From an uncultured Opitutaceae bacterium (lineage in GTDB: Bacteria > Verrucomicrobiota > Verrucomicrobiia > Opitutales > Opitutaceae), in the NCBI GenBank assembly GCA_903891325.1, contig CAITEC010000065.1, positions 1 to 49,824 of the forward strand: a stretch of DNA of 49,824 bases, read 5' to 3'. The notes beneath the pieces were generated by a model. The model saw nothing but the letters and a program-made list of their open reading frames with translations, searched no databases and was not told the origin of the DNA. The position numbers and the translations under genes are program-made. Within the stretch, counting starts at the first letter, position 1, and each line of letters opens with the position of its first letter. Positions 1 through 49,824 of this stretch are shown piece by piece.

Positions 1-64
1 CCAGACCCCGGGGATTGGAAATCTCAGATAGGACCCCAAGCCCCGGGGTCTGGGACCCCGGCTA
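1..64. repeat. Family B repeat, partial copy at window edge
   Basis: Contains the family B modules: GACCCCGG, a GATTGG spacer, GGACCCCAAG, then CCGGGGTCTGGGACCCCGG and CTAC. Related copies lie at 3436, 19653, 25121, 26197 and 31760. The GGGGTC / GACCCC halves are self-complementary, so it could fold into short hairpins. No coding function is apparent. The left part is cut by the window edge. Confidence 0.75.
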
Positions 65-90
65 CACCGATCATGTCTTAGTCCGAATTC

Positions 91-111
91 TCAGGTTTCA
101 GGTTTCTGAAA
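91..111 (+). repeat. Family C repeat (AGGTTTC units)
   Basis: Two tandem CAGGTTT-type units followed by TTTCTGAAAG. This is the shortest copy of a family that recurs at least 15 times in the window, always between genes or at gene ends. Confidence 0.7.
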
Positions 112-116
112 GGGTC

Positions 117-193
117 GAGGTGGAGCGCGATCTCCGAGCGCGCTGGGCGTGCAGAGTCCCAAACCAGCGTGCCCGGAGGTCCCGCTCCACCTC
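117..193. repeat. Family A palindromic repeat, about 77 bp
   Basis: The left arm starts GAGGTGGAGCGCGATCTCC and the right arm ends GGTCCCGCTCCACCTC. The arms are an imperfect inverted repeat of about 29 bp around a short loop with AGTCCCAAACCAG. Other copies are at 27839, 31626, 32564 and 39935, with a half copy at 33946. It would form a long hairpin in RNA or DNA. It has no T-tract, so it is not a standard terminator. A MITE-like or REP-like element is likely. Confidence 0.8.
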
Positions 194-207
194 GGAGGAG
201 TCCTGAG

Positions 208-223
208 TTGCCTTTATTCACCC
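208..223 (+). promoter_or_regulatory. Extended -10 promoter for a leaderless start at GTG 224
   Basis: TTGCCTTTAT at 208-217 is followed by exactly 6 nt and then GTG 224, which is in frame with the ATPase. The same spacing occurs at 1921, 5675, 22235 and 25596 (minus). A GGAGGAG at 194-200 lies 23 nt before the GTG, too far for a usual ribosome-binding site. The box is one base off the TTGCCATTAT version. Confidence 0.5.
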
Positions 224-1753
224 GTGCCAGCGGCCTTCCCCCTTGCCATCCCCTTCTCGGCCGCCGATGTCGACCTTCCCGCCTACGCGCTCCTTTGCGC
301 CGCCTGCCGGCGGCACCTCTTTCTCCCCGCGTATTCCCACGGGCTCCTCCTCGAGGCTGCGATGGTCGCGCCGCGGGACGAGGCCGCGCTGGCCGCGATC
401 CGCCAGCTGACCCACCAGGAAGTCCGGCGCTTCGGAATCAGCCGTGCGGACTTCGACCGGGCGGTGGAGGCTCTCGATGCGGCGGCGGATCCAGTGGCCG
501 TTGGCGATCCCGCGCCCGGCGATAATCCCATCCCCCGCCAGCCCGACGCCTGGGAATTCCGCGGGCGAGCAGCGCGCGAGGTCGCCGTTGAGATGGTGGC
601 CTTCGCCTTCGCCGCCCGCGCCTCCGATCTGCTCCTCGATGAGCAGGAGGAGTGGATGGATGTGGCCGTCAAGGTCGGCGGGAGGAAGGAGATCCTGCCG
701 CCCGTCGACAAGGGGTCAGCGGGCATCCTCCTGAAGGCCTTCAAGGAAATCGCCGGGCTCTCCACGCACACCGTCACCACCTGGCAGTCGGGTGCGGCGA
801 GCCTGCCGATGGGCGGCGGTCGACGCGCCGACCTCCGGCTTGAAGTCACCCCGACTGTCCACGGCCAGAGCCTAGTCGCACGCGTGCAGGACCGGGGCCT
901 GCAACTGAGGCGGATGGAGGCGCTGCCCTTCGCGAACCCGGCGCACACCCGGCTGGCGGAGGCCTGCCTGGGGCAGAGCCAGGGCCTGATCGTGGCGACC
1001 GGCCCGACAGGGCAGGGAAAGACGACCACGCTTTACTCCTGCCTCGGCCGCCTGGATCGATCCTCGCTTAACATCCGGACCCTCGAGGACCCCGTGGAGT
1101 TCATTGTCCCGTGGATCACCCAGATTCCCGTCGGCGCCGGCACGGGACGGACCTTCTCCGAGGGCCTGAAGAGCCTCCTGCGCCAGGCCCCGCACGTGAT
1201 CCTCATGGGGGAGATCAGGGACCAACCCGTGGCGCAGGCCTGCGTCGAGGCGGTGGACACCGGCCACCTCATCCTCGCCACGCTGCATACGCGGGACGCA
1301 ATCGGCGTCGTCGCCCGGCTGCTCGACCTCGGCCTGACGGGCCGCCAGGTCTCCACCTCCCTGCTGCTGGCGATCGGGCAGCGCCTGGTCCGCCGTCTCT
1401 GCCCGTCCTGCCGCCGCCCGGTGCCCCTGTCCGCGCCCCAGGCCCGGCACTTCGAGCGCCACGGGATCCCCGTACCCCCGCTCCTCTTCGAACCCCGCGG
1501 GTGCCCGGCCTGCGGGGAGCGCGGATTCCTGGGGGTCCTTCCCGTCTTCGAGCTCCTTCATCCCGGGATGAATGGCGACCTGGAGGAAATGATCGGGCTT
1601 GCCACCCGGGAAGCCTACCGCGAGGACGCCCTCCGTTCGCGCTGGCTCGCCCTGGGCGGCCGGCCACTGGTGCGGGAGGGCCTGGAATTGGCCGCAAGCG
1701 GAGAGGTGACCCACGCCGACATCGTGACGCACGACCGGTCTGCGATGCAGTGA
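224..1753 (+). CDS. PilT/GspE-type secretion ATPase
   Basis: A 509-residue hexameric secretion ATPase of the PilT/GspE/VirB11 superfamily, expected at the cytoplasmic face of the membrane to power assembly or transport. Visible motifs are Walker A GPTGQGKT (residues 260-267), an Asp box RTLEDPVEF, Walker B VILMGEIRD (about 325-333), a His box ATLHTRD, and a four-cysteine zinc site (CPSC at 393 and CPAC at 427) as in GspE/PilB. The N-terminal N2-like domain includes ASDLL, as in PilT. GTG 224 was chosen because of the leaderless promoter. The longer frame back to 149 would translate only repeat DNA, and ATG 362 is a later alternative. Its place ahead of VirB8/9/10-like genes suggests a DotB- or VirB11-like role, but the zinc site fits type II/IV pilus ATPases better. 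Confidence 0.85.
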   Translation: MPAAFPLAIPFSAADVDLPAYALLCAACRRHLFLPAYSHGLLLEAAMVAPRDEAALAAIRQLTHQEVRRFGISRADFDRAVEALDAAADPVAVGDPAPGDNPIPRQPDAWEFRGRAAREVAVEMVAFAFAARASDLLLDEQEEWMDVAVKVGGRKEILPPVDKGSAGILLKAFKEIAGLSTHTVTTWQSGAASLPMGGGRRADLRLEVTPTVHGQSLVARVQDRGLQLRRMEALPFANPAHTRLAEACLGQSQGLIVATGPTGQGKTTTLYSCLGRLDRSSLNIRTLEDPVEFIVPWITQIPVGAGTGRTFSEGLKSLLRQAPHVILMGEIRDQPVAQACVEAVDTGHLILATLHTRDAIGVVARLLDLGLTGRQVSTSLLLAIGQRLVRRLCPSCRRPVPLSAPQARHFERHGIPVPPLLFEPRGCPACGERGFLGVLPVFELLHPGMNGDLEEMIGLATREAYREDALRSRWLALGGRPLVREGLELAASGEVTHADIVTHDRSAMQ

Positions 1754-1760
1754 TTGACGT

Positions 1761-1897
1761 CTCAGAAACCTGATCTTTGCAGAAGGATGAAACTTAGAAA
1801 CCTGAAACCTGAAATCGACCAATAGGACCGATTTATGAATTCTGAGTCTGGGGATCGAAGGATCGACTCAGGTCTCAGGTCTCAGGTTTCTGCAAAG
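1761..1897. repeat. Two family C repeat clusters between the ATPase and the next gene
   Basis: At 1761-1815 are GAAACCTGA units with TTTGCAGAAGG, the reverse orientation. At 1861-1897 are GGTCTCAGGTCTCAGGTTTC units ending TTTCTGCAAAG, the forward orientation, which leads directly into the promoter at 1905. The interval contains no plausible gene. Confidence 0.75.
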
Positions 1898-1904
1898 CCT
1901 CCCC

Positions 1905-1914
1905 TTGCTATTAT
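1905..1914 (+). promoter_or_regulatory. Extended -10 promoter for a leaderless start at GTG 1921
   Basis: TTGCTATTAT at 1905-1914, then 6 nt (GGTCCC), then GTG 1921. A family C repeat ending TTTCTGCAAAG lies about 8 nt upstream. The same combination of repeat end and box is seen at 22174-22237 and, on the minus strand, at 25596. Confidence 0.6.
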
Positions 1915-1920
1915 GGTCCC

Positions 1921-2679
1921 GTGGAATCTCCCGTACCTGACGACACGCACCGCCTGCAGGCGGCCGCGCTGTGGCGGCGCTGGAGGGAGCGCCGCCGTGT
2001 TTCGGCTCCGCAGCCCGCGGCGTCACTCGTCCCGGCCTCGGTGCCGCTGCCGGCGGCGGCCTGGCGGCACTACCGGCATTTCTCATGGGTGATCTACGAG
2101 CAGCGGCTGCTTCTCCTTGTCCTGGGCTTCCTGCTGGTCGCCTGCGGGCTGGTCTGGACCCTGTCGGCACGGCTCGAGCGAAAGCCACCCATTGTCGTCC
2201 GCGCCGCGCCCTCGCTGAAGGAGGCGGCGGCCGCCTACTACGGAGCACCCGAAGTCTCCTATGACCAGGCCGCATTCTTCCTCCAGGGCTGCCTCCCGCT
2301 GCTCTACGGGGCCGATGCGGACGGGCATCCCATGCTGGCCCTCGCGCAGGGCCTGGTCGCCCCCGAGATCTACGGGGAGGCGGAGCGGCGCCTCGACGCC
2401 GCCCGCCGTGACCTCGAGGCGAACGCCATGACCCAGACCCTGAGCATCACCGGCCTCGCCGATCTTGTGGCCGACGCCAGGAGCGGCCGGGCGGCCGCCC
2501 GGCTCAACGGCTATGTCACGGTCACCGTGCACCGCGCCGAGGCCCGATTCTATCCCTGGCGGGCCCGCGTTCTGATGGAGGTCAACCCGGTCAGCCGGCT
2601 GAATCCCTATCCCTTCTATCTCCTGCAGCTTGAGCAACGCACCGGGCCGGAGGCCCTGACCTGGGACAAATCGCCATGA
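1921..2679 (+). CDS. VirB8/TraE/DotI-like inner-membrane protein
   Basis: A 252-residue bitopic protein: a basic N-terminal cytoplasmic part (HYRHF...YEQR), one transmembrane segment (LLLLVLGFLLVACGLVW, about 62-80), then a periplasmic domain. That domain has the layout of VirB8/TraE proteins: a helical part with EAERRLDAARRDLEANAM, then strands ending NPYPFYLLQLEQRTG. Such proteins are inner-membrane assembly factors of type IV secretion systems. The match is from layout and neighbours, not from a decisive motif. The GTG start follows the leaderless promoter at 1905. The 3' end overlaps the next gene by 4 nt (ATGA), so the two are translationally coupled. Confidence 0.6.
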   Translation: MESPVPDDTHRLQAAALWRRWRERRRVSAPQPAASLVPASVPLPAAAWRHYRHFSWVIYEQRLLLLVLGFLLVACGLVWTLSARLERKPPIVVRAAPSLKEAAAAYYGAPEVSYDQAAFFLQGCLPLLYGADADGHPMLALAQGLVAPEIYGEAERRLDAARRDLEANAMTQTLSITGLADLVADARSGRAAARLNGYVTVTVHRAEARFYPWRARVLMEVNPVSRLNPYPFYLLQLEQRTGPEALTWDKSP

Positions 2680-3347
2680 GCGCCAAGCGAACCTGGTCGC
2701 GCACGCGCGAGAGTGCCGCGTTTTTCCTCGATGAGGACGCCCTGCTCCGTTCCTTCTGCCTGATCGCGGCATCAGGGGTCTGCCTGCTCGCGGCCCTCGC
2801 CTGGGGCCTCTGGCGGCTCCGGAGCGCCGCGCTCGAGCCGCCGGTCTTCGTGGGGATATCCCACGGCCTGCTCTTCAGCGGCAGGCCCGAGCCGGTTGCG
2901 AGCGTGCGCGACGACGATTTTGACCGCCAGCTTATCGACACGGTCGAGGTCCTCTTCACCCGCACGGAACGGGGGCTCCCCCCGGAGATAGCCCAGTTTT
3001 GCTCGCCGGACGTGGTCGCCGCCGTGGAACAGGCCTATGCCGGATCCGGCGGCAAATACCCCGCCGGGTACGTCCAGACCCTGGCCCTGATCGAATCGCG
3101 CACGGTCGCATCGAGGCCCGGGTACCGCAAGGTGGACTACCGCGGCCTGCTCTCCTCCCGCTCGGTTGCCGCCGGCCAGGCGAGCCCGGTTTACCTGGAG
3201 TGCACCTTCGTCATCGGCCGTCCGACTGCGCTGAACGCCGTCGGCTGGCGCCTGATCCGCCTGGAGGCGCTCGGCCGCGGGGACTACTACCGGGAAGAGC
3301 GCGAAGAAGGCGTCCGCCGCCGGCTTAAACTGCCGGCGAACCCGTAG
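2676..3347 (+). CDS. Second VirB8/DotI-like bitopic protein
   Basis: A 223-residue protein with one N-terminal membrane segment (about 27-48, LIAASGVCLLAALAWGLW) and a periplasmic domain containing DDDFDRQLIDTVEVLFTRTE and later VYLECTFVIGRP...WRLIRLEALG. It has the same layout and size as the upstream protein, so the two may be paralogues, as DotI and DotJ are in Dot/Icm systems. It overlaps the upstream gene by ATGA. The C-terminus is rich in Arg and Glu. The function is inferred from fold layout and from position before VirB9- and VirB10-like genes. Confidence 0.5.
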   Translation: MSAKRTWSRTRESAAFFLDEDALLRSFCLIAASGVCLLAALAWGLWRLRSAALEPPVFVGISHGLLFSGRPEPVASVRDDDFDRQLIDTVEVLFTRTERGLPPEIAQFCSPDVVAAVEQAYAGSGGKYPAGYVQTLALIESRTVASRPGYRKVDYRGLLSSRSVAAGQASPVYLECTFVIGRPTALNAVGWRLIRLEALGRGDYYREEREEGVRRRLKLPANP

Positions 3348-3360
3348 AGATCGCGCTCTT

Positions 3361-3420
3361 CAGAAACCTGAGACCTGAAACCTGAGACCTGAGACCTGAA
3401 ACCTGAGTCGATCCTTCGAA
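3361..3420 (-). repeat. Family C repeat cluster
   Basis: At least five GAAACCTGA / GAGACCTGA units followed by GTCGATCCTTCGAA, in the minus orientation. It starts 13 nt after the preceding stop codon and interrupts an otherwise tight gene cluster. Confidence 0.8.
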
Positions 3421-3435
3421 AAAATGCCTGAAATT

Positions 3436-3485
3436 GTAGCCGGGGTCCTGGACCCCGGTAGCCGGCCTCTGGGAGGCCGGCTACA
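3436..3485. repeat. Family B repeat, short copy
   Basis: GTAGCCGGGGTCCTGGACCC is followed by GGTAGCCGGCCTC and GAGGCCGGCTAC, which makes two consecutive hairpin-forming palindromes. Confidence 0.75.
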
Positions 3486-3530
3486 TTCGAGCCAGCATCC
3501 CGCTCCACCCACACTCCTCTCCATCATTTT

Positions 3531-4388
3531 ATGAGACTCCGGTCTGCATCCCTTGCCCTCTGCCTTTTCGCCTGCCGGCTCGACGCCGAAACCGCTGCGC
3601 CTCCGACTGCGCTGTCGGCCTCGCTGCGTCCCGGCGTTCCCGTTGACGTCTTCGTGTCCCCGGGCCGGGCGACCACGATTCTTTTCCAGACCGGGCAGAA
3701 GGTGGCGGCCATTTCGCTCGCCTCGCCCGTTGTCACCTACAAGTACGACCGCTCGCTCAACGAGCTCGAGATCACACCGGCCGTGCGCGGATCCGGGGTG
3801 GAGACCAACCTGAACCTGCGAATCGGAGCCAATGTCTACATCCTGCTCATCCGGGTCGTGAACGATGTGCGCGCGCAGTTTTTCCGGCGATTTTCCCTTG
3901 AGGACGACCCGGACCGCGACGACGAGGCCTCGCTCGACCGGATCCGACCGCTGCGGCCCGACGAGGTCGACATCGTCGGATGCGCGCGCGACATGGAGCG
4001 GGCGGGCACCGACCCGGTCTTCTGCCGCGCCCATCCCGCCCTGCGGATCGAGGCGCTGAGCCGGATCTACCCCTGGAACGGCTGCCTGGTCGCCCTTGAG
4101 GATGTGGGGCAGTTCCTGGACCGGGATCTCCTCGTCTTCCGCGTCCAATGGGTGAACCGCACCGCGGACGCCCTCTACCTGGACCCCCGCCAGTATGCCC
4201 TCTATGTGAGGGGCAGAAAGATCCCGATCATCTCCCGATTTGCCGACGCCGGCCTCCCGGTGATTCGACCGGGCGAACTGGAAACGGTCTATCTCGCCGT
4301 CCAGGGCTATCGCCTGAGCCGGGACAACGACTGGCAGCTCTCGCTCCCGCCCGACGGAGACGCCGTGGAGCGGCTCATGGAGCGGTAG
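3531..4388 (+). CDS. VirB9/TrbG/DotH-like secretion channel protein
   Basis: A 285-residue exported protein with a signal peptide (LRSASLALCLFACRLDA). The N-terminal half reads like VirB9/TrbG: PGVPVDVFVSPGRATTILF, then ELEITPA, then TNLNLRIGANVYILLIRVV. In VirB9 this pattern is the strand-rich NTD that joins the outer-membrane core complex. The C-terminal half (ALYLDPRQYALYVRGRKIPI ... QLSLPPDG) would be the second beta domain. ATG 3531 follows a short AT-rich stretch without a clear ribosome-binding site. The stop is 10 nt before the VirB10-like gene. TraK and DotH are alternative family names. Confidence 0.65.
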   Translation: MRLRSASLALCLFACRLDAETAAPPTALSASLRPGVPVDVFVSPGRATTILFQTGQKVAAISLASPVVTYKYDRSLNELEITPAVRGSGVETNLNLRIGANVYILLIRVVNDVRAQFFRRFSLEDDPDRDDEASLDRIRPLRPDEVDIVGCARDMERAGTDPVFCRAHPALRIEALSRIYPWNGCLVALEDVGQFLDRDLLVFRVQWVNRTADALYLDPRQYALYVRGRKIPIISRFADAGLPVIRPGELETVYLAVQGYRLSRDNDWQLSLPPDGDAVERLMER

Positions 4389-4398
4389 TCATATAACC

Positions 4399-5694
4399 AT
4401 GGGACTATTCATTCGAGAAAAGAGCGACGGCGGGCGGTCGCCAGGCTACCTGGTCTATCTCCTGGCGGCCCTGGCTTCGGTCGCGGGGCTTTGGCTGCTC
4501 TATCGCCGCGGATCAGCCGGGGCCGATGCGCCGCCGCCCCGCCGGGCGCGAACGCGCGCATCGGACGTTTCTCCGATTACCGAGCCGGCGGCGACCCTGT
4601 CGGCCGTGGAGGTCGCATCCCGCCCGCCGGCCTCGGAAGCGCCGAGTTACCGGATGGGCCGCCGGCCGGTCCCGCCGGAGCATCCGGGGCGGGGCGCGGG
4701 CTCCCCCGGGGACTCCGCTGACTTTGATGCGATCGACCAGGCGCTCGCGAGCCCGCCCGGCGGCGAGCGCGACGGGGCGGACAGCCCGGGCTTTGCGGAG
4801 CTTCCCCCCGCCCTGCCGCCGCCCCAGGGTGGCGAGGGGAGCCTGACGGCTCCCGCTCCGATTGCGGGGACGCCGGCGACCGGGCGGCGCCCGCGCTCCA
4901 CGGAATCGGCCGCGCCCCCGCCCCAGTTATTCGGCTACCGGGACGCGACGGCCGACGCAACCAATGCGGCGCCCGGGCCGGCTGCAGCCCCGCCGGAACT
5001 TTCCCCGGACTTCTTTGCGCCCCGCGGAACCTTGGTCGCCGTTTATCTTCTCACGACGGTCGACACCGGGAATCCCGCCGCGCTGGTCCAGTTTGCCGCA
5101 GCCCGGCCCCTTTTCTTCAACCACCGCTGCCAGATTCCCTTCGGCACCCGCTTTCTCGGGAGACTGTCGGGAAATCCCGTCCGCGACCGGCTCAACCTCT
5201 CCGCGGACACAATCCTGTATCCTGACGGCCTCGAGCTGCCAGTCAGCGCGAGCGCGGTCGAGGCCGATGCCTCCGGCTCCAATCTCTGGCCGGGCGTCGC
5301 CGCGATCTACATCCCGTCGCCCCTCTGGGTCCGGGCGACCCCGTATTTCTCGGAATTTTTCACCGGTGCGATGGGTCTCCTCGCAAGCCGGGCGCAGCAG
5401 CAGGTTGCGATCGGAGCGGGCGGGGTGGGCATCCAGGAGGCGCCGGTCGGCGGGGGACTCCGGGCGCCCCTCTACCAGGCCTCGGGCCAGGCCGTGGAGG
5501 ACCTGACCCAGGCCAGCCTGAAGGAGGTCGAGCGTCGCTTCGCGAGCCACTACCTGATCCCCGCCGGCACGGCCTGCTGGCTCCAGCTCGACGAAGACCT
5601 CGACCTGGCCCCCGCGCACGCCTCGCGGCGGGTGATCCGGCTCCAGGCCGGTCCGCGCTTGCCATTATCGCCCGATGCACCGCGTGAAAGATAA
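4399..5694 (+). CDS. VirB10/TraB/DotG-like scaffold protein
   Basis: A 431-residue bitopic protein: short cytoplasmic tail, one membrane segment (about 17-35, YLVYLLAALASVAGLWLLY), a long Pro/Ala-rich periplasmic linker (to about 195), then a VirB10-like beta-barrel domain. Markers are GTLVAVYLLTTVDTG, a PFGTRFLGRLSG segment equivalent to the P-x-G-T/S-x-x-x-G motif, DTILYPDGLELPV, and a closing LIPAGTACWLQLDEDLDL. VirB10 proteins span from inner to outer membrane and gate the channel. The last 20 nt overlap the lipoprotein gene, whose promoter box lies inside this coding sequence. Confidence 0.7.
   Translation: MGLFIREKSDGGRSPGYLVYLLAALASVAGLWLLYRRGSAGADAPPPRRARTRASDVSPITEPAATLSAVEVASRPPASEAPSYRMGRRPVPPEHPGRGAGSPGDSADFDAIDQALASPPGGERDGADSPGFAELPPALPPPQGGEGSLTAPAPIAGTPATGRRPRSTESAAPPPQLFGYRDATADATNAAPGPAAAPPELSPDFFAPRGTLVAVYLLTTVDTGNPAALVQFAAARPLFFNHRCQIPFGTRFLGRLSGNPVRDRLNLSADTILYPDGLELPVSASAVEADASGSNLWPGVAAIYIPSPLWVRATPYFSEFFTGAMGLLASRAQQQVAIGAGGVGIQEAPVGGGLRAPLYQASGQAVEDLTQASLKEVERRFASHYLIPAGTACWLQLDEDLDLAPAHASRRVIRLQAGPRLPLSPDAPRER
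5659..5668 (+). promoter_or_regulatory. Internal extended -10 promoter for leaderless ATG 5675
   Basis: TTGCCATTAT at 5659-5668, then 6 nt (CGCCCG), then ATG 5675. It lies inside the 3' end of the VirB10-like gene and has no family C repeat next to it, so the box does not depend on that repeat. Confidence 0.55.
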
Positions 5695-6145
5695 TCTCAT
5701 TGCCGCGGCCCTTCTCGCCGTCGCGGCGGGCTGTGCGGCCCCGCCGCCCGCACCAACCGCGGCTCCCGCCGCCGTGCTCCCGCAGCCCCCGCCCGCTGCT
5801 CCGCCGCAGGCCCCCGATCCCGGCCCGGTCTACCGCAACCCCCGGATTGGCGTCATCTACCTGCGCGCCCACGAGGATGAGGAGGGCCGGCTGCTCGGTC
5901 CCCAGGCGATGTACCAGATAACCGACCCGGGCGGTTGGAACGTCGACGCGCTCGACGGGGGAAATTCCCCGGCGCCTTCCGCCGCCTCTCCGCTGGCCGA
6001 TCCGGTCCGGGCCGCGGGGATCACGATCACCGGGCTCATGGACCGCGGCGACCGGGCGCGGGCCGAGGGAATCGCAGCGGCGCAGGGGCCGGGCAGGGTG
6101 GCTGTCTTCGATGAGCAGGCAGGCTGGCTGATCCTTGGCATTTAA
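5675..6145 (+). CDS. Proline-rich lipoprotein at the end of the T4SS-like cluster
   Basis: A 156-residue lipoprotein with signal MHRVKDNLIAAALLAVAAGC, lipobox AVAAGC (Cys about 20), and a Pro/Ala-rich stretch. A small domain follows (NPRIGVIYLRAHEDEEGRLL, then PQAMYQITDPG). Type IV secretion cores contain such lipoproteins (VirB7, TraV, DotC/DotD), and the position after VirB10-like fits. The sequence does not identify a family, so the role is inferred from context. Confidence 0.6.
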   Translation: MHRVKDNLIAAALLAVAAGCAAPPPAPTAAPAAVLPQPPPAAPPQAPDPGPVYRNPRIGVIYLRAHEDEEGRLLGPQAMYQITDPGGWNVDALDGGNSPAPSAASPLADPVRAAGITITGLMDRGDRARAEGIAAAQGPGRVAVFDEQAGWLILGI

Positions 6146-6190
6146 GATTTCGATTTAACGCGAATTTTCATACACAGTGTCCCCGTTCCC

Positions 6191-7756
6191 TTGGAAAATC
6201 CCGCTCCAAACCTCCCCGTTGGGGAAGAGACGCCTCACTGGCTGCGCAAAATTGCACTGGATTGGCCGCGGCAATGCGCAGGCTGGATCGGCGACCTGGT
6301 GCGGCTTGCGTGGGGCTTTTTCTTCCTGAACCTGCGCAAGACGCTCTTCGTGCGCGCACGCAAGCGCTTTCCCTGCCCCTGCCAGAATCCCAGCGACTCG
6401 GGCCGGGCGATGGAGACTTCCTGCGACCCAGTCTCCCACTGGGCGAAGCCGGAGCGCTTTCGCCGGCTTTGCCCGCTGCTCAAGCGCGCGCCCGACGGGC
6501 AGTGGCGCTGCTCGGTCGCCACGGCCGATGTCAGGCCGTTCTGGGGCCGGGCGTTCGCCAGCCTGGGGATTTCCGCGCTCGCCCTCTATCTTTGCGCCGC
6601 CCTGGCGGGCTTCTGCGCCCTCCGCGCAATCGGCTACCCGGTATCCTATGTCTCCGTTGCCTGGCCGCCGTCCTGGCACGATATCCGCAGGTCCCGCGCG
6701 GTCTATTTTTACCGGAAGGCCGACGCCGCCTTCCGCGGGAAGCGCCCGGCCGAGGCGGTGATGGCGCTGTCCCAGGGCTACCAGCTCGACCCGGGAAACT
6801 ACAACGTGGGCCTCCTGCTCGCCCGGTTTTCGCAGCCGGGGTGGGGCGAGGTTTCAAACCGGATCTACCAGAAGCTCATGAACGACCACCCGGAGCACCA
6901 GGCCGAGACGGCCCAGGCGTGGTTTCTGGAGCTCCTGTCCGCCGGGGATTTCTCGACGATGGAGAGCCTGGCCGCCAGCCGCGTGGCGACCAATACCGCG
7001 TGGCTGCAGGCGGCGCTCTTCGCCAGCCGCCGGACCGGTGACGGGACCTTCCTGCGCAGGCTCGCCCGGGCCGACAGCGGCGCGCCGCTCTACGTGAGGC
7101 AGGTGTGCACGCTCGAGTTGGCCATCCGGACGACGAACCTTGCAAATGCGCGACGGATCCTCCGGCAGCCTGTCCCTCCGTCCCCGGCGCCCTTCCTGGT
7201 CTATTACTGGATCGACCGCGACGTCCACGCCGGGATGCCCGACGAGGCCCTTGTCATGCTCAAGCGCTATGGGAGCCTCCTTGGCTCCCGCGACATGGTC
7301 GAGCTGCTGATCGAAGTCTACCAGGCCGAGGGCTGGCAGGCGCTTGTCCGGGGTGAGGTCGACCGCCTGCTGGCCCTGGGCGCCAACGAGACGGTCATCG
7401 AATTGGTGAGCGCGAACCTGATCCGTCATCCGGATCCGTACATTCTCGGACGGCTTTTTGACGCCGCCTACCAGCGTCCCCTCCCGGCGGGCGGCGACCG
7501 GATCGGCGCGTACACATCCCTTTTCTGCGCGGCCGGGGTTGCCGGCGACTGGGTCCGGATGCAGGCCTCGGCCGCCGGGCTCAAGTCGGTGACAGGATCC
7601 CAGCTTCCCGGCCTGGAAACGGGAGCCTCCTATTTTCGCGGAAGCACCCAGCCCCGGGTGTCGCTCAACCGCTGCCTCCGTTCGCTTCCCGGCGTCCCGA
7701 TCGACGTGACCTACGCGCTTTACGATTTTGCGGACAGCAGGAGGGATCTGCGGTAA
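6191..7756 (+). CDS. Membrane protein with N-terminal cysteine motif, unknown function
   Basis: A 521-residue protein. Residues 40-115 form a Cys-rich segment (CPCQNPSDSGRA, then ETSCDPV, CPLL and WRCS) that could bind a metal. One or two membrane segments follow (about 120-155, ISALALYLCAALAGFCALRAIGY). The rest is helical and looks like degenerate TPR-type repeats (VYFYRKADAAFRGKRPAEAV, MALSQGYQLDPGNYNVGLLL). I do not recognise the family. The start is a TTG without an obvious ribosome-binding site. It ends 37 nt inside the convergent giant gene on the other strand. Confidence 0.65.
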   Translation: MENPAPNLPVGEETPHWLRKIALDWPRQCAGWIGDLVRLAWGFFFLNLRKTLFVRARKRFPCPCQNPSDSGRAMETSCDPVSHWAKPERFRRLCPLLKRAPDGQWRCSVATADVRPFWGRAFASLGISALALYLCAALAGFCALRAIGYPVSYVSVAWPPSWHDIRRSRAVYFYRKADAAFRGKRPAEAVMALSQGYQLDPGNYNVGLLLARFSQPGWGEVSNRIYQKLMNDHPEHQAETAQAWFLELLSAGDFSTMESLAASRVATNTAWLQAALFASRRTGDGTFLRRLARADSGAPLYVRQVCTLELAIRTTNLANARRILRQPVPPSPAPFLVYYWIDRDVHAGMPDEALVMLKRYGSLLGSRDMVELLIEVYQAEGWQALVRGEVDRLLALGANETVIELVSANLIRHPDPYILGRLFDAAYQRPLPAGGDRIGAYTSLFCAAGVAGDWVRMQASAAGLKSVTGSQLPGLETGASYFRGSTQPRVSLNRCLRSLPGVPIDVTYALYDFADSRRDLR

Positions 7757-10700
7757 AGCCGCCGGCGAAGGGCATAGGCGAGCGAGGCGGCCATGGCCAG
7801 GGCGACGGCGATTGCGCCGTAGAAGGAGGGCTCGGGAACCGGGGTGATCTGGTAGCCGGGGTCGCCCCCGGGGCCGTCCGCATAATTGTTCCAGGTGGTG
7901 TTGCTGCCCGCCCAGGTGGGCGAGTCAAAGACGATCTGGTTGAGCGGCGAGTAGAACCTGCCCATGCTGCCGCTGTCGTTGGGCTCGGTGGCCGAGTCGA
8001 AGAAGTCGACGGTGTTCACCCAGTTGGCGACCGAGAGGGTGACGCCCGGGTAGATGTACACGCCGCCCTCGTCCCCGGAGCTGTTGATGTTGTTGACGCT
8101 GCCGTTGAACTCGATGACCGAGGTGAGGGTCTTGCTGAAGTTGAGCGTCGAGTTGGCCTCGACCACCAGGGTGCCGAAGATGCTGTTGGTTCCCGCGACG
8201 TTGAGCGTGCCCCCGTCCAGGACGATGTTCAGGTTCGGGTCGTTGAAGTTGTTGCCCAGGGTCAGGCTCGAGCCGGCTGCAAGGATGAGGGTGCCGGTGC
8301 CGTTGAACGCCCCGGAGAAAGTCCCGGTGCCAACCAGGGTGAGCTGGGAGTTGGTGTTCGACGTCCCGAAGCTGACCAGGCCCGCGCCGGTGATCATGCT
8401 CACCGTGTCGGTGTTGTTCCCCAGGCTGAGCGTCCCGTAGGTGGCGCTGCCCGGGTTCTGGACCACCCCGGCGCTGTTGGTGGTGATGGTGCCCGTCGAG
8501 GCGATGTTGATCGTGTTGGTGGTCCCCAGGGCGTTGTTGCCGGCGAAGGCCAGGACGCCGTTGCTCACCGTCGTGTTGCCCGTGTAGGTCATCGCGTTGG
8601 AGTAGGTGGCCGTCCCCGTGCCGTCCTTGGTGACCGTCCCGGTGCCCGTCCCGATGATGCCCACAAAATTGGTGGCGCCCGAGCCGCCCACGGTGAGGTT
8701 CTGGCCGGAGCCGGTGACCGTCCCGGTCATGGTCAGGACGCTGCCCGACTCCGCGTCGATCCGCGCTGCGGCCGCCAGGGTGATGTTGCCCCCGTAGGAA
8801 TTGGTCCCGCTGATGCTGTCGATCGCACCGTTGTTGCTCACGCCCGTCCCGCTGATCGTCGCCGCCACGGTGTCCTCGTTGACGTTCCCGCCGGTCGCGT
8901 TCTGCGCGAACTCAAGGCTCGCCCCCGAGGAGACGATCGCCCCGCTGCCCGAAAGAGAACTGTTGCCGGTGACCTCCAGGACCCCGGCGGTCACCGTCGT
9001 GGCCCCCGTGTAGCTGTCCGGCCCGGCCAGGATCAGGGTCCCGGTGCCGTCCCTGCCGATGTTGCCCACGTTGGAGCTGATCGCCCCGTTGACGACCACC
9101 GTCCCGCCGCCCCCCACCGTCAGGTTCTCTCCGGGGCTCGTTCCGTTCATGATGTTGCCGCTAAGCCCCGAGGCCGTGTTGGCCAGGGTGAGCGAACTGC
9201 CCGCGTTCGAGTCGATCCGGCTGTTGGAGCCCAGGTACACAAACCCGTTGTCCGTGTTGCTCCCCGACACGTTCAGCATCGCCCCGGTCGAGCCAACGCC
9301 CGAGCCGTTCAGCGTGATCGTCTCGTTGGCTATCTGGATGTTGTTCTGGAGCTGGAGCGCCGCGCCGGACTCCACCACCGTCCCGTTGTTCGTCGAGCCG
9401 AAGGTGCCCCCGTTCTGGCCGAGCGCCATATTGTTCTGGATGTTCAGCACGCCCTGCTGGACGTCGGTTATGCCCTGGTAGGTGTTGTCGTTGGTCAGCA
9501 CCATCGTCCCAAGCCCGGTCTTGATCAGCCCGTCGGCCGACACCGACTGTGTGTACCCCACGCCGTTTTGCACGATCGAGTCGATCTGCAGGTCGTGCCC
9601 GCTTGGGGTCGACCCCGACGCGATATTGTAGGTAAACGAGCTGTTGGACATGATCACGTCGCCGTCCTTGATCAGCGCCGTCTGCGAGTCCGCGTTGGTC
9701 GTGATCCCGCCGGCCCCCACCGCGAGCCCCGGGGAGTAGAGCAGGCTGCCCTGGTCGATCGTCCCGCCCTGCAGCGTGATCCCGGCAAACCCGTTGCTCC
9801 CGTTGTTCATGTTGTACTCGCCGTCCTGGTAGATCGTCAGGTTGGTCGCCGACACCAGGCTCGCCCCCGTGTACGTGCCGATCAGCTCGTTGGGCGCAGG
9901 GGTGTTCGACAGTTCGCCCTGCTGCAGGATCACCGAGTCCTGCGTCCCCGGGCTGACTGCGTTGCCCACGATCACGTTGGTGCTCGGGATGATCGACTGG
10001 TTCGAGGAGCCCGCGTCCACAATCAGCGTTCCCCCGGTCACCAGCGTCGTCCCCGTAAAGTTGTTCTGCGAGCCGGCCTGGTAGATCGTCGCGATCCCCC
10101 CGCCGCTCTTCGTGATCCCGCCCGATCCGGTGATCGTGCTGTTGATCATCATGTTCGTCGCATCGAAGGCATTCCCCCCCGTCTCGTAGGTCGGTGTCAC
10201 CGCCCCGGACGCCGAGGTCGTGTTCAGCGTGAGCGTGTTGCCGCCCAGGAATATCGTGTTGGTTGAAACGTTGTTGCCCACGCCCACGTACAGCAGGTTT
10301 GCCCCCGAGGATATCGTCGCGTTGCCCGCCAGCCCGATCGGCCCCTCGTAGCTGTTGTTCCCGCTCACGTTGGCCAGCGCCCCGCTGCTCCCCGCCGCCC
10401 CGGTCCCGCTCAAGGTCAGCGTCCCGGTCTGCCCGGTGATGTTGATCCCCCCTGAAAGCCCCAGCGTGCCCCCCGAGGCCACGTTCACCGCCCCGCTCGA
10501 CGAGCCCAGCCCCGAGGCGTTGCCCACGATCAGGGCCCCGCTCGTGATCGTCGTGCCCCCGCTGTAGGTGTTGGTGCCGGTGATCACCGTCGTGCCCGAC
10601 CCGGCCTGGACGACGGCGCCGGATCCGGAGACGACGCCGCTGAAGGTGTTGGCGTCGGATTGGTTGTAGATCAGCACACCGTTGTCGGTGACGTTGTTGA

Positions 10701-12699
10701 GAATCGAGCCGGTGGTTCCGCCCGCGCCGATCTGCAGCGCGCCGGCGCTGATCGTCGTTCCGCCGGAGTAGGTGCTCCCGCCGGACAGGACGAGCGTCCC
10801 CGAGCCGGCCTGGACGAGGGCGCCGGTGCCCGACACGATGCCACTGAAGGTCGAAAGGCTGCTCTCATTATAGATAAGGGCGGCGTTATCGGTCACGTTG
10901 CCGGCAATCGAGCCGGTGGTTCCGCCCGCGCCGATCTGCAGCCCGCCTGCGCTGATCGTGGTTCCCCCCGAGTACGTGTTCGAGCCGGAGAGGACGAGGG
11001 TCCCCGAGCCGTTCTTGGTCAGGGCGCCGGTTCCGGAAACGGTGCCCGAGAAGGTGGTCGTTGAGTTTGCATTGCCCTCGGTCAGGGCCGCGGAGCCCAA
11101 GGTGACGTTCCCGGCGCCGCCGAGGGAGCCGACCGTGCCCGCGTTGTTGTTGAGGGCGAGCGTGGCGCCCAACCCGACGGTGACGGCGCTGGTGGTCCCG
11201 ATCGCATTGGCCACGCCGAAGGCCAGGGTGCCCCCGCTGACCGTGGTCGCGCCCGTGTAGGTGCTCGCCCCCGCGAGGGTCAGAGTCGCGCTTCCGGCCT
11301 GGGTCAGGCTTCCGGTTCCGGAGATGATTCCCGCGTAGGTCGCCGAACTGCTGAGGTCGTACGTGAGCGCGGCGTTGTCGGTCACATTTCCGGCAATCGA
11401 GCCGGTGGTGCCGCCTGCGCCGATTTGCAGCCCGCCGGTGCTGATCGTGGTGCCTCCGGAGTAGGTGTTGGCCCCGGAGAGCACGAGCGTCCCGGTGCCG
11501 CTCTGGGTCAGCGCTCCGGTACCGTAAATCGTGCCCGAAAAAGTGGTCGTCGAATTCGCATTGCCCTCGGTCAGCGCCGCGGAGCCCAGGAAGACGTTGC
11601 CGGCCCCGCCGAGGGATCCAACCGTGCCGGCGTTGTTGTTGAGGGCGAGCGTGGCGCCGGAGGCGACGGTGACCGCGCTGGTGGTCCCGACCGCGTTGGC
11701 CACGCCGAAGGACAGCGTGCCCGTGCTGACCGTGGTTGCCCCGGAATAGGTGCTCGCGCCGGTCAGGGTGAGCGTGCTCGAACCGGCCTGGGTCAGCCCG
11801 CCGGTACCGGAAATGATGCCGGCATAGGTAAGGGCATTGGAGCGGTCGAAGGTGAGGGTGCCGTTGTCGGTAACGTTTCCGCCGATGGAGCCGACGGCGC
11901 CCCCGGCGCCGATCTGCAGGCCGCCCGCGGTGATTGTCGTCCCTCCGGAATAGGTATTGGCGCCTGTGAGCACCAGGGTGCCCGAGCCGATGTTCGCCAG
12001 CGAACCGGTCCCGGAAACGATGCCGTTGTAGGTGGTCGCCCCGGTCACGTCATAGACCAGGTGGCTGCTGTCGGCGACATTGCTGGTTATCGAGCCACCG
12101 GCGCCGCCGTTCCCGACCTGAAGAGTGCCGGTCGTGATCGTGGTCGTGCCCGTATAGGTGTTCGCACCGGTGAGGAGCGCCGTTCCGCTTCCGTTCACGG
12201 TCAGGGCGTTCGCCCCGGTGATGGAACCCCCGATGGTGATCTTGGCCGAGTTCGGGGCCAGGGTGAGCGTCCCGCCCAGGGCTAGGTTCGAATTGAAAGT
12301 GAGCGTCCCGGTCACGTTGCCCGTCGACCAGGTCTCGGCGCCCGAGGTGGCCATCGGGTTGTTGAAGGTCACCGCCCCGGTCGAGGTGTCCGCGATTCCC
12401 CCGGTGCCGACTGTGAGCGTTGAGGTCCCCGTGAAGGTCGTGCTGTAGGACCCGGAGAAAAGCAGCTCCCCGATCGTTGAATTGACGTTCAGGTTCGGCC
12501 CGAACGTGCTCGCGGACGAGAATGCGGCCGTCGCCGCAGCCGCCGGAATCCCGTTCAAAGTCCAGTTGGTCGTGGCATTCCAGTTGCCACTCGACGTATT
12601 ACCCACCCAGGTCGACGTCGCGCCCGATGCAGCCGCGACTCCGCACGCCATCCCAATGGCGACGAGGGTCCTGCGGAGGTTTTTTGCGGTCGGGAACAT
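7720..12699 (-). CDS. Giant autotransporter-associated strand-repeat protein with PEP-CTERM signal
   Basis: A 1659-residue exported protein. It has a signal peptide (MFPTAKNLRRTLVAIGMACG ... AASGA), then many passenger repeats of the type GSGTLVLSGANTYSGGTTIS and TGTLSFGVANAVG, which build a beta-helix. The C-terminus is a PEP-CTERM sorting signal: PVPEPSFYG, a hydrophobic segment AIAVALAMAASLAYAL and a basic tail RRRLYRR. Exosortase normally recognises that signal and links the protein to the envelope, but no exosortase is in this window. There is no autotransporter barrel. It starts at ATG 12699 beside the shared upstream region with the divergent Ig-repeat gene. Its 3' end overlaps the convergent gene by 37 bp. 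Confidence 0.9.
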   Translation of the reverse strand: MFPTAKNLRRTLVAIGMACGVAAASGATSTWVGNTSSGNWNATTNWTLNGIPAAAATAAFSSASTFGPNLNVNSTIGELLFSGSYSTTFTGTSTLTVGTGGIADTSTGAVTFNNPMATSGAETWSTGNVTGTLTFNSNLALGGTLTLAPNSAKITIGGSITGANALTVNGSGTALLTGANTYTGTTTITTGTLQVGNGGAGGSITSNVADSSHLVYDVTGATTYNGIVSGTGSLANIGSGTLVLTGANTYSGGTTITAGGLQIGAGGAVGSIGGNVTDNGTLTFDRSNALTYAGIISGTGGLTQAGSSTLTLTGASTYSGATTVSTGTLSFGVANAVGTTSAVTVASGATLALNNNAGTVGSLGGAGNVFLGSAALTEGNANSTTTFSGTIYGTGALTQSGTGTLVLSGANTYSGGTTISTGGLQIGAGGTTGSIAGNVTDNAALTYDLSSSATYAGIISGTGSLTQAGSATLTLAGASTYTGATTVSGGTLAFGVANAIGTTSAVTVGLGATLALNNNAGTVGSLGGAGNVTLGSAALTEGNANSTTTFSGTVSGTGALTKNGSGTLVLSGSNTYSGGTTISAGGLQIGAGGTTGSIAGNVTDNAALIYNESSLSTFSGIVSGTGALVQAGSGTLVLSGGSTYSGGTTISAGALQIGAGGTTGSILNNVTDNGVLIYNQSDANTFSGVVSGSGAVVQAGSGTTVITGTNTYSGGTTITSGALIVGNASGLGSSSGAVNVASGGTLGLSGGINITGQTGTLTLSGTGAAGSSGALANVSGNNSYEGPIGLAGNATISSGANLLYVGVGNNVSTNTIFLGGNTLTLNTTSASGAVTPTYETGGNAFDATNMMINSTITGSGGITKSGGGIATIYQAGSQNNFTGTTLVTGGTLIVDAGSSNQSIIPSTNVIVGNAVSPGTQDSVILQQGELSNTPAPNELIGTYTGASLVSATNLTIYQDGEYNMNNGSNGFAGITLQGGTIDQGSLLYSPGLAVGAGGITTNADSQTALIKDGDVIMSNSSFTYNIASGSTPSGHDLQIDSIVQNGVGYTQSVSADGLIKTGLGTMVLTNDNTYQGITDVQQGVLNIQNNMALGQNGGTFGSTNNGTVVESGAALQLQNNIQIANETITLNGSGVGSTGAMLNVSGSNTDNGFVYLGSNSRIDSNAGSSLTLANTASGLSGNIMNGTSPGENLTVGGGGTVVVNGAISSNVGNIGRDGTGTLILAGPDSYTGATTVTAGVLEVTGNSSLSGSGAIVSSGASLEFAQNATGGNVNEDTVAATISGTGVSNNGAIDSISGTNSYGGNITLAAAARIDAESGSVLTMTGTVTGSGQNLTVGGSGATNFVGIIGTGTGTVTKDGTGTATYSNAMTYTGNTTVSNGVLAFAGNNALGTTNTINIASTGTITTNSAGVVQNPGSATYGTLSLGNNTDTVSMITGAGLVSFGTSNTNSQLTLVGTGTFSGAFNGTGTLILAAGSSLTLGNNFNDPNLNIVLDGGTLNVAGTNSIFGTLVVEANSTLNFSKTLTSVIEFNGSVNNINSSGDEGGVYIYPGVTLSVANWVNTVDFFDSATEPNDSGSMGRFYSPLNQIVFDSPTWAGSNTTWNNYADGPGGDPGYQITPVPEPSFYGAIAVALAMAASLAYALRRRLYRRSLLLSAKS
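10890..11867 (-). repeat. Tandem 489-bp internal duplication in the strand-repeat gene
   Basis: Two near-identical blocks repeat at a 489-bp (163-codon) offset. For example, GCATTGCCCTCGGTCAG occurs at 11069 and again at 11558. Each encodes GTVGSLGGAGNV, then LTEGNANSTTTFSG and GGTTGSIAGNVTDNAAL. Block edges are approximate. The reading frame is kept, consistent with recent in-frame expansion of the beta-helix. Confidence 0.75.
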
Positions 12700-13033
12700 A
12701 ACTAAAATCTATCTTGATCAATCGGTTACGAGTTTTGTGGGCTGCGGGACTCGGGTGATGTTACTGAAATGCCATGAAATACGTAGGGCTCTCCCTTACA
12801 GGAGTCTGCCTTTTGATGCTTCTAAGTCAACTTGGACACTAAGAGTACTATTACTTACTAGGTAGAACACCCTAGTTTTTAGCTAAGTTCGGAGCTTTCC
12901 AGGATTTTTGACGCGTTTGGGGTATTATTACGTAGTAGGGTGAAAACCCTAGGATTCGGGTTGACCGGTGCCGATAGAGGTTATCAATTACCAGTCGACA
13001 AACACCTAATCGGTCCACCGCACCCCGTATCCA
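12700..13033. promoter_or_regulatory. Divergent control region with duplicated TACGTA / ACCCTA elements
   Basis: AT-rich compared with its surroundings, with no gene. Element 1 (12779-12796): ATACGTAGGG with AGGG-CTCT-CCCT. Elements 2 and 3 (12846-12875 and 12923-12952) match at 24 of 30 positions, 77 bp apart. They share ATTAC, TAGTAGG or TACTAGG and CCCTAG. Element 3 also has a perfect TAGGGT-GAAA-ACCCTA inverted repeat. A possible promoter for the + gene is TTGACC (12961) with TATCAA (12982). The repeated palindromic layout suggests sites for one regulator controlling both giant genes. Confidence 0.55.
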
Positions 13034-16000
13034 GTGAATAAGCACGCCTTCCGCCTCCTCCCCCTCGCCGCCCTGGCGCTGGCCACCCTTGGCTTCACGA
13101 ATGCGGCGCGGGCGACCGATACCGTGACCTGGAGCCCCCTGACGACGATCGTCCAGGGCAGCGAGCCGTTCACCTACGGGCCGCAGAACCTCACGATCAC
13201 CCCCCCCAATCTCGGGACGTCGGTCACTTCGCTTTCGCTCACGATCACGGTCAGCAACACCAACCCGACCACGGGTAATTCGTCCGTTCCCAACGGTGTC
13301 ACGACCGCGCTGAACTTCTTCACGCTGAACAACGGCAGCTCGACCGGGCTCGGAGCCACCACCCAGACGTTGACCGAGATCAATCCGTCCACGTACACCA
13401 TCACCTGCAGCTATTCGCCGAGCGGGCCGACCAAGGCCATCTACCTGAACTACACGCTCAATTTTCCGATGGGCAATTTTGCGGGCAACTACGGCTATTT
13501 CATCACCGTAACCACGGGCCTGCCCGCCACGGACAACCTCGGCAATTCGGTTTCGTCCGGATTTGGGACGATCAACGCGACGGTATCGCCCCCGACCCCC
13601 ACGATCTCGATCAACCTCCCGGCCAACAACGCCATCTTCACGATCCCGGCGGGATCCTCCTCGAACACCTATCAAGTCCCTTATGATATCGAGGGGACGA
13701 CGGTCGCCGGTTCGACCCTGACCCAGGCCGGCGCAACCCTCTACAGCGGCTCGTCCACGTCCGGCCCTGTCGTATCGGGCTTCTCCCCCACCTTCTACGG
13801 CTTCGGGACCGGTGCGATCACGACAAACATCGGCACCGCCGGGACGAACGCCACTGTCGGCCTCGGGCCGGGAACCTATACGATGTCGGCGACGGACACG
13901 AACAACTATGGCGGGGTTGGCATCACGACCAGCGCCAGCCTCGTCACCTTCACCGTCCAGGGAACGATCCCGCCGGCAATTGTCATCTCGGTGCCCGCCA
14001 ACGGCCAGGTGTTTTCCGCGAGCAGCGGATCCGGCACCGCCGCGGTGCCCTACACGATCACCGGGGCGACCACCAACGGTCTGATAACCCTGGCGACCGC
14101 GTCGATGGTCATGAACGGCACGACCCCGGTCGTCGGATTCACCGGCCTGTTCACCGGGTTGGGCAGCGCGGGTGTCTCGGACAGCGGCACGATCAATCTC
14201 CAGCCCGGGACCTACACGATCAACGCCTCGGACACGAGCATCTCCGGGCTGGTCACGATCGGGACCGCCAATGCGACCCCCGTCACCTTCACGGTGATCG
14301 GAGCGCCGACTGTCGCCATTTCCATCCCGGCCACCCTCTTTGAGGTCAGCGCGGGCACGGGCACTGTCACGGTGCCCTACACGATCACCGGCGCCACGCC
14401 GACCGGGTCGACCTTCACGGGTCCGTCCTCGGCTGCCGGCGGCTTTGTCCTGACCTCGGCCACCGGCACCCCCGCGGGATCGAGCGGCTTCACCTCCGTC
14501 TTCACGGTCGGTTCCAGCGCCACGACGATCAGCGCCTCGGGAAGCGTCACCCTCACCCCCGGCACCTACTCAATCAACGCCTCGGACATCAACAACCTCG
14601 GCGGCACCGCCTCGGCGGCGGTCAGCTTCACGGTTGTCGGCCTTCCGACCGTTGTGATCAACACGCCGGCTTCCGGCGCCGTCTATGAGGTCGGCTCCAG
14701 CGGCACCGCCGCCGTTCCCTACACAATCACCGGCAACACGGCCGCCGGCACGACCTTTTCCTCCACATCGATGACCTCGAGCCTGAGCTCCTCGACGGGG
14801 GCCAGCACGAGCTCCTACACCCCCGTTTACACCGTCGGCTCGGGCGGCACCACGATAACGGCCACGGGCACCGCCACCCTGGGCGTCGGCAGCTACTCGA
14901 TCGCCGCCAGCGTGACGAACAACCTGGGCGGCGCGGCCACGGCGACGCCGGTCTCCTTCACCGTCATCGGCCTTCCCACGATTTCCATCACCAGCCCGTC
15001 CAACGGATCGGTTTATTCCGCCGGGGCGAGCGGGACGGCCACCGTTTCCTACGCGATCGCCGGCAGCACCCCGGCCGGCACCCTCCTCTCGACGGCCGGT
15101 TCCACGCTCACCGACAATGGCGCCGCGGTCACCACTTTCCTCCCGACTTTTTCCGGCCTGACGACGGCGGCGAGCACCGCCTCCTCCGGCGCCCTCAGCC
15201 TGTCCCCCGGTTCCTACGTCCTTACCGCCACCGAGACCAACAACCTCGGCGCCACGGCCACCGCGACCCAGGTGGCCTTCACCGTTGTCGGCGCGCCCAC
15301 GGTCACGATTTCGAGCCCGGCGGCCAATCAGGTCTACTCCGTGAGCATGACCACCGGCACCGCCGCGGTCCCCTACACGATTTCCGGCAACACGCCGGCC
15401 GGAACCCTCCTCGCCTCCGCCTCCGGCAGCATCGCGAGCAATGGCACGGCGGTCCTGACCCTGACCTCCGCCAATTTCCCGAACGTCCCGCCCGCCACGG
15501 CCGGCACGTCCACCACGGTCTCCGGAACGCTCAACCTCGGGCCGGGAACCTACACGGTCAACGCCGCGGACACGAACAACTCGGGCGGCAGCGCGACGGC
15601 CGCGCAGGTCGTCTTCACGGTTGTCGGTCCCCCCGCAATCTCGATCACCGCGCCGGCCAACGGCTCGACGATCTACATCCCCTCCGGCAGCACGACCGCC
15701 TCGGTTAACTACACGGTAGCGGGCAGCACGCCCAGTGGCACCACCTTCGCCTCCGCCGCGTCGGCCACCGCCTCGATGACCGACAGCTCCGGCAACGCCG
15801 TGGGCGCCTTCGGGGCCTCCTTCGCGGTCGGCACCGGCTCGACCTCGATCACCGCCACCGGTGCGGTCAGCCTCGCGGCGGGCACCTACACGATCAACGC
15901 CTCGGACGTGAACAACGTCGGGGGCACCGCCACGGCGACCCCGGTCACCTTCACGGTCGCCACCTCCACGACGCCCACGGTGACCATCGTCACCCCGACG

Positions 16001-19000
16001 CCCGGCCAGGTGGTCTATATCGCCTCCGGCGCGACGACCGCGCCCGTAAGTTACCAGGTGACCGGCGCCACCCCGACGGGCAGCACCTTCACCTCGGCGA
16101 GCTCCGGCTCCGCCACGATTGCGGTTGCAACCGGCGCGTCCGGCTCGGTTGCCGGCGTCACCCAGCCGGTCTTCACCGGCTACGGCGCGAGCAGCACGGC
16201 GATCACCTCCTCGGGCACGGTCAACCTCCCGGCGGGCACCTACACGATTGTCGCCTCCGACGTGAACAACACCGGCGGCACCGCCTCCGCGGGCCCGAAC
16301 ACCTTCACGGTTGTCGCCCCGGTCGTCCCGACGATCGCGATCACCGGCCCGACCAACGGCCAGTCCTTCGCGATCGCCTCGGGCAGCACGACGGCCGCCG
16401 TCCCCTACGTGATCAGCGGCGCGACCCCGACCGGCACGACCTTCCCGACGGCCGCATCGGCGACCGCGACCCTCACCTCCTCGACCGGCGGCTCGACCAC
16501 CGGCTTTGTCCCGGTCTTCGCCGTGGGTTCCCCGGCCACGACGATCAGCACGACGGGCACCGTCAATCTCGCCGCCGGCACGTACACGATCAACGCCACG
16601 GACACGAACAGCGCGGGCGGAAGCGCGACGGCCTCCCCGGTCACCTTCACGGTCACCGGCGGCGCGTGCTCGGCTCCGACCGTGACGACGACCGGCAAGT
16701 TCACCGGCTCGGTCTCGTGCGCGAACAACAAGATCTGGTTCAACAGCACCGTGAACGTGAGCGGCGTTCCCTCCTCCGGAGCGGTCCTGCAGTTCAGCAA
16801 TTCGACGGTCAGCTTCGCGGTCAACGGCTCCACGGTCTCCCTGGTCGCCCCCTCGGCGGTCATCACCTTCAGCGCGACGGCCACGCAGGCCACCTCCACC
16901 TACAACGCGACGACGAACTCTTGGGCCACCACGGTCCCGGCCGGCTACACCGGCAACGTCTTCCTGACGGCCCTCTCCTACGCGGCCCCGTCTAACTTCA
17001 GCCCGGGCTCCGAGGCGATCACCTGGGCCGGCTCCTTCCTGGGCAGCGCCCAGAACATGAGCCTGCAGTGGACCTTCACGGCCGACGCGCTCACGCAGTG
17101 CAGCACCAACTACAACTCCTGCGGCGTGAAGCCGGTCGAGTCCGGCAGCTACTGCCAGTACAACAATTCCGACCGCGCCGGTACCTGCGAGGGCTACAAG
17201 AGCTACAGCTGCGGCGCCCCCTGCGGCAGCAACGGCACCGGCTCGAACGTATCCACGGTCAGCATCTCCGGGCTCTACACGACCGGTGTCACCGATTCCG
17301 GTGCCCTGCTGGCGGCGGGAACCAATGACGCCCACTGGGTGATCACCGGCGACTCGGCCCCGAACCCGAACGCCTACCTGGGCGTCACCTATGTCGATCC
17401 GACCTCGCTGGCCGGCGGCTGGGTCCCGAACACATCCAACGCGCAGTGGGTCACGGCCCCCGGCGGCGTGAACTGCGGCAATGGCGCGGGGAACAACGCC
17501 CTCCCGGCCAGCGGTGGCAGCGGGGTGAACATCTACTACTTCTACACGCTGACCTTCAACATGCCGGCCAACGTGAACCTGAGCACGGCCACGATCACCG
17601 GCACGATCGCAGCCGACGACGCGGCCCAGTCGGTGTTCAACTGGACGACGGTGCCCTCCGGCGCCGGCCAGCCCAGCGGCGCGACCTACACGAAGACCGC
17701 CAACTTCACCCTCAATTCGTCCAATGCCACCTTCGTGGCCGGGGCGAACACGATCACCTTCGCGGTATTCAACGAGAACCCCGGCCCTGATCCCTCCGGC
17801 CTGCTGGTCACCGCCCTGAGCGGCACGGTCCAGGTGCCCTGCACCCCCGTCTCCGTCACCTACTGCCCGACCGCCGGCCAGACCGGCCAGGGCGCCGGAT
17901 CGCCCCCGGCGGTCACCGTCACCAGCCCGACGGAAGGAGCCACCTACACGATCGCCGCCGGCTCCTCGGCCACGGTCCCGGTTGGCTTCAGCGCCGTCAG
18001 CCCCACGGGCAGCGGCAACATCACCGCAATCTCGGCCACCCTGAACGGTGCCACCCTCCCGCTGACCACGACCTCGGGCGTCAACAGCGCGACCACGGCC
18101 ACCGGTGCGGCGACCCTCACCCTCTCCACCGCGGGGACCTACAACCTGGTCTACACCGGGACGAACACCTACGGGTCCTCCACGGCGAACACCTCCTTCA
18201 CGATTGTCGTCGTCCAGCCCCCGACCGTGAATGTCACCGTTCCGGCCAACGGCGCCACGATCACGATTCCCTACGGCAGCACCACGGCCTCGGTCGCCTA
18301 CAGCCTGGTCGGCGCCACGCCCACCGGCAGCGTCACCTCGGTCAATGTGACCCTCAACGGCGCGGCGCTCGCCACGGCCCCGACGATCTCCGGCTTGAAC
18401 TCGGCCAGCATCACAGGCAGCGGCACCCTCAAGCTGGGTGCGGGCAGCTACAGCCTGACGGCGACCGACTCCAACGGGGTCGCCTCGGCCACCGACACGA
18501 ACACCTTCACGGTGGTGGCCGGCGACTGCGGCGGCGGCTACGTCTCGGGCACCGGCGTCAACAACGAGAAGCTCGTCTGGATCCAGCAGAGCTCCTGCAG
18601 CGGCACCTACGGCTACAACAACGGCTGCAACCAGAGCGTCACCGGCGGGGCAATCGTCCCGATCGCCTTCTCGGTCTTCTCGAACCTGAGCGGCCAGGGC
18701 AACTGCTGGGGCAGCACCGGCAGCGGCACCTTCGTGAAGGACACCTCGGTCGTGATCGCGATCTACGCGATCTACTCGAACAACACCTCCTCGAGCCCGA
18801 CCCTGTACACCTACAGCGCGACCGGCCCGAACCCGCCGTACTACTCGATCAGCGGCAACCAGTACCTGCTCGAGTTCCCGACGCAGGCCGGGGTCAACCA
18901 CTATCAGGTGGAGGTCTACACCAGCGGCAACTCCCTGCAGCTCTTGGGCTGCGAGGACCTCTACACCTCCGGAAACTGCATGCCGTCGGCCTGCAATATC

Positions 19001-19633
19001 ATCACGAACGTCAACAAGTGCACGGTCGCCGCGGGCAATACGATCTGGTTCAACAGCTGCGTGAGCGTGGCCGGCCTGAGCAACCACGCGAGCACGCTGT
19101 GGTTTGACGCCTCGAACATCACCTTCACCGGCTGCACCGGCCAGGTGACACTCACCGCCCCCTCCGCCTGCATCAAGTTCGACCCGAACTGCAGCGTTGC
19201 GACGACGACCTACAACGCCGCGTCGAACTGCTGGGTGACGGATGTCCCGCTGGGCTACGGCGGCAATGTCTTCCTCTGTGCCGTGCCCTACACCTGCACG
19301 TCCAGCTTCACCTCCCAGGGCTCGGTCAACTGGACCGGCTGCTTCCGCAGCGACACCGGCTCGGTCTACGCCCAGTGGCAGTGCTCGGCCTCCGCCTACA
19401 GCCAGTGCAGCTCCGACTGGAACGCCGAGGGCGTCAAGGCGATCGATTCGGCCAGCTACTGCCAGTACAACAACTGGGACAGCGCCGGCACGCACGAGAG
19501 CTACAAGAACTGCATCTCGAATACCAAGGCCGGCACCGGCGGCAACTTCGTGGGCTACGTTTCCCCCTCGATCAGCGCCAACGGCTGGCTCGACAGTTCC
19601 TGGATCAACTCCGGCTGGGGCTGGTGGTGGTAA
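13034..19633 (+). CDS. Giant exported Ig-like repeat protein with cysteine-rich end
   Basis: A 2199-residue exported protein with GTG start and signal peptide (KHAFRLLPLAALALATLGF ... ARA). After an N-terminal domain come nine Ig-like repeats of about 105 residues, each opening like PTVTISSPANGSVY and closing like VTFTV. Then come a Cys-bearing module (about 1215-1420), a lectin-like domain (WVITGDSAPNPNAYLGVTYV), two more Ig-like repeats and a second, more Cys-rich copy of the module. It ends in WINSGWGWWW, with no PEP-CTERM or other anchor. It is probably an adhesive or matrix protein; that role is inference. It is divergent from the PEP-CTERM gene and shares its control region. Confidence 0.85.
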   Translation: MNKHAFRLLPLAALALATLGFTNAARATDTVTWSPLTTIVQGSEPFTYGPQNLTITPPNLGTSVTSLSLTITVSNTNPTTGNSSVPNGVTTALNFFTLNNGSSTGLGATTQTLTEINPSTYTITCSYSPSGPTKAIYLNYTLNFPMGNFAGNYGYFITVTTGLPATDNLGNSVSSGFGTINATVSPPTPTISINLPANNAIFTIPAGSSSNTYQVPYDIEGTTVAGSTLTQAGATLYSGSSTSGPVVSGFSPTFYGFGTGAITTNIGTAGTNATVGLGPGTYTMSATDTNNYGGVGITTSASLVTFTVQGTIPPAIVISVPANGQVFSASSGSGTAAVPYTITGATTNGLITLATASMVMNGTTPVVGFTGLFTGLGSAGVSDSGTINLQPGTYTINASDTSISGLVTIGTANATPVTFTVIGAPTVAISIPATLFEVSAGTGTVTVPYTITGATPTGSTFTGPSSAAGGFVLTSATGTPAGSSGFTSVFTVGSSATTISASGSVTLTPGTYSINASDINNLGGTASAAVSFTVVGLPTVVINTPASGAVYEVGSSGTAAVPYTITGNTAAGTTFSSTSMTSSLSSSTGASTSSYTPVYTVGSGGTTITATGTATLGVGSYSIAASVTNNLGGAATATPVSFTVIGLPTISITSPSNGSVYSAGASGTATVSYAIAGSTPAGTLLSTAGSTLTDNGAAVTTFLPTFSGLTTAASTASSGALSLSPGSYVLTATETNNLGATATATQVAFTVVGAPTVTISSPAANQVYSVSMTTGTAAVPYTISGNTPAGTLLASASGSIASNGTAVLTLTSANFPNVPPATAGTSTTVSGTLNLGPGTYTVNAADTNNSGGSATAAQVVFTVVGPPAISITAPANGSTIYIPSGSTTASVNYTVAGSTPSGTTFASAASATASMTDSSGNAVGAFGASFAVGTGSTSITATGAVSLAAGTYTINASDVNNVGGTATATPVTFTVATSTTPTVTIVTPTPGQVVYIASGATTAPVSYQVTGATPTGSTFTSASSGSATIAVATGASGSVAGVTQPVFTGYGASSTAITSSGTVNLPAGTYTIVASDVNNTGGTASAGPNTFTVVAPVVPTIAITGPTNGQSFAIASGSTTAAVPYVISGATPTGTTFPTAASATATLTSSTGGSTTGFVPVFAVGSPATTISTTGTVNLAAGTYTINATDTNSAGGSATASPVTFTVTGGACSAPTVTTTGKFTGSVSCANNKIWFNSTVNVSGVPSSGAVLQFSNSTVSFAVNGSTVSLVAPSAVITFSATATQATSTYNATTNSWATTVPAGYTGNVFLTALSYAAPSNFSPGSEAITWAGSFLGSAQNMSLQWTFTADALTQCSTNYNSCGVKPVESGSYCQYNNSDRAGTCEGYKSYSCGAPCGSNGTGSNVSTVSISGLYTTGVTDSGALLAAGTNDAHWVITGDSAPNPNAYLGVTYVDPTSLAGGWVPNTSNAQWVTAPGGVNCGNGAGNNALPASGGSGVNIYYFYTLTFNMPANVNLSTATITGTIAADDAAQSVFNWTTVPSGAGQPSGATYTKTANFTLNSSNATFVAGANTITFAVFNENPGPDPSGLLVTALSGTVQVPCTPVSVTYCPTAGQTGQGAGSPPAVTVTSPTEGATYTIAAGSSATVPVGFSAVSPTGSGNITAISATLNGATLPLTTTSGVNSATTATGAATLTLSTAGTYNLVYTGTNTYGSSTANTSFTIVVVQPPTVNVTVPANGATITIPYGSTTASVAYSLVGATPTGSVTSVNVTLNGAALATAPTISGLNSASITGSGTLKLGAGSYSLTATDSNGVASATDTNTFTVVAGDCGGGYVSGTGVNNEKLVWIQQSSCSGTYGYNNGCNQSVTGGAIVPIAFSVFSNLSGQGNCWGSTGSGTFVKDTSVVIAIYAIYSNNTSSSPTLYTYSATGPNPPYYSISGNQYLLEFPTQAGVNHYQVEVYTSGNSLQLLGCEDLYTSGNCMPSACNIITNVNKCTVAAGNTIWFNSCVSVAGLSNHASTLWFDASNITFTGCTGQVTLTAPSACIKFDPNCSVATTTYNAASNCWVTDVPLGYGGNVFLCAVPYTCTSSFTSQGSVNWTGCFRSDTGSVYAQWQCSASAYSQCSSDWNAEGVKAIDSASYCQYNNWDSAGTHESYKNCISNTKAGTGGNFVGYVSPSISANGWLDSSWINSGWGWWW

Positions 19634-19652
19634 CCCGCGACGCGTTCCGGTT

Positions 19653-19709
19653 GTAGCCGGGACCCGATTGTGCCCGGCATCCGATTGTAGCCGGGGTCCA
19701 AGACCCCGG
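19653..19709. repeat. Family B repeat, decayed copy
   Basis: GTAGCCGGGACCCGATTGT, then GCCCGGCATCCGATTGTAGC, then CGGGGTCCAAGACCCCGG, which is a hairpin. It lies just after the stop of the Ig-repeat gene. Confidence 0.65.
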
Positions 19710-19776
19710 ACAAACCCCCGCCCGCGTTGGGCTCAATAGCCCCCCCGCGCTCCGCTATCGCCCCGCGCCTAAATAC

Positions 19777-19786
19777 CTGCCAAGAT
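19777..19786 (+). promoter_or_regulatory. Weak extended -10 box before GTG 19793
   Basis: CTGCCAAGAT, then 6 nt (CCCTGC), then GTG 19793 in frame with the GT-C/TPR gene. Spacing is identical to the better boxes at 224, 1921, 5675 and 22219, but three bases differ from TTGCCATTAT. Confidence 0.35.
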
Positions 19787-19792
19787 CCCTGC

Positions 19793-22111
19793 GTGCCTCC
19801 ATTCAGGTCTCAAGTCGCAGCCGTCCTTGGTCGGATAAAAAATTTCAGGTTTCAGGTTTCAAGTTTCCGCCTTCTGAGGGAGCGGTCTCAGGTCTCCGGT
19901 CTCAGGTTTCCGTTGAAGGTCGGCGCGATCATCGCCGCGACCGCCTGGATATTCTCGCCGGCCTTCTCCGGCGATTGGCTCTGGGACGACTTCGAAATCT
20001 CCCAAAACCAGGACCTCCACCAATGGTCCGGGCTCCTGCGGATGTGGTACGCTCCGGCTGCGCCGGACTACGCCCCGGTCAAGACGACCTTCCTCTGGAT
20101 CGCGTGGCACCTGTTCGGTGACAACCTCTTCGCCTACCATGTGCTCACGGCGTCCCTCCATGCCCTGGGCGCCCTCCTGCTCTGGCGCGTCCTCCGGAAG
20201 CTCGGCGTGCGCCTGGCCTGGCTCGCCGGTCTCCTCTTCGCCGTCCACCCGGTCGCCGTCGAGTCCGTGGCCTGGGCCGGCGAGCTGAAGAACACCCTCT
20301 CGTTCCCGCTCCTCCTGCTTTCCTTCAGCGCGTATCTCGCTTGGGACTCCGAAAGGTGGAGCGTGACGTCCCTGGCGCGCTCGTTCGACTCCGCCACCGA
20401 ATGGCGCTCCATCGGCCAGCTCATCCCGGTAACCTCCCTCCTCTGGTACGTGGCCGCAGTCCTCTGCAAGAGTTCCGTTATTATGTTCCCGGCCGTCATC
20501 CTTCTCCACGTCTGGTGGAAGCGCGGCCGAATCGCCCGGCCCGACCTCCTTATCGCAGCCCCTTTCCTTTTCGTATCCGCGGCCATGGGGGCGGTCACCG
20601 TCTGGTTTCAGCTCAATCGCGCGATCGCCTACTGGAATCTCCCGGTTCAGGGCCCGGCCGCCCGGATTGCGCAGGCCGGGCTGGCGATCGCCTTCTATTT
20701 CTGGAAGTGCGTTTTCCCCCGCAACCTGATGCCGATCTACCCGCGCTGGAGCCTGGATCCTCCGTCCGCGCTGCAGTTTCTTCCCTGGCTTGTCGTGGCT
20801 GCGGTCTTTCTCGGTCTCTGGAAATGGGGCAGGGGACGGGCGGCGCCCCGGCACCTGATCTTCGGGTTGGGCTGGTTCCTCCTCTTCCTGGTTCCCGTCC
20901 TGGGCTTCGTCCCGATGGCCTATCAGCACGTCGCCCCCGTCGCCGACCACCTCTGCTACCTGTCCCTTGCCGGACTGGTGGGCCTGGCCGCCGCAGGCGC
21001 CGGAATGGGACAAGGCAATTCAGAAGTTGAACAGGAAGGCCGGGAAGAGCGGGAAGGCCGAACCACGCGATTGTTTGGTCTTCTCGTCCTTCCCGTCCTT
21101 CCTGTTCAAATCCTATCCATTCTTTTGGTGGCTGGCCTCGCCGTCGAAAGCCGCCGCTACGCCGGCGTCTTCGTGGATCAGGAGACGATGTGGACCTACA
21201 ATCAGGCCCGGAACCCGCATTCCGCAGCCGTCTTTGTGAACCTGGGCTTCATCCAGCACCACGACCAGAAGCTGGATGAGTCAATCCGCAGCTACGAGGA
21301 GGCGATCCGGCTGGAGCCCCGAGACGCCCAGGCCGAGGACGAACTGGCCAGCGTCTACGCCGACCGGCACGAACCCGAAAAGGCGATTTCCCACTACCGC
21401 CGGGTCCTGCAGCTCCAGCCCAAGCTCGCGAAGACCCGTGCCTCCCTTGCCAAGGCGCTTGCGGATGCCGGCCGACCCCGGGAAGCCGCCGCGGAATATG
21501 AGCGGCTGATTCGCGACGACCCCCGCGATGCGGCAGCCGAGGCGAACTTTGGGAAGCTCCTGGATGACCAGGGAAGCCATTTTGAGGCCAAGACCCACCT
21601 TGAGAAGGCCCTTGCCCTTGATCCGGCCTCCCATGGCGCTGAAAACGACCTGGGGATGGCCCTGGTGGGTCTCGGGAAGCCGCTCGAGGGCGTCAAACAC
21701 ATCGAGGAAGCCCTCCGGATGAAGCCCGACTTCCCGGAGGCCGAGAACAACCTGGGCTTTGCCCTTGCCGGGATGGGCCGGCAGGCCGAGGCGATCCCCC
21801 ACCTCGAGGAGGCCCTCCGGTTGAAGCCGGCCTTCGCCCAGGCCGAGAACAACCTCGGCTACGCCCTGGCCGCGACCGGCCGGCGCCCCGAGGCGATCAC
21901 CCACCTCGAAAAGGCTCTCAAGCTCTCCCCCGACGACGCCAAGGCCCATTACAACCTTGCGATGCTCCTTGAGGCCGCCGGCCGCGACCGCGAGGCCCTC
22001 CGCCACCTGGAGTCGGCGCTGGCCCTGAAACCCGACTTTGAGCCCGCCAAGGTCGCCCTCAGGCATCTGCGGGTGCTGCTGATAGCATCAGGTCAGAAAC
22101 CTGAAACCTGA
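19793..22111 (+). CDS. GT-C-like polytopic membrane protein with C-terminal TPRs
   Basis: A 772-residue protein resembling TMTC-type membrane glycosyltransferases. The first luminal loop has GDWLWDDFEISQ, followed by about nine membrane helices including GLLFAVHPVAVESVAWAGEL. From about residue 476 there are eight TPR units (for example AQAENNLGYALAATGRRPEA). It may transfer sugars from a lipid donor to exported proteins, which would fit the many secreted proteins here; the activity is inferred. GTG 19793 follows a weak leaderless promoter; TTG 19913 would skip the family C repeat that encodes RFQVS-type residues at the N-terminus. Family C also supplies the C-terminal GQKPET and the stop. 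Confidence 0.7.
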   Translation: MPPFRSQVAAVLGRIKNFRFQVSSFRLLRERSQVSGLRFPLKVGAIIAATAWIFSPAFSGDWLWDDFEISQNQDLHQWSGLLRMWYAPAAPDYAPVKTTFLWIAWHLFGDNLFAYHVLTASLHALGALLLWRVLRKLGVRLAWLAGLLFAVHPVAVESVAWAGELKNTLSFPLLLLSFSAYLAWDSERWSVTSLARSFDSATEWRSIGQLIPVTSLLWYVAAVLCKSSVIMFPAVILLHVWWKRGRIARPDLLIAAPFLFVSAAMGAVTVWFQLNRAIAYWNLPVQGPAARIAQAGLAIAFYFWKCVFPRNLMPIYPRWSLDPPSALQFLPWLVVAAVFLGLWKWGRGRAAPRHLIFGLGWFLLFLVPVLGFVPMAYQHVAPVADHLCYLSLAGLVGLAAAGAGMGQGNSEVEQEGREEREGRTTRLFGLLVLPVLPVQILSILLVAGLAVESRRYAGVFVDQETMWTYNQARNPHSAAVFVNLGFIQHHDQKLDESIRSYEEAIRLEPRDAQAEDELASVYADRHEPEKAISHYRRVLQLQPKLAKTRASLAKALADAGRPREAAAEYERLIRDDPRDAAAEANFGKLLDDQGSHFEAKTHLEKALALDPASHGAENDLGMALVGLGKPLEGVKHIEEALRMKPDFPEAENNLGFALAGMGRQAEAIPHLEEALRLKPAFAQAENNLGYALAATGRRPEAITHLEKALKLSPDDAKAHYNLAMLLEAAGRDREALRHLESALALKPDFEPAKVALRHLRVLLIASGQKPET
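19803..19910 (+). repeat. Family C repeat inside the 5' coding region
   Basis: TTTCAGGTTTCAGGTTTC and further GGTCTC units. Read in frame they give FRFQVSSFR and SQVSGLRF near the N-terminus of the GT-C/TPR protein. Confidence 0.7.
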
Positions 22112-22213
22112 GACCTGAAACCTGAAATTTAATACCCGACAACCGATCCAATTCTCCGAATCCGAGGTTTGAATTCAGATTTCAGGTCTCTAAGTTTCAG
22201 CCTTCTGCAAAGA
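22093..22213. repeat. Two family C clusters in opposite orientation
   Basis: 22093-22130 carries GAAACCTGA units and supplies the stop codon of the preceding gene. 22174-22213 carries TTTCAGGTCTC, TAAGTTTCAG and CCTTCTGCAAAGATG, and leads into the promoter box at 22219. The stretch between them has no gene. Confidence 0.75.
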
Positions 22214-22218
22214 TGCGC

Positions 22219-22228
22219 TTGCCATAAT
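22219..22228 (+). promoter_or_regulatory. Extended -10 promoter for leaderless GTG 22235
   Basis: TTGCCATAAT, then 6 nt (GCGTGC), then GTG. It follows directly on the family C end CTGCAAAGATGCGC. It could also drive the toxin-antitoxin pair downstream. Confidence 0.55.
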
Positions 22229-22234
22229 GCGTGC

Positions 22235-22309
22235 GTGAAAACTTCCGATCCCCAGGCGGCCCATCCGCCGTGTGCTGATTTTTCTCGATTAGTCCGTTTT
22301 TCGGACTAA
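22235..22309 (+). CDS. Possible 24-residue leaderless peptide or 5' gene remnant
   Basis: A GTG-initiated frame of 24 codons beginning VKTSDPQAAHPP and ending with TAA at 22307, inside the palindrome upstream of the antitoxin. It may be a true small protein, a leader peptide, or the stub of a gene displaced when the toxin-antitoxin pair arrived. Only promoter spacing supports it. Confidence 0.25.
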   Translation: MKTSDPQAAHPPCADFSRLVRFSD

Positions 22310-22310
22310 T
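22288..22310. promoter_or_regulatory. Perfect palindrome, probable antitoxin operator
   Basis: ATTAGTCCG, a TTTTT spacer, then CGGACTAAT: a perfect 9-bp inverted repeat ending 8 nt before the antitoxin ATG. Phd/YefM-type antitoxins bind such palindromes to repress their own operon. Confidence 0.55.
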
Positions 22311-22318
22311 TTAGGTCC

Positions 22319-22552
22319 ATGCTGAAGGCCCTTACTGTCTCCGAGGCAAAACCCAGGCTCGGCGCCCTGCTCGACCAGGTGAGCAAGGGCCGGGAGGTGC
22401 TTCTCAGGCGCAAGAAGCGCCTCTACCGGGTTGAGGAGATCTCCGAGGTCGTCCCGATTCCCGCCCGGCCCGCCGGCTACTTCCATTTTGAGGACGGGGA
22501 CGAACTGACGAAGCTCGCCGACCGCTCGGAGCCGTCCTTCGATGCAAGTTGA
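22319..22552 (+). CDS. Phd/YefM-like antitoxin
   Basis: A 77-residue protein starting LKALTVSEAKPRLGALLDQV, the N-terminal DNA-binding pattern of Phd/YefM-type antitoxins, then GREVLLRRKKRLYRVEE. The C-terminal tail is acidic and would bind and neutralise the toxin. A palindrome lies just upstream, and the coding region overlaps the toxin gene by 11 nt. The family call rests on the N-terminal motif and the operon layout. Confidence 0.7.
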   Translation: MLKALTVSEAKPRLGALLDQVSKGREVLLRRKKRLYRVEEISEVVPIPARPAGYFHFEDGDELTKLADRSEPSFDAS

Positions 22553-22883
22553 GCAATGGGACATCGTCCGCTTTCGGATTCGTTCCGAAGATAAGGATCT
22601 CCACCCCGCCGTGGTCATCTCGCCGCCGGAGTGGTGCATGAATGGCAACCGGACCCGGCTCAACGTGCTCGCCTGCTCAAAGCGGGTGCCGGCGGAAGGC
22701 CCAAAGTCCCATCAAGTGGTGCTCAATGGCGCTGATGGCCTCGAATTCCAGATCGTCTGCGGCTGCGAATTCATCCACGTCGTCCTTCGTGAGTGCCTGA
22801 TCGAGAAAATAGGCCGCGTCTCTCCGGTCCGCCGCCGCGCCCTCGGCCGCAAGCTCAACGAGGTCCTCCGACTGCCGATCTAA
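22542..22883 (+). CDS. PemK/MazF-like mRNA interferase toxin
   Basis: A 113-residue protein with QWDIVRFRI, then HPAVVISPPEWC, then LNVLACSKR and GLEFQIVCGCEFIHVV. This matches the PemK/MazF fold: the first strand with GDIV, the RPAVVIS-type strand, then the strand leading to the L-P-T/S-x-G-like region. Such toxins cleave mRNA. It overlaps the antitoxin gene by 11 nt. The usual Arg before P in RPxVV is replaced by His, so activity may differ. It ends 15 bp from the convergent gene. Confidence 0.65.
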   Translation: MQVEQWDIVRFRIRSEDKDLHPAVVISPPEWCMNGNRTRLNVLACSKRVPAEGPKSHQVVLNGADGLEFQIVCGCEFIHVVLRECLIEKIGRVSPVRRRALGRKLNEVLRLPI

Positions 22884-22898
22884 AGTTGGCGCGCCGAA

Positions 22899-24377
22899 TC
22901 AACGCCAACCGGATCGTTCGATATAGCTCTGCAGCTTCGGATTGTCCGCCGAGAGGCCCGGCAGCCACGTCCCCAGCTCCTCCCGATCCCACCACCGCCC
23001 CTCGCTGTTCGGCTTCGCAAACTGGTACCGGTACTCCATCATCCGGACGTACCGCGGCGGTTTCCCCGGGAATGGATTTCCCGCGAAAAGGCTGAGCGTC
23101 CCCGGGTCGTTGTGCAGCAATTTCCAGATGACATTCAGCGTGAAGGGATATTGCTGCGGCGAACCCATCGCCGCGAACCACATCTGCCAGTCGAACCGAA
23201 GCTGGTAGGGGGCAACCTGCACGGGACCCCTCTTCAGGTCCACCGGAAGCCCCTTGTAGGGGTAGGGCTTCCAGACCGTGTTCTGGTCCGGCACCTCCGC
23301 ATCCGTGCCCTCAAAGACGACATTGAGCCGCTCCTTGCCCACCGTGCCGAAGGCCCCGTAGGTGTTCACCAGGTCCAGCCGGTCAAACGAGGTGTTCATG
23401 ATCTGCCCCGGCGAAACCAGGTTCACCACCGGCTGGTAACTCAGGATGACGACCACCGCCGCTACCGCCCACGATGCGGCCAGCATCGGCCGGCACGGCA
23501 CGGCACTCTGGGCCGCCGCCTGCGCCTTTCGGACCAGGAACCCGGGCAGGATCCTCTCCCAGAACGCGTCGTCGAAGCAGGCCAGCGCCGGGATAATCGT
23601 CAGCCAGTTCAGGAAGGACAGGTTTCCGCTGATAATCAGCACCAACTGCAGGGCGATCATCACGAGGCCCGCCACAATCCGGGCCATCCGCGGCCAGAAG
23701 GCGAAGAAGGGGGCGACCAATTCGGCCAGGTAGTTGAATTCGACACCGATCCGCAGGAGGATCCTTGGCAGGAAGTGGAACCACCGGCTGACGGGCCCGG
23801 GAATCGGCTGGGACTGGAAGTGGTAGTAGAGCGCCGTCAGGTCCCGCCAGGCGGCGTCCCCCCGCACCTTGATTAATCCTGCGCCCAGCATGATCCGGAA
23901 GATGAGCCACCGATAGAGCCAGAAAATGGCCATCGGCGGCGCCCGTCCCGGAAAGGGCCGGGCATCAAGCAGCGGGACCAGGAAGATCGCCAGGAACCCG
24001 GTCTCGAGCAACTGCGTCTCCCAGCCGTAGCCGTACCAGACCTGTCCCAGGTGCGCGTACGACATGTAAATCAGCCAAAGAGCCCCCAGGATCAGCGAAT
24101 TGGCGTACCCGGCCACCACCACGCAGGACAGCGCGAACCCGAACCACGCCCAGCCGGACAACGCGGCGTCGGAGTCCCAGAACCAGAAAAGCGACGGTAT
24201 CTTGAAAAACCCCGCCGACGTCGACCCGAAGTAATCGCGGAGCCGATCGACAAACAGGGCGAGGGGAGTGAGCCCGTGCGCGCCGAGCAGCGGCAGCGCC
24301 TGGTTTGCCGCGACCAGGAAGGCCACCGCATACACGAGCCCGAGCAGCCTAAGGAGGACGAAGCGGGACAACCACAT
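22899..24377 (-). CDS. Lipase maturation factor-like membrane protein
   Basis: A 492-residue polytopic protein related to the LMF1/LMF2 family. The N-terminal half has six or seven membrane helices (for example FVLLRLLGLVYAVAFLVA) and the family-typical YGYGWETQLLETGFLAIFL. The C-terminal soluble half carries NTYGAFGTVGKERLNVVFEG and RFDWQMWFAAMGS. Family members aid folding of secreted lipases; the bacterial role is not settled. ATG 24377 was chosen because the frame before it is repeat DNA. A family C repeat directly abuts the start, and no ribosome-binding site is visible. Confidence 0.75.
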   Translation of the reverse strand: MWLSRFVLLRLLGLVYAVAFLVAANQALPLLGAHGLTPLALFVDRLRDYFGSTSAGFFKIPSLFWFWDSDAALSGWAWFGFALSCVVVAGYANSLILGALWLIYMSYAHLGQVWYGYGWETQLLETGFLAIFLVPLLDARPFPGRAPPMAIFWLYRWLIFRIMLGAGLIKVRGDAAWRDLTALYYHFQSQPIPGPVSRWFHFLPRILLRIGVEFNYLAELVAPFFAFWPRMARIVAGLVMIALQLVLIISGNLSFLNWLTIIPALACFDDAFWERILPGFLVRKAQAAAQSAVPCRPMLAASWAVAAVVVILSYQPVVNLVSPGQIMNTSFDRLDLVNTYGAFGTVGKERLNVVFEGTDAEVPDQNTVWKPYPYKGLPVDLKRGPVQVAPYQLRFDWQMWFAAMGSPQQYPFTLNVIWKLLHNDPGTLSLFAGNPFPGKPPRYVRMMEYRYQFAKPNSEGRWWDREELGTWLPGLSADNPKLQSYIERSGWR

Positions 24378-24380
24378 TTT

Positions 24381-24416
24381 TTCAGAAGGATGAGACCTGA
24401 AACCTGAAACCTGAGT
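24381..24416 (-). repeat. Family C repeat upstream of the LMF-like gene
   Basis: On the minus strand it reads CAGGTTTCAGGTTTCAGGTC and then TCATCCTTCTGAAAAA, running straight into ATG 24377. Confidence 0.75.
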
Positions 24417-24500
24417 CAATCCCGCCGAGATTCGTTGCAGCCGTGGTCCTATCCCCCCTGTTCCCCTCAACGCTCCCAAAACTTCACCATTCCGTAAGAA

Positions 24501-24926
24501 TCAGACCTCTGGTTGCATGCCTTCTGAATCAGGTTTCAGGTCTCTGGTCTCAGGTCTCTGGCCATACGGCGGCGGCGGCGTCCCCGACGCCGGCAGGTAG
24601 ATCCTCGCGAACGCGATCAGCCTGCGGCCGGAGATCCGGATCCCGGCCCTGCGCCGGAGCCAGCCCTGGTTGCTCGGATGGGTGAAGTACTCCCGCAACT
24701 CCTCCCAGACTTGGTTCATCTTCTCCGCGTACCGCACCCGTGCGATCAGGGCGCGCTCCGGGTCGAAATAGTTTGGCCGCAGTATCGAAAGAATCGGTAC
24801 AAGCGGAATGGCCCGCCGATGAAGGCATTTCCAGAAGACGCGCTTGCCGAACGCCGCCGGAGACAGCTCGTGCCTTTCGCAAAAGATGTCCTCAAACGTG
24901 TCCATTAGACCGTATTGTTGCCCCAT
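24501..24926 (-). CDS. Conserved-looking small hypothetical protein with repeat-derived C-terminus
   Basis: A 141-residue soluble protein beginning GQQYGLMDTFEDIFCERHEL, with KRVFWKCLHRRAIPLVPIL and RPNYFDPERALIARVRY. I do not recognise the family. The body ends near YLPASGTPPPPYG. The last roughly 19 residues (RPETRDLKPDSEGMQPEV) and the stop codon are encoded by a family C repeat at 24501-24560, so the ancestral C-terminus may have been replaced. ATG 24905 (MDTFEDIF) is an alternative start. A palindrome lies upstream at 24949. Confidence 0.6.
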   Translation of the reverse strand: MGQQYGLMDTFEDIFCERHELSPAAFGKRVFWKCLHRRAIPLVPILSILRPNYFDPERALIARVRYAEKMNQVWEELREYFTHPSNQGWLRRRAGIRISGRRLIAFARIYLPASGTPPPPYGQRPETRDLKPDSEGMQPEV

Positions 24927-24948
24927 GATGAAAATTCATCAAGTCTTT

Positions 24949-24978
24949 GTAGTACGTAATACTACATATTGGCAAGCC
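24949..24978 (-). promoter_or_regulatory. GTAGTA-N5-TACTAC operator next to an extended -10 box
   Basis: On the minus strand TTGCCAATAT (24978-24969) is followed within a few nt by a 6-bp inverted repeat GTAGTA...TACTAC (24949-24965) that includes TACGTA-like bases. A repressor bound there would sit at the likely transcription start of the 141-residue gene. It resembles the elements at 12923 and 42062. Confidence 0.45.
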
Positions 24979-25070
24979 CCTCAAAGCCCGATTTGCGCCC
25001 ATTAGATCGGCCCAAACGACGGCATCTTGAGCATAAGATCAAAGGCTGGACCAACCTGTGCCCTTACTGC

Positions 25071-25250
25071 CGAAGGCTGAAACGTAGAGACCTGAAACCT
25101 GTTTGCAGCCTGGGTCCGACGTAGCCGGGCTGGATCGATTGTAGCCGGGGTGGATCGATTGTAGCCGGGGTCGCTGACCCCGGCCCGGCCTCGAAGAGGC
25201 CGGCGATTGGAATTGGGACCCCAAGCTCCGGGGTCCCAGAACCCGGCTAC
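25071..25250. repeat. Family C cluster followed by the longest family B array
   Basis: 25071-25108 has GAGACCTGAAACCTG. Next come two direct 20-bp copies of GTAGCCGGGGTGGATCGATT (25121 and 25141), then GTAGCCGGGGTCGCTGACCC, GGCCTCGAAGAGGCC and CCGGGGTCCCAGAACCCGG ending CTAC at 25250. Several nested hairpins are possible. Apart from these repeats, the 334 bp between the genes at 24926 and 25261 hold only the operator at 24949. Confidence 0.8.
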
Positions 25251-25260
25251 ATTCCCCAAC

Positions 25261-25596
25261 TCAGCCCCTAAGATGCCTCAGCGCAAAATACACCGCCCCT
25301 GCGATCATCGCCGCCTGCCCCATCGTGCAGGTCAAAACCCAGCGCGCGGTCCTGCCTTCACTTCGCTCAATTCTCAGGTCAAGCGCATGCGCGCTGTCCT
25401 TGATTTCCCCCCTTAACTCCGCCCCAAGTGACTCAATCTTAAGCTCCAGCGAGTGAAAGGCGTCCCTCAGCGCGCCCTTGGTGACCAGCACCTCCTCCCG
25501 GGATGAAATCTCGATTTCCATCACCCGAAGAATTGCACGAGCCTGCCCCGCCGGCAACTCCGATTGTTCCAGTATTTCAAGGCTGTTAGTTTGCAT
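25261..25596 (-). CDS. Coiled-coil protein with C-terminal membrane anchor (DUF1640-like)
   Basis: A 111-residue protein starting MQTNSLEILEQSELPAGQAR, then LVTKGALRDAFHSLELKIES, a coiled coil (about 35-80) and one C-terminal membrane helix (WVLTCTMGQAAMIAGAVYFAL). This layout is that of the DUF1640/CCDC90 family, whose bacterial function is unclear. ATG 25596 lies exactly 6 nt after the box TTGCTATTAT, which separates it from the decayed PIN frame running into it from upstream. Confidence 0.65.
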   Translation of the reverse strand: MQTNSLEILEQSELPAGQARAILRVMEIEISSREEVLVTKGALRDAFHSLELKIESLGAELRGEIKDSAHALDLRIERSEGRTARWVLTCTMGQAAMIAGAVYFALRHLRG

Positions 25597-25602
25597 CGCC
25601 CC

Positions 25603-25612
25603 ATAATAGCAA
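25603..25612 (-). promoter_or_regulatory. Extended -10 promoter for leaderless ATG 25596 (minus)
   Basis: On the minus strand: TTTCTGCAAGGGCACGATTG, completed by CTATTAT, then GGGGCG (6 nt) and ATG. It has the same repeat end, box and spacing as at 1905-1921. Confidence 0.6.
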
Positions 25613-25863
25613 TCGTGCCCTTGCAGAAACCTTCGGCGACGCGCCATCAACCACGGCGTTTTGACGGCGGCTCGACAATCTTCCCTCCCTCCCCCGTCTG
25701 CTCCTCGCTCCGCGTGATATAGTAGGACAGACTCGCAGGTGAGGAAAGGGGAGGGGAGGCTGCGCATGGCGTCCTTCGCCCATGAATGCCACTGGTCGCT
25801 CGAGTCGAGGAAGCCTACCAGGGGACCGGAATCGACGATGATTCTATTTCGGGTTGCGACCAT
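25613..25863 (-). pseudogene. Truncated PIN-domain toxin
   Basis: The frame from ATG 25863 starts with a clear PIN N-terminus (NRIIVDSGPLVGFLDSSDQW, with the first catalytic Asp in VDSG, then FLTCESVL). After about 47 residues it turns into sequence with no PIN similarity (YHAERGADGGG...) and then into repeat-linked DNA. A full PIN toxin has about 130-140 residues with three or four acidic active-site residues; here the second half is missing. Its start overlaps the antitoxin stop by 20 nt, as in VapBC-type operons. Confidence 0.65.
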
Positions 25864-26080
25864 AGCCGCTGAGGTCCTTTGTGCGCCTGCCTGTCCTGGT
25901 TGAACCGGCGAGGTGGCCGGCTATGTCGCCGAAAAGCGGGGCGTGGGCATCGATTCGCTTGAACAGGTACCGGGCGCCCCCGCGGGCCTGGACGATGATC
26001 TCGGTGCCCTGCGACGCTGCCTGGCGGATGCGGGCAAGCTCGCGGTGAAATTGCCGCAGGGTGATGATCATGTCAGACAT
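25844..26080 (-). CDS. Phd/YefM-like antitoxin of a decayed toxin pair
   Basis: A 78-residue protein: MSDMIITLRQFHRELARI, QGTEIIVQARGGARYLFKRI, then a basic C-terminus ending LSGYGRNPK. The N-terminal half resembles antitoxins that precede PIN toxins. Its partner is truncated, so this may be an orphan that blocks related toxins, or a relic. ATG 26080 lies inside a TCAGAC-N6-GTCTGA palindrome. A frame from TTG 26140 exists but begins in the promoter box. Confidence 0.6.
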   Translation of the reverse strand: MSDMIITLRQFHRELARIRQAASQGTEIIVQARGGARYLFKRIDAHAPLFGDIAGHLAGSTRTGRRTKDLSGYGRNPK

Positions 26081-26090
26081 GGTAGTCTGA
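26073..26090. promoter_or_regulatory. TCAGAC-N6-GTCTGA palindrome over the antitoxin start
   Basis: A perfect 6-bp inverted repeat with 6-nt spacer covering ATG 26080. It is likely the antitoxin's own operator, or it may mask the start in the mRNA. Confidence 0.5.
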
Positions 26091-26130
26091 CTAATGAGGG
26101 GTTCAATCACTTTTGGGTGGGGATTGGGGG

Positions 26131-26140
26131 ATAATAGCAA
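26131..26140 (-). promoter_or_regulatory. Extended -10 box TTGCTATTAT (minus strand)
   Basis: Identical to the box at 1905. The family C repeat GGTTTCTGCACGCCCCCC lies upstream. No ATG or GTG follows at 6 nt (ATC does), and the antitoxin ATG is 51 nt downstream, so this transcript would have a leader. Confidence 0.5.
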
Positions 26141-26148
26141 GGGGGGCG

Positions 26149-26235
26149 TGCAGAAACCTGAGACCGGAAGCCTGAAACCTGAGCCGATCCTTCGATCCCC
26201 GGCTTCGCCGGGCCGGGGTCACCGACCCCGGCTAC
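26149..26235. repeat. Family C and family B repeats between divergent genes
   Basis: 26149-26190 has GCAGAAACCTGAGACC and CCTGAAACCTGAGCC units. 26197-26235 has GGCTTCGCCGGGCCGGGGTC and ACCGACCCCGGCTAC, a hairpin of family B type. Confidence 0.7.
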
Positions 26236-26269
26236 AATCTGAAGTCAATCCCCGGGGGCATCCATCTCC

Positions 26270-27826
26270 ATGTTCTCGCGCTCTGCAATGGCATCGAATG
26301 CTTGCGGATCCAGGCGGGGGGTATTTTCTTGGGTTGTGCCTCTCGAACGACACGCGCAGCCGGAACTCCGCAGGGTCGAGTCGTTCAGGGGGGTGTCGAC
26401 CCGCAGGCCGCTCCATCCGGGCGAGCGGCGACTGCTGGGGGTGCTTGGGGCGTATCTTTGTTTTTTGCCCTGGGCCCTCGGATCGATGCATCCGTGGAGC
26501 CAGCTTGCCGGGTTCGGGATGGCAGGGGCTTCCCTCTGGGTGGCGCTTACGCCGCGGGATTTCACACGGGATATGATCGGCGGGGCCGATCCGTTCCGGC
26601 TCATCCTCTGGCCGCGGCTCGTGCGCTTTCCGATCTTCTGGGGCGGGGCGACGATGCTGCTCCTTGTGATTGTACAGGCGCTGAATCCTGCCTGGAATTT
26701 CCGCCAGTATGGGAATTTCTGGTGGCTGATGTCGGCCAATCCTATCCGATGGCTGCCGTCGGGCGTGGGCGTCCCCTTCGAGCGGTTCAACGCGTGGCGG
26801 CAGCTCATCATCTACGGGGGCTGCTGGCTGGCGGTGTCCGCGGCCTGGGTGGGGCTCACCCGCCGGCGGTCGATTAGGATCCTGATTGGGATCGTGGTCG
26901 CCAACGGGCTCGTCCTGTGCGCGCTGCTGGCGTTCCAGCGGGTGACGGGCGATCACCGGGTGCCCTGGCCGCTGATCGCGCTGACCGAGAAGAATCTCGT
27001 CGCGAGTTTCATCTATACGAACCATGCGGGGGCGTACCTGGACCTCGCGGCTTTCGCGGCGATAGCGCTGGCGACGTGGCATCTCGACCATGGGCGGAGG
27101 GCGCTCGCCAAGTCGACCCCGGCGGGCGTGATCGCACTGGGGGGACTCTTCATCATCGGTGGCGTGTTTTTCACGATGTCCCGGGGGGCGACCCTGGTCC
27201 TGGTGATTGCGCTGGGCATCTATGGGGCGTGGTTCCTCATGAGGGGGCGCTACGGGCCGAAGGCGCCCGGGGCGAATTCGGCGGTGACGAAGGTCGTCGT
27301 CATTCTCCTCTTCTTCTTCGTGGCCGTCGCCTTCCGGTATATCGACTTCTCGGAAATCTACGGGCGCTGGAATTCGATGCTGGTCGAGGGCTCAAGCGAG
27401 CCCGATGTGCATTCGAGGGTCCTGGCGCGGCACGCGGCAGGGGAAATGCTGCGGGACCACTGGCTGGGGGGCGTCGGGGCGGGCGGGTTCCGGCATCTTT
27501 TTCCGGAGTATGTCCGAAACTATCCGGAGATCTACGAGAATGGAACCGTCTTCTGGGAGCACGCGCACTGCGACTGGCTGGAGATCCCGATCGAGGTCGG
27601 GCTCATCGGCGACCTGATCATCCTGGCCGGGGCGGGGTGGTGGCTGGCGTGGTTTGTGAGGAAGAGGGTCCTCTGGCACCCGATGGCCATCCCGCTGCTG
27701 ATCGGCTGCCTCCAGACGCTGATCCACGCCTGCTTTGATTTTCCCTTTCAGTGCCCGGCCATTTTGGTGACCTGGTGCGTGCTGCTGACGGTGGCGGGAC
27801 GGTGGGTGGAGATATCAGATACCTGA
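26270..27826 (+). CDS. O-antigen ligase-like (Wzy_C) polytopic membrane protein
   Basis: A protein of up to 518 residues with about ten membrane helices. A large periplasmic loop (about 370-445) carries SRVLARHAAGEMLRDHWLGG, VGAGGFRHLFPEY and EHAHCDWLEIPIEVGLIG. This HAHxDxLE-type motif is the hallmark of the WaaL/Wzy_C family, which joins or polymerises polysaccharide chains on lipid carriers at the periplasmic face. The start is uncertain: ATG 26270 or ATG 26288, neither with a ribosome-binding site. The stop codon TGA is provided by a family C unit. Confidence 0.8.
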   Translation: MFSRSAMASNACGSRRGVFSWVVPLERHAQPELRRVESFRGVSTRRPLHPGERRLLGVLGAYLCFLPWALGSMHPWSQLAGFGMAGASLWVALTPRDFTRDMIGGADPFRLILWPRLVRFPIFWGGATMLLLVIVQALNPAWNFRQYGNFWWLMSANPIRWLPSGVGVPFERFNAWRQLIIYGGCWLAVSAAWVGLTRRRSIRILIGIVVANGLVLCALLAFQRVTGDHRVPWPLIALTEKNLVASFIYTNHAGAYLDLAAFAAIALATWHLDHGRRALAKSTPAGVIALGGLFIIGGVFFTMSRGATLVLVIALGIYGAWFLMRGRYGPKAPGANSAVTKVVVILLFFFVAVAFRYIDFSEIYGRWNSMLVEGSSEPDVHSRVLARHAAGEMLRDHWLGGVGAGGFRHLFPEYVRNYPEIYENGTVFWEHAHCDWLEIPIEVGLIGDLIILAGAGWWLAWFVRKRVLWHPMAIPLLIGCLQTLIHACFDFPFQCPAILVTWCVLLTVAGRWVEISDT

Positions 27827-27913
27827 GAACTGAAATCCGAGGTGGAGCGCGATCTCCGAGCGCGCTTGTTTGGCTATAGTCGCTCAGCGCGCTCGGAGAA
27901 CGCGCTCCACCTC
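27810..27913. repeat. Family C unit and family A palindrome
   Basis: 27810-27836 carries CAGATACCTGAGAACTGAAA and includes the stop of the ligase-like gene. 27839-27913 is a full family A palindrome (GAGGTGGAGCGCGATCTCC to GCGCTCCACCTC). It lies between two convergent genes, so a transcription-ending or mRNA-protecting hairpin is possible. Confidence 0.75.
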
Positions 27914-27935
27914 GAACCCACTGCCGAAAAGACGG

Positions 27936-28700
27936 TTAATTCGCCGACTCCGGAAACGACACCTCGGCGCGGACGCCGGCCTTGATCGAGGCGTCGGTAT
28001 TTTCGACGATGATCTTGACCCGCATCAGGCCGGAGGCGGCGTCCACCCGGGGGTCGACGAAGTCAACGGTGCCGGAATAGACACGGTTCGCGTCGAGGAC
28101 GGGGACGCGGACGAGCATCGGGGCGTGGAGATGGATCAGGGGGAGTTCCTCGGCCTTGATGTAGAACTGCACATAGACCTTGCTGATGTCCACGATCCGG
28201 AAGAGCGGCTCGGCGGGCGAGACGGTCTCGCCGACCTCGCGCATCTTCTCAACCACGATCCCGGCGATCGGGGCGGTGATCGTGCGCTGGCGGAAGGTCT
28301 CCTCGGCCATCTGGGCGACGAGGCGGGCGCCCTCGACCTCGCTGCGGTTCTTCAGGGCCTCGTCCTCGCTGATGACCTTCTGGGCGTAGAGGCTCTTCGA
28401 GCTGCGGGCGTCGAACTCCTTCTTGTCGAGGTCGGCCTTGGCGCGGAGCATGTCCAGCTCCTCGAGGCGGGCGTAGAGGTGGGAGAGGAGCTGGCCGGCG
28501 ACGACGGGGTCGCCCTCCTTGACGGCGATCGAGACGATCGTCGTCTGGACGGGGGAACTCACGACGACGTTCTCAAAGGGCAGGACCAGGCCGTCGAAGG
28601 TGCGACCGGTCGCCGTGTCGGCGCGGAGCGCCGGGGCGGCGGACAGGCCCGCGAGGGCCAGGAAGAGAACGAGGCGGCGGAGGGCGGGGATCGGGGGCAT
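27936..28700 (-). CDS. HlyD/RND-type periplasmic adaptor protein
   Basis: A 254-residue adaptor with signal peptide (RRLVLFLALAGLSAAPALRA). It has a lipoyl-like half (VSSPVQTTIVSIAVKEGDPV), a short coiled coil (EELDMLRAKADLDKKEFDAR), the second lipoyl half (ITAPIAGIVVEKMREVGETV) and a beta-barrel domain (VYVQFYIKAEELP). Such proteins bridge inner-membrane pumps to TolC-type channels. It follows the TolC-like gene with a 2-nt gap, so the two are co-transcribed. It is the distal gene of the left arm of the export locus. Confidence 0.85.
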   Translation of the reverse strand: MPPIPALRRLVLFLALAGLSAAPALRADTATGRTFDGLVLPFENVVVSSPVQTTIVSIAVKEGDPVVAGQLLSHLYARLEELDMLRAKADLDKKEFDARSSKSLYAQKVISEDEALKNRSEVEGARLVAQMAEETFRQRTITAPIAGIVVEKMREVGETVSPAEPLFRIVDISKVYVQFYIKAEELPLIHLHAPMLVRVPVLDANRVYSGTVDFVDPRVDAASGLMRVKIIVENTDASIKAGVRAEVSFPESAN

Positions 28701-28702
28701 GG

Positions 28703-30427
28703 TCAGTTAAGTTTCACTTCGACGTGTTCCTTCTCGGGAAGGGTGCCGACAAGGACGTAGAGCTGAACGAGGGCCTTGTTCAGGTCAACATAGGTTCCCT
28801 GCTCGCGGGAGAGGGCCTGGCTCAGGTCCTTCTGGGACAGGGACACGTTGTAGCTGGTGGTGAGGCCCGATTCCAGGCGGCGCTCCTCGGAGTCGAGGGC
28901 CTGCTGTGCGAGGACGACCGAGGCGTGGACGAGGTTGATCCGGTCCTGGGCGGTCTCGATGTCGCGCATTGCGGTGTCGAAGGCGGCCAGGAGCTCGTTC
29001 TCGCTGCGCTTCACGTTGAGCAGGGCCTGGGCCTTGCGGATCTTCGCCTCGGCGAGCCGGGCGTGGTCCGCGCGGCCGGTCAGCGGAATCGTGACGACCA
29101 CGCCGGCGGTGTAGTCGGCGCCGGGGCGCTGGCGGTAGTCGGTGAAGGACTGCGACCAGCTCCCCTGCAGCCCGTTCCAGTCGATCGACCCCTTCAGGTC
29201 CACGCTCGGATAGATCTGGTTCTTGGCGTAGGCCAGGCGGACGTCCGTCTCCTTGATCAGCTCGAGGTTGGAGAGGTAGGAGGGATTGTTCTCGAACATG
29301 TCGAGCAGGAGCACGCCGCGGGAGAGGGCCGGGGCCTGGTGGACCAGGTCGGCGCCGTCCACATACCAGTTGTCGTCGAGCGAGGACGTGTACTCGGCCT
29401 TTGTGAGCTCGCGCAGGGTGTTGCGGCGGTGGGAGAGGAAGTTCTTGGCGAGCGCGAGCTCCTCCTGGGCCTCGGAGAGGCGCTCCTGGGCGTCGGTGAC
29501 GTCGATCGGGGCCATCTTGCCCTGGTCGAGCCGGCGCTGGTTCTCGTCAACCAGGTGCATGGCCAGGTCGACCGCCTGCTGCTTGACCTTCAGGTTCTCC
29601 TGGCCGAAGACCATCTCGAAGTAGGCGGCCATCACGTCGGCGATCGTCTTGATGACGGCGGTCCGGTAGTCCTGCTTGGACTTCGCAAAGGCGGTCTGGT
29701 TCAGGTGGACCTCCGCGAGGGTGGCGTCGAAGCCGAAGTTCTTGAGCAGGGCCTGGGTGACCTCCAGCTTGCTCATCGTCGTGTATTCGGGGTGGAAGAT
29801 CGAGGAGGACTCCTCGTTGAAGGTGTTGTCGGCCCGCTCGGCGGTCGTGGCGATCTGCCACTGGGTGCCGGTGGGGAGGATGCCCGAGAAGCCGGCCTCG
29901 TAGTGGAGGATGTCCTCGTGGTAGGAATAGGAGAGCTGGCCGGTGGAAAGGAACTGGACCGCGTTCTGGGGGTGCTCGTCGTGGGTCTTCAGGAAGTCGA
30001 AGTTGAAGTTCGGGTCGAAGGCGCCCAGGGCCTCCGTGACCCGCAGCTTGGCGAAGGCGGGATCGAGCCGGTCGGACTTCAGCTCAAGGTTCGAGTTGAG
30101 CGCCGCAACGATCAGGTCGAGGAGCTGGGTCGGCATCTTCGATGATTCGTCGCCCTCATGGACGGCAAAGAGGGGTCCGGGAGCCTCCGGCTTGTACTTG
30201 CGACGATGGGCCTTTTCGGGGGCGAGGACCTTGGCGGCAACCTTTTCACCGACGACGATTGCCTTGTCGTTGGCCTTTTGTGCAGGTGTCTCAACTACAG
30301 TTATTTGGACATTAACTGATGTGGGCTGTACCTGGTCGCTCGAGCCGGAAACGGGCGCGCAAAAAGCGAGGGATGGCGTTAGAAACACAAGCGCTCGGAG
30401 GGAGCGTTGGCATTTGGTCAAACTCAT
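28703..30427 (-). CDS. TolC-family outer-membrane protein
   Basis: A 574-residue outer-membrane efflux protein with signal peptide (RSLRALVFLTPSLAFC). Two long helical halves are typical of TolC: LDLIVAALNSNLELKSDRLD opens the first; ALSEAQ-like stretches (DAQERLSEAQEELALAKNFL) and LAEAKIRKAQALLNVKRSEN follow. It would form the outer-membrane duct. ATG 30427 was chosen over TTG 30439. Residues 30-80 form a linker longer than usual. It sits between the permease and adaptor genes in one minus-strand series. Confidence 0.85.
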   Translation of the reverse strand: MSLTKCQRSLRALVFLTPSLAFCAPVSGSSDQVQPTSVNVQITVVETPAQKANDKAIVVGEKVAAKVLAPEKAHRRKYKPEAPGPLFAVHEGDESSKMPTQLLDLIVAALNSNLELKSDRLDPAFAKLRVTEALGAFDPNFNFDFLKTHDEHPQNAVQFLSTGQLSYSYHEDILHYEAGFSGILPTGTQWQIATTAERADNTFNEESSSIFHPEYTTMSKLEVTQALLKNFGFDATLAEVHLNQTAFAKSKQDYRTAVIKTIADVMAAYFEMVFGQENLKVKQQAVDLAMHLVDENQRRLDQGKMAPIDVTDAQERLSEAQEELALAKNFLSHRRNTLRELTKAEYTSSLDDNWYVDGADLVHQAPALSRGVLLLDMFENNPSYLSNLELIKETDVRLAYAKNQIYPSVDLKGSIDWNGLQGSWSQSFTDYRQRPGADYTAGVVVTIPLTGRADHARLAEAKIRKAQALLNVKRSENELLAAFDTAMRDIETAQDRINLVHASVVLAQQALDSEERRLESGLTTSYNVSLSQKDLSQALSREQGTYVDLNKALVQLYVLVGTLPEKEHVEVKLN

Positions 30428-30458
30428 GGTGCTGTTCAAGAAAAGTGGGTCTGGAGCG

Positions 30459-31607
30459 TCAGGGAAGGACTACCCCCACCTGGCGCCGCAGGGATCGAGC
30501 AAGCGGCGTAAGGCTGAGAAGGACACCAGTATTTATGGCGCATGCAAGCCAAAGCAGCGGCTGGCCGCCGGAGGGCAAATCGGCCGATTGGGCCGCCCCG
30601 GCAAGTTCGAGGATGATACGGGCGGCAAAGCGGCTGGCCGCGAGCGCGGCAAGGAGGGCGGTGTTGGCGAGGATGAGGTTCTCGGCCAGGGAAAAACTCC
30701 AGAGGGTCGCCCCGGAAATGCCGAGGCTTCGCAGGAGCGCCTGGGTGTAGCGGGTCTGCTTTTCCTCGAGCATCCCGATGCTGCCGAAGGCGAGGACCAC
30801 GCAGAGGCAGAGGATGAGGGCCATGCCCGTGCGCCAGCGATTCTGGGTTCGGGTGAACGCATCGAGCGCCGCCCGGTAGGGGGAGGGGTCGCGAAGCGCG
30901 GGTGCTGCGACTCCTTCCGTCGCAAAAAGCCTGCGGACGGCGCGGACGGTGTCACCGGCCGCGGCTGCCGAGGCGGGGTCGAAGAGGACGACGTCGAGGC
31001 GGCCGGTCGCATCGGAGCCGCCGGCGGAGGCAGCCGGCAGGACGACCAGGTCATCCAGACCCAGCGCCTCGACGTTCCCGTTCGGGGCGGAGGTCACCGC
31101 GGTGAAGGGCAGTCCACCCCGCGTCAGCCGGACAGTGCGGCCCTCCGGAAGGGTCCGGGTGAGCCAGACCGCCTCCGCGGCAGGGGCCAAGCCTCGCATG
31201 GCGCCGCTCGCAGCACTATAAGAGGCATGACCCGTCTTGCCGAAGGGAGCGACGAAGACGGGCATGGGCTCGCCCCAGGGGGTGTAGGCCGGATCGGGGA
31301 GCTGCTGCATGAGCAGCAGGTCGCCGTGGGCGGCCAGTGGGGCGGCCCAGTGATCGGGGGGGAGGGAGCCGGTCTCGGGGAGGGGACTGTTGGCCGGGGC
31401 CTGCATTACTATAGTGTCCAGTCCCAGCCGCCGGAGTTCCGCGCGGCGGGCATTTTCTGCGGCGGCGAACCCCAGGAGAAGGACGCCGGCCGCCGCCGAG
31501 AGGGAGAAGGTCAGGAACCAGCGGGCCAGCGGGCTGGCGGGCTGGGAGCGCCAACGAATGGCGAGCTCGCGGGACTGATAGCGGGCTATGGCGGTTGCGG
31601 CTTTCAT
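30459..31607 (-). CDS. FtsX/MacB-like ABC permease
   Basis: A 382-residue permease. One membrane helix near the N-terminus (WFLTFSLSAAAGVLLLGFAA) is followed by a periplasmic domain of about 220 residues. Three C-terminal helices follow (MALILCLCVVLAFGSIGML, WSFSLAENLILANTALLAAL, PLLWLACAINTGVLLSLTPL). This 1+3 layout with the core MLEEKQTRYTQALLRSLGIS is that of FtsX/MacB-type ABC proteins, which work by mechanotransmission with a TolC duct. Its ATPase is at 31886, separated by repeats. The start ATG 31607 has no ribosome-binding site. Confidence 0.75.
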   Translation of the reverse strand: MKAATAIARYQSRELAIRWRSQPASPLARWFLTFSLSAAAGVLLLGFAAAENARRAELRRLGLDTIVMQAPANSPLPETGSLPPDHWAAPLAAHGDLLLMQQLPDPAYTPWGEPMPVFVAPFGKTGHASYSAASGAMRGLAPAAEAVWLTRTLPEGRTVRLTRGGLPFTAVTSAPNGNVEALGLDDLVVLPAASAGGSDATGRLDVVLFDPASAAAAGDTVRAVRRLFATEGVAAPALRDPSPYRAALDAFTRTQNRWRTGMALILCLCVVLAFGSIGMLEEKQTRYTQALLRSLGISGATLWSFSLAENLILANTALLAALAASRFAARIILELAGAAQSADLPSGGQPLLWLACAINTGVLLSLTPLARSLRRQVGVVLP

Positions 31608-31625
31608 GGGCAGAGATTGGTTTCT

Positions 31626-31856
31626 GAGGTGGAGCGGGACCTCCGGGCACGCTTGTTGGGACTGGGTCGTTCAGCGCGCTCGGAGATCGCGCTCCACCTC
31701 GGAAATTTCAGAAACCTGAGACCTGAAACCTGAGACCTGAAATTCGGACGATGATTGGTGTAGCCGGGGTCGCTGACCCCGGCCCGGCCTCGGAGAGGCC
31801 GGGGATTGGGAATTGCAAATAGGACCCCAAGCACCGGGGTCGGCGACCCCGGCTAC
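31626..31856. repeat. Family A, C and B repeats in series
   Basis: 31626-31700 is a family A palindrome (arms GAGGTGGAGCGGGACCTCC and GATCGCGCTCCACCTC). 31708-31743 has GAAACCTGAGACCTG units. 31760-31856 is a full family B copy (GTAGCCGGGGTCGCTGACCC ... GGCGACCCCGGCTAC). The 278 bp between the permease and ATPase genes hold only these repeats. Confidence 0.8.
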
Positions 31857-31885
31857 ATCCTGAAGTCGAACTGCAGAAGCGCTCT

Positions 31886-32524
31886 TCATTTGATCTCCAC
31901 GAGAATGCTGTGCGGCGACACCGGGGCCAGCGTCTCGGCCAACCTGGGGTCGTGAGTCGATATGACCGCGGATTTTCCGGAATTTATCCACTCGCTCACG
32001 ACGGAGGCGATCAATCCTGTCGAAATATCATCCAACCCGGACGTCGGCTCGTCGAGCAGCAGGACTTCCGGATCCTTGGCAAGGGCCCGGGCCAGCGCGG
32101 CCCGCTGGACCTGGCCGCCTGAAAGCTTCTCGGCGGGGGAATTGGCCAGGGCTCCGATTCCCAGCCGGTCCAGCCAGTGGGTGATCGCGGTGGCGAGCGG
32201 TCCAGGCTCTATCCCGGCGATCAGGCCGGCCAGCTCAAGGTTGCGCCGGACGGTCGCAGCGGGGAGCAGGTTGAACTGCTGGAAGACAAAGCCGGTCTCG
32301 CGGCGCTTGAAGTCCCGGTCCGGCGGCCGGCCGTGACGGGTGTGGACTCGGCCGGACTGCGGGGTCAGGTAGCCGGCGAGAAGCTTCAGGAGCGTGCTCT
32401 TTCCCCCTCCGGAAACGCCGCGGACGAGCGTCAGGCCCGCGGTAATCTCGGAGCTGAATCCCTCGAAGACCGGCGTCGAGGCCGGGCTATAGCGAAAACT
32501 CAGGTCGGCCAGGCTAAAGAGCAT
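31886..32524 (-). CDS. ABC transporter ATP-binding protein (LolD/MacB type)
   Basis: A 212-residue ATPase with Walker A GVSGGGKST, Q-loop FVFQQFNLLPA, signature LSGGQVQRAALARALA, Walker B VLLLDEPTSGLD and switch His in STHD. The ATP-hydrolysis residues are all present. It pairs with the FtsX-like permease at 30459. ATG 32524 was chosen because the frame upstream encodes repeat DNA only. Confidence 0.9.
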   Translation of the reverse strand: MLFSLADLSFRYSPASTPVFEGFSSEITAGLTLVRGVSGGGKSTLLKLLAGYLTPQSGRVHTRHGRPPDRDFKRRETGFVFQQFNLLPAATVRRNLELAGLIAGIEPGPLATAITHWLDRLGIGALANSPAEKLSGGQVQRAALARALAKDPEVLLLDEPTSGLDDISTGLIASVVSEWINSGKSAVISTHDPRLAETLAPVSPHSILVEIK

Positions 32525-32563
32525 GAGGGCGGGGTTTGGAATTCTTGCAGAGGGGCTGTTTGA

Positions 32564-32692
32564 GGGTGGAGCGGGACCTCCGGGCACGCTGGTTTGGGAC
32601 TATCGTCGCTCAGCGCGCTCGGAGATCGCGCTCCACCTCGGGCGTGTTTGAAGGTTTTGGGGATAGCTTACAGGTCTCAGGTTTCTGCAAGT
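32564..32692. repeat. Family A palindrome and family C remnant
   Basis: 32564-32639 is a family A palindrome. 32670-32692 carries CAGGTCTCAGGTTTCTGCAA followed by a decayed TTGC-box-like stretch with no gene behind it. Confidence 0.75.
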
Positions 32693-32703
32693 GCCGCTGG
32701 CCC

Positions 32704-34035
32704 TCACTTTGGGACGATCGCCACGGCCGCGCGACCTTCGGCCAGAAGCCTCGATCCCGGGAAAAGCCGTTGAAGCCCCTGCTGCCAGCCGGCGGCGAGG
32801 ACGCCGTTCTCGTCCCATTCCGCGAGCGCGAGCTTCGGGACGATCCGGGCCGGCTCAGGGAGCCGCACGAAGACAAGCGCGGACAGTTCCACGCCGGAAA
32901 GGCTCGCGCGCTCGGAAGCGGTCTTGGGCGGGGCCTTGCCCGCCTCGGGGAGCCGCACGAAGACAAGCGCGGGCTTTTCCGCATCGGACAGGTTGCTGTG
33001 CTCGGCCTCGAAGGCCCCGGGGGGCAGCCGGAAGCGGATCACGGGCGACACCCCTGCGCCGGACGGGGCCACTCCCCAGGAATTGAAGGTCGCCGTCGCC
33101 TCCTCGCCTCCCGCGGTTGCCACCGTGCAGGAGAGATCCTCGGCGGGCGCCTCGTGAAGAAGGGGCAGGGTCGCGCGGACCACGACCTCGAGGGCCGTGT
33201 CATCCTCGACGGTCGCGAGTACCTCGCCGGCCTCGACCCGGGTTCCGTCCGCATCGGGGGAAACGGCCAGCCGGAGGGTGCCGGGGATCGGGGCGGAAAC
33301 GGGGTGACTGGCGAGCCGCTCGTCAAGGCCGCGCTTCCGGTCATCGACGGCGGCGGCCAGCGCCTGGATATCGGCGGGCTCGGCCTGGGGGTCGAGGGCG
33401 GCAACCTGCTTGCGGCGCTCGAGGAGCGCGTTTAGCCGGGCCTCCGCCTGGGCCGCCGTCGAGGCGGGTTTCAACCGGGGATCGAGGACGGGCGTGTCGC
33501 CCTGAAAGAGGTCCGGGGAGCGCTCGGCAAAGCGGGCCACCGAGAGGGCCTCCCGCGCCGCCTCGATATCGCTGTCGAGCTTGCCCAGGTCCGCGGCCAG
33601 GTCGTACCGGCGGTAGCGCGCGCGGCGATCGGCGAGTTCCTGCCGATCGCGGTCGATTTGCCGGGCCGCCTCGGGGGTGGGCTCCGGGTCAATTGAGGCC
33701 CACACGGTTGCGGCCGCCATCGGGCCGGGCTGGTGGGCGGCGGGGAGGATGTGGAGGATCCCTGAAACCGGCGCCCGGACGGTCTCGGCGCGGACGGGAA
33801 CGATGGACGCGGGTAGCTGGGCGACGAGCAGTTGGGACGAGAGCGGAAAAGTCGACCAGTCCCAGGCGCGCGAGGGGGGCGGGGTGGGTTGATCCGAACG
33901 GGTGCAGCCAAATAGGGAAATAACTGCTGCGGCTAAGACTACGGCGTACGCTGGTTTGGGACTGCGTCGCTCAGCGCGCTCGGAGATCGCGCTCCACCTC
34001 GGATTGGCTTGGGGGTAAGTTTCAGGGCCTTGCAT
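32704..34035 (-). CDS. HlyD-like lipoprotein adaptor with repeat-derived N-terminus
   Basis: An adaptor of about 443 residues. The signal is VVLAAAVISLFGC (lipobox SLFGC), followed by SSQLLVAQLPASIVPVRAET, a coiled coil (about 120-260) and a barrel domain. No start codon lies between the repeat and the signal peptide, so translation must start in repeat DNA: ATG 34035, or TTG 34062 one nt after the preceding stop. The residues WSAISERAERRS come from a half family A element. A 30-codon tandem duplication (90-bp offset, near 32861 and 32951) repeats ALVFVRLPE. It would connect to the TolC-like protein upstream. Confidence 0.7.
   Translation of the reverse strand: MQGPETYPQANPRWSAISERAERRSPKPAYAVVLAAAVISLFGCTRSDQPTPPPSRAWDWSTFPLSSQLLVAQLPASIVPVRAETVRAPVSGILHILPAAHQPGPMAAATVWASIDPEPTPEAARQIDRDRQELADRRARYRRYDLAADLGKLDSDIEAAREALSVARFAERSPDLFQGDTPVLDPRLKPASTAAQAEARLNALLERRKQVAALDPQAEPADIQALAAAVDDRKRGLDERLASHPVSAPIPGTLRLAVSPDADGTRVEAGEVLATVEDDTALEVVVRATLPLLHEAPAEDLSCTVATAGGEEATATFNSWGVAPSGAGVSPVIRFRLPPGAFEAEHSNLSDAEKPALVFVRLPEAGKAPPKTASERASLSGVELSALVFVRLPEPARIVPKLALAEWDENGVLAAGWQQGLQRLFPGSRLLAEGRAAVAIVPK
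33946..34000. repeat. Half family A element inside coding DNA
   Basis: The right half only: GCTGGTTTGGGACTGCGTCG through GATCGCGCTCCACCTC. It is translated on the minus strand as part of the adaptor's n-region. Confidence 0.75.
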
Positions 34036-34063
34036 GCGCGGCGTCAGGTTTCGGAAGGGCAAA

Positions 34064-35354
34064 CTAGCTACCTGATTGGCCCCCGTTGCGCCACAGCGAA
34101 TCGTCGAAAAACCAAAGGGTCAGGCTCCACTCCCGCCGGTCTGCCAGCAGGGACTCCCGGGCCTCGGAGAGGGCGGGGCGGAGGGCGGCGTCGGAGGAGG
34201 CCAGGGCTTGGTCGACGCTTTCGATCCGGCCGTCGGTCTTTGCGAGGCCGTCCAGGGCCTGGCGGAGCTTGGCGGCGGCGGCCGCAGCCTCCTGCTCCAG
34301 GACTTCCCGGCGCACGACGGTCTCCTCGGCCAGCAGGCGCCGGTCGCTGGCGTGCTTCCCCTGGGTATCCAGGGTCCAATAAGTACCCACGGAGAGGAAG
34401 ACCTGCCGGGGCGACCAGGCATAGGTGTTCCCGTTGCCGGCCTCGTACACGGTCGGGCTGCTCACCGACATCTCGATTTCCGGCCACTCCTGGATCGTTA
34501 TCCCGAGCCGCCGGGCGCGGAGGGCAAGCAGATCGAGGGCGGCCATTCGCACCGTCAGGTGGGCCAGGTCCTCGGGCCGGGGACGGGCCGAGGCGACGGA
34601 ATAGGGAAGGGGGGGGGAGACCCTCGCTGGAAATGACCAGGGGAACCCCGGGCATCCCGAGAATCTCCCCGGTGCGGGTCAGCCAGTCGTCGCGGATCCG
34701 CGCCAGGTCGGATCGCTCCATTGACAGTTCACCCCGCTTTGCGGCAGCCGTATCCGGCGCCTCCGCGGCGAGGGTGGCGATCGCGGCCTGCCGGCGGGAG
34801 AGGAGGTCGGCGCGGGCGTCGAGATCCCGGCCCGCAAGGGCGGCCCGGTAGAGGGCGATCACCTGCTGGCGCCAGACGGTCTCCCTGACAAGCCGGGCAT
34901 GGGCAAGCGTCAGGACGGCAGCCTCGTAGCGCACCTTGAAGGTGAAAAATCCCGGGACGTCGAAAAAGAGGGATGCGGCGAAGGTGAAGGGCTCGAAGCC
35001 GGCGTACTGGCTGCTGAAAAAGTGCTCGTAGGCGGCCGAGAAGTTCGCGGTGGGGATCAGCGAGCGCTTCACCTGGTCCAGGGCCTCGGCGGCCCGGGAG
35101 ACGTCCAGGTCCGCGGAAAGCACCTTGTTGTTGTGCGTTTTCAGCCGCTCAAGGGCGGTCTTCCAATCGAGGGTGACCGGGGCCGGATCATGGCCGGGAG
35201 CCACGAGGGCCTTCCATTCGGCCTGCCGCGTATCCTGTTCCCGCGAAAGCTCCTTCTCGGCGGAGTTACACCCCGACCCCGCTCCCACCAGCCCCAACAG
35301 CACTACCGCTCCGTGCAGCCATGCCTTTGCGCGATTGCCGCACGCGAACGTCAT
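34064..35354 (-). pseudogene. TolC-family outer-membrane lipoprotein, frameshifted at a C9 run
   Basis: About 429 codons. The N-terminus is a lipoprotein signal ending GAGSGC; the first helical half runs LDWKTALERLKTHNNKVLSA to DLARIRDDWLTRTGEIL. At 34609-34617 (nine G on +, nine C on the coding strand) the frame breaks. The second half (MAALDLLALRARRLGITIQE ... WSLTLWFFDDSLW) continues in another frame, and removing one C restores one protein. It could be a sequencing error, a phase-variable tract or true inactivation. It overlaps the upstream lipoprotein gene by ATGA, and its stop is next to the HlyD-like gene. Confidence 0.75.
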
Positions 35355-35770
35355 TGCATAGTGAATGTACCGCTGGCGGCGACCTGGTTGACGAACGTTC
35401 CACCGGTGCCCGAGGTAAAGGTAAGCGTGTCCGTGATGGCCGGCACGAAGGCCGAGACGATGTTAACCGTGGCCTGGTTCGTGTTCGAGCTGGAGACCTG
35501 GTAAGTGTAGGTGCCGCTGTCGCCGCTGGGCGAGGTGTAGGTGCCAGTCGCAAACACGTAGGTCGTCGTGAACTGGCTCTGGTTGGGGTCGACGAAGTTG
35601 AGGGTGTGGCCCGCGAGCGAAGTGGGTGCGAGTTGGGACGGGAGCCCGTACACGGCGCCGCCAGAATTGCCGCCGCAGCCGCCGAGGAGTAAGCCGCACA
35701 GGGGAAGCAGGGCCAGGATCATCGCGGCCCAGGACGAGAAACGAAGGCGGTGGGTAGGGGTAGCGTTCAT
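35351..35770 (-). CDS. Small lipoprotein, first gene of the left export arm
   Basis: A 139-residue lipoprotein with signal FSSWAAMILALLPLCGLLLG, lipobox LLGGC, then a Gly-rich start and a beta-rich domain (TLNFVDPNQSQFTTTYVF, TGTYTSPSGDSGTYTYQVSS). No family was recognised. ATG 35770 was chosen because upstream residues fall in the divergent promoter region. It overlaps the TolC-like gene by ATGA, so it belongs to the export operon. Confidence 0.65.
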   Translation of the reverse strand: MNATPTHRLRFSSWAAMILALLPLCGLLLGGCGGNSGGAVYGLPSQLAPTSLAGHTLNFVDPNQSQFTTTYVFATGTYTSPSGDSGTYTYQVSSSNTNQATVNIVSAFVPAITDTLTFTSGTGGTFVNQVAASGTFTMQ

Positions 35771-35853
35771 TAAATTAAGGCTGTTGGTCAAAATAGATAG
35801 GTGTTTGACATTGATAATGTAAAGGATGAACGAAAAGATCGTCCTCTTTAAAT
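35771..35853. promoter_or_regulatory. Divergent promoter region of the export locus
   Basis: 83 bp, AT-rich, between the minus-strand lipoprotein gene and the plus-strand GAF-HlyD gene. On + there are TTGACA (35805) and TTGATAAT (35811-35818); ATG 35826 lies 7 nt after the latter and opens a 31-codon frame (NEKIVLFKYEF...) that overlaps the GAF gene. On - an AT-rich CTATCTATTTT could act as -10. The promoters are predicted only. Confidence 0.4.
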
Positions 35854-37680
35854 ATGAATTCCGAGTCCCCCACCAGCCCAGCGGAAGCCGTTGCGAAGCT
35901 GGAATCATGCCGCCTTTTTGACGGCTCACAGAAGGATTTCTGGGCGCTTTTCTCTCAGACCTGCGCTGAGCTTGTGCGTGCCCAGGCCACCGCTGTGGTG
36001 GTCAACATCGAGGGAGCGTGGCGCATTGTCGCGGGTTGGCCCGCACCCCGGGAGTTTCCCCTATCCGTCGCGGGTCCGGCCTTTGATGCGCTCGCCAAGC
36101 GGGCGGCCGCCGACGGTGTTGCAACCGGGTCCACCGGCCAGTCCGGGCTCGGCTTCCTCCTGATCGGGCTCGCGATGGGAGAGGGATCCCCCTTGAGTGT
36201 CCTTGCGGTCGTCCTGCCCACGAATACCCCCGAGGAGCTCAGGAACGCCGGCGGCATCCTGCGCCTGGCGGCCGACACCCCCTTTCTCTACCAGCGCCAG
36301 CAGCTCCTGAACCGGACGAAGCGCGAGGTCGAGAACTACGCCCAGGCCCTTGAGGTCCTGGCCGCCACCAACTCCCAGACCCGGTTCCTGAGCGTGTCCA
36401 TGGCCCTCGTGAACGAGCTGGCCGCCCGCTTTCAGTCCACCCGGGTATCCCTGGGTTGGACGGAGGGACCCTATATAAGGGTGAAGGCGATCAGCGGCAC
36501 CGACCACTTTGAGAAGCGAATGGCCATCGTCCAGCGACTTGAGGCGGCCATGGAGGAGACCCGGGACCAGGACGAGGAGATCCTCTGGCCGGCGGGGACC
36601 GACAGCACCGTCATCTCGCGGGACCATGGGGCCTACGCCGAGCTCGAGCACGTGCCCTCCCTCCTCTCCTCGCCCGTCCGGGTGGACGGCGATCCGAAGG
36701 GCGTGCTCCTCCTGGAGCGCTCCTCGCGGCATTTCACGGAGTCCGATGCCCTTGCCCTCCGGGTCGTTGCCGACCAGGTCGCCCGGCGCCTCGGGGACCT
36801 CCACCGGCTCGACCGGTGGTTCGGCGCCCGCTGGGCGGTTGAATTCCGCGAATGGTGCGCCGGTTTCCTGGGGCCGAAGCACACATGGATCAAGGTCGCC
36901 GCCCTGTCCGGATTCATCCTTTTCGCCCTGGCGACCTTCGTCCCGCTGCCCTACCACGTGGACGCGACCTTTATCCTGCGCCCCGACGCCCTCCAGTTCG
37001 TCCCGGTGCCCTTTGACGGCTATCTGGGCGCCGTGACCGTCCGGCCCGGCGATGTCGTCCCCAAGGGGGGGCTTCTGGTCTCGATGGCCACCGACGACCT
37101 CAGGGTCGAGGAGGCTTCCGCCCTGGCCGAGGAGCAGCGCTATGCAAGCGAGGCCGAAAAGGCCGAGGCCGAGCGCCAGCTCTCGGACATGCGGGTGGCC
37201 CTGGCGATGCAGGCGGAGGCCGAGGCGCGCCTCGACCTCGTTCGCTACCGCCTATCCCGGGCTGAAATGCGGGCCCCCTTCGACGGGGTGGTTGTCGAGG
37301 GCGACCTTCGCGAGAGGATCGGGGCGCCGCTGAAGACCGGCGACCTGCTCATGAAGTTCTCCCAGTTGAAAGACCTCTACGTGGAGATGCGGGTGCCCGA
37401 GAAGGACATCGACCAGGTCGCCGGCAGCCGCCGGGCCTACGCCGCCTTCGCCAGCCGTCCCGAGGACACCTTCAACGTGTCCATCGTGCGGATCGAGCCC
37501 ATGGCCTCCGTGGACAAGGACGGGAACGCCTTCACCCTCCGCGGACGGCTCGACAAAACAGCCTCCTGGTTCAGGCCCGGCATGAGCGGCATCGCGAAGG
37601 TTGACGCCGGCTACCGGAGCTTCCTTTGGATCGCCACCCACCGGCTGATCGACTTCCTGCGTCTGAAACTTTGGTGGTAA
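35854..37680 (+). CDS. GAF-domain / HlyD-type membrane adaptor fusion
   Basis: A 608-residue protein. Residues 1-330 are cytoplasmic with two GAF-like regions; the second is clear (TNSQTRFLSVSMALVNELAA ... LALRVVADQVARRLGDL). One membrane helix (about 348-366, VAALSGFILFALATFVPLP) follows, then a HlyD unit: VPVPFDGYLGAVTVRPGDVV, a coiled coil, MRAPFDGVVVEGDLRERIG and a beta barrel. It would link a cytoplasmic sensor to a periplasmic duct. The next gene starts 7 nt downstream, so they are co-transcribed. The GAF ligand is unknown. Confidence 0.8.
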   Translation: MNSESPTSPAEAVAKLESCRLFDGSQKDFWALFSQTCAELVRAQATAVVVNIEGAWRIVAGWPAPREFPLSVAGPAFDALAKRAAADGVATGSTGQSGLGFLLIGLAMGEGSPLSVLAVVLPTNTPEELRNAGGILRLAADTPFLYQRQQLLNRTKREVENYAQALEVLAATNSQTRFLSVSMALVNELAARFQSTRVSLGWTEGPYIRVKAISGTDHFEKRMAIVQRLEAAMEETRDQDEEILWPAGTDSTVISRDHGAYAELEHVPSLLSSPVRVDGDPKGVLLLERSSRHFTESDALALRVVADQVARRLGDLHRLDRWFGARWAVEFREWCAGFLGPKHTWIKVAALSGFILFALATFVPLPYHVDATFILRPDALQFVPVPFDGYLGAVTVRPGDVVPKGGLLVSMATDDLRVEEASALAEEQRYASEAEKAEAERQLSDMRVALAMQAEAEARLDLVRYRLSRAEMRAPFDGVVVEGDLRERIGAPLKTGDLLMKFSQLKDLYVEMRVPEKDIDQVAGSRRAYAAFASRPEDTFNVSIVRIEPMASVDKDGNAFTLRGRLDKTASWFRPGMSGIAKVDAGYRSFLWIATHRLIDFLRLKLWW

Positions 37681-37687
37681 CCGCACC

Positions 37688-39868
37688 ATGAGCCAGGATC
37701 GCGCACTATTCAGTGAGTCGTGGCACCGGGTCGCCTCCCAGCGGCTGCGGCTCCGTCCCTCCGTCAAGATTCGCCGGCAGGCCTTCCGCGGCGACATCTG
37801 GCATATCGCCCAGGACGCCTTCACGAACGAATTCTTCCGCTTCCGGCCGGAGGCCTACGCCTTCATCGCCCGGCTCGACGGCACGCGGACGATCGAGGAG
37901 CTGTGGCTCCTCTGCCTCGACCGGGACCCCGAGCGGGCCCCTGGCCAGGGGGAGATCGTCTCGATGCTCGCCCAGCTCTACCAGGCGAACCTGATCGTCT
38001 CGGACGTCGCCCCGGACACGGCGCGCCTCTTTGAGCGGCACCAGCGTCGCATTCGCCAGGAGATCAAGTCGCAGATCTTTGGGATATTCTTCCTGAGGAT
38101 CCGGCTTTTCGACCCGGATACCTTCCTGAACCGGGCCTGGCCGGTCCTGCGCTACCTTTGTACCAAGGCGATGGGCGTCATCTGGGTCCTGGTTGTCCTC
38201 CTCGGGCTGGGCATTGTCTTCTCGCACTGGGACCGCGCCCGGGACCAGAGCCAGTCGGTCCTCGAGCCCGGGAACCTCCTGCTGCTCTATGCCGGGTTCA
38301 CGCTGGCCAAGCTCGTCCACGAGTTCGGGCATGCGACCGCGGTGAAGAAGTTCGGCGGAGAGGTCCACGCCATGGGCGTCACCCTGCTCGTCTTCACCCC
38401 CATCCCCTACGTCGATGCGACGGCGGCCTGGGCGTTCCGCGAGCGCTGGAAGCGGGTTATCGTCGGCTTTTCGGGCATGATACCGGAGCTCTTCCTGGCC
38501 TCCCTCTGTGCGGTCGTCTGGGCCAACACGGGACCTAGCCTGATTAACAGCTTGGCCTACAACGTGATGATTGTCGCCTCGGTCTCGACCCTGGTGTTCA
38601 ATCTCAACCCTCTGCTGCGTTTCGACGGCTATTATATATTGGCGGATCTCACCGACTCCCCGAATCTCCAACCTCGTTCCAGTCGCGAATGGAGCTATCT
38701 GGTTGAAACCCATGCTTTTGGTGTGAAGGGATCCGAAAACCCGGCCCGCTCCCCGAAGGAGGCCTTCTGGCTCGCGGTCTATGGCGTCGCGAGCTGGTGG
38801 TACCGGATGTTTGTGACCGTGGTCATCATCCTCCTGGTGGCGGACCGGTACCTTGGCATCGGACTTCTTGCCGGACTGGTGACCTTCATTGGATCATTTG
38901 CGCTGCCGATAGTGGGGATATTCACCTACCTTTTGCGCGACCCGAGGCTTGGCCGGGTTCGCAAGCGCGCCTGGCTGGTCTCGGCCGGGGCCTTTGCCGT
39001 CGTCGTGCTTTTCCTGGGGGTCATCCCGCTGCCGCATCACTTCCGGGCGCCCGCTGCGGCCCGGGCTGTGGGGTCGGCGGAGGTGCGCACGGGGGTTGAC
39101 GGCTGGGTGCGGGCCGTGAGCGTCCGCGGATCCGAGCGGGTCTCCAAGGGCGCGGAAATCGCCCGGTTGGAGAACCCGGAGCTCGACCTGACGGTCGCCG
39201 CCGCCCATTCCGACCTTGAGGAGGCCCGGGCGCGCGAGCGCCGGATGCTGAACGAACTTCCGGCGGGTATCGAGCCCACGAGGCTTCGCCGCGAGGCGGC
39301 CGAGGCCCGGGTGGCCAAGCTCGAGGCGGACCGCGACGCCCTCTCCGTCCGGGCCCCCGAATCGGGTGTCTGGAGCCCGCGTTCCGAGGAGAACCTGGCG
39401 GGGACGTGGGTTGCCCGCGGCGGATACGTCGGCGAGGTCGTGGCAAAGGGCCAGGGCTGGGAAGTCCAGGTGGTGGTGCCCCAGAGCGAGGCCGGAGAAC
39501 TTTTCTCGGGCCGGATCCGGGGCGGCACCGTTCGTTTCGACGGTTCGGCGGGAGAGGCACTGGAGATCACCGATTGGAAGGTTGTCCCCGGCCGCCAGGA
39601 CACGCTGCCGACCGCCGCCCTGGGCTGGTCCGCCAAGGGCCCGGTCAGGGTCCAACTCGACGATCCGCACGGAATCCAGACCGCCGAGCCCTTCTTTCTG
39701 GTGCTGGCCAGGGTCAAGCCCCCCGTGCGCACCCCCGGCCACCCGGGAGCCCCCGTCCTCTGGCAGGGGCGCACCGGGATGGTCCGCTTCAACCTTCCCC
39801 CATCGCCCCTCCTGGTTCGCTGGATCAGGGAGTTCAGGCAGATGCTGCAGCAGCGGTACAGGATATAG
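37688..39868 (+). CDS. PqqD-like / M50 zinc protease / HlyD-like fusion protein
   Basis: A 726-residue polytopic protein. The N-terminal PqqD-like domain (SVKIRRQAFRGDIWHIAQDA ... LIVSDVA) is known in other families to bind leader peptides. An M50-type membrane metalloprotease follows, with HEFGH at 211-215 and the third ligand in LNPLLRFDGYY (Asp 313). After more helices comes a periplasmic lipoyl-like pair (VDGWVRAVSVRGSERVSKGA, then SVRAPESGVWSP). Relatives are annotated as peptide zinc metalloproteases and sit with HlyD proteins. It may cut or hand over the exported substrate. Confidence 0.8.
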   Translation: MSQDRALFSESWHRVASQRLRLRPSVKIRRQAFRGDIWHIAQDAFTNEFFRFRPEAYAFIARLDGTRTIEELWLLCLDRDPERAPGQGEIVSMLAQLYQANLIVSDVAPDTARLFERHQRRIRQEIKSQIFGIFFLRIRLFDPDTFLNRAWPVLRYLCTKAMGVIWVLVVLLGLGIVFSHWDRARDQSQSVLEPGNLLLLYAGFTLAKLVHEFGHATAVKKFGGEVHAMGVTLLVFTPIPYVDATAAWAFRERWKRVIVGFSGMIPELFLASLCAVVWANTGPSLINSLAYNVMIVASVSTLVFNLNPLLRFDGYYILADLTDSPNLQPRSSREWSYLVETHAFGVKGSENPARSPKEAFWLAVYGVASWWYRMFVTVVIILLVADRYLGIGLLAGLVTFIGSFALPIVGIFTYLLRDPRLGRVRKRAWLVSAGAFAVVVLFLGVIPLPHHFRAPAAARAVGSAEVRTGVDGWVRAVSVRGSERVSKGAEIARLENPELDLTVAAAHSDLEEARARERRMLNELPAGIEPTRLRREAAEARVAKLEADRDALSVRAPESGVWSPRSEENLAGTWVARGGYVGEVVAKGQGWEVQVVVPQSEAGELFSGRIRGGTVRFDGSAGEALEITDWKVVPGRQDTLPTAALGWSAKGPVRVQLDDPHGIQTAEPFFLVLARVKPPVRTPGHPGAPVLWQGRTGMVRFNLPPSPLLVRWIREFRQMLQQRYRI

Positions 39869-39876
39869 GACTTAAA

Positions 39877-40010
39877 AACCCGAGACCGGAGACCTGAAAC
39901 CTGAAGTCGAACCACGATCATTTCAGTCAAGTCCGAGGTGGAGCGCGATCTCCGAGCGCGCTGAGCGACCCAGTCCCAAGCCAGCGTGCCCGGAGGTCCC
40001 GCTCCACCTC
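39877..40010. repeat. Family C unit and family A palindrome
   Basis: 39877-39907 has CGAGACCGGAGACCTGAAAC and further units. 39935-40010 is a full family A palindrome ending 15 nt before the SecA-like start. This separates the SecA-like gene from the two fusion genes, although all lie in one direction. Confidence 0.75.
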
Positions 40011-40025
40011 AGAAATTATTGATAC

Positions 40026-42017
40026 ATGAGCACGCCAATGTCGGAAGTCCGCAGGACGGAGCTCCGGCGGCCAGACAAGCTGCCGGAGGGGCTCGATGCG
40101 CTCGTTCACCGGGGTCACGGCGCCTGGCGGAGCCGCAAGTCCGAATACGAGAAACTCTGGGACAAGGCCGGCTTCATCGAGGCCGTGGCCAAGGAAATGC
40201 AGGATCTGCCCCCCCATGAGCTCGATGTTAAGCTCCGGGAGGCCCGCGACACGGTCCTGCGCCGCGGCCGGCGGAACCGGGACGTCTTTGCCGAGGTTCT
40301 TCCCCTGATTGTCGAGACGGCCCGGCGCGAACTGGGAATGACCCCCTACCGGGTCCAAATCCTCGGGGCCTTGGCCCTTCTGAACGGTTATTTGGGCGAA
40401 ATGGCCACGGGGGAGGGGAAAACCCTCACGATCGCCCTGGCGGCCGCCGCCTACGGCTGGACCGGGCTGCCCTGCCACGTGATCACGGCCAACGATTACC
40501 TCGCCGAGCGCGATGCCACCGGCCTGCGCGGGTTTTACAAGGCCTGTGGGCTGCGTTCAGCCCATATTGCAGGCCCCATGGATGCGGCAGAGCGGCGGTC
40601 GTCCTACCTGGCCGAGGTCGTTTACACGACCAGCAAGGAGCTGGTCGCTGATTTTCTCCGGGACCGGCTCCAGATGGGGGTCCTGGCCGAGCCGGGCCGC
40701 CGGATGGTCGCCCGTTTCCTGCGCCCCCGGGCGCCCGCGCTTCCCCTCGTCCAGCGGGGCCTGCACACGGTGATCGTCGACGAGGCGGACAATCAGATGA
40801 TCGACGAGGCCGTGACCCCGCTCATCATCAGCCGTCCCCAGGAGAACCAGACGATGATCGCTGCCTCCCAGCACGCCGACAAGCTGGCGGCGACCCTCCT
40901 GGTGGGCGAGGACTACGACCTGGATTACACCTACAAGGACGTCCATCTCCTCCCCGGCGGCCGTTCGAAGATCTCCGCCTGGTGCTCGGCCTACCAGATC
41001 GGGCTTTATTCCCAGCCGGCTTGGATGTCGACCCTCGTCCTCCAGGCCCTGCACGCCCGGCACTTTTTCCTCAGGGACAAGCAGTACGTCATCATGGACG
41101 GGCAGGTCGTGATCGTCGATGAATTCACGGGACGACTCATGCCGGGCCGCTCGTGGCGGCTGGGCCTCCACCAGGCAGTCGAGGCCAAGGAGGGAATCAC
41201 GATCTCCCAGCCGGCTGAGAACCTCGCGCAGTTGAGTTTCCAGCGCTTTTTCCGGGTCTGCACCCGGCTTTCCGGGATTACCGGGACGGCCAAGGAGGCC
41301 TCGAGCGAGTTCTGGTCCATTTACGAGCTTCCCCTGCTGACCGTACCCCCCCACCGGCCCTGCATCCGTGAGGTCTGGCCGACCCGGTATTTTCCGGACG
41401 CCACCTCGAAGTGGGCGGCGATTGTCGAGCAGATCGAGGCCCTCCATGCCAAGGGCCGCCCCATCATGGTGGGCACCCGCAGCGTGTCCTCCAGCGAGCA
41501 CCTGGGACGGCTCCTGACCGCCCGGAACCTGTCCTTTACGATCCTCAACGCCATCCGGAACCGGGAGGAGGCGGCCATTGTGCGGCTGGCGGGGGAGAAA
41601 AACGCGATAACGATCGCCACGAACATGGCCGGCCGCGGCACCGATATCCGGCTCGCGGCGGGGGTTGCCCGGGCGGGCGGGCTGCATGTCATCCTGACAG
41701 AATTGCACGAGTCGGGACGCATCGACCGGCAGCTTCAAGGGCGCGCCGCGCGGCAAGGCGACCCGGGCAGCACCTGCACCTTTGTCTCCATCCAGGACGA
41801 GCTGCCGGAGCGGTTTCTGCCGCGCGTCGTGCGCCGGCTGATTGAAACCGCGATCCGGAGGGACGTGCGGGGCGCAAACTGGGCCGCGCGCAAGGCGCTT
41901 TCCTACGCCCAGCGCCGCGCCGAACGCTTCGCATTTCGGCAGCGCCGCGGGGTCATGGCCTACGACCGGATTCTCGCCGAAAACCTTCTCGCCGGCAAGG
42001 CAATCGACCAGATCTAG
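40026..42017 (+). CDS. Short SecA-like translocase ATPase (accessory SecA)
   Basis: A 663-residue DEAD-motor protein of the SecA family. It has Walker A MATGEGKT (126-133), VITANDYLAERDATG, DEAD box VDEADNQ (from 252), EFTGRLMPGRSWRLGLHQAV, RLSGITGTAKEAS and motif VI region ATNMAGRGTDIRLA, all as in SecA. It ends shortly after the helical scaffold start and lacks most of the wing and scaffold and the Cys-rich C-terminal zinc tail. Housekeeping SecA has about 850-900 residues. Its place directly before a giant exported protein argues for a dedicated accessory SecA. Confidence 0.85.
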   Translation: MSTPMSEVRRTELRRPDKLPEGLDALVHRGHGAWRSRKSEYEKLWDKAGFIEAVAKEMQDLPPHELDVKLREARDTVLRRGRRNRDVFAEVLPLIVETARRELGMTPYRVQILGALALLNGYLGEMATGEGKTLTIALAAAAYGWTGLPCHVITANDYLAERDATGLRGFYKACGLRSAHIAGPMDAAERRSSYLAEVVYTTSKELVADFLRDRLQMGVLAEPGRRMVARFLRPRAPALPLVQRGLHTVIVDEADNQMIDEAVTPLIISRPQENQTMIAASQHADKLAATLLVGEDYDLDYTYKDVHLLPGGRSKISAWCSAYQIGLYSQPAWMSTLVLQALHARHFFLRDKQYVIMDGQVVIVDEFTGRLMPGRSWRLGLHQAVEAKEGITISQPAENLAQLSFQRFFRVCTRLSGITGTAKEASSEFWSIYELPLLTVPPHRPCIREVWPTRYFPDATSKWAAIVEQIEALHAKGRPIMVGTRSVSSSEHLGRLLTARNLSFTILNAIRNREEAAIVRLAGEKNAITIATNMAGRGTDIRLAAGVARAGGLHVILTELHESGRIDRQLQGRAARQGDPGSTCTFVSIQDELPERFLPRVVRRLIETAIRRDVRGANWAARKALSYAQRRAERFAFRQRRGVMAYDRILAENLLAGKAIDQI

Positions 42018-42061
42018 CGTATCCCCAAAAAGAAATATAAGCCGCTTTTCAGAGGACACGG

Positions 42062-42081
42062 AATACGTAGAAGTACGTATT
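42062..42081. promoter_or_regulatory. AATACGTA-GAAG-TACGTATT palindrome upstream of the giant gene
   Basis: A perfect 8-bp inverted repeat with 4-nt spacer, carrying two TACGTA cores, 50-70 nt before the giant gene. It is followed by TTTTAAAAAATG and a 6-codon frame MILVNS (42089-42109). It is like the elements at 12779, 12923 and 24949. Confidence 0.5.
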
Positions 42082-42131
42082 TTAAAAAATGATTCTTGTA
42101 AATTCTTAACAGACCCTTTGTCTCACCCCCG

Positions 42132-45100
42132 CTGAAGACCACACGGCAACGGGCAATCGCCCGCGCAACTACGTTCGCCATAGAGCACTTGGAGAATCGC
42201 GTACTTCTGTCCGCGGCTCCGGTGGTCCTGCCTGTGGCGTCCTCGGCCGCGAACTACAACGGTACGGTTCAGGCGGTGGCGGTTGCAGCGGGGGTTACCG
42301 TGTCCAGCGCGACTCCGGTCCAGTCGGCTTCCGTCGCGATCAGCGCCGGGTATCAGCAGGGTCAGGATGCCCTTAAAATCGCCGGCCAGGCCGGCTCCTC
42401 CGGCACCCTTTCCGACGGCCTTTCCTGGGACTTTAACGCCCAGTCCGGGACCCTGGTTTTGAGCGGTTCGGCAAGCGCCGCGACCTACCAAAACGACCTC
42501 GCTTCGGTGGTCTACGACAACACGAATGTGGACGCCGGCCAAGCGGCAACGAACGGTTCCCGGCAGGTCACAATCGAGGCTGGAAACGCCGCTGGCGAAT
42601 CCGCTGCGGCGGCCGCTTCGGTTGCCGTAAACGTCGCGATTGCGGCCCCCTCGGTGGCCAATTCCCAGGCCTCGACGACCTTCGACGGGAGCTCAAATTC
42701 GGCCGCAGTTGGGGCCGGAATTACGGTCGCAAGCGACGGGAATCTGTCCTCGGCTTCTGTGGCGATTTCATCGGGCTACCAGCAGGGCGAGGACGTCCTG
42801 ACGATCGCCGGGCAGACCGGAATCAACGGTACCTTGTCCGACGGACTGAGCTGGCAGTTCAATGGCACGACTGGCACCCTGACCCTTTCGGGCACAGGCA
42901 GTGCGGCAACGTATCAGACTGATCTTCAGCAAGTTAATTTCGAGGATTCCCTCTACCTTGCCAACGCTCCCCCGACCAACGGCATCCGTGGTTTGACAGT
43001 TTCAGCGACAAATTCCGGCGGTTCCTCCACCTCCGGCCAGTCCTCGCTGAGTGTCAATGTCAGCTTGGTTCAGTACGTGAATAGCCAGGGAGGGACGACA
43101 ATTTACGCGACAAATCCGGCCAGCCAGGTGGTGATCGGCGCGACCGGGAGCGGGGGATCCTCATCCGCGGTTTTCCTCAGCCCGACAGATCTTGCCAACC
43201 TCGGCGCGGGCACGGTCAACATCGGCGTCACGACCACCGCCAACCAGCTGGTCATCGGCGGCGCCGGAACCGGCACCGTAACCCTCCCCGGTTCGACGAC
43301 CATCCTAACCGGAAACAAGATTTACTTTGATTCGTCCGAAACGAGCAATGGCAACCTCGTCATCAATGGTTCGGGCGATACCACCTATTTTAATGCCCAG
43401 ACCCTGACCAACGGCACCATTGCGCTTGGCGACTCCTTCGAGGTTAACGGAGACTCGACCCTCACAGCCACGACCGGATCACTGTCCCTTTCCTCCCCCG
43501 GCACGGTGGATAGCTACTACGATGGCCTCGACGGCGCCCAGGCCAGCGCCGCTCCCTACAGCCTCGGACTCACCTCGACCAATCAGGCTGTCACGGTCTC
43601 CGGAACGGTCGGCGCCCACTCGCCGCTGAACAACCTGACGGTCAGCGCTGGAACGACCGTCAATTTCGGCAACCAGGTCTTTCTGGCCGGCAACCTCTCC
43701 GTCACCGGGAGCACAGCGGTCGCCAACCAGACCATCACCTTCAACGGATTGGTCAACGTGACCGGCAATGTCACGATCAACGCAAACGGCGGAAACGTGA
43801 ACTTCAGCGGCGGGTTGATCGTCGGCGGCTACCTTTACATCCACAATGCCGGCACGGTGACCTTCTCGGGTGGCAATGTGCAGGTTGCCGGCGCCGCGAC
43901 CGTCCCGGGGACCGGCCAGGCGATCACGATCGGCAATGCCGGGACCCTGACCAACGTAACGAACATCAATTTTACCGGCACCTCGCCGCTCGATTACACC
44001 GGAACCGCCGGTATCTACTCAAATGCGGGAACCACCTTCGGCGGTGCGATTGGGCTGAACAACGCCTACATCCCCACGGGTCTTAACCTGATATCGGCCG
44101 GCCCGATCCAATTTAGCTCCGGCGCCCAGGTCCTCCTCGGCACCTCACCGCTCTCCATTGAAGGAGCCACCAACGTCGGCTTTGCCAACGGTTTCACCGC
44201 CGGCTCCATCGTCCTCCACGGGATCACGGGCAACCTGACCGTATCCGCCCAAGCCACGGCCGCCAGCCTGGATGTCACCGCCCAGACATCCACAAACTTC
44301 GCCGGCATTCAAATTGGGGCGGGTGGCGCCATCATCACCTCAGACCAGCTCACGCTAACCGGCGGAACCGACTCGGTCACACCCACCGCAGGCGCAGTGC
44401 CCCTCGTCATTCAACCTTATACGATCTCCCGCCCGATTCTGGTCGGTTCGCCGGGTATCAGCGGCTCGGGCAAGCTCTACGTCACGGACACCGACCTCAG
44501 CGCGATCGACGTCGGCTTCAGCAAGGTCACGATCGGCGCCCTCAATGGAACGGGCACGGTCTCGGTTGGCGGCATCAGCGAGAGCCTCGGAACAATTCAG
44601 GACTCGACAGAGATCGTCGGCGGCACGATTAACGTAACGGCCCCCGTTCAGATTGAGCCGACCTCCGGTTACCTCCAGCTCGTTTCGGCCACCGGGTCCG
44701 GTGGAATCAATATTCAGGCCGGAACCGGAATCAACACGGTGCCTGGCGACCAAAACACCTGGGTCTGGCTGCAATCCGCATCGAGCATCGTCATCGACTC
44801 CCCGATTGAGGCGACCGACACGATTTCCATTGTTGCCGGTTACGGCACGGGGGTGGGATCGGTGACCATCGACGATACCGGCGCCAATAGCGGATCCCTG
44901 ACAACCCTTGGCAGCGCGACCATCACCGCCGTAACCCCGGTTGCGCCATCCTCGCCCTACAGCCTGGAACCGGACAACCGGATCGAAATCATCGCCGGTT
45001 CGAGCAACGGCACGATTACCGTCAATGCACCCAGCGCGACCACTCCGATGATAACCGTCGGCGGCGGCGCGACCAGCTCGGCCGTCCTGAGCGCCACGGG

Positions 45101-48100
45101 CTCGACAGGCGGAACAATCACCCAGGGAGGCCTCCTCGCCGCTTCAAATCTGGCGGTTACTGCCTATGGGAACGTCAATCTCAACACCAACGTTTCGAAG
45201 ATCGCCTCCGAGACAATCAACGGGGTGGTCCTGACGGGTGGGTCTGCTGCATCGTATACGGCGGTTCTAACTGGTACAGCCGTCGCGTCGTTCACGCAAG
45301 TCGGCGCAGGGAGCGCCTATTCAACGGCCCCCACTGTGACAATCGAGGGCGGGGGCGGTTCCGGCGCCACGGGAACGGCAGTCATTTCCGGCTCGGTTTC
45401 GGGTTACACCATCACCAATCCGGGTTCCGGCTACACAAGCACCCCTTCGGTCACATTCAGCGGAAACGCCCTGGGGACCGCGGTGCTCTCCGGCGGGGTC
45501 AGCTGGATTGACGTTACCAGCGGAGGCGCCGGCTACACGAGCACCCCGACGGTTTCATTCAGCAGCGGATCGGCTGCGGGTTCGGCCACGGTGATAAACG
45601 GTGTTGTCGTTGGGGTGACGGTGACCAACGAGGGGAGCGGCTACACGAGCGCGCCGACTGTGACCCTCAATGGCGGCGGATACACGTCGCAGGCGACGGC
45701 AACCGCGCGAATGAACTACATTCTCAGTGGTATTACGATAACCAATCCTGGCAGCGGCTATACGGCCGACCCCTCAGTCACAATATCCGGGGGCAATCCG
45801 CTGGTTGCTGCCACGGCAACGGCCACCATCTCCGCAACCGTCACGGGCATCAACATTGGCGCGGGCGGTTCGGGATACCTGATCGCACCGACGGTGATCA
45901 TTGGAAACGGCAATTCCGGATCCTCCACGGTTACAGCGGCCGGCGACGGCTACACCACCGTCAATGGCATCGTAATGGTTGGCAGCGGTTCGGTGATCAT
46001 AACCCAGGCCGCCGCGATCACCGTCAATGCGGTCACTACGATTGGAAACGACCCCGCAACGCCGGGCAATTTCTCCCTCACAACCGCGGCAGCCAGCGCC
46101 GGCGGGATCGCACTGGGCCAGATCAACATCATTTCCGGCAATGTCACGCTGAGCGCCGACGGCGCTATCACGAACAACGTCAGCACGAGCAACATCAACG
46201 TGGTAACCTTCGGTGAACTGACCGCAACGGCCAACACGGGGATCGGCACCTCAGCACTGCCAATCGAGACGGCCATCGGCCAGGTCCAGGCCACCAACAA
46301 CACCAGTGGAAGCATCTTCATCACCGACACCGACGGACTCTATGTAACCGGAACGGGCCTCCAGACGGCGGCCGGCAATGGAAATATCGTGGTTGTTGTG
46401 AGTGACGGCAACCTTGACGTGGGAGCCGCCGTAAGCGCCAACGGATCCGGAAACATCCTTCTCGAGGCAAACCAGGGCGCGCAGACCGGCGCGACCAACA
46501 ACGATTCCGATGTCCACGTCCTGGCAAACGTCACCACCGCCTCCGGGTACGTGACGGTCAGCGCCTATCGCAATGCGGACCTTTCCGGAAGCAAGGCAGT
46601 TACTGTCTCCGGGACCGGCGGAAACGTCTACGTCCTCGCCCAGACCGGTTCGATCGTCCAGGCCGCCGCGTTCAGCATCATCACCGATGCGGCGAACATC
46701 TACCTCAAGGCGGGCGTCAATGTCCTGCTGGGAATCCTCGACGCCCGGGTCAACGGCGACCGTCCCTCCTCGACCACCAATCAGGCCACCTGGGGGAATG
46801 TCGCCATCTATGCGGTCGCCGGCACCATCACCGATGCGCAGGCGAACAACACGACCGCCGTCGAAATCTACGCAGACACGCTCTGGCTGAAGGCGGGCAC
46901 CGGGATTGGCGCCGCCGCCCCCGATGTTCTCGCAGCAAACGCGAATCCGGTCGAAACCGAGATCATCACGCTGGCGGGAGCAACAACGACTTCAGGCGGG
47001 ATCAATATCCAAAACAACGAGGCGACCACCGTTGGCTCGCTCGCCCTTAATGCAACCTTCGTCTCCGCAGTGGGAATCAGCGGCGGCACGACCGGGGTTT
47101 CGGTGGCCGCGCTCTCAGGCCTGGTGACTTCGACAAACGGCGGCGTCATCCTCCAGGCCTCGGCCGGAACGATCACCATCAGCAATGTGATCACCGCGGC
47201 GGGATCGGGCAATATTCTCGTCAGCGCCCCGGGAACCAGCGCGAATGTCGCCGCGAATGCCAATGTCACTTCCGGCTCGGGCAACATCACGATCATTGCG
47301 GCCTACGACCTGACGCTCGGCGCGACGAACAAGATTGAAACCGTTGGCGGTGCGGTCGACCTGGAGGCAACCGCAGACGACGTCACCCTGAATGGGCCGA
47401 ACGTTGCGGGCGATGTGAAGAGCTCCGGTGGCAACATCCGAATTGTCGCCGGGGTGACGATCAACATCAACGACGAGGTCGATGCGGATGCGGGCGGCAA
47501 CATCGAGTTGAGCGCCGGAACCGGTTCGATCATTTACGGCGGCAACATCGGAATCTACGCCTCCGCCCTCTGGACCAATGCCGGAGTCGGGGTCGGGAGT
47601 TCCTCAGCTCCCCTTTACAACGCCGAGACCGGCGCCAGCACCCTTACGGGTGTCGCAGGAAGCGGCGGGATCTACGTAACGACCGATGGCCCCGTCACGG
47701 TCGTGACCCACACCCCGATGACTTTCGGTGTCACGACGGTTAATACGAATGGGTCGACCTCGACCTATACGGTCCCGAGCCAGGCGGACCTCACGACAAG
47801 CGCGGCCGGCAACATCCAGCTCAAGACCACCGCCGGATCGATAACGATCAATGACGGCACGGCCGCCAATCTCCCTTCGGTCAGCGCCGACACAACCGGA
47901 ACCGTCACCCTGAACGCGGGCGGTGCAACCTCCGACGTCACGCTAAACGGCAATGTTCTTTCCGGGACCGGCGCCATCTCCATCACGGCCGGCCGGAGTG
48001 TCTTCCAGAACGAAAATATCACGACGGGTGGCACCGGGACCATCGGGGTCACCGCAACCGCCGGAGTGATCACGACAGCCTCCGGCGAGAGCACGACCTC

Positions 48101-49824
48101 GGGATCCGGAAACATCACTTACCAGGCAACCGCCGCCGGCCAGGACATCACCCTGGGCGGGACCCTTACCTCGACATCCGGCAGCATTTCGGTAACCGCG
48201 GGACGCAATGTTGCGCAAAACGGCGACATCACGACAGGCAGCACGGGAACAATCGGTGTGACAGCCAATGGCGGCGGAATTAACACCAATAGCGGCACGA
48301 CCACGTCAAGCGGTTCGGGAAGCATCACCTACTCCGCGACGACGGCGGGAAACAAAATCACGCTTAACGGCACAATCACCTCCACATCTGGCGCCATATC
48401 AGTGACCGCCGGAACCGATGTTGATCAAAACGGAAACATCTCAACTGGGAGTTCGGCCACGGTCGGGGTCACGGCCACTGCTGGCTCCATCAACATGGCT
48501 GGCGGCACCTCGACGACCAGCGGCAGCGGTGCGATCACGTATCAGGCGCACGTCAACGTGGCGCTGGCGCAACTCACCAGCACAAGCGGCCCGCTGAACG
48601 TCACGGCCTCCACGGGCAGCATCTCGAATTTCCCGGCCAACGGTTCAAACAACCTTAACACCACCGGTCTCGCGACGCTCAGCGCAGCAACCGGAATCGG
48701 CGGAACGGGAACCGCGCAGATCAATTCCTCGGTCGGCAGCCTGACCGCGAGCAATTCGACGTCCGGGCTGATTGTCATCAGCCAGACGGGTGCGATGACA
48801 ATTGTCGCTTCGAACGGCGTGACCAACAGCGGCAGCAACGGCGGGATCATCATAACGCAGACCGGCGGAACCCTCACGGTCAACGGAGTGGTGACTGCCG
48901 CCGGCTCAGGTCTCATCCTGCTCAACACCTCCGGTGCATCGAATAACATAACGACATCGGCGGAGGTTAGCTCAGCCTCCGGCTCCATCAGCATCCTCGC
49001 GGGCAGCGGAACGGTGACGATTGGTGGCGAGGTGGCGACGGCTGGTACCGGCACGATCGACCTCGAGGCGGGTACCGGCAACCTGACCATTAACGACAAT
49101 AATTCGGTTCAGACCGCCGGCGGAAACATCTATGTGCTGGCCCAGGGCTCTGCGGCGATCACCGGACTGAATGCGGGCGCGGGTTCGGTTTCGGTCAATG
49201 CGACTACCGGTTCAATCACGGACAATGGCGACACGCTGGTTGATGTCACCGCAGCCGCCGCCCGGTTCAGTGCTACCACGACGACCAACGGGATCGGCAC
49301 CAGCCTCCTCCCCATCCAACTCACCGTTGCCACGATCGCAGCCGCTGCGGGTTCGGGCGGAATCTACTTCAATGACAGCGAGAGCGTCACCGTCGGAACA
49401 GTCGCCGCGGTGAAGATCAAGCAAGTGGCCGCGAATGACACGACTTCGCTCGTTGGCGATGGTGCCTCCCTGAGCGGGCTGGTTGCGAGCGGGGCAGGTC
49501 CGGTCAAGCTGACAACCAGTTCGGGCGACATCACAATTACGCAGGCGGTCAGCAGCGGCACCGGTCCGATCACGTTCAATGCAAATGGCTCGGTCTACCA
49601 GCAGGCCAACATCACGACAGGCGGCACAGGCGCCGTTTCGGTGACAGCGACGACGGGATCCATCACGACCAGTGTCGGCACCACGACCACCAGCGGCTCC
49701 GGGGCGATCACCTATCAGGCCGCCACGAATGTCCAGTTGGCGACGCTCACCAGCACGAGCGGCGCGCTGAACGTCACGGCGACCAGCGGGACGATCACGA
49801 ACAACCTGGCCCCGGCAGCCACGG
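42132..49824 (+). CDS. Giant LEPR-XLL-type surface protein, 3' end outside window
   Basis: At least 2564 codons, open to the window end. The N-terminus (KTTRQRAIARATTFAIEHLENRVLLSA, given here only as a start: KTTRQRAIAR) holds the LEPR-XLL-like motif HLENRVLLSA of giant planctomycete and verrucomicrobial proteins. Two cadherin-type repeats follow (GYQQGQDALKIAG and GYQQGEDVLTIAG), then a long beta-helix (haemagglutinin-like) with a GSGYTSxPTV block. There is no ATG: the frame opens after TAA 42099, and CTG 42132 is the best start; ATT 42102 and TTG 42189 are alternatives. It is the likely substrate of the export genes upstream. Confidence 0.8.
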   Translation, partial: MKTTRQRAIARATTFAIEHLENRVLLSAAPVVLPVASSAANYNGTVQAVAVAAGVTVSSATPVQSASVAISAGYQQGQDALKIAGQAGSSGTLSDGLSWDFNAQSGTLVLSGSASAATYQNDLASVVYDNTNVDAGQAATNGSRQVTIEAGNAAGESAAAAASVAVNVAIAAPSVANSQASTTFDGSSNSAAVGAGITVASDGNLSSASVAISSGYQQGEDVLTIAGQTGINGTLSDGLSWQFNGTTGTLTLSGTGSAATYQTDLQQVNFEDSLYLANAPPTNGIRGLTVSATNSGGSSTSGQSSLSVNVSLVQYVNSQGGTTIYATNPASQVVIGATGSGGSSSAVFLSPTDLANLGAGTVNIGVTTTANQLVIGGAGTGTVTLPGSTTILTGNKIYFDSSETSNGNLVINGSGDTTYFNAQTLTNGTIALGDSFEVNGDSTLTATTGSLSLSSPGTVDSYYDGLDGAQASAAPYSLGLTSTNQAVTVSGTVGAHSPLNNLTVSAGTTVNFGNQVFLAGNLSVTGSTAVANQTITFNGLVNVTGNVTINANGGNVNFSGGLIVGGYLYIHNAGTVTFSGGNVQVAGAATVPGTGQAITIGNAGTLTNVTNINFTGTSPLDYTGTAGIYSNAGTTFGGAIGLNNAYIPTGLNLISAGPIQFSSGAQVLLGTSPLSIEGATNVGFANGFTAGSIVLHGITGNLTVSAQATAASLDVTAQTSTNFAGIQIGAGGAIITSDQLTLTGGTDSVTPTAGAVPLVIQPYTISRPILVGSPGISGSGKLYVTDTDLSAIDVGFSKVTIGALNGTGTVSVGGISESLGTIQDSTEIVGGTINVTAPVQIEPTSGYLQLVSATGSGGINIQAGTGINTVPGDQNTWVWLQSASSIVIDSPIEATDTISIVAGYGTGVGSVTIDDTGANSGSLTTLGSATITAVTPVAPSSPYSLEPDNRIEIIAGSSNGTITVNAPSATTPMITVGGGATSSAVLSATGSTGGTITQGGLLAASNLAVTAYGNVNLNTNVSKIASETINGVVLTGGSAASYTAVLTGTAVASFTQVGAGSAYSTAPTVTIEGGGGSGATGTAVISGSVSGYTITNPGSGYTSTPSVTFSGNALGTAVLSGGVSWIDVTSGGAGYTSTPTVSFSSGSAAGSATVINGVVVGVTVTNEGSGYTSAPTVTLNGGGYTSQATATARMNYILSGITITNPGSGYTADPSVTISGGNPLVAATATATISATVTGINIGAGGSGYLIAPTVIIGNGNSGSSTVTAAGDGYTTVNGIVMVGSGSVIITQAAAITVNAVTTIGNDPATPGNFSLTTAAASAGGIALGQINIISGNVTLSADGAITNNVSTSNINVVTFGELTATANTGIGTSALPIETAIGQVQATNNTSGSIFITDTDGLYVTGTGLQTAAGNGNIVVVVSDGNLDVGAAVSANGSGNILLEANQGAQTGATNNDSDVHVLANVTTASGYVTVSAYRNADLSGSKAVTVSGTGGNVYVLAQTGSIVQAAAFSIITDAANIYLKAGVNVLLGILDARVNGDRPSSTTNQATWGNVAIYAVAGTITDAQANNTTAVEIYADTLWLKAGTGIGAAAPDVLAANANPVETEIITLAGATTTSGGINIQNNEATTVGSLALNATFVSAVGISGGTTGVSVAALSGLVTSTNGGVILQASAGTITISNVITAAGSGNILVSAPGTSANVAANANVTSGSGNITIIAAYDLTLGATNKIETVGGAVDLEATADDVTLNGPNVAGDVKSSGGNIRIVAGVTININDEVDADAGGNIELSAGTGSIIYGGNIGIYASALWTNAGVGVGSSSAPLYNAETGASTLTGVAGSGGIYVTTDGPVTVVTHTPMTFGVTTVNTNGSTSTYTVPSQADLTTSAAGNIQLKTTAGSITINDGTAANLPSVSADTTGTVTLNAGGATSDVTLNGNVLSGTGAISITAGRSVFQNENITTGGTGTIGVTATAGVITTASGESTTSGSGNITYQATAAGQDITLGGTLTSTSGSISVTAGRNVAQNGDITTGSTGTIGVTANGGGINTNSGTTTSSGSGSITYSATTAGNKITLNGTITSTSGAISVTAGTDVDQNGNISTGSSATVGVTATAGSINMAGGTSTTSGSGAITYQAHVNVALAQLTSTSGPLNVTASTGSISNFPANGSNNLNTTGLATLSAATGIGGTGTAQINSSVGSLTASNSTSGLIVISQTGAMTIVASNGVTNSGSNGGIIITQTGGTLTVNGVVTAAGSGLILLNTSGASNNITTSAEVSSASGSISILAGSGTVTIGGEVATAGTGTIDLEAGTGNLTINDNNSVQTAGGNIYVLAQGSAAITGLNAGAGSVSVNATTGSITDNGDTLVDVTAAAARFSATTTTNGIGTSLLPIQLTVATIAAAAGSGGIYFNDSESVTVGTVAAVKIKQVAANDTTSLVGDGASLSGLVASGAGPVKLTTSSGDITITQAVSSGTGPITFNANGSVYQQANITTGGTGAVSVTATTGSITTSVGTTTTSGSGAITYQAATNVQLATLTSTSGALNVTATSGTITNNLAPAAT
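45297..45960 (+). repeat. GSGYTSxPTVT tandem repeats in the giant protein
   Basis: About six units of 30-40 residues, each with a core like NPGSGYTSTPSVTFSG, GGAGYTSTPTVSFSS or NEGSGYTSAPTVTLNG, separated by Ala/Thr/Val strands. They interrupt the longer beta-helix repeats on either side. Confidence 0.75.

Follow-up and report, generated by a model that had tools for sequence, protein, structure and literature searches.

A giant reading frame with an N-terminal LEPR-XLL motif shares a locus with genes for HlyD-type adaptors, TolC-like ducts and a SecA ATPase, which raises the question of whether these neighbors export its product and, if so, which of them are needed.

Layout of the locus

The window, i.e. 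the whole stretch of DNA analyzed, is an entire contig of 49,824 bp. Eleven frames point away from about 35.8 kb, one arm lying on the minus and the other on the plus strand (Table 1); their directions in the reading-frame listing bear out the divergent arrangement described in the first-pass annotation. The right arm was said there to end in the giant protein. Since the window is the whole contig, this frame is instead cut by the contig end. Profile searches upheld the transport families HlyD, TolC/OEP, ABC, GAF-HlyD, M50-HlyD and SecA, whereas the FtsX-like, second HlyD-like and second TolC-like assignments were below cut-off. A Pfam scan of 23 frames of the window returned no match to SecY.

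Table 1. Features of the divergent locus, with the profile matches or motifs on which the assignments are based.
Feature	Position	Strand	Evidence
Small periplasmic adaptor (MFP/HlyD), core	27936..28700	-	TIGR01730 120.5 bits, cut-off 94.9
TolC-family outer-membrane duct, core	28703..30439	-	OEP 2.4e-37
FtsX-like permease, local ABC block, probably non-core	30459..31607	-	FtsX 19.2 bits, cut-off 25.5
ABC ATPase, local ABC block, probably non-core	31886..32587	-	ABC_tran 2.8e-28
Second HlyD-like adaptor, ABC block, probably non-core	32704..34062	-	HlyD_3 21.5 bits, cut-off 22.2
Second TolC-like gene, frame-broken	34068..35354	-	OEP 18.6 bits, cut-off 22
Small predicted lipoprotein	35351..35773	-	N-terminal hydrophobic stretch, LLLGGC at its end
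GAF-HlyD (GAF half, membrane segment, HlyD half), core	35854..37680	+	GAF 1.8e-7, HlyD_D23 1.6e-15
RRE/PqqD-like + M50 intramembrane protease + HlyD fusion, core	37688..39868	+	Peptidase_M50 29.8 bits, cut-off 27.2
Short SecA ATPase, core	40026..42017	+	SecA_DEAD 1.7e-81, P-loop_SecA 6.8e-49, SecA_PP_bind 2e-25
LEPR-XLL giant frame, 2574 aa, contig-end cut; predicted substrate	42102..49824	+	NF012209 21.1 bits, cut-off 17

Conserved and non-conserved genes

In 66 of 70 related loci the gene immediately upstream of M50-HlyD is GAF-HlyD, and in 63 of 67 the one immediately downstream is the short SecA. This order is beyond chance, and the three genes recur together in many bacterial phyla, mostly in genomes encoding LEPR-XLL proteins as well, many of these giant. 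The small adaptor was matched in 46 of 80 related loci and the TolC duct in only 26. Homologues of both adjoin the core at five loci, one each in G033, G028 and G031 and two in G032, and LEPR proteins adjoin it in these genomes, likewise at two loci in G032. Within flanks of up to 10 kb, a regular expression for the LEPR motif was found at 17 of the 80 related loci, versus 0 of 80 when the frames were read in reverse. Some LEPR genes are far from the core, at about 150 kb and more in G072.

The ABC block (30.5–35.8 kb) behaves differently. By tblastn (E ≤ 1e-3), no counterparts of its genes were found in 11 other stretches of 10 genomes or in the 80 related loci, except for two weak ABC ATPase matches, and the small lipoprotein had none in the same stretches and loci. 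A three-frame reading revealed that the second TolC-like gene changes frame part-way; its two pieces were searched separately. In G033 no such block intervenes: the TolC frame runs to 11374 and the GAF-HlyD frame from 11750, which leaves a gap of about 0.4 kb. The position of all genes in two arms about a single divergent gap would suit a composite secretion machine built from all eleven genes, with the ABC pump and the second duct among them, but the missing counterparts, the broken TolC gene and the arrangement in G033 make this hardly credible. For want of counterparts elsewhere, the ABC pump is not supported as a part of the system, nor are the second adaptor and the second duct, and of the two TolC-like ducts originally proposed only the one next to the small adaptor was retained. 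The sole ABC ATPase of the locus reached 96.7/693.1 bits with the type I model TIGR03375.

The LEPR-XLL protein

The leader consensus is FxxEALEPRxLLSAD. In the giant frame as read from 42102, NF012209 matches residues 25–47, the listed TTG start at 42189 lying downstream, and the match at 42174–42242 scores 25.6 bits. No ATG is present upstream of the motif in this frame, and the start codon is non-ATG. The frame is Cys-free and rich in T, G, A and S. LEPR-XLL frames elsewhere reach about 20,000 codons, and some LEPR-XLL proteins are not giant.

A strong hydrophobic core is absent through and just past the motif, where 36 LEPR N-termini score 1.73 or less (0.87 for that of the window). After the motif the window giant continues with AAPVVLPV; its first 45 residues score 2.15, as compared with 2.0–2.7 for the presumed signal peptides of the window. 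Of these two findings, the first favors the exporter model outlined below and the second tells against it.

The short SecA

The short SecA (663 aa) contains the two nucleotide-binding domains and the preprotein-binding domain; it has no wing and lacks the greater part of the scaffold domain. SecA_SW was absent from its Pfam matches down to E 0.1, and the match stops at profile position 600–606 of 762–789 in five SecA/SecA2 models and, for example, at residue 605/780 of 2ibm. The C-terminal ends of six aligned short SecA proteins are close together, and Walker A and DEAD are invariant in all six. The two-helix finger is part of the helical scaffold domain of SecA. The short SecA lacks parts by which canonical SecA pushes. 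Another, longer SecA is encoded in the same genome by a frame of 1103 codons outside the window.

The GAF-HlyD and M50-HlyD proteins

GAF-HlyD has a hydrophobic segment at 344–369 and a weaker second one at 101–121. In M50-HlyD, the residues of HExxH and NPLxxxDGY are invariant across 87 sequences, among them H211, E212, H215 and the third-ligand Asp, D313. The predicted structure (pLDDT 89.7) shows an HlyD-type fold at 448–713 and an N-terminus of strands followed by three helices. The M50 and HlyD parts of the proposed PqqD-M50-HlyD fusion stand. Its putative PqqD part gave no Pfam match in the window's own protein; among aligned N-termini of the family, the PqqD profile matched 34 of 52 with E-values of 1 or lower, the best being 4.4e-9, and it matched 4 of 10 longer members. 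Against models of the daptide and epipeptide proteases the protein reached 165/300 and 36.2/225 bits, both below cut-off.

These proteins could also act after export, LEPR-XLL proteins crossing the inner membrane otherwise and M50-HlyD, GAF-HlyD and SecA processing, anchoring or regulating them at the envelope. The intact M50 site in 87 sequences, the GAF domain and the short form of SecA, with no wing and little of the scaffold domain, would all fit such a role. We consider it unlikely, given that the SecA ATPase residues are intact in six of six proteins and that the 36 LEPR N-termini carry no strong hydrophobic signal. Moreover, TolC and HlyD proteins are export conduits in well-studied systems.

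Co-occurrence of LEPR-XLL with the core

M50-HlyD proteins were classed as SecA-type by alignment score, and their distribution was compared with that of LEPR-XLL in three samples, for which the statistics ignore phylogeny and which overlap slightly (G456, G432 and apparently G418/G433 twice). In the phylum of the window (387 genomes), 24 genomes were LEPR-positive and 24 had a SecA-type M50-HlyD, 22 being shared (Fisher p 1.8e-31). The corresponding numbers were 32, 32 and 28 for the order of G456 (300 genomes; p 6e-31), and 7, 7 and 5 for the family of G432 (86 genomes; p 1.2e-5). The eight LEPR-positive exceptions comprise six with a diverged M50-HlyD and two doubtful motif matches; conversely, SecA-type M50-HlyD occurred without LEPR-XLL in 2/24, 4/32 and 2/7 genomes. 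One genome classed as SecA-type, G138, has no SecA on its 14.9-kb contig. Among 50 genomes picked by M50-HlyD and mostly from outside Verrucomicrobiota, LEPR-XLL was found in 35 and not in 15. Of 57 near relatives (own genome included), the five with a SecA-type core are the LEPR-XLL carriers, and there is one additional doubtful match, in G056.

The check proposed earlier, on co-occurrence of the short SecA, PqqD-M50-HlyD and GAF-HlyD genes with LEPR-XLL proteins, thus speaks strongly for a single system whose substrates are LEPR-XLL proteins. Co-transfer of linked genes could have inflated the co-occurrence. A single M50-HlyD may accompany many LEPR genes (one and seven in G575, one and five in G530), as expected for a general tag.

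Alternatively, the core might export other cargo, e.g. a peptide, with LEPR-XLL genes merely frequent passengers of the same mobile region. The similarity of M50-HlyD to the daptide and epipeptide proteases, though below the model cut-offs, points in this direction, as does the absence of the core from 12 congeners, which indicates that it is easily gained or lost. The tight co-occurrence in three samples, LEPR genes distant from the core included, and the finding that LEPR motif variants differ according to M50 type render this explanation very unlikely.

Discussion

The five-gene core of TolC duct, small adaptor, GAF-HlyD, M50-HlyD and short SecA is probably, as predicted from gene order and co-occurrence, a dedicated LEPR-XLL exporter. 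The earlier proposal that the parts form one secretion system is thereby narrowed to this core; the block that holds the ABC pump, a further adaptor and the other TolC-like gene probably falls outside it.

According to this model, the PqqD/RRE-like N-terminus of M50-HlyD would bind the LEPR-XLL leader in the cytosol, and the short SecA, in place of a type I ABC protein, would thread the chain through the inner membrane, where either SecYEG or the M50-HlyD protein may form the channel. From there, the HlyD proteins of the inner membrane (GAF-HlyD and M50-HlyD) would carry it through the envelope together with the small adaptor and TolC. The leader is probably clipped or released by the M50 site, and gating is likely exerted by the GAF half of GAF-HlyD.

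If so, an exit route would be predicted for bacterial proteins that range from thousands of residues to about 20,000, and LEPR-XLL, an annotation label, would become an export signal open to testing. The model also predicts that a TolC conduit can be served by a SecA without the parts normally used for pushing.

Comparison with known systems

The locus has a precedent. Kamneva, Poudel and Ward (2015; PMC4452313) described a secondary SecA with M50/HlyD, GAF/HlyD and HlyD genes, sometimes with OEP, without naming the system or assigning a substrate. Their passages on the locus call its role ‘completely unknown’ and propose SecA as the ATPase and M50 as the pore. The features agree with those found here, namely a short SecA_DEAD protein without SecA_SW, encoded beside M50/HlyD, GAF/HlyD and HlyD/biotin-lipoyl adaptor genes, and occurrence in many phyla. 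The first-pass statement on the absence of a named system with this set requires correction, as the core set was already in print. Added here to that description are the link to LEPR-XLL substrates and a putative PqqD/RRE-like domain that would read the leader; a predicted substrate and address tag are now assigned to this secretion-like locus. The words ‘giant’ and ‘LEPR’ do not appear in the main text of the paper. No prior link between locus and LEPR-XLL was found in searches of an open-access collection, in which bioRxiv preprints and subscription papers are mostly missing. That LEPR-XLL goes with giant proteins has itself been published: a Vibrio protein of about 8000 residues is described with LEPR-XLL at its N-terminus and RTX domains at its C-terminus. 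Neither of the two papers found to contain LEPR-XLL mentions the locus in the passages concerned.

Type I secretion (HlyB-HlyD-TolC) shares with the core the HlyD adaptors, the TolC duct and large repetitive substrates. It differs in that the core has no HlyB-type ABC protein, a SecA-family ATPase and an M50 membrane protein being present instead, and in that the conserved tag is N-terminal; the C-terminal end of the window's giant, where a type I substrate would bear its secretion signal, is cut off with the contig. No HlyB-type protein emerged as energizer of the locus: SecA holds the conserved position, and the sole ABC ATPase lies in the non-conserved block.

In SecA2 accessory Sec systems, a second SecA exists next to another, longer one, as in the genome of the window. 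The SecA described here, however, ends soon past its second nucleotide-binding domain and is tied to TolC/HlyD genes, and SecY is missing from the 23 window frames scanned with Pfam. These systems are also named in PMC4452313.

The RRE/M50 RiPP systems (daptide and epipeptide EpeP; PMC10885120) resemble the core in having an M50 protease, a short N-terminal leader and a PqqD-like domain, the last being putative in the core; EpeP is described there as the probable protease and exporter of its peptide. RRE domains are treated in PMC12710340. The core is distinguished by large proteins in place of peptides as its predicted substrates and by the fusion of the protease to HlyD.

It is evenly balanced whether the core represents a distinct secretion system of many Gram-negative phyla, in which a TolC conduit would be powered by a wingless SecA and not by an ABC protein, an RRE domain joined to an M50 protease and adaptor in one protein would recognize an N-terminal LEPR-XLL leader as the address, and some of the largest bacterial proteins known would be exported.

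Gene content of the window

The window comprises all of contig CAITEC010000065.1 (49824 bp), from a source genome of 3.29 Mb in 140 contigs. With Pfam and NCBIfam, the parts of the core were recognised as a small RND/HlyD adaptor, a TolC-family duct, GAF-HlyD, M50-HlyD and a short SecA; the ABC block contains an ABC ATPase and, below cut-off, an FtsX-like permease, an HlyD-like adaptor and a TolC-like frame. The giant frame runs from 42102 to the contig end without a stop (2574 aa), is rich in T, G, A and S and contains no Cys, and a Pfam scan from 42189 onward returned no domain. Read from 42102, it scored 21.1 bits (cut-off 17) with NF012209, the model of the short N-terminal LEPR-XLL tag. 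The 1659-aa and 2199-aa proteins were absent from the matches of a LEPR-like regex frame scan.

A REP-like palindrome with arms of ~29 nt occupies five intergenic sites of the window. Its arm pattern (≤2 mismatches) has 156 copies in the genome (81 + 75; reversed control 0), and several among the copies listed lie within 70 bases of contig starts.

Further features of the window
Feature	Window position	Remark
T2SSE-type ATPase gene	149-1753	
PATR-repeat protein, 1659 aa	7720-12699	signal-peptide-like start
2199-aa protein	13034-19633	signal-peptide-like start
Lipase maturation factor gene	22899-24479	
O-antigen ligase-like gene	26270-27826	
REP-like palindrome	27836-27914	
REP-like palindrome	31621-31705	
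REP-like palindrome	32562-32640	
REP-like palindrome	33937-34003	
REP-like palindrome	39923-40022	gap separating M50-HlyD from SecA

Conservation of the core locus

The five core genes are clustered in six loci of one family (the window's own, G033, two in G032, G028 and G031). For the ABC/FtsX/adaptor/TolC2/lipoprotein block, tblastn (E ≤ 1e-3) against 11 other stretches from 10 genomes and 80 related loci returned no counterpart except two weak ABC matches, and the reading frame of its TolC-like gene shifts part-way. We treat this block as a putative passenger.

An alignment of six M50-HlyD sequences, searched against genome contigs, yielded at least 583 relatives, of which the best 80 were retained. 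Among records with a taxon name, close relatives of M50-HlyD belong to Opitutae/Verrucomicrobia. Most of these 80 are metagenome bins, and their record names include Verrucomicrobia, Planctomycetes groups, Lentisphaerae, Elusimicrobia, Spirochaetales, Chlorobiaceae, Fibrobacter, Nitrospira, Desulfuromonas, Magnetococcales, Rokubacteria and alpha-, beta- and gammaproteobacteria. Where the contig was long enough, GAF-HlyD lay immediately upstream of M50-HlyD in 66 of 70 loci and the short SecA immediately downstream in 63 of 67 (644–840 codons stop-to-stop, n=63). Within flanks of up to 10 kb, a TolC match was present in 26/80 and a small adaptor match in 46/80. M50-HlyD was found in none of 12 congeners (G001–G012; G009 gave one weak HlyD-only match), and the locus was therefore either gained in the source genome or is easily lost.

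LEPR-XLL proteins and the core

LEPR-like frames adjoin the core in G033 (at least 2764 codons), G032b (7,781), G028 (at least 2064) and G031 (4,931). At the other G032 locus (G032a; G032:C1:3960220-4034998) tandem LEPR-XLL giants follow the core, the first of 18,984 codons and the second of at least 5,962 codons as read (6,574 by genome search). LEPR regex matches occurred in 17/80 related loci, and in 0/80 when frames were read backwards.

Genomes were classed by their best M50-HlyD score against the A2 alignment. SecA-type thresholds were ≥475 bits in the window's phylum, ≥472 bits in the order of G456 (an Azonexus hydrophilus record, L114), with addition of G628 (in two fragments), and ≥840 bits in the family of G432 (a Chlorobiaceae bin, L076); the diverged type scored ≤372 bits. 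NF012209 and SecA-type M50-HlyD coincide at genome level: 22 genomes share both in the window's phylum (24 and 24 positives, 387 genomes), 28 in the order of G456 (32 and 32; 300) and 5 in the family of G432 (7 and 7; 86). Six of the eight LEPR-only genomes carry a diverged M50-HlyD (G263, G568, G713, G724, G799, G803); the other two matches are doubtful, spanning only model positions 7–18 (G056) or lying in a 23-codon frame (G569). SecA-type genomes lacking LEPR were, in the same order of samples, G138 and G339; G527, G589, G628 and G656; and G797 and G857. Among diverged-type genomes NF012209 matched 1/58, 3/22 and 2/2, respectively, and among control genomes 0/14. LEPR-XLL was present, in up to 13 genes each, in 35 of 50 M50-HlyD genomes, a subset of the 80 picked mostly outside Verrucomicrobiota.

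Of 40 LEPR N-termini fetched, 36 were analysed. They show an R/P/S-rich stretch, then F-x-hydrophobic-E-A-L-E-P-R-hydrophobic-L-L-S-A-D. In the 35 used for column counts, L+3, E+4 and R+6 were invariant and S+10 occurred in 32, positions partly set by the search regex. Maximum 11-residue hydrophobicity to just beyond the motif was ≤1.73 in the 36 and 0.87 in the window's giant; over the giant's first 45 residues, which extend further beyond the motif, it was 2.15, similar to the 2.0–2.7 of the window's presumed signal peptides.

Diverged relatives

In G019, G015, G035 and G024 (L042–L049) a diverged M50-HlyD is clustered with a TolC-like gene, with proteins that match the small adaptor and the HlyD portion of GAF-HlyD, and with an ABC ATPase, which we take to be Wzt-like, adjacent to proteins with an LExLExR(Q/T)LLA N-terminus. 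A short SecA was not found in 30–38 kb of these loci, possibly an ABC-linked flavour. G568, G713, G724, G799 and G803 carry the tag variant LEPRx(L/M)(F/L)D(A/G)A, and the stretches fetched likewise gave no short SecA. Diverged M50-HlyD loci with variant tags suggest other flavours of the same idea.

Discussion

Parts, gene order, intact active sites and co-occurrence are direct observations on the core, the predicted exporter of LEPR-XLL proteins. In such a system the PqqD-like domain would read the LEPR leader, the short SecA would drive transport, and the adaptors and TolC would form the conduit; M50 may clip and GAF may gate.

The core locus has already been described (Kamneva, Poudel and Ward 2015, PMC4452313). 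Its authors proposed SecA as ATPase and M50 as pore and called the role of the locus 'completely unknown'; the words 'giant' and 'LEPR' do not occur in the main text. The locus was thus known but orphan, and the link to the LEPR tag is what the present analysis adds.
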